From the NCBI RefSeq assembly GCF_032854445.1, contig NC_088304.1, forward strand, positions 26,919,704-26,983,703: 64,000 nucleotides of DNA, read 5' to 3'. Within the stretch, counting starts at the first letter, position 1. Every line of letters starts with the position of its first letter. The notes beneath the pieces are model-generated. The model saw only the letters and a program-made list of their open reading frames with translations. It made no database searches and was not told the DNA's origin. Source of the DNA: Liolophura sinensis (lineage: Eukaryota > Mollusca > Polyplacophora > Chitonida > Chitonidae). Below, in pieces: positions 1-64,000 of this stretch. Position numbers and translations under genes: made by a program.

Positions 1-939
1 TTTCATTGGACAACAACTGTCTCGTCAAATGCTGCAGACGACGTCAAATGGGTTTTCTGTATAGGTAATCTCCCTTTGATGGGATCCAACGATAATCACA
101 TCGCTGAAGCGATTCGCCTATAAATCGGGTTTCTGCACTGAGCTGATTGGTCTTTGCCTCGCCCAATATGAGGATTGCTGACACCGTATATTTGTGTATC
201 CTATCACTGAGTACCGATGTAACTGATATTATCAACTTACCACAGTTAGGGTTTTATTCTAGCCGTTCACGTAAACGCTTAAATAGTAACACATTACATG
301 CCCCTTGCACCATGGCTTAAGCAAGATTGCACTGATTATAAATGCAACGTTTGTTCACGTATGTACTGACTCCGAAGACAGGTGGGTTGGCGGAAGGTGA
401 GGGAAGGGTACTGAACTCTTATCACTTATAAAGCGAAGCATGTTAATTCACATATATTTCTCCGAAAGTCAGCTACTTATATTATATTTTTAAAAGAAAT
501 GATTTTTTGAAACTTTATGGCTCTTTTTTGTAGATAACTAAATTATCCAGTCAGAAAATTTTAACTGAAAGCTCGTCCATGTGTCACACTGTCGCTGTTG
601 TTTTGGTCAGGGCCAAACACAGCTTTCCGATTTGAGCTCCTTCTCAATAAACTATTGATAGGAAAATTATTTTCAAATATGAAAAAAATCTGAAATTAAT
701 GACTCATATACCATATTATAGTGTAAGAATTACTTACACACTTTTCTGCAGGTTAGTACACTTAAGTTAAATTTATCTGGCAGTACTCTCTATAATATGA
801 GCTTTTCTAGGGAATGCCGTAATTTGGGCAAGTCAAAAGGGTATCAAAATGCTCTGGTGTATAATTCAGTACTTAAATGTATATCGCCTAACCCCTTAAC
901 TTATAACCAAGTTTTCATATTTATGCTTTTTAATAACAG
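1..939. other. Upstream intron of gene A (no exon recognised)
   Basis: No exon is seen here. By comparison with gene B, the preceding exon should encode the first chitin-binding module with a D-P-C start and a C-N-L-F-Y-Q-C core. No splice-flanked segment of that kind is visible, so the window probably opens inside the intron before the second Cys-rich exon. Composition is AT-rich with scattered stops in all frames. Confidence 0.5.
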
Positions 940-1128
940 ATCCATGTCTCCGCTCGGCGTTAGCTCACTCTGGTACGTGCCGCGGATTCTGGGAGTGTAG
1001 CCGTGATGGACTACGGTCCGTGGGAGTTCGCTGCTGCCCGAACGGACAGGCCTTCTCTCTGGGGGCCGGGTGCGTACCCAGCTCGTGTTCAGACTCCTGC
1101 CCGATGGAAGTAAAACTTAATAATACAG
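940..1128 (+). CDS. Gene A exon: Cys-rich chitin-binding-type module
   Basis: The acceptor is at 938-939 and the donor GT at 1129-1130. It enters in phase 1, leaving two bases to complete the first codon. Eight cysteines follow the spacing of the second Cys-rich exon of gene B: C, C-x5-C with an aromatic F-W-E-C core, then CC-x11-C-x4-C-x3-C. This resembles a CBM14/peritrophin-A fold; chitin binding is inferred from the family. Confidence 0.78.
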
Positions 1129-4100
1129 GTAAATATACCGTGATTTATATTCAACCTAGATTTTCATCTTTTTCGTTTGTGGCTTTGTTGCTTATTCATA
1201 AGATATGAGGACTATGTCTAATGGCAATTGAGGCAGCATGGAAGGTGAGCATTGCCAAAAAGACATCTCACATCTGTAAAAAGCTTCTCACAAACGAAGC
1301 AAACACTTCCCAAATCAAACGGACATCTTCCATACCAAACAAACATCTCCCAAACCAAACAAACATCTCTCCTACTGAACAAAGATCTCATACACCCGGA
1401 AAAAAAAACATCTCCCAAACTACAGAATTAATCCAGTGACAAAGCAGGAGTTCGCCCTCGTATCATACGCCAGACACGAGGGCAATGGACACAGGAGTAG
1501 CCGTCATTTAGGCTTAGCGTGTAGTTGCGTGTATCTGAGAATGTCAGAAATTGGTTTGACCCTTGATCTGTTCTAGACATCGTCTTATGGTTTGCTTTGG
1601 CTGGATAAAGATCAAATCTGAGGCAAAAACTCCTAATAGCCAGGCTACGGATCATAGTGGGTCTGAAATTAATAGGTTTACATTTCAGGCGTACGCTTAC
1701 CAGTCCTTGTCTCGTGGAGTACCGGTTACTCATCAACATTATAACATGTCCCATCCCGGTGTCGATCTGGGTGTAAATGTACGTCATACGTGAAGATGCA
1801 TCGGTACCGGTATCCATATCTTCGATGTACCAGAGCTTTCAGGAGGTACATGTAAACAGACTTGATGTCACTAACAGCTAAAAAGCAACAGCAACAATCA
1901 AACAACAACAAAGTAACCTAACAATGGAATTAATGACTTTGTTTATTAGCAAATATGAGTACTACGGTGCTTACCGGGTGTCCATTACACTGTATGCCCA
2001 CACATGGAACTAGGTATGTAAGTAACTTACGACCCAGGAACAAGTCGTATAGAAGTTAAGGGATCTGCCATGTCATCCCAGGCCTGAATGAAACTGAATG
2101 CCTTTTAGCAACAGTAGGATTTCAAATGGAATGCCATAACTGCATCCATAAATACCATTTATATTTTGTATCACTTTTTAAAGAATAACTAACAAGTGTA
2201 GAATATTCATTTTTTGTCTATATTAAGGTTTTTGTGTTTCTTTCAGCATCAGATTATGCCTGGACTGGAATATGTCGGACATAATTGGTATCAGTTGATC
2301 AATAGGTCCAAGGGCTTACCTAATTAGCATTTTTATATACGTAGCGACAAAGTTTCACGAAAATATATTGTAAATGTTTTGGAAAAAATTACAGTGCAGC
2401 CTGTAGGCTTACTTCGACTGACCAACGATTGATTACTTTTAACTAACCTTTAACTTACCGGTTCCGGTAGTTGATTATTCTACCATTTATGTTGTCAGCA
2501 TGGTATCTCAAAAGGACAGTTTCTCAAAACTATGGGGTCTGTTCTATCTTTTGCGATAAAACTTGTTGTTCTCGTTCAATCGATTGTCTTTAGACAAGGC
2601 TGACACGGTTCTCGCTGCCTGTAATTCGCTTGCGATTTTATGCCTAAATTGAGGTTTGTCAGGTACATGTTGAGATCGATGATTTTCCTCCAGTACTCAA
2701 ATTTTCTCCACTTACAGGCCAGGACCTCTTTTCATCAGACACATGTAGCTCTACAATGTAGTAACTGTTAACGTTTAATATGTTCAAAATGTGTTTATCT
2801 TTCAAATACACGCGGTTGATTAAACATTGGGCAAGTTTATTATCTTTTGTAAAGAGATGTTTATTACGCGTTGAAACGTTAAACCTCTGTTTTCACAGTG
2901 TACGTGCACGTTACTACATATGCCTACAGAGTGCTGGTTGCCAAGGAAATTACGTGCGTTACGTGCGCTTTGTGAAACGTGCACTTGGCTGACTGCCAAC
3001 GTATAGGCTAACTGAAAGTGTTTTAATATAATTATAACTCCGGTAATATACACCGGTATTTATCGAATAAATTCTTTCTCTCTTACAGTGTGTAATCGGC
3101 GGGCTTATATACCTGACGAGAGGATGTATTTCGAGGACGTGACCCCCCAAAAGGCCATTATGAGAGAATGCGCCCCCGGGACAGCATTTGAAGCGGAGCA
3201 GTGTCACTGTTCTAGAACGATCCCCTATGTCGAGCCAGAGGAATGTAAGTCATACCACATTATCAAACAAGAGCGGACCATGGTCAAGTGATTATAGGTG
3301 CCTGCCTTTCAATGGCTGGGACACGGGGTTCAGGTTCAAAGCCGGCCTTGGATAGAGAATTTTCAGATTTCCCACCTTTTTTTTTTACTTCTGTCGCATT
3401 ATTGATAGTAAGCACTCCATGATACTCTTGGGGCCGTTTTTAGAGTTTTGGTCGCGTGTCTTCCACGAGATTGATGTGTATATGTTTACGTCATACGAGA
3501 GAAAGTTCGTTAGTAACTTGCCAAATATCGGTGGTTTTACCCCGCCACACCGGTTTCCTCCACCCATAGTGCTAATCTCCATGGTATTAGTAAAACATTC
3601 CTGAGTATGACGTATGGCCTATGAAGTCAAAAAGTTTGTTATACTCACTGAAGTCTGAAGACACAGCATCTTCCATTAATCTGAGTAGGTTCGCGGATAT
3701 GGGTTTTTCCCGGGCCCTGTCCGGTTTCCTGCCACCATAATGTTGGTGAAATTTTCTTAATTACGGTGAAAAATATCAATAAAATAAATAAATAAGTTCG
3801 CCATGTCCAACAACGTCTAATACTACCGAGATGGAAAAACAGTAAACAGCCTAACAGTAGATATTACTTCAGACCTAGGTAGTAATAAGACATTGTAGGC
3901 ATTGCCAATTATTTCTGATATAAGCTGAGTTAGGCTATGTCGCGCCTTCTGCGACGTAAACCTGACCTAGATGATGTAAGAGGAATATTCTTTGTAGCGT
4001 ATGTCATTAAAGTGAATACCTTCAAATCGAGTCAGAACTCCATTTATTTCCAAACCTAGCATTCTTTATACTTTTTCTTTAGATTTTGTGACTGAACATA

Positions 4101-4329
4101 TTGAAAGTCTGACAGAATACATTGAAAAAATGGACAAGTCACATGCCATAACAAACGTTTATGTTTCATAAAAATAGACAAAAAATGTAGGGTTAAATGC
4201 AGTTTTCAATTATCTTTCCAGTGGGGATGACTTATTTCACCCTGTCGCCTAGATCACATTTGTGTTTTTTTTCAATATTATGGGAAACAGCTGACTGCTT
4301 CTTCTTGGATGATTCCGTCCTATTTTCGT

Positions 4330-4383
<54 letters not shown>

Positions 4384-7300
4384 ATTCTTTGGTGGTTTGT
4401 GTTGTAAGTCGTTTTGGAAATTAGCAAAAGATTAGTATAATCTTTTAGTTTAACACCAATTATATAAATACAGGGCATATCATTATATGAAGCCGTATAT
4501 TTTTTCTTCTGTTCAGTTGGGTAAGCCTGAATTATTTTATTGGTATTTTGGTACAACGCCATTTAATCAATAACTCTCCCAAGCACATTTACGTTAAAAC
4601 ATCATTTCGTTTGCAGCATGTAAGCCGATGTTGTACTTACCTTTCGACAACGACTTCCGGGACCATTCGGATCAGACACTTCCGGTGAAGGTAGAGGGTG
4701 TGAGATTGGTGGGCAATGTGTCCTCGGAGGTGCGCGGAGGAGGAGCCGCCTTCTTCGACGGAAACAGTCGAATAGTGGTGTGGCGATTCTCAAACATAGA
4801 CATTGGCAAGAAGTTCACCATACGCTTCAACTATCGCGAGACTGGAGCCATGGTGGCTACTCCCAAACCTGAGGCCTTGGTAACCAACGCTAATTGTAAA
4901 GGAGAATGCTCTCTGGCCGTGTCATTCAACAGAACGTCTATGAAGACCACAGCCAGGATCTCAACGGACATACAAGGAGACGTCTACCTAGATTCCATGC
5001 ACGTGAGTCTTGAATTACATCGCTTTGGTTGACAAGTTGCAGTTGGGTGTTAAAAGCAGTCCGCGATGGTTCTGACGTTAGATTTTGCAGAATTTTGAGC
5101 GGCCAAGGATAGCCTGAAACCAACACCAGAGCACGCTTGATTTAAAAACCTGATGAAATTACGTGCACTTGTCAAACATATCGAGGCTGGCAGCCAATAC
5201 TGGGTCATTGTGAGCATTACCAAAGTAAATAATCGATTGACGGTATAGACGAATTTATTCGAGTTAGGTAAGAAATACGCAGTGATGTTAACTAAATTGG
5301 CCAAACACGTTCGGCACAGTTTCCAAATCTGGAATTCATCAGGAGAGAACTAAGCAGATCCGGTTTTTGGAACTACATTGGATTATTTTCAGACTAGTCA
5401 TTGTGACACCAGTATTGTGATAAAATCCCGTAAGGTAATAATTATGACACAATGGCTAGCACTTTTCTGAAAGATATAATGTAAATTATATGATGGAGAT
5501 AACGAGAATAAAGCTTTTTCTCATTACCGAATAACGGCAGTTAATTGTTAAAAAAAACAAACAAAAACAGGGTTTTTAAGATACCCCAAAGGGTCTTCCC
5601 TGACAATATCGGGGAAAAGAACAGCAACAAAAAAAAAAAAAAAAAAAATAAGAAGACAATTTTTTGACGACATTCAAAAAGTCACCACCACAGTTCATAA
5701 TGAGTAACACTTGCTACCGATAGTGTAAAACTTATTACATAACGGGAAGTTGATGAAGGTTACACCTTGTATAATTATTATTACACTATGGGTAGCAAGT
5801 GCTACTCATTATGTACTGTGGCGGCAACTGTTGCGCACGTTACTGTTTAATTAATGAGAACTACTGAGTTTACGTCGGCAGCCTAACGTCTGTATGTATG
5901 AAAACAAATGGGGCTATCACTATGACAAAACAAGAAAATACTTTCTTGTGAATTCTGCTTCAGGCTTAATTTGCTGGTCGAGGACGTAGACGACGCCGTC
6001 GTGTAATAAACGTTGAAAACAAGAAAAGAAAATCTTCCCAAAAAATAACGGTCTAACGCCTTAATATGATATTTTTCCCCCCCAAAAGAGAAATGTAGTC
6101 ACAAGAATGTCTACAACAGCTCATTTAAACTCCCTCCAAGTGTATGGGTCGTATGAAGTTAATTGCTAACACGCCTTAGTTTTTCGGGTTAATTATTTAA
6201 TTAAGTATATATAGTGCATTCCTTACTGCATCTCCGGAAGAAGAGATTTATTTCCTCTTTAATTACGTTGAAAAGATTTATATGATTTTTGTATGACACA
6301 GCCATGCATTTTCTCATTATACCATCAATCACATCATAATTACTTTAAGCAAATGACATTCCAAACAAAACATTCTATAGAGACACATAATGACACTTTT
6401 TCAAATTAAATATTTAATTCTTGAACATTAATTCGGTCAGTGAAGATCAACGCACTACCAATTTGGAAAGGTTAAGGTCAACGGCAGCCGCTATGTAAGA
6501 TTAGAATTTTTTCTCCTGTACTTTTCCGCAAAATGAACATCGAACAAAATATGAAAAAGCTTTCATGTCTAGAGATTATATCATGTTGCTTTGCTCGCGC
6601 TATAACACACCGTTCAGATCAGTCATCGATTCATTAAAGATATTTATACCTTAATATCGCGCAAACCTCGGTCTTGTAACTAAGTGTATCACAAGTATTT
6701 ATTAAATGGATGTTTTACACTACACACAAGAATTTGTAACTGTTTTGAATAAACCCCTACTGTCGTCTCCTCTCGTGGTAGCAGAGACTACTAACCCTTG
6801 ACCACTAAGGTCACGTGCTCGGATAAAGCACCCATTCTCCCCGTTCAGTCTCAGTCTCGTTGGCTGATTCCGGGTATTGGCTAGTTTCTGACAACTACAG
6901 ACCTGACTGCAGTGATATAAATTAAATATTACTAAGTATAACCCAGACAAAACCTCCAATGAACTTTTGTATTTTCTCCGACCTGAAGCCGCAAACGGCC
7001 GGGGGTTTACTGTCAATTTCATCTACCAATAAAATTAATCACCGTTGTATTAATGAAAACGTTTTAGATTTAACATTTCACAGTATCAGTGAAATGATTC
7101 TCAAATCTGTTCAGAAGTTGTATTTCATCGGATACGTGTGAGCATTTGCTATTTTTTCCATCTTCTGTGCTGTATGTGTTTAATAAAAAAAAAACCAAAC
7201 ACAGAAACAGATCGCCACAATATGGCTAAAATATTGGCCGCGTGGGCTTAAACCATAATCATTCATTCTAGAAATCCAGTACAACATAGGTGGTGCGTGT

Positions 7301-8475
7301 AAAATATTGTTTTAATTCCCTGCACCTTCGATAATGCCGGCTAGGAAATTGGCAACTCTCTTCATTTAAATGTGTAATAGATACATGACATTCTGTTGAT
7401 TTTAATACCTCCAGGGAACGGATTGGAAATGTGTTGAAGTGCGCTACAACGGGACTCACCTGTCAGTCCGGGTGGACGGGCTAGTGGAGACAATTCCTGC
7501 TCGAGGTAGGTCGACTTTGGTTTGTTATCTCCCCTGTGCAACCTTAGCTTGTTAATGAATAATAAGTATCCTTCAAAGATCTTTGTGATTTTTTTCAATG
7601 TTGCATCTGGTATTTGAACGAACGTGTGTCTGCAAATCTTGGTGTTGGTGGTTCCAGCCTGTTACTGGCTGGTTCGTCTAAAGCGTCACTCTCGCAACAG
7701 ACGGTCATCCCGAATGTGTTCCAATCGATGTCCCTTTGGATCAGTTGCAGCTTTAGGTCAGGTGACTTCTCATGTGCATAGCGAAATGCGGTAGTTTTCC
7801 GTGGGCAATATCTAATTTCGTTCGCTCATAAGCCTTACCACTGTCTTAATAGTGAACTATTTTTGATTACTTACGTTAATCCCCAATTAAATTCAAAAAT
7901 ATTGAAATAATGCTGACATAATACTGGCACAATATGGTGTTATATTGCCAGAATACATTCTGTCATCACTCAGACAACAGGCTTTCTGTAAAAAAATCTA
8001 AGAGATTAATTTTTTAAGTGTTTGAACTACATCTGAAACAATCAGACTGTAGGACATCAATATCCAGTATATATTTACACACTGCAAGCCCATAGTTATT
8101 TTATTTTTATCACCTGTTTTTAATGACATTAAACCTTTACGCGTGTACATCACTTCTAAAGCATTTTTATTGTTATTCTTTCAGGGAATATACTGAAAGT
8201 CCAGTCAGGTCTGCAAATAGGACACGGCTGCACGTTGTTTTCGCCTTTCACTGGGTACATAGATGAGGTATGATGTTATCATTGTTGTTCTTTGAAAACT
8301 GTCGAGTAAACCCAGCAGTGAGAAATTCACATTTATCTAACTAGTTTTATTTTTATTTTTTTCATATTTGTTTTATATTTCATGACTTGGTCGTTAAATT
8401 AAGTAGTTAGTTGTTGTCTTAACATCTGTTTTCTGTTTTTCATTTCAGTTTCAGTATTTCGATTGTCTCCCCTGA
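940..8475 (+). CDS. Gene A, 3' part: Pif/BMSP-like protein (Cys-rich chitin-binding exons + LG domain), 5' end outside window
   Basis: Six exons: 940-1128, 3089-3244, 4617-5002, 7415-7505, 8185-8267 and 8449-8475. All have AG acceptors and GT donors, and the reading frame is continuous across every junction to a TGA at 8473-8475. The last five are exactly the lengths of their counterparts in gene B (156, 386, 91, 83, 27 bp) with the same intron phases, and the first is 189 bp against 192. Shared protein landmarks are a CC-x11-C pattern in the first exon, C-A-P-G-T-x-F in the second, L-Y-L-P-F-D near the LG start, G-Y-I-D-E near its end, and a closing x-C-L-x-stop. Many other residues differ, so this is an old paralogue, yet no frame is broken, which suggests it is still functional. 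The VWA part, if present, lies left of the window. The likely product is a secreted extracellular or shell-matrix protein; that role is inferred from the family. Confidence 0.82.
1255..1425. repeat. Imperfect A/C-rich tandem repeat
   Basis: Degenerate copies of a motif like ACATCTCCCAAACCAAACA, about 18-20 bp, in the first visible intron of gene A. Open frames on both strands here are by-products of the repeat. Confidence 0.5.
3089..3244 (+). CDS. Gene A exon: third Cys-rich segment
   Basis: The acceptor is TCTTACAG and the donor is T|GTAAGT. At 156 bp it is the same length as the matching exon of gene B. It contains R-E-C-A-P-G-T-A-F and C-x-C, matching R-D-C-A-P-G-T-G-F and C-D-C in gene B. 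Confidence 0.8.
3296..3606 (+). repeat. SINE-like element in gene A intron
   Basis: A tRNA-like head (GGGTTCAGGTTCAAAGCC region near 3328) is followed by a body with GTTCGTTAGTAACTTGCCAAA, a run ending CCGGTTTCCTCCACCCATA, and a decayed tail near 3600. Related bodies recur at 18910-19020 and in the first coding intron of gene C. I judge this a tRNA-derived SINE of the molluscan Meta-domain type; the exact family is not assigned. Confidence 0.55.
3680..3797 (+). repeat. SINE 3' fragment (Meta-domain type)
   Basis: It contains TTTCCCGGGCCCTGTCCGG, then CCACCATAATG, then a decayed tail ending in AATAAATAAATAAG. This matches the 3' half of the SINEs at 10045, 13230 (minus) and 18590. Confidence 0.6.
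4312..4425. repeat. Dispersed repeat interrupted by (TA)n microsatellite
   Basis: The flanks TCCTATTTTCGTACTTTATA and TTCTTTGGTGGTTTGTGTTG match repeats near 19985, 47145 and 49535. Here the middle is replaced by about 22 TA units, 4336-4380. Confidence 0.6.
4617..5002 (+). CDS. Gene A exon: first LG-domain exon
   Basis: It has acceptor TTTGCAG and donor CAC|GTGAGT, and its 386 bp equals the gene B exon. It begins with one Cys and then M-L-Y-L-P-F-D, the opening strand of a LamG/concanavalin-like jelly roll, and continues with A-A-F-F-D-G, an F-x-I-R-F-N-Y-R-E-T strand and a C-x3-C pair before A-V-S-F-N-R-T. Each landmark has a counterpart in gene B. Confidence 0.85.
5684..5827. mobile_element. 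MITE-like hairpin element
   Basis: Two inverted arms of about 40 bp, roughly 5690-5729 and 5781-5820, carry CATAATGAGTAACACTTGCT and its near-exact complement around a short spacer. There is no coding capacity. It resembles a non-autonomous DNA transposon, in an intron of gene A; target-site duplications were not established. Confidence 0.6.
7415..7505 (+). CDS. Gene A exon: second LG-domain exon
   Basis: 91 bp, acceptor CTCCAG, donor G|GTAGGT. It encodes W-K-x-V-x-V-x-Y-N-G-x-H-L with V-x-V-D-G, parallel to W-K-Q-V-Q-Y-T-Y-N-G-E-H-L and V-V-V-D-G in gene B. Confidence 0.85.
8185..8267 (+). CDS. Gene A exon: third LG-domain exon
   Basis: 83 bp, acceptor TTCTTTCAG, donor GAG|GTATGA. It encodes L-Q-I-G-H-G-C and ends F-T-G-Y-I-D-E, matching I-Q-L-G-V-G-C and F-T-G-Y-M-D-E in gene B. 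Confidence 0.85.
8449..8475 (+). CDS. Gene A terminal micro-exon
   Basis: Twenty-seven bases after a TTTCATTTCAG acceptor encode F-Q-Y-F-D-C-L-P and a stop. Gene B has L-Y-I-Y-K-C-L-V and a stop in a 27-base terminal exon. A second AG six bases downstream would give an in-frame start two codons later. Confidence 0.72.
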   Translation, partial: FQYFDCLP

Positions 8476-10040
8476 TGACGCTCGTAAAACAACGTGGACT
8501 GTAGGGCGACACAAGGGTGCGCTTCTCAAGTGAACTTACATTTCGGACGTCGTAGTTTTCGCGACATGTTTCGTTAAGCAGCACATCTGGCATCATTTGC
8601 TGTTGTTTCTAGCTTTTGACTGCGACCTTTCTAGGAAACAGGCAATCAGAAATGTTAGGTAATTCTAAGGGTTTATGGTGAATGTGAACTCAATTTTTGA
8701 GTTTCCAGCGTTAAGTGTATCGCCTTTTTGTAAGTGTGACATTCTGCTGTATGACTTTGAGTTTTGTCTTTTATTTTTCCCTCAAGACTGGTTCGAATAT
8801 CAATCAGGGAATTTCTGTGATTTCTGTGCAGCAGCCTTTAGAGACAATTATCAAAGTGGTATATAATGTTTTACTGCAATTCTGAAATGTTGATCGTTAC
8901 TCAATTTAACAAGCCTGTTTGCTCGCATCTCATCATCTTTATAGGTATCATTTGGGTCTTTAAAATCGTGTTATTTTGAAAGACTTAAAAATATTTAGTA
9001 ATATTTTTGTACTAATCTGTGGTTATCTGCATCAGTGAGAAAACCGTGTACATAAACCTATTCTCTATACACACTGAAGTTCAGAAAATGTGTACGATGT
9101 CTTGATCATTGGGGAGATGAATCTACATTTGACATAGCAGCCTCTTAAGCTTGACTACGCACAAAACAACATCGACTGTCATTTGCACAGCTGAGTTATG
9201 AACAGCTGTCCTTACTCTAAAGGCTTTCAAACAGATATACAAGTAAGGCTGTGACCTCTTGATCTCTATACAGGAAGTCCACTGACAATTTCGACTGAAA
9301 TTTCACCCGGTGAGTGAATATATACCGATCAGGTATATACGTCATATGTGGTAATTTATGATAGGCCTAGAGAGGGGAATTCCGTCAAAACAATGTTTTG
9401 GCAGAATTATACCAAAAAGATACCGTATTAGGCGGACAGCACAATTTGGTATATGATCATACGATTATTCCTTGTAGGTATGTGGAGATATGTTGCTGGA
9501 TAATAAACACGACATTGAGAAAAAGGTACATTCATGTGCTCATGTTCTTTTTTTTTAAGTTTTGCAGTGTTCTTATCCATAAGGTTTCCTTTTGTTCATT
9601 ATAGATTCATCAGATTCATCAAACTCATTAGACTCATCAGACTCACTGGCATTCAGTCCTCTTACCCTTGAAAAACCTCAGATCGTCTCTGTTTCATTAT
9701 ATCGAGCCGCCATTTCCAAACATCTGAAGTCTGCTCGGCTGCAGGCAGCGCCACAGTTTCATATCTAGCTCAGGGAAAAGCCTTCAACTTTAACCATATT
9801 TTGTTCGTTTCATTGATTTCGGTCACTCAGTGACTTTATCTGCCTTATAGAATCCTACCCTGTCGTCATTTTTTTGTGATGTTCTTTTATAGTGATTTCC
9901 ATTTAAATGATCTATTTTTACTACCGGTATACAGGCTTTTTTGGGCCTTTTTGAACAGCACTATGCGGTACCAGCCTCAGTAACGTTATGCTCGATAACT
10001 TTATTTACATGTATACCTAACGGATTATTGATTAACCCCA
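8476..10040. other. Intergenic stretch, no gene recognised
   Basis: AT-rich sequence with short, unconserved open frames only, and no splice-flanked homology to the cluster. It includes the 3' flank of gene A; no clear poly(A) signal lies close to its stop. Confidence 0.5.
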
Positions 10041-10044
10041 TTCT

Positions 10045-10290
10045 CCTCAGCCTCCGTGGCCGAGTGGTTAGCGTGCAAGCACGGTCTAATAATTCAGAAG
10101 CCTCTCACCAATGAGTTCAAGTCCAGCTCACGCTGGCTTCCTCTCCAGTCGTCCTTTGGAAAGTCTGCCAGCAATCTCTGGGATTTGGCCTGTTTCCTCC
10201 CACCATTTGGATGGCTGCCATCGTATAAGTGAAATATTCTTGAGTGCGGTGCAAAACGCCAAATAACAAAAAAAACAAAAAAAAAAAAAC
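10045..10290 (+). repeat. tRNA-derived SINE (Meta-domain type)
   Basis: The head looks like a tRNA, with an A-box-like TGGCCGAGTGGTTAGCGTG and a B-box-like GAGTTCAAGTCC. The body has GTTTCCTCCCACCATTTGG and the 3' end has AAGTGAAATATTCTTGAGTG followed by CAAAACGCCAAATAAC and an A-rich tail. It is one of the most complete copies in the window. It is not a tRNA gene, because the cloverleaf is degenerate. Confidence 0.8.
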
Positions 10291-10324
10291 GCCCTACGCA
10301 AGAAGTTATCAATCAGTCGATAGC

Positions 10325-10550
10325 GATAAGTTTACGGGTGATGGAAACCGGAGTGCCCGAAGCCAACCACTGAACTTAGGAAAGATAGTGATATGCCACA
10401 TGGTCCTCAAAGAATGTTAGACTCTGAAAAAGGGTAGATGATCGTCGTCGAAGGCTTGGTGTCACCAAGACCTAGGAAGGACCGGGCTGGAACCCACACC
10501 TCCTGTGCTAGCTATTGAAACACCACTAACCACTACGTCACGGTTCATCC
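10325..10550 (-). repeat. SINE-like element, minus strand
   Basis: On the minus strand a tRNA-like head (GTGACGTAGTGGTTAGTGG and later GTGGGTTCCAGCCC) leads toward a body with CGGGCACTCCGGTTTCC. It lies just after another SINE, so this is a nested or adjacent cluster. Confidence 0.55.
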
Positions 10551-12153
10551 TCCACTGCTTTATATGTCTGCTAGACTGATAACGAAGACATGGGCTTATG
10601 CATACAATATCACCCATGTCTCTCGGTTCCTGGTCAATGAAGACCCAGGCTCAAATCCAGCTCTAACTGGTTCGACTGTCGCTTTAAATCAGCAGTTTTA
10701 CGACTTATCTGGCGAAGAACGGTGGTTTACTCTGAGAGTTCCGGTTTCATCAAGTCATAAGCATAATTGCTGTCAGACGTATTCAAGAGAAAATGTCTTG
10801 ACTATGTCGTTTAACTCGAAGGGAATAAATAACGATGACCCTCTGGTTAACAAAAGATTATAATAAGAGACTAACAGCATCCAGAGTAAAAACAAAAGCA
10901 ACGACGGTAAGTGGCAAATGGTCACACGAAAACAAAAATATTTAAATAATAGTAAATTACACACCCTCTAGCACCACCATTTCTTAAGCACAATGCTGTA
11001 TTGTCATCGCTTTTAACATAAAGTAACATTGAAACAATGCAAAGGGACCAGGCCGTGGAGATGCTTAATAAATGCACATTGTTCTTGAAAAGTTGGGTAG
11101 ATATGTACCATACAATTAACACAGATGATTTGTGCATTTTTTTGTTGATACAAGGCAATATACATACCATATCACTGACCTAATGTATAGGGCAGTAGTC
11201 TGTTTTATTTTGCCTTGAGTTTCAAACTGTTTTAATTGTGAAATTTTTGTTTTCTTAGTGCTTCATATAGTTGTGTAAGCTTCTTCTCTAAAGATCCGGC
11301 CTATAAGGTGTAAAATTTCTGTATTATCTGTATGATTTTATAACCTTACCGGAAGAGTATTTAACAAGCTAATTCAGAAAATCTATATTCCCAGCTCAAT
11401 ATGTAAACCTTGGAGCATGGAGAAGCTAGTTTGACACATGTTCTGTTGGTCCACAAAATTATTCTACATACTCCACAAAATTATTTGACATACCAACAAA
11501 GATCGTACATTATTTACGACATTATTTAAAACGGTTACTGAACGGAAACCAATAAGGGATCATAATTGCTCTCCCCCGTCAATAATATGCGAAATTATTC
11601 ATGTATCCGACTAACTTTTGAAATCAAACTGAGACTAAAAACAAGAAATATGCACACAAAATTTAAAAAAAATCAGACCATATTTAGAGCAGCTATTGAA
11701 CTGACCAGAGCTCAGGTAGCGGGGTGTCTATCGGGCTACACCAGGTTTACAGCGTTGGTCAAATCGCGCTTCGGGATAGGCGGACGATAGTGCCTTTGTA
11801 AACTGCATGTCCTAGAGCGGTACTGAACCGACACCTCGTGTGACCTACATTTTTCCATTGAAAGTCAAACACCTTGCATATCTGTAATGACGATCATGTC
11901 TCAAAAAACAAAACTTTATCAACAGACATACAGAATGTTCAGTTAAGATTCAATCTAGCAGGATAACATTGGTTATGTAGCACGGAGATTACAGAAAGGC
12001 GCTGGTTCACTTGATTTATGCGAGTCACTATCTATACAGCCGTACATGAAGATGCGATTGAAACAGTCAGAAACAGGTTTGACTTTGTATCGACATTGTT
12101 CCCGGTGTTCGCTCCAGCTTTTTCGTCCTCTTAGTCCAGCTTTCACTGAACAA

Positions 12154-12337
12154 GTTTCATTTTCAGTTTCATACTGCTACTGCATAGCTTTTACGGAATA
12201 ACTATGTTAAAAAAGACCACTCGAATGACTTGATTTAGTTGATTAGTTTCATTTTCAGTTTCATACTGCTACTGCATAGCTTTTACGGAATAACTATATT
12301 AAAAAAGACCACTCGAATGACTTTAGTTGATTAGTTT
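12154..12337. repeat. 92-bp tandem duplication
   Basis: Two nearly identical units start at 12154 and 12246, each opening GTTTCATTTTCAGTTTCATA. A short deletion in the second copy is the main difference. No function is apparent. Confidence 0.8.
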
Positions 12338-13229
12338 CACGGTGTCTGAACAGTTTCTCGCAGCATTTTTATAATCAACAAATGTTACAACAAACGCATG
12401 CCTTCATATATATACACATTAAAAACATGTTCAATAGATATTCTAAAAGTGGAATTAGATTTGTCTTAATGATCAGGCCTATGTTCAGGCCCTATTCAAG
12501 GCACATAAATATTCTAATTGTTAGTCTTCTCGTAGTTGTAACGGGGAGACAGAAAGAAGCAGTTTAGAGCGTATTTGGGTTAAAAGCGGTGTGAATAAAT
12601 GAATAAATTTGAATGCATTAAGTTCGTTATTTTCGGTTTGGTTGTATTCTAGAAATAGCTCAAAGTGACGTATGTAAGTTTTTAGTGCAAGTTTACTGAC
12701 ACAGATATCGAACTGTAAGACTGAGCATCATCCATGTTTGTTGTATATGTAGCCTATTTTATCGCCGTTCTGGGCTGTTTAGCGGCCCATTTATATAGTG
12801 CACACGTGATGCATCAGGCAGGTGATTTGGAGTGATTTTAAAAATAATACACACGCGTGTCAGTTGTTCAGGATGTGGTTCAAAGTATACCAAATGATTC
12901 CTGTTATAAGCCCAATACGTTAAATAGGTAGTTTTAATTAGCAGAATTGTTATATATATCGCAAGAAACGGAAATCCTCTTTGCGTGTGTGTCAGCAGCT
13001 GTTTATAATATTAGTAATAATTATATCACGTGTAAAGAAATATAGTTCCTTGCAATGTTGTCATTGATCCTATGTTTCGCGTTTTTCTCGTACTGTTCTT
13101 TAATAGCGTTTAATTTGCGACGTCTAAACTTAAGGTGACAGAATATTTTAGAATACATGTATTAAAAACAGCCAAATTTGTCAAATGTACGAACTAGTCT
13201 GAATATATTGATATTTCAACCCATGAAAA

Positions 13230-13510
13230 AATGATTTATCTGTTTGGTGTTTTACCCCGTACTTGGTTATACCTCGAATAATTCGGTTATATGATAGTGG
13301 GCAGTATTATGGTGGGCGGAAACCGGACAGAGCCCGGGGGAAATCCACTAACATCCGCAGGTTGCTGGAATACCTTCCTACGTATGACGTTAGTGGGAGC
13401 CAACATGAGCTGAACTAGAACTCAAAAATTACATTGATGAGAGGCTACAGGGTCACTGATGCAGGGTGCTGCTCTAGCACGCGAACCACCAGGTTACGAA
13501 GGCCCCATAT
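13230..13510 (-). repeat. tRNA-derived SINE, minus strand
   Basis: Read on the minus strand it starts with a tRNA-like CCTGGTGGTTCGCGTGCTAG, continues through GTAGCCTCTCATCAATG and CCCCCGGGCTCTGTCCGG, then CGCCCACCATAATACTG, and ends GGGGTAAAACACCAAACA. The order matches the element at 10045. Confidence 0.78.
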
Positions 13511-15054
13511 ATCTACACACGCAATAGTTCTGATTTTTTGTCCACATAGATCAAAATATCGAACGTTGGAATAAAAAATTACAACAGTTTGTGTTTATAT
13601 TCCAAAATTTAAGATTATATTACAAACCCGATACAAAAATCGAAAAGATCGAAGCCTAAGGCACCGATGTTTATATTCGCAGTTGTATGAATATAACTAC
13701 AGGTAGACGTATTTGCGTTGATAGCATATTTCAATATCGACAATCTGCTTATGTAAGCGCGCGGGGGTCACAAACTGTTAGGGCCAAATTGTAACATGTT
13801 GTATACATTGCGTATTTTAACTTGAGCTTAGTGTGGCCTAGGTCGTGAAATTTAGTTCAGTTATCTATGTGGTGACAGAGTTATTTCCCTCTGACTTGTT
13901 TTTAATGCTGTAAAAGATTATGTGAGTACAACGAACTTCAGTCGACAACTGTGTTCAGAGTCACTTTGATTTTGTTGATTGGTCTTATTTTTGGATGATG
14001 TAAACCTGATTTATCTACGCAAAATTAGTTAGCGGAACCCATATTGCTGGGTGGGTGACGCAATTTTCCTTTTGTCGTTGGATACGTGTCAGGTAATTTT
14101 GAAATCATTTTCTATGGAAATGCTGTTGTTGTACCCTATCACGCATATATAACACGTTACGGAATGGCACTTGCCAACATCCTGACCGGCACATAGAAGT
14201 TGTAATGTTCATCTGTCAACATCAGACAGTTATTCAGAAACCTTTATGAGACATATGTATTGCTTTAATTCCTTATATTATTAATCTATATGTTACCATG
14301 TCGTTCTCTAGCTGAGAACGTAAAAAAATTCTAATATGTACCTCAAGCTGATAAATTATCAATAAAGTTAGCGCCAAAATCCGCTGAGGGCGACTCCATT
14401 TTGCCTAAGAACTAGTCCTGAAGTCTTCTGTGTTAGGAGGAGAATTGCCGTCGGAAACCGCCGAGGTGCAGTTCGTGCATTTCCGGTAGAATTCTTCTTC
14501 CTAGAAGGTAACGAACAGTACAGTTCGTTTACTGCTTGACTTTCGGGAAACCGGAATGTTGGACATAGGTACCGAGTTTACACGAACAAGCCGGCAGTTT
14601 TAATGACTCTCATGTGCTGAGAAGCAACACACTCTAGTATAAATTACAGGGTGTTAAATATGGAGCACGCCATGAACTCAGCAATTTATGCCAGCTTTGT
14701 CGTTTTCAAGCTTTACGTGTATGGCGAGGAAAAATCGCAAAATTATGCAGCAGGCACCATCAGATGGAAAAAATTGTGCTCTTTTCAGCCTATAATATCA
14801 TGTGTTTAAGTTTTCTTCTCCTTTAATATGCGGCATTTGTTGGTTCACGGTTCACTTTTCTCAAACCATTACTTTTTCGGTTTATGAATATTAAACCCTT
14901 TCAGATGTAGCAGTAGGTTAACTCCAACAACTAGCTCGACACCACGTTATTTATTCCAGACCAGTAACAGCCCTGATGCAACCAGATTGATCTGTTCCCT
15001 AGCCCTTGTTGGTGCTAGTTCTTCTGCATCGGCAGGTGGGTTGTTAACTGAATC

Positions 15055-15150
15055 TATGCATTCTTATGGTCATGTGATACTTATGATCACGTGATACTTA
15101 TGATCATGTGATACTTATGGTCATGCGATACTTATGGTCATGTGATATCT
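15055..15150. repeat. 17-bp tandem repeat, about five units
   Basis: Units of TATGGTCATGTGATACT with small variants. Several contain near-palindromes such as ATCACGTGAT. There is no coding content. Confidence 0.75.
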
Positions 15151-15559
15151 ATGGCATGCATTAGGTCATTATTTACCATGTATGTTATTAATAAGTACCT
15201 GGCATGTATTGCAGTTAAACGGGGAAGGTTATCTAGGAATTGTGTCGAAGATGTAATACAAATAATTATGAGATTAATTTTAACCTTTGCATTGTTATTC
15301 AGCCATAATATCACCTTAAATAATGTGAAGTGTTTGTGAAGTCAGCCATTCACATATCTTTTATTGTTGTTTAACAGGTCTGTACCATTGCTTTCTTGTG
15401 GGCCTGAATAAATACATGGTTGTCGGCCTTTCCATTGCCAGTAAAGGAAATATGCTGTGTTGAGTTCCTTGATTTCGAACCAGCGGTCACATTAGGTCTG
15501 CGGTTATTCACGTCACTAAATACGTTTATATGTCAGACGTGTATTGAGAGGTTTTAGAG

Positions 15560-15770
15560 CAAGGAAACATGACTGGTTAGCCCGGTGTCAGTATAATGAG
15601 ACTGGTTAGGGTGTCATGTCATGCCAGCGTGATAATTTATAGAAGGCAAACACTTTGGAGGCATGGACTCGTCCTGCCACAAAAATACACAACACTTGAT
15701 GACTCCTCGTCGTCACATGAATTGTTTAATACGATGTATAATCCCAATCGTACATACGTGCATGTCAGAT
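15560..15770 (+). repeat. SINE-like fragment related to the 16445 element
   Basis: It shares the sequence around GACTGGTTAG..GGTGTCAGTATAATG, the CGTCGTCACATGA segment and a decayed 3' end (GATGTATAATCCC) with the fuller element at 16445-16755. Confidence 0.55.
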
Positions 15771-16199
15771 ACGCATGCGTTATAATGAAACATTCAAGTC
15801 TGACTACTGCTTCTGTTCGGTAACGTGAGACATTTGACATCCAAAAACACGTGAAGCGTTTGTCATATCTTTGAGACTATTACTTCTAGATGGAAGTGAT
15901 TTTGTTACAAGAGGTATTTCCGTCAGATGACGACGTCAACTCTTTGCAATATTGAACAAAATTTGGACAGTGCCACCGCTCACTAGTTTTGCTCTACGAA
16001 TATTCCGAAATATGTTCGCAATCTGCACTTGGAAAAAGTGAAACGTAAGAAAGAAGAAAAAAGCAGAAAAGGTAAACATAAAACAGACAACCCGAGAGAA
16101 ACAAACCAACAGAAGGCAAAGTGAAAAAGGAACAAAAGCTATTACCGTCCATAATTATTGACGGCATACTTGTAATATTACCTTATCAGGCCACAACGA

Positions 16200-16330
16200 T
16201 ACTTCCTGCCAAGTGGCCGAGATTAACACGTTTAAAAGTTAGACTTGAACCGACTGGGATTCGACCCTGGGTTCCCAGCTTATGAAGTGGGCACTTTGAA
16301 GCCGCTTGGAAGTCTGATTTCATTCAATGG
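16200..16330 (-). repeat. tRNA-like SINE head, minus strand
   Basis: The minus strand reads CTTCCAAGCGGCTTCAAAG and later GGGTCGAATCCCAGTCGG, like a degenerate long-variable-arm tRNA. I take it as a SINE head or tRNA relic rather than a functional tRNA gene. Confidence 0.4.
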
Positions 16331-16444
16331 TGCCTCCGATTTAAGGTTTCGCAATTTCTAAAGTACATTAGCAGGTGTATTTCGTCTGGTTTTCACATAT
16401 GTTTTGAAAGACATATTATTTTTGAACAAATGTATGTTATTATG

Positions 16445-16755
16445 TGTTTTGTCTACAATAATGTCAGTTGGTAGAGCGTCCGCTTCGGGACCGGTAGATC
16501 CAGGATCAATCCTTGGTCGAGTCACACCTAAGACTTTAAAAGAGGAAGTTGTAACTTCCTCACTTGGCGTTCAGCATGAAGGGGATAGTGCAACGGCTGG
16601 TTGACCCGTATCAGTATAATGGCTCGGGCGGGGCAGCTTACCGTCCTGCAACAAGGAGGCACATTACACGTGCATGCACCCTAATGATTCCTTCGTCGTC
16701 ATATGACTGAAAAATTGTTGAGTACGACGTTAAACCCCAAGCACTCACTCAGTCA
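16445..16755 (+). repeat. tRNA-derived SINE (CGACGTTAAACCCC-ending type)
   Basis: The head contains CAGTTGGTAGAGCGTCCGC and GATCAATCCTTGGTCGAG. The body contains CGTCCTGCAACAAGGAGGC and the 3' end is GAGTACGACGTTAAACCCCA followed by an ACTC-repeat tail. This ending is typical of a second molluscan SINE type, distinct from the Meta-domain elements. Confidence 0.7.
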
Positions 16756-17286
16756 TTACAATAATGTCTGAAGCAGACAAAATATACCGAGCAACAAAAA
16801 TAACAACCGAATTACTATAACTAAAAGAATGATTTACGTTATAAAAACATGTAAATGCGGTAGTGTGTCTGGGATCTTACGGATTTTCATATTCCACAGA
16901 TATGTAACATCTGAAGGTAAGCACCAATCAAATAAAAACAACTGTGTAAAAAAAAATCAATCGTGCGTGTAACCCTTGAATAATGACAGGTATATAGCTT
17001 GTCCATATGGCCAGAGAAACTATTATAGCTAGTAATATAACTATTATATTGTACATCCAATATGCCAATATATATCCTAATATTGTATATAAAATATGTG
17101 TGTAAGTTATGACAGTAAATAATTAGTACTTTGTTTAGTATGAATTGTTTGTATGAATTTAAAATTATTAGTGTATTAAAGAGGGATATGTATGCAGTAT
17201 ACATATATAAACAGCTTGCCCAACATGGCGTAAAACGGATTACACTGGCAGTCTAATGATCACTACATTGCTATTAGAAGTCTTCA

Positions 17287-17645
17287 CTTCCACTTGGGTA
17301 CTCGATCAATGACTGACTGGCTCGTATTTCAATTACAGGTAAGTAACATAACTATGGTAACGTAACCGTATTAATTCTCTACCAAATGTTCATTGTATTA
17401 TTTTATACATTTTGTAAAATTAAATATCCAATAAAGACTTTTACTTGTGTGCTCGATCAATGATTGACTGGCTTCGTATTTCAATGACAGGTAAGTAATA
17501 TAACTGTGGTAACGTAACCCTACTAGTTCTCTACCAAATGTTCATAATATTATTTCATACATTTTGTAAAAATTATATATCCAATAAAGACTTCCACTTG
17601 TGTGCTCGATCATTGACTGACTGGCTTCGTATTTACATTACAGTT
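17287..17645. repeat. 152-bp tandem repeat, about 2.3 units
   Basis: Units start near 17287, 17438 and 17591. Each carries a GCTCGATCA..TGACTGGC segment and, in the first two, a pyrimidine-rich stretch ending ACAG directly followed by GTAAGTAA. The third unit is cut off at the ACAG. Confidence 0.8.
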
Positions 17646-17891
17646 CCGGATATCACTCAGTTTTGTAAACAGCAAAGGCGAGTAGTAAACTGCCTGATAC
17701 CCGACTAAATCAAAACCCTGTCATATTTTCCCTCGTGTAATTCTGTTACATGAGGGAAAATCCTGTTGTATCCTTCCAAATTTCGCTAAAAGACCTGTGC
17801 TGGCTGATTTGTAATTATGTCACTGACTTTCTGAGGCTTATCTAATCGAGGACTAGTAGAGCACGAACTTGGCTAGCTGGTTTCTGTCTTT

Positions 17892-18043
17892 GTATCAGGT
17901 CGTTGTTAGGAAATAGGCTTACAACACCTTGTAATTTTAATTTGTAGGCTGCAGCTTTTAATGCATTGTATCAGATCGTTGTTAGGAAATAGGCTTACAA
18001 CACCTTGTAATTTTAATTTGCAGGCTGCAGCTTTTAATGCATT
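17892..18043. repeat. 76-bp tandem duplication
   Basis: Two adjacent units, each opening TGTATCAGRTCGTTGTTAGG and ending GCTTTTAATGCAT, are almost identical. It looks recent; no function is apparent. Confidence 0.8.
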
Positions 18044-18589
18044 GAAAGAACTCCCTGCTGATTTAGGCCAAATCTGGATGCTTGCCGACTACTGAGACAA
18101 GTGGTGTTTGTTCGAACCAGTTGAACAAGTTCATCCGGTTAGACAAAAACGTTCAGCGATTGAGGTTAAAAAAATCCCCAAAGCTTCCAGCTTGTCTAAA
18201 AACAACAGAGATGTCAATGACATTTCAACGATATATCGAGAAAATTGTTTCCGCATTCTCGGATAAGGTGATGTCGTCTACAAAAGATTCTCTTTGCTCG
18301 TCTTTCTGTTTGCTTTTTTGTTTTACTATTGACGGACATCACATCGGCGTTGGCGTATGTCTCACAAGTAAATCGTACAGCCCGAATGAAGATGTTTTTT
18401 CGAGTAGTTAACATACCAGTTTGATTACTCAAGATTTTTGTCCTGTATGTAGCTTTAGCTTCACAAAACTTACTAACAGGAATATCTTATCCATGTCATA
18501 CTCCTAAGTATACAGATATCTAAAACGTTCTTGTGTATCAATGAATGGGTCATATCAGGTGCGTTTTCAAATCTAGTCCGTTCAAGTTT

Positions 18590-18760
18590 ATTTCATGCTG
18601 GCTACCTCTCTGGCCGTATGTAGGAAGGTCCTCCAATAACCTGTGGTTGGTCGTAGGTTTCCCCCGGGACCTGCTTGGTTCCCTCCCACCATAATGCTAG
18701 CCGCCGTCATATAAGTGAAATATTCTAGGCTTCGGCATAAAACACTAATCAAATAAGGAA
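18590..18760 (+). repeat. SINE 3' half (Meta-domain type)
   Basis: CCTGTGGTTGGTCGTAGG, TTTCCCCCGGGACCTGC, CCACCATAATGCTAGCCG and ATATAAGTGAAATATTCT run in the standard order, ending AAAACACTAATCAAATAA. Confidence 0.72.
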
Positions 18761-18859
18761 ATCAAATCTGGCTTTAAATATGGAATTTGTACACTGCCGC
18801 ACCCTTACTGGTTCGTAAGCACCTGGTTACAAAAGGCCGTGGACGAAGCTCGTATTGCC

Positions 18860-19030
18860 GTTTGCGCATTTTAGCTTTCGTTGAAGGTCATTTGTCTTTC
18901 ATCAGTATAGTATACATATATCGGTACGTCACACATGGGGAAGTTAATCAGTAATTCGACATGGGTTGGTGGTTTACACCGGTTTCATTCCTCCCTTTAT
19001 AACTGACCGCCATAAAAAATAAAAAGGAAC
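18860..19030 (+). repeat. SINE-like body fragment
   Basis: GTACGTCACACATGGGGAAG, GTTAATCAGTAATTCGACAT and GGTGGTTTACACCGGTTTC match the body of the element at 3296 and a piece of the gene C first coding intron. Confidence 0.55.
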
Positions 19031-19444
19031 CACCACATGATATACATCTATGTGCATCATTGGTCAGAAGTGCTCTGTTACCCAGTGAATTGGCCATAAA
19101 TTCAAATACAGCCTCCGCTTTCTTCTCTCTGGCTTAAATCTATGAAGGAACTGAGTCTCTTACAGCACGTAAACTCGTCATGTGCGTCTTCCGTCCTCGG
19201 CAGGATTGCCTCAAATGCCGCCGTAGTTAGGGTTTAAGTAGAATATCTTTTAAGTCCGGCACAAACACAAAAAAATTAAATGCATGCTGATCACGCGCAA
19301 GAGCTTCACAGCAAGACAGAAACTGCAAGCGTAATGAGACGGATCATTAAGAATTGGGTGTGTTTCCTAGAAATGAAATGCACGCCCATTTTAGAATGTG
19401 GCAAGTTGCCTACTGTACCCCTATGTAGGCAGGCTTAAAACAGA

Positions 19445-19695
19445 GTGTTACGACCTTACTTGCCTTTCAATCAGCAGGAAACGCGAGGTGTTTCAAACCA
19501 GGCCTTGGGAAGGGATTTTGTAGATTTTCCGGCTTTCACTGGTCGTTGGACCTTGGTAAAAAAACAGCTTTCAACGATACTTGTGTGGCCGTTTGCGCAG
19601 TCTGAAGCTCCTTGAAGGCGTGCGTCACACGTGGGAAATCTGACTGCCATCGTCTATGTGGAAAATACTTGAATATAAATAAATAAATAAATACT
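19445..19695 (+). repeat. SINE-like element
   Basis: It opens TGCCTTTCAATCAGCAGG, similar to the head at 3299. It continues through GCGTCACACGTGGGAAATCT, and ends in an AATAAATAAATAAAT tail. Confidence 0.55.
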
Positions 19696-19979
19696 AGATT
19701 GCTGTCGCTTATTAAAAAGATACATTACTAACTAACTAAATAAATATTTCTCACAAGCCATAAGATGTGTAACAGTGTTAACAGGTTATTCTATTAAAAG
19801 CCTTCACTATAAGTTCTTAAGTTTTACAATGAGTATAATTCTCTTGTAAGTAAATATGAACAGAGCTTCCAGAAACAAAGGCGCTGCATGTGCTTCACAA
19901 CTGTGTCCGGGTCCGCTTAACAGGAGTTAGAGGGGCTGAAAAGTGTTGACCGTTTCTCTTTGTATGATTTCTCTATGTA

Positions 19980-20156
19980 GACTTCATATACTTTCTTAGT
20001 TCTTTGGTGGTTTGTATTATACGTCGTTTAAGGGATAGTTAGTCAGTAATTTGACATGGGTTGGTGGTTTAAACCACCTTTGCGATTATTAACTTGGAAC
20101 GCCCTTACTGATTCACGGCCCGTATACGAATGTGATTCGACGCACATATTCACGTG
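19980..20156. repeat. Dispersed repeat, second copy
   Basis: TTAGTTCTTTGGTGGTTTGT, TACGTCGTTT and TTGCGATTATTAACTTGGAA match copies near 47145 and 49535. In the middle it also holds a piece of SINE body (CAGTAATTTGACATGGGTTG). Confidence 0.6.
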
Positions 20157-20159
20157 CTG

Positions 20160-23100
20160 ACTCCATTCATACTTTGTGTTAAATGCAGAGTTTCACGACG
20201 GCTTCCGCCAGCATAGAGTTGATTATTACGATGTAAGAACTCTTTACTAGGAACACGATAATTGAGTCTTTATTAGTTTGACTGACTAGAGCAGGTCAGT
20301 CATTTTGTAACTTATATGCCCGATGCATAGGTAACGTCAAGTAGCAACAGAAGGGAAAAGAAAGCAAACAAGGTGTGCTAAGAAGTTATGTTGTATTACT
20401 ATCTGAACAAAATAATTCAAGTAACTGGTCCAGACATGAAAATTAGGACGAAGACCCCATGTTTGCAAATTTTTGTTGGCTTCGACAATATGTGAGTTAA
20501 GCCTCGTTACCTACTATCTCCCATCCCACCCCATTTCCCCGAACAGAAATAGTACCATAGTAAGCACACAATACACACCATCCGGATTTCTGACAGCAGT
20601 GAAATGCTCTAAATACTGAATAAGTTTCATGGAAATGCGTGAATTACGTGGCAGTATATCTAAATAGCTTTATTCCCGTGTTCAGACCCGGACACGTCTT
20701 GTGCAACAGATCCTGTGTGAACAAATACCGCAAATGACTTGTTTTCTGTGAGGTGCTTTTAAACATTTTTTGAATTTAACCCAAGCCCGTTTACAGTCAC
20801 AAATTTTATAACTGGGTTGTGCACTACGAATGTCGCCATGGTTATATAGGTATGAATGCGCCGTTTGGTAATATCCCAGTGTCGAATACCCCATCTGAGC
20901 TAAACAGAGCATCCGAGAGGCCGTTTCGGCATCAGCGACAAGTCAGAATGACATTTCACCGTTACAAACAATAAACAAACAATAACTGTTCCATTTAATC
21001 ACTGAAGAAGCAAAATAAAAAACGGTTGTAAGAGAAAGGAAAATGCAGAAATACTGTGTGAATGCACCAGGAAATCGACTAGAAGCATAAAAATAAAAAA
21101 AAATGAGTCAAAACTTTAATTGGTGAGAATTTTTATAATGAATTAGGACTGGTGATTTTCTGTTTAACATTATATTTATTCTGAAGACAACCCTTCTTCT
21201 GAATATTTATTTTGCATCATAAGTCAGCTTCAGCTTGTGGATGTAATTCATCAGACTGTGTTCAGCCCCGGAGCTGAACACAGTGTATCTTACGTTCGGT
21301 AAGCTACACTATCCGTAACATGCATTTTTCATAATCAACAGTTAAATACACAAAACAAGAAGAACAAAACTAAGTAACCAGATAAAATACCACAAAAGAC
21401 AAGTGAAAGAAATACACAAATGAATTCGAAAATATTGCTGTTACAAAATGTGAGCTATGTGAACAAACACAGAGGTAAAAATGAACATAATTTCTTGTTT
21501 TACTTTTATTGTTTGATTTTAACAGGATAATATCACAGTCAAACATTGGCAGTCATTTCCTATTTTAGAATTTGTACAGGATTTTATTATGTTTGAGTAA
21601 TAATAAATATTAACACATTATGGATATCGCAACATTGTGTAAAACAATTCAGATTACGATATCGTCAGAGACTATCGTGTATTCATGAAAGTTAACGCTG
21701 GGCTATATGGGGTGAAGTATTAATGATATTAACGTTTCAGAGGAAGCCACTCAAAAACACCAATGATCAAATGATATCCATAAAAAATGAATTAACAATT
21801 GCTTTTCTAAGTATCATTGTCAAAAAAAAAATTATTAATGAGTTAATAGTAGTTTTTCCCCCGTTTAAGTTGTTTGTATATATCGTATGTGGTTAAATGG
21901 CGGAGATCGGCATCCCGCAACAACTCGTTGATCCAGTTTTTTCTTCTTTCAACCAGAACAAAGCTATAACAGTCAATTCTTAGAGGGATAACTCTGAGCA
22001 TCCAGATTTGCTTTGCATTTCACACGTAGTTCCGGGAGCTAAATGATGTAAGTTTTTCTTGCATAAAGTTACAACAGCGAGAGCATTCTGAAATCAGTAC
22101 GATGTTAACTTTCCACTCCCATACTCACGACACTGGGTAGGAAATAGTACCAAAGATATTATAAATTATTTCGGTGCAGTTTAGTCGTACAATAACAACA
22201 TTCTCGCATGTTTTCTTAACCTTGTTATTTTAAACAGCGTCTCGAGAGTGCAGCTGATTAGCATTCTTCATTACGACGTCACTGTGGCCTCGAGTGATAT
22301 CGGGTAAACTGGGATCGTCTAAAAGCATGACCTGCACGTAGATAATGTACCCAATGCCTTTCCGAACGTTTCACTAGCACGTAAAAAAAATTGTCAATGG
22401 ATAAAAAGAGGAGTAACGAGTACAAAATAAAACTGAAACTAAATTCGATTTCATTAATCATCCTAGACACAGAAGTCTGAAAGAAACAATGGTGTTTGTC
22501 CTGCAGTCATAATTATATGAGCGAGAAACAATATTGGCATTAAGCCACTAAAACGTACATACATTTATTTTTGTTCAGTGAATGTGCGAATCACTATGTG
22601 AAGCCATTTATGCATTCACTAAATATAAATTATGAATTATTTCCTTGTGGAAAACGATTTATAATAACGACAAAATAACGTGTTATTTGCAACTATTTAT
22701 GCATTTACATGGACATTTAGAGTAAAACCCTGACTTACGTAAACTGACTAGAGGCTGTATTTTACTGGTTACGAGTGACCATTTGCCACCTATCACACTG
22801 TCGCCTCGGCTCTGGTTTCAACTTCTTTTACAGACACTAACTTAATTTACATTTTACTATTCTCAAGTTTTAGACAGTCTTCACCATTTCACATTGAGAA
22901 AAAAGTTTTCCGCTGGTGTTTACTCTTGATATAAGATTCGATGATAGCCTACTGCTAATACATTTGCTTTGGCAAATAAACAAGCTTCCAAGTTAATAAT
23001 TTGTTTAAAAGAAGCAATTCACGCTGAAATGATTAAACGAAGTTGACAGGGTTTGTCTGTATAAGCTTTCTTTCTTTGTTAAATTTATGGTTACAATAAA

Positions 23101-23168
23101 GTTTTGCTTCTAGGCCAACGAAATCCGCATGAATATCTTTTTTGGCAAAATAGATGTATATCCGAGAG
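20160..23168. other. Intergenic, no gene recognised
   Basis: AT-rich DNA up to the start of the segmental duplication. No splice-flanked conserved exon, no RNA gene and no long open frame was found. Confidence 0.45.
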
Positions 23169-24593
23169 TTTATGTCTTATTAACGTGCGATAAAACGATG
23201 TTCTACAATTCTGACCATTTCGATGGTAAGGTTGACCTCTGTCATGGAAAAGAATAGATATCAGTTTGCGTTTTCAACCAAAATAATCAGAGAGTAAAAA
23301 ATTGCATAGTCCACTGAGGTTGAAGGTACCACTCGCTTAAGAAGCAGCTGATATCATTTTCGTTAGACCCTTTATTCACTGTTCTTCTTTGTCAGTTTTC
23401 TTAAAGGACAAGTTTTAAATGGAGACATCTGTACCATAATTTCATCCCTACGGTAAATATACATACATTTACAATAAAAGCCAAATTGTATTACCTACTT
23501 GGATTCAAGGCGCATTACTGTAATTTATAAAGTGAAAAAAATACACGTCTTTTATGTTGACCACTTGGACAAAATGGTGACCTCTACGTCACTGATTAGT
23601 GACACACAAATTAATCGCTTTCTGCCCTAAAAAAGGACTGGTCTTTGAAGCAAACGTTATCAAGACGAAGATTAAACAGCGTCGTACCGGTTGACTTCCT
23701 CAACTGACAAGGTGTACACGTGTATGTAAATAAAGACAGAATGTCGTGTACGCTCGCTTCGTCAACATTTGCATTAAGTCCTGGGTATTTGTTATTATAC
23801 CAACAAAGTATTATAGACTTTTCGGGACATGTGTAAATTAAACAACACAATGCAAAACCCGCTACGTGAAACATGGATATATCAAAGCTTCTCTTAGATA
23901 AGTACAAAAGTAACTGTGCTCATTCATGATCCGCAACGAAATACAGCCAATACATCAATGTAGGATTCGTGATATTCTAATTTCCTCGTATTTTCATTAT
24001 TTATCCGGTTCACTAAGATACACTCAGGTTACGCCTTCTTTTCAGTTTCATTTAATGATGAAAAAAGACGAAGTCAAATTATTTGTGGCTTTTTACCAAC
24101 CGACTAAAATTTTACCTTATTTAAAATGTACGTGACCACAAACTATATTACTATCGCAAGTGTTAAATTCTGGTTTTAACGTAAATTCACAACAAACAAT
24201 ACAGTTCTCCTCCCTAGATGAGCTATGATTACAGAGAACACGTTTTTATAATTTACCTTAACGTCATGAAGATAGTTATGGATTTTCAAGAATCTGTGAC
24301 GCCATGTTTTTGTACTTGGTGCGTGACATGTTGAGCAGCATTCCGATTGGTTGCCAACTACTGCACGAGTTTCTGCTTGACAACGCCTTCTGATGAAAAA
24401 AAAAATTTCGTCCTAATATGGACACACCACAGTCAATGACTAGTCCTAATTCTAAAGAGGAGGATTTTGTTTATATTTAAAGGATTGACTATCATATTGA
24501 CAGTCAAAGGGTCATCGCCTTGGGCGGAAATGAGCTAAAAACGGAAAACCGACCGACAGACGTTCCTGATATAGAAAGAGGGAGGAAGTTTCC

Positions 24594-24743
24594 TATAAAA
24601 CTGCGACACTTACAGTCGTTGAAGCAGATCATCCACAGACAGTGGACAGAGACACATCGGCAAATATTGTGTGATCAACAGAGAGAGACACAGAGAGCAA
24701 AGGAAAGATACAGAGAGAAATTTACCTGAGTATCTACCTTAAG
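24594..24743 (+). promoter_or_regulatory. Gene B core promoter (TATA box) and non-coding first exon
   Basis: TATAAAA at 24594-24600 lies in a stretch kept almost unchanged in both duplicate copies. About 30 bases on, transcription would start near 24625-24630. A purine-rich leader (GAGAGAGACACAGAGAGC region) runs to a donor AAG|GTGAGA after 24743, and the matching acceptor CTTTCAACAG ends at 25011. The 5' UTR therefore appears split by a 268-bp intron. Start and splice sites are inferred. Confidence 0.6.
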
Positions 24744-25053
24744 GTGAGAATATCAGTACTTAAGGTAAAGGTTCGCTACCTTTAATATTTTGTCTACCAA
24801 TTTATTTCATAGTGTCTGTTTTAAATGCTTTGATGAAAACCTGTTTAGAGTGGCATAAGAATGTGTGATTATTTTTTGTACGAGTTAACTTGTATTTTGT
24901 TATGGTAGGTTTATTTCTAAAATTATACTACTGAACTTTATGCATATTTTGCACTTAATTTAATTTATATGTAAAGAATGAAACTGACCTGATTATTATT
25001 CCTTTCAACAGAAAAATCACCCAATTCAGGATACAAACAAACAATTTACCAAG

Positions 25054-25117
25054 ATGAAGCTGTTCTTTGCGATCGTCGTATTGGTGGTGCACACTGCCAT
25101 GGCCACAGATTCTAGAG
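25054..25117 (+). CDS. Gene B signal-peptide exon
   Basis: It encodes M-K-L-F-F-A-I-V-V-L-V-V-H-T-A-M-A before T-D-S-R, a textbook secretory leader with a likely cut after A17. The donor is AGAG|GTAAGC, leaving phase 1. The acceptor of the 5' UTR intron is at 25010-25011, 42 bases before the ATG. Confidence 0.88.
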
Positions 25118-28100
25118 GTAAGCCGTTATACTGCTGTAGTATACACATGGGCAGGGGAATTTCTAGATTCTTAGTGGCAACACGTGGTGGGCGGCATACG
25201 TGTGACCGTTTGTAAAGTCTTTCCCCTCTAGTATGCCATGCAGCTTTGAACGTCAACGGAAAACTCGCCGGTAATTTGCCAAAGGTGCCTAAGTTAAAAA
25301 TTCCGTATAACAACACATAATTCAACCCACATGGATATATAGGTACGTTACATATTAAACGGTGGCTCGCAGATGAAGTTTTACTACAAATTTGCCTTCG
25401 TTTCTGTTTGTGCAACTCTAAGTATTTTGTAATGAATTGTCTTGTTTCTAGAATTTACAACACGTGAGGAGATAGAAATTGGCATGTATAGATCTATTTA
25501 ACAATAGCTCGTAAACGTTCGCCCTGATCTTGTTACTCGGTAATTTCCGTCATATTCGTTTATTTCCGGCTTACGCTTAAGAAATAAAAAACAACACGTA
25601 AACTAACTATGCTGCTTGTATATGTATGAAAGTGACTAGCTGTCATAGGCCTACTATATGAAACAAAGATGGTATAAATATAGACTTACCTCTTCAATTT
25701 GGCTAGTGTTGTCATACGGTGTTTACAAAATCGTGTCACTAATTTCTGACATGTTCGCGACTTTAAATGATAGATATGCTCAACGCATTTAAAAACCTGG
25801 GGAAATTTATATATGAATCAGCGTTTCCCGGAGCGAACCGGATTCAAATTTTAATATGAACAATACACATGTTCAATGAATTCACTTTACGTTAATATTA
25901 CTGGTCGAGGTGGGGAGATCGAATCCATCTTCTGCTAGTTTGGATAAGTTTTGTCACACGCATTGTGAGGTGTTACGTCGACCTCCGGAAAATCTCTGGT
26001 TTCTTCCACGTATAAATCAGACCACCGTCATGTTTCTGAAATATTATTGAGAACGATGTAAAACATCAATAAAACAATTTTACACTTCAATAGAATAAGG
26101 AATTCATAACCAACCCTGATATTCTACAGCCCTATGCCAGTGTGACAGCAGATAAAATGAGCATATACTTTTGCAAGTAACTTTTTAATTAACCAAGCGT
26201 TTTAAGCTTTACATGCAACAATGTACATTGCAAGTATTTTCTTGTTAACGGTCTATTTACTTCCAACAATTGCCGAGGAAATTTTCCTGATTTGTCACGC
26301 ATCGAGTAACAGCCTTTTACGTTGATTTTATCTTGAATATTTTGCGTCTATTTACAACACAACAGCCTTGACATCTCGTGTGAAGTTACACTTTGCCCAA
26401 TAACTCGCCAACTTTAATTCATGAAAAATACCGATCTCAAGAAGTGTTTATGCTTAAATTGAAATACACTTAATACATACATGTTACATGTGGCGCAATC
26501 GTACGCCCACGGACATCGCATACTTTGAATTACATACCTTTTCTCTCGGCGAGGGCGTTTTCTGCAGCGCATGAATACGTGTGAGTCGGTTTAGCCTTTA
26601 ACATGTAAACAGTTTTTTACATTAAAGCACAGAAAATGTTTTAAGTTACCCAGGATCCATTAAGTCGTGTTGTTTATATTAAAGAAATGTATTTTTGCAA
26701 TGCTCTGCAATGTGTTTCTTAATTCAAAGGTTTAAAATAAATTATTCCACAAATATAGATCAATAAACTAAGGTTGTATGATGTCAATAATAATAATATC
26801 AGTCAATCATTAGCAAAAGTCGATTAAAGTTTATTTTGATCATTGGCAATTTGACCCCTTGCGGTAAAATTAGAACCTTTGTATGTAAATAAGTCACAAT
26901 ACATATAAAAAGATATAAGTGCGGACAGTAGTGTGCCGTTCAGATTTTAAACACTTTAAGCTCTGGCGAAATCCAACGACAACATGTTCCGGCATGTAAC
27001 ATGCTGTTTTCATGCTTTACACTGTTTCATTCCTCTTATTTACTTTCTGGATAGTCCTACGCTGTTTAAAATGCTCCATCAGTTCCTTAATAGATTTCGC
27101 AACTGTTTACTTTTGTGTTTCAGACGACTGTCGTACACTGGCCGATCTGTATTTCATCGTGGACGCCTCCGACAGTATGTCGACACAGAACTTTCAGCAA
27201 GAGCTGGATTTTGTCAACAACGTTGTTGGCGGTTTGATGCTGAACAGCACAGAGGGTTTCTCTGTTGGCGTCGTCGTCTTCAGCCAGAACCTCCAGGAGA
27301 TAAACCTGGGCAGTTTCAACACAAAGACCACTCTCCGAAATGCCGTTAACAAGCTGAACCATGACAGAGACGGCACCTTAACTCACCTAGCCATCCAGCG
27401 AATGACAAACTCGTTTAAGACTTACGGACGCTCCAACGTGCAGCAAATCGCAATTCTCCTTACAGACGGCCGCTCCAAGTTTCCCGATCAGACGTCGTCC
27501 GCTGCAGCCATTGCTCGGGCTAATGGTATCCTCATGATTGCAGTTGGTATCGGATCTCAGATCAACAACGAAGAGATGAACAGCATTGCTTCCAGATCTG
27601 ATCTTGTCTTCCTCGTACCCGACTTTGAAGCTCTCATACACCTGGCTCAGCGAATCGCCACCACTGTCTGTCCAGGTAAGAGCTAAAACTACTCTCCCAT
27701 GCAAACCATTCCTTGAACACCCTGTGATTAAGAGGAGCCTGTGAAAATGAAAAATGACGTGTTTTGAAGTTAAAGCAACAAAAGTTCACGACCTAATTAC
27801 ATAGTGCGCAAGCACCATATAACTCGTTCGAATTATTTTCTTAACGATTTTCCCCATAAATGAAGCATTTTATGACAGACAATGTAATGTTGAGTAGAAG
27901 ATACAATACTCATATTATTTTAGACAAAACGATTTAAAGAAAACAAAAAAAAGACAAAAGTAAGGCATATAAAATTTAACGGATTTATTCGGGCACTAAA
28001 CATTTTTTTTTAAAGAAAAAAGTATGTTTACTGTAAAGAGATATATTTTAGGTCAAGAAGAAACCAGTAGAACTTTCAATGAATAAGTCGAGCTGTCTTC

Positions 28101-31100
28101 CTCTTCGGTTGTACAAGGGAAGGTCTGCCTGCAACCAGGTTGATTGTCATGAGCCTCCCTTGAGTCCTGCACGGTTTCCTCCCACTTTAAATGCTGGGCA
28201 ATGTGGTATAAGTAAAATATTCTTGAGCACGGCGTAAAACACGAATCAAATGAACAAGCATACGAATATATTATCGGATTGTGCATACAGCTGTGTCCGT
28301 TATTAAATCAGGAATTTATGTATCGCGTGTCAAAATGATACTTACATACTATACGGAAAATAAGTTTCTGGTGATTTCTGTTTTCAGTAACTACAACATC
28401 AACGACGACGACAACCACTACTACAACGACGACGACAACAACAACAACAACAACAGCCCCAGTCTACAGTCAGTAATATTTTCTTTCCACAATTAATGAG
28501 GCCCTCATCTGTAATAATTGTGTACTTTACAACGTATAATGAAACGTAAGGGGAACATGTGTCATACGTATATGTATGTGTGTGTCCTTATTATTTAATG
28601 AAAAAAACCAAAAACAAAACAAAAACAATAGAATATGGAGATATATGTATGTGCAAACTAAACAATTCAGTCGTCAGCCGGAATCTGGGGTTGAGCTGCA
28701 AACTGGAAACCCTGACCCATAACACCGTCCCTCATTGAATTACTATTGACCTTAATTCTCTCCCCCTCACAGATCCTTGCGACGATTGTACCTTTTACAA
28801 TGGAGTCGGCTACAACTCGCACGAAACTGACTGCAACTTGTTCTACCAGTGCCATCTTGTCTACGGCGAACTGAAACCTGTTGTGAAACAATGTGGATTC
28901 GGTCTCTTCTGGAATCAGGCTAAATTGACCTGCATGGAGCCAAAAGATGTCCCGTCATGTCCCCAGGGTAGGATTTGTGCTTGTGTCATCAGTTGTTCTT
29001 TGAAATAAATAATTTGTCTCTGACACCCAAGTGATGCTTGTGAAGTCCACATTGAGTACGACGTTGCAGGCCTTAACGGAGATGGTAATATTCAGATGTC
29101 TTCTTGGAGTTACCTCCCATGTTTGCAGTGGTGTGTTGTTATTCTGTTTTAAAAAAGTGGATTTGCCGAAGCATTTAATCATCTACATGGGAACAGTTTC
29201 GCTACATTTAATGAGCAATTTAATAACCTCAGTATTAAGTAAAAGGAGTCAGAATGACTTTTTTCATCCCTGGCATATACTTTTGACTATATCAGACTTT
29301 CAAATACAGAGAATTAATTCAATTTCAAAAAAGTTTACAAGCATAAAATAATTAAAACAAGAGCAACTTCTAACTTTGTTAAACGTAAAATCTAACCACT
29401 TTTTCCGTATCTTTTAAACAGTTCTATGCCAGGGTAGGGCCACCAGCTACGTGTACACTGGTAACTGTGCCGCCTATTGGACCTGTTACAACGACAGACC
29501 CACCTACGCACACTGCTGCCCCTGGGGTCATGCCTTTGTCCAGGACGTGGGCTGTGTACCAGACTCCTCATGCCAAGATGTCTGCCCACCCGACGGAGTC
29601 GTCGGAGATAAAGGTAAAATAATATTTGAATATAAAAGACCATATAACTGAGAGCTTCGAGGAACGGCGCATCAGTGAGTGACATTGTGTCACCAAGTGA
29701 CTCTCAGGACATGACTACACTGGCCATATAGAGTGCAGAACCAGGACAGCGTTCAGCAAATGCATTGATAGTAGCATCTTAGACGCGCCCATGGCTCAAG
29801 CAGAATACAATAATGCAGTGATTTAAATAGCAATTACAAGTAAAAAAACAAGAGTACAAGGCAGCAATGCATCGGGATACACTTTATATAAGGCGAAATC
29901 CTCCTTCTCGCTGTACGCTTTCTTCGAAATGATACAAATAACACGTTAAAACGAGCCAATAGTTTTATAAATCAGTGACTAAATGAAAACAAGTATGTTA
30001 TAACATGCAAATCTGTCTCTAGAGCTCTATGTTGGCTTACATGAATTACATAAATAAATGACCAAATCACAGACAAATTCAAATTATTCAAACTATGTAC
30101 GTCAGTTGCGCCATTATTGCAACTGTCCATAAGCATTATGCCCATACCTCCCCTACTCACATGCTTGTCGCATGTCAATAAAGATAATAATTTTGTTATA
30201 TTTGTATCAGAAAATTTACAAATCCTTTTGTATACATGTAGGTATTTGCAACAAACTTCCTGGACCGAATCCCGGTCAGTATTACGAACAGTTGGATGGT
30301 ACCGAGCAAATGCTGAGAGACTGTGCTCCTGGAACTGGTTTTGATGAGCTGACATGTGACTGCACTATCTTCATTCATTACAATCCCCCCATCCATGGTA
30401 AGTTTTACTACAGTTTGGGAGGGCAATGTGCCTTCATACAATCATCAGTTTGCTACAGAGCGTTCCCAAACATTAATATGCAAATTGCCAGATCAATTGT
30501 TCCCTAGATGCATCATTACTTTAAATAAAAGGTTGGGCATATTTCGTTGTAAGCCATCGCGGATGTTTAAAATGTAACATTAGAGTAGATCATAGTGCCT
30601 TCTGCCAAATGTTTACTTATTTGTTTCTCTCTGAATCTATCATCTACAACAACAAAATTCATATCTATCTTTTGTATGTAAGAAGGTATGTCATGCCTAG
30701 ATATGCAGTCCATTAGACGTACGAATACCATCAGCTCAGTACTAACATGTACATGTAACAAGAATCTGAGTGCACTGAAATTTTATTCATCTCTCTAAAT
30801 GTACTTTATTTGCTGGCAATTCTGCAATGTTAAAGTAGTTAATATACAATCTTTAAGCTGTCTAGGGATATTTTTCCTATGGTCGTTTGGGAAAGTATTA
30901 AAAATGCAAATCTGTCTGACACTAACGGTATATGTCTTCCTGATTACCTTCCAGCTTGCCGCCCAGCTTTATATTTACCTTTTGACTACGACTTGAACGA
31001 CAAGTCTCCATCACACGCCTACGTGGGTAACAGCGGTGTCCAGATTCTCAGGAACATTCCAGGAGCCATCGGGGACGGTGTTGCTTATTTCGACGGTTAC

Positions 31101-32683
31101 TCTTCAGCAATCATCCCAGTGTTCGCCAACAACGATTTTGGGGACAAGTTCGTAATAACCTTCCGATACCAGGAGACGGCTGTCACTGGGGGAACGTACA
31201 AGTCAGAGGCTCTGATCAGCAACAGCGGCTGTAAGTCCCCCTGTTCTGTAGCGGTCACCTTCAACAGAGCAGCTTCAGAAACTGAGGGCAAAATCAGAAC
31301 CAGTCTCAACGGGACTCAGACTGCGACCGTGAAGAATAACGTGAGTACCGCCTTGCCCAGCGTGTTTTTTGCAGTGTAACAGGTAATCGTGTATATTATT
31401 CTGTGCTTCTGATGTGTACAACGGAAAGTCATTGTCACAAATACTGTCACAATTATTCTCACAAGAAGTAAATCTTGAAAGGGTAACCTTTATTATACCA
31501 CTTGCTCATTGTTGCTTCAGCATTCTTAGGAGTTCTTCCCAGAAACCTCACACCTGGGTCAAAAGTTCCGTTACCAATTTTATATGCATAGAAAAGCATG
31601 AAAATGGCATTTGTCGAAGACGTATCCACAGTCTGAAAAGTGTCTTTAAATCCCAGGTAGTTATTTAGAGTATTATTTTTGTGATGGTTATTTTACATTC
31701 TGTCCACGAGAATAGAAAACGTTCTGTAATGCACATAAGTATGGAAAAAAATTACTGGCACGAATTACAACTAGAGTGATGTGATATTTTGTCTTACAGA
31801 AAGCCTCATGGAAACAGGTCCAGTACACTTACAACGGAGAGCACCTCATCGTTGTTGTCGATGGGGAAGTAACCCATGTTCAAGCCGCAGGTAAGACAAG
31901 AATTGACGTAGAATTCCGAGACCTAGTAATTCAGAAACCCAGTAGTAGAAACTCAGATAATAGTAAACATTTTGATGGAACTTAACCCTGCATAGTTTAA
32001 TTCCCTCCTCAGCCAAGCGGATTTAACAGTAACAGTCTGTGTTAAAATGTAGCATTCTGATAGAGCTGGTCTTCATCTCAAAGCACAGATAACATATCGT
32101 TATTAAGTTTAGCTGTGACCATTGTCCACATTTCTCTCAGTCCAGATAGGCCTGGAAGCTTATTCATGGTTAATCTGTTCTATCTCGTTAGGTGACATCG
32201 AAATCGTCCAGGCTGCTATCCAGCTAGGCGTGGGATGCAAAGAATACGATCGCTTCACTGGATACATGGACGAGGTATGTTTCTATGGCAACGCGTTTAA
32301 AAACTACAAAAACAAGAGATGAACTGCTTATAAATTTATGCAGATTTGATAAAAATATGTTCTGCTTTAATTTATCTGTAGATCGTATGACAAATTTTCA
32401 GCGAATTATGTATAATTTATTTTACGTGCACAAACGAACAAGCTCCATATCAAATAATCCGTAACAGCAAATAAAATTACATTCTTTTTAATACAACATG
32501 CACACTCGATTGACGTAGCCTAGAATTACAGCCTCTTGGCGCCTGAAATATACAGAAAATAATATTCAGTGCATGTCATCAGCTAACATGCAACTCACAC
32601 AATCATGCAATCAAGTCGAATGTCTAACCAACATCTTCTTTTCTCCTTTTTTTCAGCTTTACATTTACAAATGCCTTGTGTAA
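25054..32683 (+). CDS. Gene B: intact Pif/BMSP-like shell-matrix-type protein (VWA, Thr linker, chitin-binding, LG), 608 aa
   Basis: Ten coding exons: 25054-25117, 27124-27675, 28388-28468, 28773-28967, 29422-29613, 30242-30397, 30955-31340, 31800-31890, 32192-32274 and 32657-32683. They total 1827 bp and all junctions keep frame. Order: signal peptide 1-17; VWA about 29-204; Thr-rich linker 206-232; Cys-rich chitin-binding modules 233-297 and 298-361; a further Cys-rich segment 362-413; LG domain 414-608. The VWA has a complete metal site (D35-A-S37-D-S39, T106, D136). This order is that of Pif/BMSP proteins, secreted into the organic matrix of mollusc shells, where they bind chitin and calcium carbonate; the role here is inferred. 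The ATG at 25054 is followed at once by a hydrophobic leader. Possible poly(A) signal ATTAAA at 32769. It could instead serve a non-shell extracellular matrix. Confidence 0.88.
25452..26090. repeat. 640-bp segment present in copy 1 only, ending in a SINE-like piece
   Basis: Copy 2 jumps from CTTGTTTGTAGAATT directly to AGTAGAATAAGG. In copy 1 the extra DNA ends with a decayed SINE (about 25910-26080) containing CACCGTCATGTTTCTGAAAT and GATGTAAAACATCAATAAAA. Either copy 2 lost it, helped by TAGAAT repeats at both edges, or copy 1 gained it. Confidence 0.6.
27124..27675 (+). CDS. Gene B VWA-domain exon
   Basis: A single exon holds the whole VWA domain (about residues 23-205). The acceptor is TTGTGTTTCAG and the donor CCAG|GTAAGA. 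The first strand reads L-Y-F-I-V-D-A-S-D-S-M-S, giving the D-x-S-x-S metal-binding site; then D-G-T106-L-T-H-L, and I-L-L-T-D136-G-R. All five MIDAS ligands are present, so divalent-metal binding is expected. There is one N-S-T glycosylation sequon at N62. Cysteines 24 and 204 bracket the domain and may pair. Confidence 0.92.
28075..28255 (+). repeat. Intronic SINE fragment, copy 1
   Basis: It contains GGTTTCCTCCCACTTTAAAT, AAATATTCTTGAGCACGGCG and TAAAACACGAATCAAATGAA. The same insertion lies at 39785-39965 in the sister copy, so it predates the duplication. Confidence 0.75.
28388..28468 (+). CDS. Gene B Thr-rich linker exon
   Basis: An 81-bp exon between TGTTTTCAG and TACA|GTCAGT. Its frame is almost all ACA/ACG/ACT codons, giving about 20 threonines with one Ser, closed by A-P-V-Y. 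The donor was chosen because it alone keeps phase 1 into the next exon. A mucin-like, possibly O-glycosylated hinge between the VWA and chitin-binding parts is the likely role. Confidence 0.75.
28773..28967 (+). CDS. Gene B first chitin-binding (CBM14/peritrophin-A) exon
   Basis: 195 bp, acceptor CCCCTCACAG, donor CAGG|GTAGGA. Cysteines C238-x14-C253-x5-C259-x13-C273-x12-C286-x8-C295 fit the peritrophin-A pattern. The conserved aromatic cores are C-N-L-F-Y-Q-C and G-L-F-W-N-Q. Chitin binding follows from the family. Confidence 0.88.
29422..29613 (+). CDS. Gene B second Cys-rich chitin-binding-type exon
   Basis: 192 bp, acceptor TTTTAAACAG, donor AAAG|GTAAAA. It carries C300-x12-C313-x5-C319-x9-CC-x11-C342-x5-C348-x3-C352 with Y-W-T-C and W-G-H-A-F. 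It is more divergent than the first module but has the same Cys order. Confidence 0.85.
30242..30397 (+). CDS. Gene B third Cys-rich exon
   Basis: 156 bp, acceptor ACATGTAG, donor CATG|GTAAGT. It contains C364, then Q-Y-Y-E-Q-L-D-G, then R-D-C389-A-P-G-T-G-F and C400-D-C402. It is shorter than a full peritrophin module and sits between the chitin-binding part and the LG domain. Confidence 0.83.
30955..31340 (+). CDS. Gene B first LG-domain exon
   Basis: 386 bp, acceptor TTACCTTCCAG, donor AAC|GTGAGT. It opens A-C-R-P-A-L-Y-L-P-F-D-Y-D and includes G-V-A-Y-F-D-G, F-V-I-T-F-R-Y-Q-E-T, a C-x3-C pair before V-A-V-T-F-N-R, and an N-G-T sequon. The strands match a LamG/concanavalin-like sandwich. 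Confidence 0.88.
31800..31890 (+). CDS. Gene B second LG-domain exon
   Basis: 91 bp, acceptor GTCTTACAG, donor GCAG|GTAAGA. It encodes W-K-Q-V-Q-Y-T-Y-N-G-E-H-L and V-V-V-D-G-E-V, the central strands typical of LamG folds. Confidence 0.88.
32192..32274 (+). CDS. Gene B third LG-domain exon
   Basis: 83 bp, acceptor TATCTCGTTAG, donor GAG|GTATGT. It contains I-Q-L-G-V-G-C and F-T-G-Y-M-D-E, the closing strand of the LG fold (compare F-x-G-x-I-D-E in LamG domains). Confidence 0.88.
32657..32683 (+). CDS. Gene B terminal micro-exon
   Basis: After a TTTTTTTCAG acceptor it encodes L-Y-I-Y-K-C-L-V and TAA. It completes the final LG strand started by Y-M-D-E. ATTAAA at 32769-32774 is a possible poly(A) signal. 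Confidence 0.85.
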   Translation, partial: LYIYKCLV

Positions 32684-32944
32684 ACTTATCTCTATGGCTG
32701 ACCTCCAGGGCTCCTGTCAACTTCAACCATTCTAGTCCCTTAAAGAACATTTTTCTTGTATATAATGCATTAAATTAATTATAGTTTTGTAACACTTTTA
32801 AGACAAGCGAATGATTTGATTCGGTCACAAACTTCCATGGTATAGATCAACATTTGACAGTATCACTGACCATATGTATGTATGAAGAGTCGATCACGGT
32901 GAAAACAACTTCTTATAATAGTTGTTTCTTGGATGCCTGAACTC

Positions 32945-33075
32945 TGGGGTCGCTTGCACTGAGCGATCGTAGGCTAAGTTGATTTTAAATACCTTGGCGA
33001 TACATGTAAAACCATGAGTTGCCGTGGGACCTACAATAAACTAAGCTTACGATCGCTTACGATTACAAGAGGCTC
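32945..33075. mobile_element. MITE-like inverted repeat, copy 1
   Basis: GAGCGATCGTAGGCTAAGTT on the left faces AACTAAGCTTACGATCGCT on the right, with about 60 bases between. It has no coding content. The same element is at 44742-44865 in copy 2, so it predates the duplication. It looks like a non-autonomous DNA transposon. Confidence 0.6.
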
Positions 33076-33662
33076 TTAAACCTAATTAATAGTACTCAAA
33101 TTGATTTTATCTGAAGTTTTCTAGGTTTATGTAATGTAGCTGCTAAGTCATGGTGAAACTCAGCAGTATAACATATTTATTACGGAGAAAGACTGAGCTT
33201 GTTAGGGTATAGAAAAGTAACTGGCTTTTCTTAGAACACAATATGTATGTATTTCACGTCTCTTTAAACCAAAAAGCTTTAGGTGAATCGTATGTTATTG
33301 TAAAACACATGTGGTTTCACTGTAATTTAGTCCACATCATTATTACTTGTATTGTATTATTAATTAGTACCGATTGCATCATCTGTAATTTCTTCACCTT
33401 GACACGTGTTTGTTTATCAAATAAAACACCTGATACTATACGACATGTGTTATTTACCTTACTGTAGGATTATTATATAAAATATAATTAAAGACCTACA
33501 GGGCAGCCACTAAAACCAGCGCAGCTACGTCGATGTGATAGTTGGGACATGGTCACACATAACATGTGAAATCCAGATTCCTTAAACCTTAGATTTGTTT
33601 TTTTTTCTAAGTGATTCTGTAAACGTTTCCATGGTGGCAACTTATACACTCTCTAAGACTAT

Positions 33663-35195
33663 GGCTTAAATCAGGCAGAACTACGCTTATCAATATTCGT
33701 TCAGCTAAGGCTTTAAGTAATGAGGTTCATTACGTTTTTCTGAAGAAGGATGCCGATTTACTCCGGTCATGGTTGCACTTAGGAAACATACATGATTCTC
33801 AAGACTTGCAATTTCACCTAGTGTAATCATGTGTATTACACCAGCCGTCTCGAGCTAAATGTGCAGGTGGCCAAAAGTGCTGCACAGCGTTCATCGGTGT
33901 GCAGCGATCTTGCATGAAGTTCTAATGGATATTACTTACGTTCCACTTATACCGCATACTTAATGAGCTAGCTTGGCGGACGGTCTGTTCGTCAGTTACT
34001 TAGTTGTTAGTTACGTAGTCGTCAGTTACTACATGGATTAGTGGTAACACAGCTCTCGTCAATCACATTAACACCAAACTTGTGGAGAAATCAATGCAAA
34101 ACCAAACCCATCCGAGAGCCCAAATATCAGGCAGAGATTTATATATGGGTGCGCTTAACCCCGGTGCTAATTAGTTTCCCGACATTCTGTGTATGTTCAT
34201 GGACATCTAGTATGAGAACTGCATGTAGCTGCGCGGTTTCCAAACAGCCTTCACGGATGGTTTTCAACTTCTCCTTCAGTGCTGAATGGTTTGCGACATG
34301 TGTCAATATTTGTACATGTATAACACAGAGCCCGTTCGGTGAAATCATGGGCTGTTTATTAAGCAATTGACGATTAACCAGTTACTGTGTAAGTGTAGAT
34401 AAAATAAATGGTCTTAATTTTCTGGCTTAAATTAGGCAGAACTACGCTTATCAATATTCGTTCAGCTAAGGCTTTAAGTAAGGTTCATTACGTTTTTCTG
34501 AAGAAGGATGCCGATTTACTCCGGTCATGTTGCACTTAGGAAACATACATGATTCTCAAGACTTGCAATTTCACCTAGTGTAATCATGTGTATTACACCA
34601 GCCGTTACGTGCTAAATGTGCAGGTGGCCAAAAGTGCTGCACAGCGTTCATCGGTGTGCAGCGATCTTGCATGAAGTTCTAATGGATATTACTTACGTTC
34701 CACTTATACCGCATACATAATGAGCTAGCTTGGCGGACGGTCTGTTCGTCAGTTACTTAGTTGTTAGTTACGTAGTCGTCAGTTACGTAGTCGTCAGTTA
34801 CTACATGGGTTAGTTGTACCACAGCCCTCGTCAATCACATTAACTCCAAACTTGGGGAGAAATCAGTGCAAAACCAAACCCATCCGGGAGCCCAAATATC
34901 AGACAGAGATTTATATATGGGTGCGCTTAACCCCGGTGCTAAGTAGTTTCCCGACATTCTGTGTTTGCTCATGGACATCTAGTATGAGAACTGCATGTAG
35001 CTGCGCGGTTTCCAAACAGCCTTCACGGATGGTTTTCAGCTTCTCCTTCAGTGCTGAATGGTTTGCGACATGTGTCAATATTTGTACATGTATAACACAG
35101 AGCCCGTTCGGTGAAATCATGGGCTGTTTATTAAGCAATTAACGATTAACCAGTTACTGTGTAAGTGTAGATAAAATAAATGGTCTTAATTTTCT
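33663..35195. repeat. Two tandem 0.77-kb units in the gene B 3' flank
   Basis: Unit 1 is about 33663-34423 and unit 2 about 34424-35195; both open GGCTTAAATYAGGCAGAACT and end GGTCTTAATTTTCT. The sister copy has one unit only (45443-46211). Inside each is a short GTCAGTTACGTAGTC repeat with a varying copy number. A 75-codon minus-strand frame occurs in both units but is not convincing as a gene. Confidence 0.85.
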
Positions 35196-36885
35196 ATTTC
35201 TGAAGTAGGTTGATGTCACTGAAACATGTGTGGAGAGGAAACTGTTAATGATAGCTTCAAGTAATTTTTCACCATAAGAAAAGAGCATATGTTGGGGCCG
35301 CAGTTTTACCTATTTCTATTTTCTTTACAGTTTTCGTTTTAGAGGCCATTGAAATTACGTAACTAAATAATTTGATTATAGCTCAAAATCTTACAATACA
35401 GATAAGAAACAGAAATAGGCTCGAAATCACCGGCCCGAAATAAACCAAAATACAACAAATTTTATGTCTTATTAGCGTGCGATAAAACGATATTCTACAA
35501 TTCTGACCATTTCGATTGTAAGCTTGTCCTCTGTCATTGAAAAGAATAGATATCAGTTTGCGTTTTCAGCCAAAATAACAAGAGAGTAAAGAATTGCTTA
35601 GTCCACTGAGGTTGAAGGTACCACTCGCTTAAGAAGCAGCTGATATCATTTTCGTTAGACCCTTTATTCACTGTTCTTCTTTGTCAGTTTTCTTGAAGGA
35701 CAAGTTTTAAATGGAGACATCTGTACCATAATTTCATCCCTGCGGTAAAAATACATACATTAACAATAAAAGCCAAATTGTATTACCTACTTGGATTAAA
35801 GACGCATTGCTGTAATTTATAAAGTGAAAAAAATACACGTCTTTTATGTTGACCACTTGGACAAAATGGTGACCTTCACGTCACTGATCAGTGACACACA
35901 AGTTAATAGCTTTCTGCCCTAAAAAAGGACTGGTCTTTGAAGCAAACGTTATCAAGACGAAGATTAAACAGCGTCGTACCGGTTAACTTCCTCAACTGAC
36001 AAGGTGTACACGTGTATGTAAATAAAGACAGAATGTCGTGTACGCTCGCTTCGTCAACATTTGCATTAAGTCCTGGGTATTTGTTATGATGCCAACAAAG
36101 TATTATAGACTTTTCGGGACATGTGTAAATTAAACAACACAATGCAAAATCCGCTACGTGAAACATGGATATATCAAAGCTTCTCTTAGATAAGCACAAA
36201 AATAACTGTGCTCTTTCATAATCCGCAACGAAATACAGTCAATACATCAATGTAGGATTCGTGATGTTCTAATTTCCACGTATTTTCATTATTTACCCGG
36301 CTCACTAAGATTCACTCGGGTTACGCCTTCTTTTCAGTTTCATTTAATTATAAAAAAAGACGAAGTCAAATTATTTCCGGCTTTATACCAACCGATTAAA
36401 ATTTTACCTTATTTAAAATGTACGTGACCACAAACTATATTACTATCGCAAGTGTTAAATTCTGGTTTTAACGTAAATTCACAACAAACAATACAGGTCT
36501 CCTCCCTAGATGAGCTATGATTACAGAGAACACGTTTTTATAATTTACCTTAACGTCATGAAGATAGTTATGGATTTTCAAGAATCTGTGACGCCATGTT
36601 TTTGTACTCGGTGCGGGACATGTTGAGCAGCATTCCGATTGGTTGCCAACTACTGCACGAGTTTCTGCTTGACAACGCCTTCTGATGAAAAAAAAAATTT
36701 CGTCCTAATATGGACACACCACAGTCAATGACTAGTCCTAATTCTGAAGAGGAGGATTTTGTTTATATTTAAAGGATTGACTATCATATTGACAGTCAAA
36801 GGGTCATCGCCTTGGGCGGAAATGAGCTAAAAACGGAAAACCGCCCGACAGACGTTCCTGATATGGAAAGAGGGAGGAAGTTTCC

Positions 36886-37032
36886 TATAAAACTGCGACA
36901 CTTACAATCGTTGAAGCAGATCATCCACAGACAGTGGACAGAGACACATCGGCAAATATTGTGTGATCAACAGAGAGAGAGACAGAGAGCAACGGAAAAC
37001 AGAGAGAAATTTACCTGAGTATCTACCTTAAG
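36886..37032 (+). promoter_or_regulatory. Gene C promoter (TATA) and leader exon
   Basis: TATAAAA at 36886-36892 and the purine-rich leader are kept from copy 1 with only small changes. The 5' UTR donor AAG|GTGAGA follows 37032 and its acceptor CAACAG ends at 37306. The pseudogene may therefore still be transcribed; that is inference. Confidence 0.55.
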
Positions 37033-38835
37033 GTGAGAATATCAGTACTTAAGGTAAAGGTTCGCTGCCTTTAATATTTTGTCTACCAATTTATTTCTTA
37101 TTTATAGTGTCTGTTTTAAATACTTTGATGAAAACCTGTTTAGAATGGCATAAGAATGTGTGATTATTTTTTGTACGAGTTAACTTGTATTTTGTTATGG
37201 TAGGTTTATTTGTAAAATTATACTACTGAACTTTATGCATATTTTGCACTTAACTTAATTTATATGTAAAGAATGAAACTGACCTGTTTATTATTCCTTT
37301 CAACAGAAAAAGTACCTAATTCAGGATACAAACAAATAATTTACCAAGATGAAGCTGTTCTTTGCGATCGTCGTATTGATGTTGCACACTGCCATGGCCA
37401 CAGATTCCAGAGGTAAGCCGTTATACTGCTGTAGTATACACATGGGCAGGGGAATTTCTAGATTTTTAGTGGCAACACGTGGTGGGCGGCAAACGTGTGA
37501 CCGTTTGTAAAGTCTTTCCCCTCTAGTATGCCATTCAGCTTTGAACGTCATACGTCGGAAAGCTCGCCGGTAATTTGCCAAAGGTTAGTTGTTTACACCG
37601 GGCACTCCAGTTTCCTCTATCCATAAAAATGACTGCTAAGTGAAAAATTCCGTATAACAACACATAATCCAACCCACATGGATATATAGGTACGTTACAT
37701 ATTAAACGGTGGCTCGCAGTTGAAGTTTTACTACAAATTTGCCTTCATTTCTGTTTGTGCAACTGTAAGTATTTGTAATGAATTGTCTTGTTTGTAGAAT
37801 TCAGTAGAATAAGGAATTCATAACCAACCCTGATATTCTACAGCCCTATGCCAGTGTGACAGCAGATAAAATGAGCATATACTTTTGCAAGTAACTTTTT
37901 AATTAACCAAGCGTTTTAAGCTTTACATGCAACAATGTACATTACAAGTATTTTCTTATTAACGGTCTATTTACTTCCAACAACTGCCGAGAAAATGTTC
38001 CTGATTTGTCACGCATCGAGTAACAGACTTTTACGTTGATTTTATCTCGAATATTTTGCGTCTATTTACAACATAACAGCCGTGACAGCTCGTGTGAAAT
38101 TACACTTTGCCCAATAACTCGCAAACTATAAGTTATGAAAAATACCGATCTCAAGTAGTGTTCATGCTTAAATTGAAATACACTTAATACATACATGTTA
38201 CATGTGGCGCAATCGTACGCCCACGGACATCGCATACTTTGAATTACATACCTTTTCTCTCGGCGAGGGCGTTTTCTGCAGCGCATAAATACGTGTGAGT
38301 CGGTTTAGCCTTTAACATGTAAACAGTTTTTTACAATAAAGCACAGAAAATGTTTTAAGTTACCCAGGATCCATTAAGTCGTGTTGTTTATATGAAAGAA
38401 ATGTATTTTCTTATCTTTGCAATGCTCTGCAAAGTGTTTCTTAATTCAAAGGTTCAAAATAAATTATTTCACAAATATAGATCGATAAATTAAGGTTGTA
38501 TGATGTCAATAATAATAATATCCGTCAATCATTAGCAAAAGTCGATTAAAGTTTATTTTGATCATTGGAAATTTGACCCCTTGCGGTAAAATTAGAACCT
38601 TTGTATGTAAGTAAGTCAAAATACATATAAAAAGATATAAGTGCGGACAGTAGTGTGCCGTTCAGATTCTAAACACTTCAAGCTCTTGCGAAATCCAACG
38701 ACAACATGTTCCGGCATGTAACATGCTGTTTTCATGCTTTACACTGTTTCATTCCTCTTATTTACTTTCTGGATAGTCCTACGCTGTTCATCAGTTCCTA
38801 AACAGATTTTGCAACTATTTACTTTTGTGTTTCAG

Positions 38836-39386
38836 TCGAATGTCGTAAGCCGGCCGATCTGTATTTCATCGTGGACGCCTCCGACAGTATGTCGACACAG
38901 AACTTTCAGCAAGAGCTGGATTTTGTGAACAACGTTACTGGCGGTTTGATGCTGAACAGCACAAACGGTTTCTCTGTCGGCGTCGTCGTCTTTAGCCAAA
39001 ACCTCCAGGAGATAAACCTGGGCAGTTTCAACACAAAGACCACTCTCCGAAATGCCGTTAACAAGCTGAACCATGACAGAGACGGCACCTTAACTCACCT
39101 GGCATCCAGCGAATGACAAACTCGTTTCAGACTTACGGACGCTCCAACGTGCAGCGAATCGCAATTCTCCTTACAGACGGCCGCTCCAAGTTTCCCGATC
39201 AGACGACGTCCGCTGCAGCCATTGCTCGGGCCAATGATATCCTCATGATTGCAGTTGGTATCGGATCCCAGATCAACAACGAAGAGATGTACAGCATTGC
39301 TTCCAGACCTGATCTTGTCTTCCTCGTACCCGACTTTGAAGCTCTCATAAACCTGACTAAGCAAATCACCATCAAAGTCTGTCCAG
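38836..39386 (+). pseudogene. Gene C VWA exon, one-base deletion
   Basis: 551 bp against 552 in gene B. ACTCACCTAGCCATCC of gene B reads ACTCACCTGGCATCC here, so the frame ends ...L-A-S-S-E-stop at 39114-39116, before the D136 metal ligand. Downstream the old frame stays open to the donor CCAG|GTAAGA. There are roughly 19 amino-acid replacements against about 7 silent changes by eye, many at the two ends of the exon. Confidence 0.85.
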
Positions 39387-39784
39387 GTAAGAGCTAAAAC
39401 TATTCTCCCACGCAAAGCATTCCTTGAACACCCTGTGATTAGGAGGAGCCTCTGAAAATGAAAAATGGCGTGTTTTGAAGTAAAGCAACAATAAGTCCAC
39501 GACCTAATTACACAGTGCGCAAGCACCATATAATTCGTTCGAATTATTTTCTTAACGATTTTCCCCATATCTGAAACATTTTCTGACAGAAAATGTAATG
39601 TTGTGTAGAAGATACAATACTCATATTATTTTAGACAAAACGATTTAAAGAAAACAAAAAAAAGGACAAAAGTAAGGTATATAAAATTTAACGGATTTAT
39701 TCGGGCACTAAACATTTTTTTTTAAAGAAAAAGTATGTTAACTGTAAAGAGATATATTTTAGGTCAAGAAGAAACCAGTAATAC

Positions 39785-39965
39785 TTTCAATGAATAAGTC
39801 GAGCTGTCTTTCTCTTCGGTTGTACAAGGGAAGGTCTGCCTGCAACCTGGTTGATTGTCATGAGCCTCCCTTGAGTTCTGCACGGTTTCCTCCCACTTTA
39901 AATGCTGGGCAATGTGGTATAAGAGAAATATTCTTGAGCACGGGCGTAAAACACGAATCAAATAA
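39785..39965 (+). repeat. Intronic SINE fragment, copy 2
   Basis: It occupies the same position and has nearly the same sequence as 28075-28255, so it was inserted before the duplication. Confidence 0.75.
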
Positions 39966-40099
39966 ACAAGCATACGAATATATTATCGGATTGTGCATAC
40001 AGCTGTGTCCGTTATTAAATCAGGAATTTATGTATCGCGTGTCAAAATGATACGTACACACTATACGGAAAATAAGTTTCTGGTGATTTCTGTTTTCAG

Positions 40100-40225
40100 T
40101 ACCTACAACATCAACGACGACGACAACCACTACTACAACGACGACGACAACAACAACAACAACAACAGCCCCAGCAACAACAACAACACCCCCAGCAACA
40201 ACAACAACAGCCCAGTCTACAGTCA
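40100..40225 (+). pseudogene. Gene C Thr/Pro/Ala linker exon, expanded
   Basis: The same ACN-repeat exon as in gene B, extended by P-A-T-T-T-T-P-P-A-T-T-T-T-type codons. With the gene B donor (ACA|GTCAGT) the phase into the next exon is lost by one base. A donor 4 bases downstream (TCA|GTAATA) would restore it. Which is used is unknown. Confidence 0.6.
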
Positions 40226-40525
40226 GTAATATTTTCTTTCCACAATTTATGAGGCCCTCATCTGTAATAATTGTGTAGTTTACAACGTATAATGAAACGT
40301 AAGGGGAACATGTGTCATACGTATATGTATGTGTGTGTCCTTATTATTTAATGAAAAAAAACAAAAACAAAACAAAAACAATAGAATATGGAGATATATG
40401 TATGTGCAAACTAAACAATTCAGTCGTCAGCCGGAATCTGGGGTTGAGCTGCAAACTGGAAACTCTGACCCATAACACCGTCCCTCATTCGATTACTATT
40501 GACCTTAATTCTCTACCCCTCACAG

Positions 40526-40720
40526 ATCCTTGCGACGATTGTACCTTTTACAATGGAGTCGGCTACAACTCGCACGAAACTGACTGCAACTTGTTCTACC
40601 AGTGCCATCTTGTCCACGGCGTGCTGAAACCTGTTGTGAAACAATGTGGATTCGGTCTCTTCTGGAATCAGGCTAAATTGACCTGCATGGAGCCAAAAGA
40701 TGTCCCTTCATGTCCCCAGG
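40526..40720 (+). pseudogene. Gene C first chitin-binding exon (open)
   Basis: 195 bp, all six peritrophin cysteines kept. It differs from gene B by only a few residues (for example Y263 to H and E265 to V). The exon itself is undamaged. Confidence 0.75.
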
Positions 40721-41174
40721 GTAGGATTTGTGCTTGTGTCATCAGTTGCTCTTTGAAATAAATAATTCGTCTCTGACACCCAAGTGATGCTTGTGAAGTC
40801 CACATTAAGTACGACGTTGCAGGCCTTAGCGTAGATGGTAATATTCAGTTGTCTTCTTGGAGTTACCTCCCATGTTTGCAGTGGTGTGTTGATATCCTGT
40901 TTTAAAAAAGTGGATTTGCCGCAGGATTTAATCATCTACATGGGAACAGTTTCGCTACATTTAATGAGCAAATTTATGACTTCAGTATTAAGTAAAAGGA
41001 GTCAGAATGACTTTTTTCATCCCTGACATATAGTTTTGAATATATCAGACTTTCAAATACAGAGAATTAATTCAATTTCAGAAATGTTTACAAGTATAAA
41101 ATAATTAAAACAAGACCAACTTTTAACTTTATTTAACATAAAATCTAACCACCTTTTTCGTATCTTTTAAACAG

Positions 41175-41366
41175 TTCTATGCCAGGGTAGGGCCACGAGC
41201 TACGTGTACACTGGTAACTGTGCCGCCTATTGGACCTGTTACAACGACAGACCCACCTACGCACACCTGCTGCGCCCGGGGTCATGCCTTTGTCCAGGAC
41301 GTGGGCTGTGTACCAGACTCCTCATGCCAAGATGTCTGCCCATCAAAGTCGTGGTTGGAGATAAAG
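41175..41366 (+). pseudogene. Gene C second Cys-rich exon with compensating indels
   Basis: An extra C near 41265 and a lost base near 41345 leave the exon at 192 bp but shift about 27 codons into another frame. The normal CC-x11-C-x5-C-x3-C pattern is replaced by a different Cys-containing string before the frame returns at V-V-V-G-D-K. Confidence 0.75.
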
Positions 41367-41990
41367 GTAATATAAAATTTGAATATAAAAGACCATATCA
41401 TAGAGGAACGGCGCATTAGAGAGTGACATGTGTCATCAAGTGACTCTCAGGACATGACTACACTGGCCATATAGAGAGCAAAACCAGGACAGCGTTCAGC
41501 AAATGCATTGATAGTAGCATCTCAGACGCGCCCATGGCTCAAGCAGAATTATTCTCAATACTGCAATTGATTTAAATAGCAATTACAAGTAAATAGACAA
41601 GAGTACAAGGCAGCAATGCATCGGGATACACTTTATATAAGGCGAAATCCTCCTTCTCGCTGTACGCTTTCTTCGAAATGATACAAATAACACGTTAAAA
41701 CGAGCCAATAGTTTTATAAATCAGTGACTAAATGAAAACAAGTATGTTATAACATGCAAATCTGTCTCTAGAGCTCTATGTTGGCTTACATGAATTACAT
41801 GAACAAATGAACAAATCACAGGACAAATTCAAATTATCCAAACTATGTACGTCAGTTGCGCCATTATTGCAACTGTCCATAAGCATTATGCTCATACCTC
41901 CCCTACGCACATGTTTTTCGCATGTCAATAAAGATAATAATTCGTTATATTTGTATCAGAAAATTTACAAATCCTTTTGTACACATGTAG

Positions 41991-42144
41991 GTATTTGCAA
42001 CAAACTTCCTGGACCGAATCCCGGTCAGTATTACGAACAGTTGGATGGTACCGAGCAAATGCTGAGAGACTGTGCTCCTGGAACTGGTTTGATGAGCTGA
42101 CATGTAACTGCACTATCTCATTCATTACAATCCTCCCATCCATG
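41991..42144 (+). pseudogene. Gene C third Cys-rich exon, two deletions
   Basis: 154 bp against 156. GGTTTTGATG became GGTTTGATG and ATCTTCATTC became ATCTCATTC. The frame reaches TGA at 42098-42100, after C-A-P-G-T-G-L-M-S. Confidence 0.8.
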
Positions 42145-42699
42145 GTAAGTTATACTACAGTTTGGGAGGGCAATGTGCCTTCATACAATCATCAGTTTGC
42201 TACAGAGCGTTCCCAAACATTAATATGCAAAATGCCAGATCAATTGTTCCCTAGATGCATCATTACTTTAAATAAAAGGTTGGCATATTTCGTTGTAAGC
42301 CATCGCGGATGTTTAAAATGTAACATTAGAGTAGATCATAGTGCCTTCTGCCAAATGTTTACTTATTTGTTTCTCTCTGAATCTATCATCTACAACAACA
42401 AAATTCATATCTATCTTTTGTAAGTAGGAAGGTATGTCATGTCTAGATATTGCAAGTCCATCTAGACGTACGAATACCATCAGCTCAGTACTAACATGTA
42501 CATGTAACAAGAATCTGAGTGCACTGAAATTTTATTCATCTCTCTAAATGTACTTCATTTGCTGGCAATTCTGCAATTTTAAAGTAGTTAATATACAATC
42601 TTCAAGCTGTCTAGGGATATTTTTCCTGTGGTCGTTTGGGAGTATTAAAATACGAAGCTGTCTGACACTAACGGTATATGCCTTCATGATCACCTTCAG

Positions 42700-43087
42700 C
42701 TTGCCCCCCAGCTTTATATTTACCTTTTGACTACGACTTGACGACAAGTCTCCATCACGCGCCTATGTGGGTAACAGCGGTGTCCAGATTCTCAGGAACA
42801 TTCCAGGAGCCATCGGGGACGGTGTTGCTTATTTTAACGGTTACTACTCTTCAGCAATCATCCCATTGTTCGCCAACAACGATTTTGGGAACAAGTTCGT
42901 AATAACCTTCCGATACCAGGAGACGGCTGTCACTGGGAGAACGTACAAGTCAGAGGCTCTGATCAGCAACGTCGGCTGTACGTCCCCCTCTTCTGTAGCG
43001 GTCACCTTCAACAGAACAGCTTCAGAAACCGTGGGCAAAATCAGAACCAGTCTCAACGGGACTCAGACTGCGGCCGTGAAGAATAAC
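42700..43087 (+). pseudogene. Gene C first LG exon, one-base deletion and 3-base insertion
   Basis: CTTGAACGAC became CTTGACGAC near 42740, shifting frame to a TAA at 42900-42902. A separate in-phase TAC was added near 42843. The C-x3-C pair of gene B also lost its second Cys (S-P-S-S). Confidence 0.8.
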
Positions 43088-43584
43088 GTGAGTACCGCCT
43101 TGCCCAGCGTGTTTTTTGCAGTGTAACAGGTAACCATGTATATTATTCTGTGCTTTTGATGTGTACAACGGAAAGTCATTGTCACAAATACTGTCACAAT
43201 TATTCTCACAAGAAATAAATCTTGAAAGGGTAACCTTTATTATACCACTTGCTCACTGTTGCTTCAACATTCTTAGGGGTTCTTCCCAGAAACCTCACAC
43301 CTGGGTCAAAAGTTCTGTTACCAATTTGATATACATAGACAGCATGAAAATCGCATTTTTCGAGGACATAGCTAAAGTTCGAAAAGTGTCTTTAAAATCC
43401 CAGGTAGTTATTTAGAGTATTATTTTTGTGATGGTTATTTTACATTCTGTCCACGAGAATTGAAAACGATTAATAGTTTTACATTGATTTGATATGATAT
43501 TGTTCTTTAATGCACATAAGTATGGAAAACGTTACTGGCACGAATTACAAGGCAACTAGAGTGATGTGATATTTTGTCTTACAG

Positions 43585-44474
43585 AAAGTCTCATGGAAAC
43601 AGGTCCAGTACACTTACAACGGAGAGCACCTCATCGTTGTTGTCGATGGGGAAGTAACCCATGTTCAAGCCGCAGGTAAGACAAGAATTGACATAGAATT
43701 CTGAGACCTAGTAATTCAGAAACCCAGTAGTAGAAACTCAGATAATAGTAAACATTTTGATGGAACTTAACCCTGCATAGTTTAATTCCCTCCTCAGCCA
43801 AGCGGATTTAACAGTAACAGTCTGTGTTAAAATGTAGCATTCTGATAGAGCTGGTCTTCATCTCAAAGCACAGATAACATATCGTTATTAAGTTTAGTTG
43901 TGACCATTTTCCACATTTCTCTCAGTCCAGATAGGCCTGGAAGCTTATTCATGGTTAATCTGTTCTATCTCGTTAGGTGACATCGAAATTGCCCAGGGTG
44001 CCATCCAGCTAGGCGTGGGATGCAAAGGATACGATCGCTTCACTGGATACATGGACGAGGTATGTTTCTATGGCAACGCGTTTAAAAAGTACAAAAATAA
44101 CAGATGGACTGCTTATAAATTTATGCAGATTTGATAAAAATATGTTCTGCTTTAATTTACCTCCATATCGTATGACAAATGTTTGACTTCGTCGAATTAA
44201 GCGTAATTTATTTTACGCGCACAAACGAACAAGCTCCATATCAAATAATCCGTAACAGCAAATAAAATTACATTGTTTTCAAGAAAAACATGCACACTCG
44301 ATTGATGTAGCCTAGAATTACAGCCTCTTGGCGCCTGAAATATACAGAAAATAATATTCAGTGCATGTCATGAGCTAACATGCCACTCACACAATCATGC
44401 AATCAAGTTGAATGCCTAACCAACATCTTCTTTTCTCCTGTTTTCAGCTTTACATTTACAAGTGCCTGGTGTAA
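43585..44474 (+). pseudogene. Gene C last three LG exons (open)
   Basis: Exons 43585-43675, 43977-44059 and 44448-44474 are undamaged with intact splice sites and the TAA at 44472. A possible poly(A) signal ATTAAA is at 44561-44566. Confidence 0.75.
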
Positions 44475-44741
44475 ACTTATCTCTATGGCTGACCTCCAGG
44501 GCTCCTGTCAACTTCAACCATTCTAGTCCCTTAAAGAACATTTTTCCTTGTGTATAATGCATTAAATTAATTATAGTTTTGTAACACTTTTAAGACAAGC
44601 GAATGATTTGATTCGGTTACAAACTTCCATGGTATAGATCAACATCTGACAGCATCACTGACTATATGTGTGTATGAAGAGTCGATCAGGGTGAAAACAA
44701 CTTGTTACAATAGTTATTTCTTGGATGCCTGATCTCTGGGG

Positions 44742-44865
44742 TCGCTTGCACTGAGCGATCGTAGACTAAGTTGATTTTAAATACCTTGGCGATGCATGTT
44801 AAAACATGAGTTGCCCTTGTACTTACAATGAACTAACCTTACGATTGCTTTGTGCATGAGGCTCT
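44742..44865. mobile_element. MITE-like inverted repeat, copy 2
   Basis: Counterpart of 32945-33075. Left arm GAGCGATCGTAGACTAAGTT, right arm AACTAACCTTACGATTGCTT, somewhat more decayed. Confidence 0.55.
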
Positions 44866-45442
44866 TGAACCTAATTAATAGTACTCAAATTCATATTGTC
44901 TGAAGTTTTCTGGGTTTATGTAATGTAGCTGCGAAGTTATGGTAAAACTCAGCAGTATAACATATTTATTACGAAGAAAGACTGAGCCTGTTAGGGAATG
45001 GAAAAGTAACTGGCTTTTCTTAGAACACAATATGTATGTAATTTACGTCTCTTAAAACCAAAAAGCTTTAGGTAAATCGCAAGTTATTTTAAAACACATG
45101 TGGTTTCACTGTGATTTAGTCCACATCATGATTACTTGTATTGTATTATTAATTAGTACCGATTGCATCATCTGTAATTTCTTCACCTTGACACGTGTTT
45201 GTTTATCAAATAAAACACCTGATACTATACGACATGTGTTATTTACCTTTCTGTAGGATTATTATATAAAATATAATTAAAGACCTACAGCAAAGCGAGT
45301 AAAACCAGCGCAGCTACGACGATGTGATAGATGGGAAATGTGAAATCCGGATTCTTGTCAATTTATCTTAGATTTGTTTTTTGTTTCTAACTGATTCTGT
45401 AAACGTTTCCATGGTGGCAACTTATACACTCTCTAAGACTAT

Positions 45443-46211
45443 GGCTTAAATTAGGCAGAACTACGCTATTAATACTCGTTCAGCTAAGGCTTTAAGTCAT
45501 CAGGTTCATTACGTTTTTCTGGAGAAGGATGCCGATCTACCCCGTGTCATGTTGCACTTAGGAAACATACATGATTCTCAAACTTGCAATTTCACCTAGT
45601 GTAATCATGTGTATTACACCAGCCGTTTCGCGCTAAATGTGCCGGTGGCCAAAAATGCTGCACAGCGCTCATCGGTTCCCTTATGTGACCTTGTATGTAG
45701 TTCTAATGGATATCATTACGTTCCACTTATACCGCATACATAATGAGCTAGCTTGGCGGGTGGTCTGTTCGTCAGTTACTTAGTCGTCAGTTACGTAGTC
45801 GTCAGTTACGTAGTCGTCAGTTACTACATGGGTTAGTGGTACCATGGGCCTCGTTAACACCAAACTTGTGGAGAAATCAGTGCAAAACCAAACCCATCCG
45901 AGAGCCCAAATATCAGGCAGAGATTTATATATGGGTGCGCTTAACCCCGGTGCTAATTAGTTTCCCGACATTCTGTGTATGCTCATGGACATCTAATATG
46001 AGAACCTGCAATGCAGCTGCGCGGTTTCCAAACAGCCTTCACGGATGGTTTTTAGCTTCTCCTCAGTACTGAATGGTTTGTGTGAATGCTTGTACATGTA
46101 TAAAACAGAGACCGTTTGGTGAAATCATGGACTGTTTATTAAGCAATTAACGAGCATACAACTGTCCAGTTACTGTGTAAGTGTAGATAAAATAAATAGT
46201 TTTTATTTTCT
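45443..46211. repeat. Single copy of the 0.77-kb 3'-flank unit
   Basis: Equivalent of the doubled unit at 33663-35195. It holds four GTCAGTTACNTAGTC-type short repeats at 45772-45828. The minus-strand frame seen in copy 1 is interrupted here. Confidence 0.8.
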
Positions 46212-46889
46212 TTTTCTGAAGTAGGTTGATGTCACTGAAACATGTGTAGAGAGGAAGCTGTTAATGATGGCTTGAAGTAATTTTTCACCATATGAAAAGA
46301 GCATATCTTTGGGCTGGGAGTTTTACATATTTTCTATTTCCCTTACAGTTTTCGTTTTAGAGGCCATTGAAATTACGTAACTAAATAATTTGATTATAGC
46401 TCAAAATCTTACAATACAGATAAAAAACAGAAATAGGTTCGAAATCACCGGCCCGAAATAAACCAAAATACATGACAGTTTTATCAATATCCAAAAACTG
46501 TTAACACGTCCATAATCGACTAATAGCGACATTTTATTGTAATTTTTAAACTTTGTGTAGTTAATATTTCTCTGCATGCATATCAAATATCAGGGGATCC
46601 GTGAACTGGTTCTTGAAAAGCAAATGTTTAAAGGTTTTGCTTGAAATCCAGTGTAGGCTCAAAACTAATTAACTAAGAAGACAAACTTCAAATCACTGAA
46701 AGATAATATCTACCAGACTTTTGTCGTCAATGTCAAACAGCAGCAATTTTCAGTTTTTTAGAATAACCCCAAAATGTACTGCCCGAAAAGAATACTTTTA
46801 ATACTTCGAGCAAAAAACAATAAGTCTTTAGCTTGGAAGCCTAATAGACCATTTATAAGGTATAAATAAACAATAGACCGTTTTCAGTT

Positions 46890-47115
46890 GGCAGAGGGGA
46901 TTAGCACGACAACGCAGCGCAATGGTACAGGTGCCTCTCACCACTGCGGTCGCTGTGAGTTCAAGTCAAGCTCATGCTAGCTTCCTCTCCGGCAGTAAGT
47001 GGGAAGCTCTTCAAACAACCTGCGGGTGATCGTTGGTTTCCCCCAAGTTCTGCCGAGTTTCCTCTCACCATAATGCTGGGAAATAACACCGGGGGCAGAC
47101 TTCTTTGAGTGCTTC
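46890..47115 (+). repeat. tRNA-derived SINE (Meta-domain type, truncated)
   Basis: It has GTGCCTCTCACCACTGCGGT, GAGTTCAAGTCAAGCTCATG, CTTCCTCTCCGGCAG and GGTTTCCCCCAAGTTCTGCC, then CACCATAATGCTGGG. The order matches the copy at 10045. Confidence 0.75.
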
Positions 47116-47144
47116 CCTTTGCAGAATTCTGTCCTATTTTCGTA

Positions 47145-47275
47145 CTTTATACACTTTCTTCGTTCTTTGATAGTTTGTGGTAAAGGTCGTTTTGGGAATT
47201 GGCCTTGCGATTATTGACCCGGAAGGTCCATCTTGATTTACGGCTGGTATGCGAATGTCTTTCTATGCACAGATT
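47145..47275. repeat. Dispersed repeat, third copy
   Basis: TCCTATTTTCGTACTTTATA, GGTCGTTTTGGGAATTGGCC, TTGCGATTATTGACC and ACGGCTGGTATGCGAATG are shared with copies at 4312, 19980 and 49530. It directly follows the SINE. Confidence 0.65.
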
Positions 47276-47995
47276 TAAATTTGCAGTAAAATGGCTAGGG
47301 TAGTGCCCGTTGAAAATAATTCCTATCTGTCAAACTGTGTAAATGTCATGCCTGTATTTCGTACAGTACTTGTTCCATATCTAACGAAACGTGTGCTTAA
47401 CATCATCTTTTGCCAAAACTGTATACGCATTTTGCTGAAAACTCGATACTTGAGGCCTCAGCAACGCACCCGAGAAATTCAGGGAAACGTAAAAGCTTAT
47501 ATTTATACAGATCATTTCCTGTATAGTTAGATGATATCAAAAGTGTAAGGACTAGTAGTTTGTCGTAAATACAGCGGGGAGCTAATGGTGGCATTGTAAT
47601 CTCTGACCTTACTCTGGAGTGGTATAACATCTACGAGACAAGGGCTAGGCTGGCAGAAGAATTTAGAATATTTCGTACATGTTTCATGGAATAAGGTATT
47701 ATTACAAGCAGGGCCCAGTTTCACAAAGCAGCGTGCGATATTTTACACGTCAGTATAACCGTACCATTGTCCTGTATGTGCGATTATCTTACATGCTCAT
47801 CTTTGTGGAAGTGGGCACTGTTGTTTAATACCTGTTGATTATGTCCAACACGAAGCCCTGTGTTTAAGTACACGGTCACGCTTAAAATTCGTCTGATTTT
47901 GCAGATATCTGACGAGTCTGCCTGTCCTTTTCACCACAGGGATTGGATGTACAACATTGTATTGACAACAACACTTGTGCTAGTATCTTTAATCC

Positions 47996-48016
47996 CCCGC
48001 CCCCCCCCCCCCCGAC
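47996..48016. repeat. Poly-C tract
   Basis: An almost pure run of C, which is a common site of length error in sequencing. Confidence 0.8.
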
Positions 48017-48099
48017 CACCAAAAAAAAGGTGTGAAAAGGTGACGTGTGTGGGGATTTCATATTCCTGTGAAGGTGCAGGGCTGAATGACGGATAAATG

Positions 48100-49520
48100 A
48101 CTACCTGAGAGCGTCACATTGGGATTTTATGATATATCAGATAAAACATGGGAACTAAGAAAATTAATACAACAGGTGTTACATTGAGATGATGAGACGT
48201 CATGTTTCTTGTAATACTGAATAATCAACGTTAATCCGCAATGCAGATTGATAGAATTGGCACGGCAGTGAGAAATCGGAGATTACGCGTTTCCCATGCA
48301 GAGCACGTGGGCTTGCGCAAAGCCATTGATTACAACGAGTATCCGAATGACACGGCCACATAAAACAAATTTATCCTCGAGTATTCAATTGTAAATCACC
48401 GGCGAATATATGCGTCGAAATAGACATCCGTATACCAGCTGTCAACCAGAATGGACCTTGCGGCTTAATAATGACAAGAGGCAAGGCAAATTCGCAAAAC
48501 GAAGTAAAACACTAACCACAAAAGAACTAAGAAAGTATATATTAAGTACAAAAATAGGACGGAATCATGCAAACAAAGGCAGTCAAGAGTTTTACTGAAG
48601 TTAACTCCATAGCTTTGTTACCACTAGTAAATTCATCTGTCGTGTTTAGTTTCTAAACATTAAGCTACGTTTGTTAGTCAAGTAAAAACACACTGACTAA
48701 AAGGAATGTATTCTCAAGTACAGCGAGTTACAAGGAATTAACTAAGGTGACGAGATGAATTACAAGCAGGACTCAACATGCAAATTAGCCCGGTTGCCAC
48801 AAACCGGTATAAGTTTTCCTCCTTCCCTGTCATCTTGCACGTAGAAAATGTACCTGATTCACAAAACTTGCAGTGTCACCTAATTTTAATGATATGTTTC
48901 ACAACAGTTGCTTCACGTCAACTGCTTCATGTTATGATGCAAATGAAATTTTGTCTTGTTTACACAATCACTGAATGTAAATAAAAAAAATTCCCGCAAG
49001 GCCCGAGTTTAAGTTTTACGCAACGATCAGTATAATCACTTTCTGGGTTGATTTGTGGGCCCAGTACAAGCGAACTATCAGGGGTTTGGTTGTTTGATTG
49101 CTTGGGGCCTATGACCACATTCAGCAGTATTTTTCGTGTTATATCACGTCAGATCAAATGCTGACGTATTTTAATGCTCCCTCACTAGAACGCCATGTCA
49201 AAAACACCAAAAATAACATCTCACAGTGTACTGACACACGACCGATTAGCACTTGAGCTCATAATGAGCGCCATGCACGATAGCTCCAAGCTCATCCGCT
49301 ATAAATTCGCAGATATGGCTCTAATAGCTAAAGGAAGTATATTCATCGTGTTTGAATTAGGTATACGAACAGTTGCAATCAAGCGCAACTGAGATACATA
49401 TTTAATTATCGACAACTTATATACTACCATGGTACACGGTTTGAATACTCATTTCACTCATTCGTCTAGAACATTCCTTGCGTCTTTACAACATCATTGA
49501 AAACTGTTGACTGCTTCTAT
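48100..49520. other. Intergenic, no gene recognised
   Basis: Only short open frames without splice or homology support; AT-rich. Confidence 0.4.
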
Positions 49521-49529
49521 TATGATTCC

Positions 49530-49685
49530 TTTTTACTTTCAAACTTTATATATTTTCTTAAATCCTTTGCTGGTTTGTGTTATACTTCATTTTGGAATTG
49601 ACCTTGCGTTTATTGACATGGAACGTCATTATTGGTGACGGCTGGTAAACGAATGCCTGTTTCGACACATAGACTCTACTAGGTA
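49530..49685. repeat. Dispersed repeat, fourth copy
   Basis: TTTGCTGGTTTGTGTTATAC, TTTTGGAATTGACCTTGCG and GACGGCTGGTAAACGAATG match the other three copies. A tRNA-like SINE head on the minus strand (GTGACGTAGTGGATATATC) follows to about 49745. Confidence 0.6.
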
Positions 49686-50189
49686 TTGAACCGCATATCT
49701 ACGGGGTCACAAGGCTGTTGATATATCCACTACGTCACCGCAGCTGGTAAAATAACGTAGTTATACAGGGCATGGGCACAACATTTTTTTGCAGAACCAG
49801 CACACGACACGACAGCGTCCCGGGCAGACCTGACAAACACCAAAAAGAGTATTAAAAATGGAAAATTGAAGAGTCAGAGAATCACAAAGGGTCGCTATCA
49901 GTCTCATTCCTGTATTTCGTACTAAAACCGTCTATTTTAAGTCAAAATTCGGGTCCACCACTGAACCATTCGAACCGTGCGCCTAGACCCACCACGCCAC
50001 GTTATGGTACGTCATGATTCTGACACGAAAATATCTTAAGTGTTGAATCGTGTTGAAACCGAATCTTGTTAATCTGTCAATCTGGTTGAAGTTTGATCTA
50101 AAATCAGGTGTGTTCCTGCTTTTGTACTTAGCGTATTACTTATGTATTAAATCAAATTCACTGATCATATCAACATGACGCTGAACGCA

Positions 50190-50522
50190 CTATATATGAC
50201 CCAAGTTTTATCTCAGGTAAATGTATGACCCATGTTTTATCTCAGGTAAATGTATGACCCGTGTGTTATCTCAGGTAAATGCATGATCCATGTTTTATCT
50301 CAGGTAAATGTATGGCCCATTATTTATCTCAGGTAAATGCATGACCTATGTTTTATCTCAGATAAATGTATGATCCATGTTTTATCTCAGGTAAATGTAT
50401 GACCCGTGTTTTATCTCAGGTAAATGTATGGCCCATGATTTATCTCAGGTAAATGCATGACCTATGTTTTATCTCAGATAAATGTGTGATCCATGTTTTG
50501 TCTCAGGTGAATGTATGACCCA
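50190..50522. repeat. 29-bp minisatellite, about 11 units
   Basis: The unit is ATCCATGTTTTATCTCAGG followed by TAAATGTATG. First-base variants (ACCC, GCCC, ACCT, ATCC) recur in the same order every four units in the second half, indicating a 116-bp higher-order unit. Confidence 0.88.
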
Positions 50523-51127
50523 CTTTGGAGTCATTTGTTATCATGATTATAACGAAACACCTCCTTAAAATCAGAAATACATAGAAAAACCATGCCACTG
50601 AATATAAAGAGTTAGAAGCCAACTTCCAAAACAACCAACCAGATTCTGCAAAAGAAAAGCAAGTAAATGAGGACTATTCGTCTTTTCATCACTTTGGTAG
50701 TATTACTGGTGAAACTGCTGTATCCAGATGTAGAAAACTTTATTTGTTTCAATTTGTTATTCTTATCATCCCAAACCACTCAACTCATGAAAAACACCCA
50801 GAGCAAGACCTCGTAAGTATTTTATATGTTATGGGTGTGTTTTAAATGTTCACTTTTTGTCAACTTTTTAGTCTCTCCCTTGATCAATTCTCTTTTACCT
50901 GTCCAGGCTTTTAACTGCAATTTTGGTCACAATTCCATACTCCTCACCGTGCTGGTTTCAAGAACAACAGTTATCGGGCCACTTCCGTACGCTTCTCACA
51001 GGGGGCGCTGTTCACATCAATGGCAACCTTGTTACTTTAATCATGTACATATTTCCTGGCTTAACCCGGTGTATGCTAATGGCACTTATACATCCCTGTT
51101 GTATGTACGGGATTATATGTGCTGTCT

Positions 51128-51440
51128 AGGGCTTTCTGAATAGCTGCTTGACGTTCTGAAAAGCTGCAAGACTGGACACCTGCATAGCGTTTTGAATAAA
51201 TACCTAGCGTTCTGAATATTTGCATTACGTTCTGAATACCTATATGGCGTTTTGAATATGTACATTGCGTTCTGAATATGTACGAGGCGCTCTGAATATG
51301 TACATGGCGTTATGTACATGGTATTCTGAATATGTACATGGCGTTCTGAATAATGTACATGGCGTTCTAATTACCTTCATGGCGTTCTAAGCATCTACAT
51401 GGCGTCCTGAATACCTTCAAGGCGTTCTGAACTATATAGC
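51128..51440. repeat. Degenerate 20-bp minisatellite
   Basis: Repeated GCGTTCTGAATATGTACATG-like units, more decayed at both ends. Open frames in it encode only repeat peptides. Confidence 0.8.
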
Positions 51441-51632
51441 ATCCCGAACACCTGATAGCACGAAACATATTAACGATATCGTTTAATAGAGCCGATGACG
51501 TACATCTGGTCTTCATTTTGTCATACGATTATACCGGAATACAGCATAAATTAAATTTCGCCCTGGTTGATGTTCTATTTTAAACCATATTGTAATGAGA
51601 AAAGCTACAATGTTAAATTACATGGCTCACTG

Positions 51633-54025
51633 ATTGACCGTAGCATGAAATAACTGACGTGCTGACAAACTGACAGACGGATTTATCGACTAAGTCACTA
51701 ACGTAACACTGACTTAAGAGACAGACTGACAGACTGACTTAATGACCAACTGGCTGACCGCACCTCTGACTAACAAACAAACTGATGTCCTGACATAATG
51801 ACTGCCTGAATGGCCTTTTAAGTTACAGACTGACTGACTGGAATGATGACCAGTCTTAACGAGTGATTAATCGTAACGCTTGTTAACAGACAGACTGATA
51901 TACTGATAGACACATTTACTCACGAACTGGTTAACATAAAAAAGGGACAGACTGACAGAATGACTAACTGACTGACATGAAAAATAAGCGCTAACAGACA
52001 GACTAATATACTGGTAGACACATTTACTCACTAAATGATTAACATAAAAATAGGGGAGAGACTGACGGAATGACTAACTGACTGACATGAAAAATAAGCG
52101 CTAACAGACAGACTAATATACTGGTAGACACATTTACTCACTAAATGATTAACATACAAATAGCGGACAGACTCACAGAATGACTAACTGACTGCCATCA
52201 AAATTAAGGGACAGACTCACAACATGACTAACTGACTGACATCAAAAATAACGGACAGACTCACAGCATGACTAACTGACTGCCATCAAAATTAAGGGAC
52301 AGACTCACAGCATGACTAACTGACTGACATCAAACTTACGGGACAGACTCACAGAATGACTAACTGACTGACATCAAACTTACGGGACAGACTCACAGAA
52401 TGACTAACTGGCTGCCATCAAAATTAAGGGACAGACTCACAGCATGACTAACTGACTGACATCAAAAATAACGGACAGACTCACAGAATGACTAACTGAC
52501 TGACATCAAACTTACGGGACAGACTCACAGAATCATATAATAACCAACTGACTGATATAAAAATGACATAAAGATTTACTGACTTACTGGGTAATCTTAA
52601 AGCTGACTAACAGGTAGACGGAGAGGATAATATACTGACTAACTGACTGACCTTACTTAGCAGTGAACAACAGACAGATTGCCATAGTGACTAACTAACT
52701 GAGTGACCTTACTTAGCAGTGAACAACAGACAGATTGCCATAGTGACTAACTAATTGACTGACCTTACATAGCAGTGAACAACAGACACATTGCCATAGT
52801 GACTAACTAACTGACTGACCTTACATAGCAGTGAACAACAGACAGGTTGCCATAGTGACTAACTAACTGACCTACCTTACATAGCCGTGAACAACAGACA
52901 GATTGCCATAGTGACTAACTAACTGACTGAGCTTACATAGCGGTGAACACCAGACAGATTGCCATAGTGACTAACTAACTGACTGACCTTACGTAGCCGT
53001 GAACACGAGACAGATTGCCACAGTGACTAACTAACTGACCTACCTTACATAGCAGTGAACAACAGACACATTGCCATAGTGACTAACTAATTGACTGACC
53101 TTACATAGCAGTGAACAACAGACAGGTTGCCATAGTGACTAACTAACTGACTGACCTTACATAGCCGTGAACAACAGACAGATTGCCATAGTGACTAACT
53201 AACTGACTGACCTTACATAGCCGTGAACACGAGACAGATTGCCATAGTGACTAACTAACTGACCTACCTTACATAGCAGTGAACAACAGACAGATTGCCA
53301 TAGTGACTAACTAACTGACTGACCTTACATAGCCGTGAACAACAGACAGATTGCCATAATGACTAACTAATTGACTGACCTTACATAGCAGTGAACAACA
53401 GACAGGTTGCCATAGTGACTAACTAACTGACTGACCTTACATAGCAGTGAACAACAGACAGATTGCCATAGTGACTAACTAACTGACTGACCTTACATAG
53501 CCGTGAACACGAGACAGATTGCCACAGTGACTAACTAACTGACTGACCTTACATAGCCGTGAACAACAGACAGATTGCCATAGTGACTAACTAACTGACT
53601 GAGCTTACATAGCAGTGAACAACAGACAGATTGCCATAGTGACTAACTAACTGAATGACCTTACATAGCCGTGAACAGCAGACAGATTGCCATAGTGACT
53701 AACTAACTGACCTTACATAGCCGTGAACAACAGACAGATTGCCATAGTGACTAACTAACTAACTGACCTTACATAGCCGTGAACAACAGACAGATTGCCA
53801 TAGTGACTAACTAACTGACTGACCTTACATAGCAGTGAACAACAGACAGGTTGCCATAATGACTAACTAACTGTCATTATGCAGACTAAAGACATGCTGA
53901 ATAAGTGGCTGGCCTTAACACTGAGGAACGTAAGAACCGATTGACCGTAACACTGACAAATATACAGACCGAGAAGCTGACATACGGACTTCATGACTAA
54001 CTGACTGACTGTAACAATGACTAGC
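51633..54025. repeat. GACT-based satellite with several nested repeat periods
   Basis: The whole block is built from GACTGACTAACTGAC-like words. Sub-blocks: irregular 51633-51880; about 112-bp units 51885-52150; about 44-bp units (GGACAGACTCACAGAATGAC and so on) 52150-52540; then 22 units of 56 bp at 52640-53870 (TTACATAGCAGTGAACAACA, GACAGATTGCCATAGTGACT), some 52 bp by loss of TGAC. No coding content. Confidence 0.9.
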
Positions 54026-54475
54026 AGATAGGCTGTCAAACAGATTTATTGACTAACAAACTCAACTTAACATCCACTAAATCGTCGACAGACAAGTTAA
54101 CACCGATGAATGATGAACTGACTGAACTATTCAATTTCTTTCTGACAAAGTGAACGACAGGTTGCATGGGTAATTTTGTTAGTTCCTGTGTTTTTAATTG
54201 ATCAAAATAACTGATTACATGACTACTGCATGAGTTCATAACGTATTTAATTGAATGTTATTTTTTAATATACTGGATAATAAAATACTCCAAACCTAAT
54301 GACCTTTTTACACCCATTACCCACAAAAATCATATCAATAGTTTTAGTGTCAATTGCCATCAAGCGACGAAGGAAAAACAAGACATCAATTATTGAAAAG
54401 TAAAGCAAGAATATATGATACTAAGACCTGAGGCTTTGATAAGATCTGACGATTGACAGAATTCAAGGTAAAACA

Positions 54476-54497
54476 AACATATATATATATATATATG
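54476..54497. repeat. (AT)n microsatellite
   Basis: About ten AT units. Confidence 0.8.
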
Positions 54498-54499
54498 AG

Positions 54500-57400
54500 A
54501 ATCGAGTCTTCTCGGAAAAATAGTTCTAGGGACAAAAATAGATCATAGTGGATAGACTTGTTCCGATGAAACGCGGAGAAAATCTGCTCCACTTAACAAC
54601 TGAAATGATAATGTCGAAAAACAAGAACTGGTAGTGTAAGGCCATAAAGACCATTTAGAAAACAGTCGGGAGTGGAGACTGGCAATATCATAATTGGCGG
54701 TATACTTTTGAGCCTGACAGAATGGTGTAATATCAAGGAGGCAAGGGCGGGGATTTTCAGAAGCCTGGGTTCTGACTAATACGTATTTTTCGCAGGTAAG
54801 ATAAATACATTCTGCATAGTAATGCTAGTTTGTAAAAGTTTGTAAACGAGAGGCAGACGAAGCTGTTGGTTTAATTTGCTGATGCCGGAAACCTTGCGGT
54901 TTGACAGCTTTTATTGATCAAACTAAATCATGACGTGAAAGTGAATGCTTCTCACACTGGGGATGGGTTATTCCACCCTCTTTTCATTCACTACACAGTA
55001 TGTGTAAATATCTTTTAAGTTTACATAAATTATACACGAAGCGTGGGTGATTTCCAATTTCCCGTGAACGTGCAGACTTTAATCATAGATAACTGACAAC
55101 GCAGTGCACAATATTAAAGTTACGACTGATCAGATATATACGGTGATTAAGTCAGTTAGCGGAACAGCTGTTCATCTTCGATAGACTCAGAAGTTATAAT
55201 TCTTTTATTACTGATTTGCGATTAACTTCACTATGTTTTTTTTTTACCTAATTCTATTGATACCAATGGGATAGGGATGGGGTGTTGTGGGGGCGTATTA
55301 GTTTATGCTATTTAGTCATTTACATAAATAGAATAAAACTCTAACTGAGGTAAAGAATCCGGATTTCGCATGTTACGTAACCACTATCATGCTGTTCTCA
55401 TTGCTCTGATTTTAACTCTGCAGGGTGTAGTCTTTCATATTGTAATTATTGCATCAGCGTAAATCCACTGGGCAAACTGCAAAGAAGAAAAAACCGCACA
55501 GCAATACAAATGTACAAAGTGGAGTGTACTTCAGGTGTTTGCCTAAGACAGACAGGTGTGTAAAGTGATTCTCCAGTACGACTTGACTGGACACCATCCG
55601 CTGAAAGCTTACAAGACCGACCTTTGTGCCTAAAAGTACTATTATTAGGTTCACAGAGAAAGCGAATGTTTTAAAGTAGTCTAATAATATAATAATTATT
55701 CAGAAAAGAAATACATTAAATATTTAGCTTGTGTCGCTCCTAAATCCATTCACATAGAATTGATATGCCTTGCCCTGAAGGCATAGACATCGGATTTGTA
55801 TTTTTGGAATAATCCAACGGATTGAAATATAATTCCTTCCAATGACACTGAATTTACAACACACAGATTGTGTATATAGTTGGTGGTGACCAGATAGAGT
55901 TTTTACCACTGTCCACGTGAAATGTGTAACTTAGGCGTTGACACTGTCTGTCTGTTAGCCCTTATTAACATCGTATAACAGGGACGTGTTAAACTTCAAT
56001 CCTCATTTTTTACTCCTCTCAAAAAAAAATATCATTTTCCGTTTAATAGGCCTGTTTTCCGTAACTTCCTTACCTGATATTTTTAATCTAAATTGACTGT
56101 AACGTGCAGGGATGGTTCAAATCACATAAATTTGACCTCATTCTTAATCGCTGTCTGATTTAAACTGTTTTTAGAACAAGGAAATGACTTTGTGTTTATC
56201 TGTGAAAAAGTTGGTGCGAGATAAATGTCTTTCTGCTTCTCTCTACTTTTTGCTCACATTGCATTATAGCCCAAATAGGGGAAAACGTGTAAGTACTTCG
56301 GACTATACTGTGGTTCTACTCCTCGCAGGGGTCCAATGTTTTGGGTAATCTTTACATTCTGTTGTGGCTGTAACATTCGTGCCCTGACTTGATATGCTTT
56401 GTGTATGAAATACGAACAGACCTATGGCCCACAATATCCAATCCCCTGCCTGCCTTACACCTGTTAGTGTAAGGAGGCGTATTATTGCAGTGGGTTGAAC
56501 ATTCACAGTTTAGCACACATAGCATCCTATTTTACTCTCCCATGAGAAATGTGTACCTTACGGGCTTCCCCGGACTGGGTCACGCAGGGCATTATTGTGT
56601 CCTGTCCGAACACGCCTCACGGAGACACACGATTCCCCCGCGGCGAAGACGCGCTGCAGTCCGGGCTGTTTTACGCTATGAATCACACGGATTCGCTTCA
56701 TTTGCCTCTCCAATGTAAAACGGAAAACAAAACTGATACTCATGCTGTAATATTTTAGACACAGTTGTCAGGCGATGGTATTTCTGGAAAAAAGTTAATT
56801 TAATTTCTTGTGCTGAAGTTAAGTAAGGGTAGACTGGTACAGGTCAGTATCGTCATATTTTCACATAAACAGGTTACTGATTTACAAACTGGTTAACTCC
56901 AATAGTTTTGTTAAGGATATTTCAAGTGTTTACTGTTAAAATACGGTCATGGAAAAACTTGTCTCGGATGTGAAGCGTGAACAGTGATTCTTAATTGATT
57001 TTTTTTTACCGCCACGAAATATGGGCTAAACATCAGTCCAGCTATCCAATATATTGTTCATGTTATCGTACTCTTCGAACTGAGATTACCCTAATAGGGA
57101 AATGCAACAACAAAAAAAAAAAAACGATGAATGTGATACTCTTATAGTGTTTCAGAAACTGATTCTGCACGCACACGCTTTAAGATGATATTTGATACGG
57201 TCTGTTTTCTCTCGAAGTATGTAGCATTTTGTTCAATAAATGAATTTCAATTCTTTCAGTATCAAGAGTTGTTCTATTTTAAGCTTTAAAAGTCCATTAT
57301 CGTTGGAATTCTTCAGAACTGACTGGTACCTTACTTCTGCTGCAGGCGTCATTTGAATATAAAGTCTGATCGCACGGTTAGCCAGATAATTGGAGGAGTA

Positions 57401-58340
57401 AAACTAAGTAATTAGTGCTAACTGAACTCTTTGTTTTTAGCACTATTTACTACATGTAGCGAAAGCTATGAAAAAAATGAAATGTGCACATCATGTTTAA
57501 ACAAAATGGTCACACGTTTTCACATTTCTGGCCATCCATGTGTTTCTGGTTCGATGGTATGTCTACATATCACGGACATCGAGTAGATCATCCCTTAATG
57601 CTGCAGTAGCACCTTGGATTGTTTACAAAGCATTTCTTGTTAACTGTTCCAGCGATGGGAACTGTCCCTGCCTAAAGCAATTTGGTTCCAAGCTGCGTAG
57701 TCCATTGTTCATTACTGCCTACACTGCCTACACGGCCTACACGGCCTAACTAATAACATTTTAATCACATATTGCCAAAGAGCACTTGTCAACGTTACGT
57801 CCAATTTTTGTGGTAAAACATTCACTAAACACATTTTTACGGATATAAGGGGCACATACTGTAACACAGACAGTGAAATCAGTGTGCTTATTGACAAATG
57901 TTCACACGTAAACCTGCTCCTTGTCAATTTACCTCAGTTAGGATTTTATTCTAACTGTTCACTTGCACAATAAAATTCTTAAATAATACCAAATTATATG
58001 CCCTCTAGCGTGGCTTAAGCTGAACTATAGGGAAAATACATCATTTTATTAATTGCAATTTATTACACGTTGCAGTTCTAGAGTTATTCAAAATGCTGTA
58101 TTGTAATGACATTTAATATACAGCGATCAAACCTCGCGGATGCTTAGCCCAACAGCAGAATCCAGAGTAGCATAGAGAGTAAAAAACAGACTAGAGACGA
58201 CAGTGTGATAGCTGCCAAATGGTCCGCACATAGCCGGTGAAGTACGGTCTCTTGTAAGCTGAGTTAGGGTTTACCTATAACAGTTTATGTAAATGCTTAA
58301 ATGGTAGCAAATTCAGTACAGGCCCCTGAACACGGTGGCT
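54500..58340. other. Intergenic, no gene recognised
   Basis: Short open frames only; none has splice-flanked conserved content or a recognisable domain. A CTACACGGC-type triplet of short repeats occurs at 57715-57748. Confidence 0.4.
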
Positions 58341-58354
58341 TAAGCAGAATTAAC

Positions 58355-58640
58355 ACTGAATCAGGATCAACACCTTGGCAGAGTTAACACTTAAGCAGAA
58401 TTAAGAGTTAAGCGAAATGAACACTCAATCAGTATCAGCACAAGCAGAATTAACACCTAACCAGAATAACCACTTAATCAGTATCAACACTTAAGCAGAA
58501 TTAAGAGCTAAGCGGAATTAACACCTAAGCAGAATTAACACTTAATCACTATCAACACCTATGCAGAATTAACACTTATGCAGAATTAACACTTATGCAG
58601 AATTAACACTTAAGTAGTATTAACAGTTAAGTAGAGTTAA
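58355..58640. repeat. Minisatellite of about 17 bp
   Basis: Imperfect units of TTAAGCAGAATTAACAC, about sixteen, ending in TTAAGTAGAGTTAACG. It contains many GTTAAC/TTAA palindromic words. Confidence 0.8.
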
Positions 58641-58649
58641 CGATACTTG

Positions 58650-61600
58650 TAACGGTAAATCAAAAAATACATCAAGATCGTTTGTTGTGTCCTTTTATTA
58701 TGTTTAAAATGTTTTCTTCATAACGCAATGTTCTGTAGATATCATTTATACGCAATTAAGTCATAGGGATGATATTGGATAAACAAGAACAATAACTTGT
58801 TTAACAACATAGTTTTACGTTTATCCGATAAATGCGAGTAGTACGTACTGACCCAGATACTCGGTTTTTAGGTAACCTTGTGGGTGGCGTGCGTGTTACT
58901 GCGGTCACGTGGTGACGTCACGCGTCAGACAAGTAGCGCTGATTGCCTGACTCTTAAAAAACTTTTGATGTTCTGAGATAAACTGCGAAGTTTGCCACGC
59001 CGTGGATTTGAAGGCATTGTCACATACATACACGCAAAATAGCCCCCTGACTTAGCCGTGGTCTGTAGCTATATCAGACAAATATCACTCCGATTCACTC
59101 ATCCATAGTGCAATTACTTTTTAGTTGTCGATTATTAGATGTTGAAACAATTTTTTCCCCGAAGTTTTCAGAGATGTTTCTTATAATATGCACTAAATGC
59201 GGTACACCATTGCATTGTCAGCGTGTACACCCTAACATGAAACACGCGCGTGCAAATCTGACAGCTCGGTAAACACCAACCTAAAAACTCATAATCACGA
59301 AAATTGCAACAAATCACTTTGATCTCATAAGTGCGCAGGTAAAATACATACCTGCGTTTTTTACCTTCACAAGCCGAGGTAACCTTGTATCTGTTTTCAC
59401 AATTGATCGTTTAACCCCATACATAGTACAGGTGTTTTTGCCAAAATGTCTTGAAGGCTAATCAATCAAAATCAATTAGAGACATTCGTTAAAGAGTAAA
59501 AAAGATGAAAAGCTACATCATTTTCTCACGTTAATTCATAACTTGCAGTCGGTTTTTATGATATGATACGGAATGTCTCTTTCATATTTGACTGATGTAC
59601 GCTGATGAATCAAATAATACAGACAATACAAGAGTGAATGTCACATTTAATCTGTTACACTATATTTCATCCACTTTATTAATCGTTTATGAATCGCATG
59701 TCAGTCTATGATTAATAACACTATGGGGGCACGTAACTTAGACTGGATTCATCTTTAATAGTTGAAAAGTAAACGAAATGATATTTGTAAATTAAAGGAA
59801 AAATTGTCTTACCCTTCATTTAATAACATCGAATAAATGAAAAATTATAATCTCATATTTATACGTTAATAACAGCTGACTGCTCGCTTGGTAAAGTTTG
59901 CACAAAACAGTTCCGACAGCTTCAAAGATGATAAAACTCTTTTGAATGCTGAGCGAGTAACAACAATCAGCCAGCCGATAGAAAATGATTTCCGTCGGTT
60001 GACTAACCAACCATGTCGATCATTTCACCGACATTACTATAAACTTTTTAAAAATAATCATATCACAGCGCAAAGTAATGTACATCGCTAGATATCGCAG
60101 TCTAACCACAGCAGAGAGACATCTCCTGTTCCACAGAGTTTATTCAAGGACGCCTCATGCTATGTCACTTAAAATAATAGACATATTAAAATATTGATGT
60201 TGCTTGTAACGTAAGCCTCGGCCCTGTCTAAATTTTGAACACATTTACAAAAAGTAGCGATGTTACATGCCATTTGAGCATTAGATAGCCTAACCAGCGC
60301 ACACTTTTGATTCTTAGTGTATAAGTGACGAAATCTAAGCTGAGTTTAGGTTCTAAACTCAAGCTCTAGATCCTTTGTGTATAAATGAATGTATAAATTT
60401 CAGTGTCTACATGGCAGATGTGCATGGCAGATGGGCGCAAGTTTTTGGAACCTATATTCTGCGATCGTTGTGTATACAAGAATACGACCCCACAGCAATC
60501 AAAACTTCGGTTGCTGCTGGTCGAAAAGTCTGGGTTCTTGGCAGTGTAATATGCAGTATAATATGCTCTATCTCCATGCACATAAAAAACCAGGGCTAAG
60601 CAAGATGTTCTCGGTACTCAATGCCCATTGTAGGTACGTAAAAGAGGCACAAATTGACATCCCACTGAAAATTAGCTTCACGTATATTGCACCGAGACCC
60701 TTTGTTAATTGAATGGCCAATATTATCAGAAATGATGTGAAAACCATGACCGAGCGGCCGACGTATACAATGTTATTTGGTCTCAGATAAGAATGAACAC
60801 CATTTCATGTACGTCATCATCAGGCCACTTGACTCCGATGTCATCTTAAGCACACCAAGTTCATTCCTCATCTCGGAATGTCGCCCACTCACCGTGCTGA
60901 GTACAATTAGCGGTAACAAATGGAGTGTCAGAGACACTGCGACACCATTGTTCTGGCTGCTCAGGGATGGTGCCTGGTTGTCACAACCTGTCAGGGTGTA
61001 AGATATTTTCTCCACACTAAAGGAAATAGGGGATGGGCTATAGGACTTCTCAGACTTTGTTATCTACGCTTTCAGGTTTATTCAGGTTAGATTTCTTTCA
61101 TCCACCTGATTCATTCATACATCCGTGTGTTATATGTTACGTGAGCATTTAACTAATCTTACCCACTGCCATCATCAGTACCGTCATTGATCATCGTTGC
61201 TTCTATCGTCTTCATCATGATTATCGTCACAGTTATCATCATAGTTATCAACATCGTCTTCATCACATGTGATTCATATGACATAAAATAATAATAAATA
61301 AACAAGTGTAACACAAAATTAAATATAATTTTTTTTGCACAGTTTGATGCGCAGTGGTATACAAAACGGACTAAGCCCTCCATTGTTGTTATTCCTGTTA
61401 TTTGGAAGCTTTCATACAAATGTGGTAACCGTTGTACATGTCGCAGAAGTCTTATAAATCCGCCGGCGTCACTCGTACATTTAGCGCAGAAACCATGGCG
61501 ATAACGTGCTTCTCTTTTTTTTTTCGCAACGTTGTTCACAAACATATACCCACCTCTACTGCCAGCTGGACAGATCCCAACAAAACTGATAATAAAGGGG

Positions 61601-62900
61601 ATTTATTCTTATGTATTCAGGGAAAATAAAAGCAAAATACTATGCATACATTTAGCGGGATAACACAAGGAGTAAATTTCATCGAACTATTTCTTTTGTC
61701 TTCTGTGGCCAGATGTTCAAAAAATGTATCAAAGATCATGTATAGTTAAACATTGATAGAGAATAACAAGCAAGTATAACCGTATAAAAAATGAGAAAAA
61801 AACGAATTCAAGGTTATCAACTTTAAGAAACTTTTCCTTTTATTCGTATCCTAATGTATTCTGTATTATGAGAAATGGAAGTTTAGCTTTTGTCAAACTT
61901 TTGAACAACTATAAAACCTTTGCATTACTAAGCCTTTCCTGTTTTACTTACTAAAGAGTTAACAATTATTATTATACCGTTAACAAATGGCAGTAAATTT
62001 CTTCTATAGAGGACATCTTCGTAAAAGAGGCAAGTAAAGTTAAACTTAGACTCAACACCTTGTGGATCATAAAGACGTAAAAGTATTTGTGTGGATTATC
62101 CCTGGTATGTTTGTGTCGTGAGTGTCTACTTTCTCTTTTTTCAAGAGAAAATATTCAAAAAGAAATATATATATTAAAGCATTCTTTAGTCTTTTAACAA
62201 ACATTCACTGAATGATGGGACGTGTTTATTCTAGCGGGAAACAATTGCAGGAAGACAGACTTAATTGCATGTGTCATGACAGGTATACCTGATCGAGACA
62301 GGTAAACTGACTCTTTGATCACCTGTATGAGTCAGGTGGGGTGCAGGTATGTTTAGTAGGAATGTCCTTACCCGAACTCTTTTATTAAGTTCGCACGACA
62401 GGAACGGTCATTCATGTATGTTAAAACACAAGGGGATATCGACACTCTATTGTTCCAATAGATAAGTCGTGGCCTGCCAATGCTGTGTAGAAAGTTTCAA
62501 GCGCCCTCGGCATTAAGTGGTAGTCGATCGTAAGATTTCGTGCTAACTAGCTGTTGTGAGTTTGCTATGGACAAATCACCTTAAACAAGGCTTTTTTTTT
62601 CATTTGAAAACACCTTCTCTGTATTAATTGTTGCTCCTACAAATTGGATACGATGTGCTGAAAACAATGTCTGCTCTGTTCAATTACCATTCACACGAAG
62701 TTTTCCTCTGCCTTTTGTTACAGAAGGGTCGTTAATATCAAAAGAGTCGGGGAATTTCTGCAGAGCGCCAAACTAAAAGTCATTGGAGAGACAGGAGGAA
62801 AACGGAGCAACAACAACGCTAGCGTAAATTGTCGGGTAAGTTTTAATGAATGAGTGAATGATTATGGCTTAACGCCACATCGGCAATTTTGCAACCATAT
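58650..62900. other. Intergenic, no gene recognised
   Basis: No supported gene. An imperfect ATC/TCA microsatellite lies at 61165-61270 and accounts for the acidic and Met/Ile-rich part of a long minus-strand frame there. Confidence 0.4.
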
Positions 62901-62920
62901 CGTGGCGAGCGGGTAAGTTT

Positions 62921-62994
62921 TAAATGTCCTCGCTAAGACACATACAACCATTTCGGGTAAGTTTTAAATGGTTGTATGTATCTTAGCGAACATA
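62921..62994. repeat. Inverted repeat (hairpin)
   Basis: Left arm 62922-62953 and right arm 62966-62993 pair through GCTAAGAYACATACAACCAT and its complement, with a 12-base loop that duplicates GGGTAAGTTTTAAA found just upstream. Confidence 0.7.
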
Positions 62995-63687
62995 TTAAAG
63001 TGAAAAGAAATTTAGCTATTTACACGTTGAACTCATTGTAAAATCCACTCATTTGTTATTGAACAAGTTTGCTTCTTGGTTTAACCTACTCGATCTGGTT
63101 GGTTAAAAACCTTTGCATGTTGCTATGCACTGACAATTGCACGCGCAAGGAATAAAAGATTCACTTGACTGATTTTTTAAAAATACTTTTTCATTCGTCA
63201 CTTTTTTGCTGACTGGTAGAGAATAAAAACTTTACCAATAAAAATATTAGTACTTTTCACAAACGTATGCTTAAGAATTTGACACGAAATCGCTGGCATT
63301 GCTGGTGGTAGTATACGATTGCTGCACAAAAAAGATTTGTTTGGATAATGAAACTTAATTAAAACAAAATCATTTGACTGAAGTTTTTAGTCCTTTATTT
63401 GACCGTAGAACCAAATTTTAGCTTCGGTACTTCAACTAATCAACTAATTTCAACTACATCAATCACAGCATTCGCACACCAGCTATCGAACAAAATGGGT
63501 GTTCTTGGTCAATAATGGCAATATCAGTTTCCTCAACGTTCAACATAAACCACCCAAAGTAAGAAAGTATATCAAGTTTTAAATTAAGACTGAGGATACA
63601 AAGAGAAGCAGTCAGCTGTTTTCGGAAAGACGTGAAGAACGTGAAGAAGGCGAACGAATTAAACCAGTATCTAAATCGTGCACCAGC

Positions 63688-64000
63688 TAGTTTGTACGAT
63701 CTCTAATATCCGCAAAGCTAGTTTGTAGGATATCCTAATATCTGCAAAGCTAGTTTGCATGATCTCCTAATATCTACAAAGCTAGTTTGTATGATCTCTT
63801 AATATCTGCAAAGCTATTTTGTATGATCTCCTAATATCTGCAAAGCTAGTTTGTATGACATCCTAATATCTACAAAGCTAGTTTGCATGATCTCCTAATA
63901 TCTACAAAGCTAGTTTGTATGACATCCTAATATCTACAAAGCTAGTTTGTATGATATCCTAATATCCGCAAAGCTAGTTTGTATGACATCCTAATATCTA
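63688..64000. repeat. Minisatellite of about 32 bp, running off the window
   Basis: Units of AAAGCTAGTTTGTATGATCT then CCTAATATCTGC, about ten seen. Variants alternate GATCT/GACAT and CTGC/CTAC. The array continues past the right end. Confidence 0.88.

Follow-up and report, generated by a model that had tools for sequence, protein, structure and literature searches.

Does the chiton Liolophura sinensis carry two adjacent copies of a Pif-like gene, one open and one decayed, or has a single locus been entered twice in the assembly? The question is raised by a stretch of 64,000 nucleotides (NC_088304.1, positions 26,919,704 to 26,983,703 of the forward strand), here called the window, in which a preliminary description had claimed a recent head-to-tail duplication of a whole Pif/BMSP-like gene together with its promoter. 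The features on which the answer depends are given with their positions in the window, beginning with the segments themselves.

23169..35454, plus strand: segment A, with upstream region, open Pif-like gene and 3' flank (self-BLAST, MAFFT alignment)
35461..46472, plus strand: segment B, the collinear copy with a broken gene (self-BLAST, MAFFT alignment)
35443..35475, no strand: junction of A and B, with a TTTAT microhomology or a filler of 6-7 bases (sequence reading)
25455..26086, plus strand: 632-bp block in intron 1 that only A has, its end resembling an interspersed repeat in the window (A/B alignment)
33662..35195, plus strand: younger tandem sub-duplication in the 3' flank of A, two units of ~0.76 kb, single in B (self-BLAST, divergence counts)

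The two segments and their junction

Self-BLAST of the window showed that segments A and B are collinear and lie head to tail, both on the plus strand. They match in three blocks, 23169-25455 with 35461-37801, 26078-34423 with 37792-46211, and 34423-35454 with 45442-46472, at identities of 94.1%, 92.9%, and 90.0%, respectively, gaps counted. When 23169-35454 was aligned with 35461-46472, the segment boundaries given in the preliminary description proved exact. Among the 10,819 ungapped columns of the MAFFT alignment, 10,342 are identical and 477 are different (4.4% substitutions), and chance cannot account for similarity over such a length. The alignment and the gene model also bore out the claim that both copies carry the whole modelled gene, the TATA region, and the 3' flank. 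About 1.9 kb upstream of the ATG is present in both copies, and the flank beyond the stop codon measures ~2.8 kb in A versus ~2.0 kb in B, mainly because of a 757-bp block that only A has. This block and the 632 bp in intron 1 of A are the largest length differences, and both are missing from B. For the 632-bp block we considered the insertion of a mobile element, and no clean target duplication or inverted ends were found by eye, so that a deletion in B is equally likely. The end of the block resembles interspersed repeat pieces at 3732, 10230, and 28215. These belong with a short interspersed repeat family whose pieces are ~75 to 86% alike (3660-3800, 10192-10257, 18656-18754, and 28166-28251 plus its copy in B) and whose tail may resemble repeats common in bivalve genomes.

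Six bases (35455-35460) separate the BLAST blocks of A and B. When small gaps are allowed in the alignment, the five bases TTTAT can be read at both breakpoints, immediately beyond the 3' end of B and where A begins; at least five shared bases were found in 0.6% of 100,000 random breakpoint pairs drawn from the window. The microhomology reading needs an imperfect alignment over 6-7 bases and is no more likely than a short filler; both would be compatible with end joining or with template switching. An assembly gap between the copies is absent, with 0 N in the 64,000 bases of the window, which would also be compatible with a gap that had been wrongly filled. No repeat pair flanking both ends, as for unequal crossing-over, appeared in the self-BLAST (>150 columns, 1e-10). 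In the given sequence, the copies are adjacent, in the same orientation, and separated by one junction, as in a tandem duplication, and we infer that they are also neighbors in the animal.

The open gene and its broken copy

The gene model for copy A spans 25054 to 32683 with 10 coding exons, whose borders are GT/AG and whose open frame encodes 608 amino acids and ends in a stop. The structure is predicted from the sequence, and the donor of exon 3 is weak.

24594..24600, plus strand: TATA box of copy A (sequence)
24618..24743, start approximate, plus strand: putative 5' untranslated exon (donor 24744, acceptor ends 25011; read from sequence)
25054..25117, plus strand: exon 1, signal-peptide-like start by eye (gene model)
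27124..27675, plus strand: exon 2, VWA domain (gene model, Pfam)
28388..28468, plus strand: exon 3, poly-Thr linker, weak donor (gene model)
28773..28967, plus strand: exon 4, CBM_14 (gene model, Pfam)
29422..29613, plus strand: exon 5, second CBM_14, below cut-off when scored alone (gene model, Pfam)
30242..30397, plus strand: exon 6, cysteine-rich (gene model)
30955..31340, plus strand: exon 7, N part of a LamG-like domain (gene model, Pfam)
31800..31890, plus strand: exon 8, C part of the LamG-like domain (gene model, Pfam)
32192..32274, plus strand: exon 9 (gene model)
32657..32683, plus strand: exon 10 with stop (gene model)
37349..44474, plus strand: gene remnant in B, introns and 10 exons present, exons 2, 3, 5, 6, and 7 carrying seven frame-shifting indels (gene model)

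Pfam results for copy A showed a single VWA stretch (PF00092; 114.9 bits, cut-off 23.8) and, downstream of it, two stretches of CBM_14 (PF01607; 35.9 bits for the whole protein). Scored exon by exon against a cut-off of 22.1, exon 4 alone reaches 32.6 bits and exon 5 alone 20.8. The C-terminal Laminin_G_3 match (PF13385) is weak, with an E value of 2.7e-5 and 24.8 bits against a cut-off of 27.6. The VWA exon has no relatives in the prokaryote genomes searched and the LamG exon none in the viral contigs searched, as one would expect of an animal gene. Intron 1 also contains, upstream of the VWA exon, another TATA-like site that is conserved in both copies (26904 in A, 38626 in B) and is a possible alternative promoter.

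In PMC11291548, the Pif/BMSP family is described by a VWA domain, CBM_14 in most members, and a partial LamG; poly-Thr occurs in an insert of PifN, bivalve BMSPs have four VWA domains, and proteins combining VWA with chitin binding are also found in nemerteans, phoronids, and brachiopods. The predicted product of copy A shares with these molluscan proteins the order of VWA and CBM_14, possibly also the LamG-like end, and it has poly-Thr between the VWA and chitin-binding parts as in PifN (PMC11291548). It differs in having one VWA, a short poly-Thr linker, and no obvious Asp-rich insert like that of Pif80 (PMC11291548). No acidic insert of this kind was seen by eye between the LamG parts, where exon 7 joins exon 8 directly, though an unmodelled exon is possible. 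The four tandem VWA domains of bivalve BMSPs were likewise not found by Pfam. Of the original label "Pif/BMSP-like," the first half therefore suits the architecture and the second fits poorly. The VWA of copy A was compared with PDB chains only, which does not place it in a subfamily. By its architecture the gene appears to be Pif-like, and a role in the shell may be supposed for it.

Copy B retains its introns, a TATA box at 36886, and the splice dinucleotides, and its frame is destroyed by the seven frame-shifting indels, accompanied by one in-frame indel in exon 7. The frame ends after residue 114, within the VWA domain. That one copy is open and the other broken, as first described, is thus correct for the gene model, and with introns retained and frame broken, B resembles an unprocessed (duplicated) pseudogene, from which it differs in nothing notable. 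Pfam scores for B are lower than for A in VWA (108.7 versus 114.9 bits) and CBM_14 (31.7 versus 35.9 bits) and slightly higher in Laminin_G_3 (25.1 versus 24.8 bits).

We compared the substitutions in coding and noncoding columns. The copies differ at 74 of 1,823 coding columns (4.1%) versus 403 of 8,996 noncoding columns (4.5%), and dN/dS between them is 0.62, from difference counts of 49.5 (nonsynonymous) and 23.5 (synonymous). After rounding of these counts to 49 and 24, nonsynonymous sites do not differ from introns in divergence (p 0.63) and are borderline less diverged than synonymous ones (p 0.046). If both copies had evolved with an omega of 0.2, about 16 nonsynonymous differences would be expected instead of the 49.5 observed. 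A dN/dS of this size, with coding divergence close to noncoding, is what is expected when one copy is free and the other constrained. The indels were treated in the same manner. At the noncoding rate (50 in 8,996 columns, both copies together), an unconstrained copy should have gathered about 5.1 indels in its exons; eight were observed, all assignable to B. The chance of no exonic indel in A, were it unconstrained, is 0.006, and the chance of eight or more in B is 0.14, in a test that is not wholly independent because the indels are assigned to B mostly on the grounds that A is open.

An older paralogue and uneven divergence

Using the A protein as query, tblastn returned further matches on the same strand from 954 to 8285 (E 2e-26 to 2e-3), and exon modelling assembled them into part of another gene, here called U.

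940..8475, plus strand: U, an older Pif-like paralogue truncated at the left edge of the window and represented by its 3' half of 6 exons (tblastn, exon modelling)

To the right of B, the same search gave no match with E below 1 within the window. The exons of U measure 189, 156, 386, 91, 83, and 27 nucleotides (stop included), against 192, 156, 386, 91, 83, and 27 in A, and their phases are equal. U is open over the modelled part, and 123 of its 306 aligned residues are identical to those of A (40%). For exons 6 and 7 the lengths in U and A are 156 and 386 and those in B 154 and 388, so that U confirms the state of A there; exon 5 is uninformative on A versus B, with 189 in U and 192 in both copies. 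The comparison is without exons 2 and 3, as the 5' half of U lies beyond the left edge of the window. It covers 25 residues at which A and B differ, of which four with an X and one opposite a gap were set aside. At the 20 scored, U matches A at 5, B at 1, and neither at 14; the direction would fit decay in B, and the numbers are small. Since U lies on the same strand to the left of A, the A/B event adjoins an older relative, in the order U, A, B. Neither U nor the sub-duplication in the 3' flank of A was reported in the preliminary description.

That sub-duplication consists of two units that differ from each other by 2.5% (19 of 757) and from B by 7.7% (57 of 740) and 7.2% (54 of 753). Unique sites number 10 and 8 in the two units and 45 in B, which would give the sub-duplication about one-third of the age of the A/B split in that stretch if rates were equal. 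Divergence between A and B is itself uneven. With the neighbors of gaps masked, noncoding divergence rises from 3.7% to the left of 32853 to 6.3% to its right, and none of 300 permutations gave a step as extreme. The step lies close to the 3' end of the gene. Differences per 200 ungapped columns are overdispersed, with a variance/mean of 2.4 exceeding that of all 1,000 shuffles. A model with one age for the whole divergence was a poor fit in the change-point test. The word "recent" in the first account agrees with 4.4% as a relative term, and one clock-like event does not explain all of the alignment. The unevenness could reflect gene conversion along the body of the gene, a mutation rate that varies by region, or haplotypes of different age. 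The longest identical run between A and B, 204 columns, was equalled or exceeded in 52 of 1,000 shuffles and is weak as a sign that a conversion tract formed recently. That the upstream region and gene body, introns included, are less diverged than the 3' flank could also mean that sequence exchange between A and the dead copy took place in the past or continues, B being a gene-conversion partner through which variation enters an expressed matrix gene; B, which keeps its TATA box and splice sites, could instead be a transcribed regulatory pseudogene. We think it very unlikely that B has either of these roles.

In the rest of the window, no tRNA was found with ARAGORN (bacterial code) and no Rfam match at the gathering thresholds. 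Outside the duplicated segments, open reading frames of at least 70 amino acids were considered, and none of the ten scanned from there scored above a curated Pfam cut-off, a search that may miss genes with short exons. The window is rich in tandem repeats, and minisatellite arrays lie right of the duplication at 50195-50522 (period 29), 51178-51438 (20-60), 51884-53873 (44-110), 58339-58641 (17), and 63685-63999 (32).

Duplication, haplotypes, and the Pif cluster

We regard it as highly probable that the locus holds a real tandem duplication with pseudogenisation of B in a Pif-like cluster. That a whole gene was duplicated head to tail along with its promoter, and that one copy then decayed, had also been proposed at the outset, and apart from the BMSP affiliation this is the best supported reading. 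The duplicated segment, ~11-12 kb long, would have included a complete gene for a Pif-like secreted protein together with the TATA promoter region and 3' flank. It would have been copied head to tail beside the older same-strand paralogue U, probably when a short microhomology served for end joining or template switching. Constraint would have continued on copy A, and B would have been under little or no constraint since about the time of the duplication and so have become an unprocessed pseudogene. A 0.76-kb piece of the 3' flank of A would later have been duplicated again.

The main rival to this is an assembly artefact, in which the assembler placed two diverged haplotypes of a single locus one after the other, with B as a null allele. 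A divergence of 4.4% lies within the allelic divergence of some marine invertebrates, and two old haplotypes would also explain its patchiness. PMC9516828 reports that such errors affected 4 to 16% of the sequence in the older assemblies it examined. However, there is no gap at the join, where a short microhomology can be read, and the seven frame-shifting indels, all assignable to one copy, the dN/dS, and the older same-strand paralogue in the same window also speak for the duplication; we judge the artefact clearly unlikely. The lesions of B might instead be uncorrected sequencing errors in one of two intact genes, as six of the seven frame-shifting indels are single-base and several lie in short one-base runs, a pattern known from poorly polished long reads. 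Outside the exons, however, one-base gaps are balanced (B, 15; A, 12), so B shows no particular tendency to error. Had the two copies shared one error rate, the exons of A should be affected as well, and its modelled frame is open; a dN/dS of 0.62, which comes from substitutions, by itself points to relaxed constraint. Sequencing error is possible for single lesions of B and barely credible as the explanation of them all.

Copy-number polymorphism is common in bivalves, and the duplication could be real and present on some chromosomes only, which would be compatible with the tandem duplication preferred here. One window cannot tell a fixed copy from a segregating one, and an allele-specific tandem duplication has been described (PMC9516828). 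Set against this, 4.4% would represent a long time for a segregating variant, and we hold a polymorphic copy to be rather unlikely.

Oysters have a cluster of Pif_LamG3 genes on one chromosome, for which PMC10543319 proposes an origin by tandem duplications; these are described as "reverse tandem" events accompanied by loss of domains and by new function. The chiton locus is similar in that several genes with VWA, chitin-binding, and LamG-like parts lie on one chromosome and appear to have undergone tandem expansion followed by change (PMC10543319). In contrast to the bivalve cluster, all three units are on the same strand, the youngest copy is broken, and no new architecture is seen. As Pif/LamG3 clusters are published, the locus fits a known kind. 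We do not claim that Pif pseudogenes are new to the literature.

The locus cleanly illustrates birth and death among clustered Pif-like genes. The old paralogue, both copies, open and broken, the junction between them, and a younger sub-duplication all lie within 64 kb, and the relative ages of these events can be read from the sequence. It also offers a practical example of how true duplicates can be weighed against haplotypes that were joined. Decay of the duplicate is an ordinary fate in an unusually clear display, and it brings no change to the known evolution of such genes.
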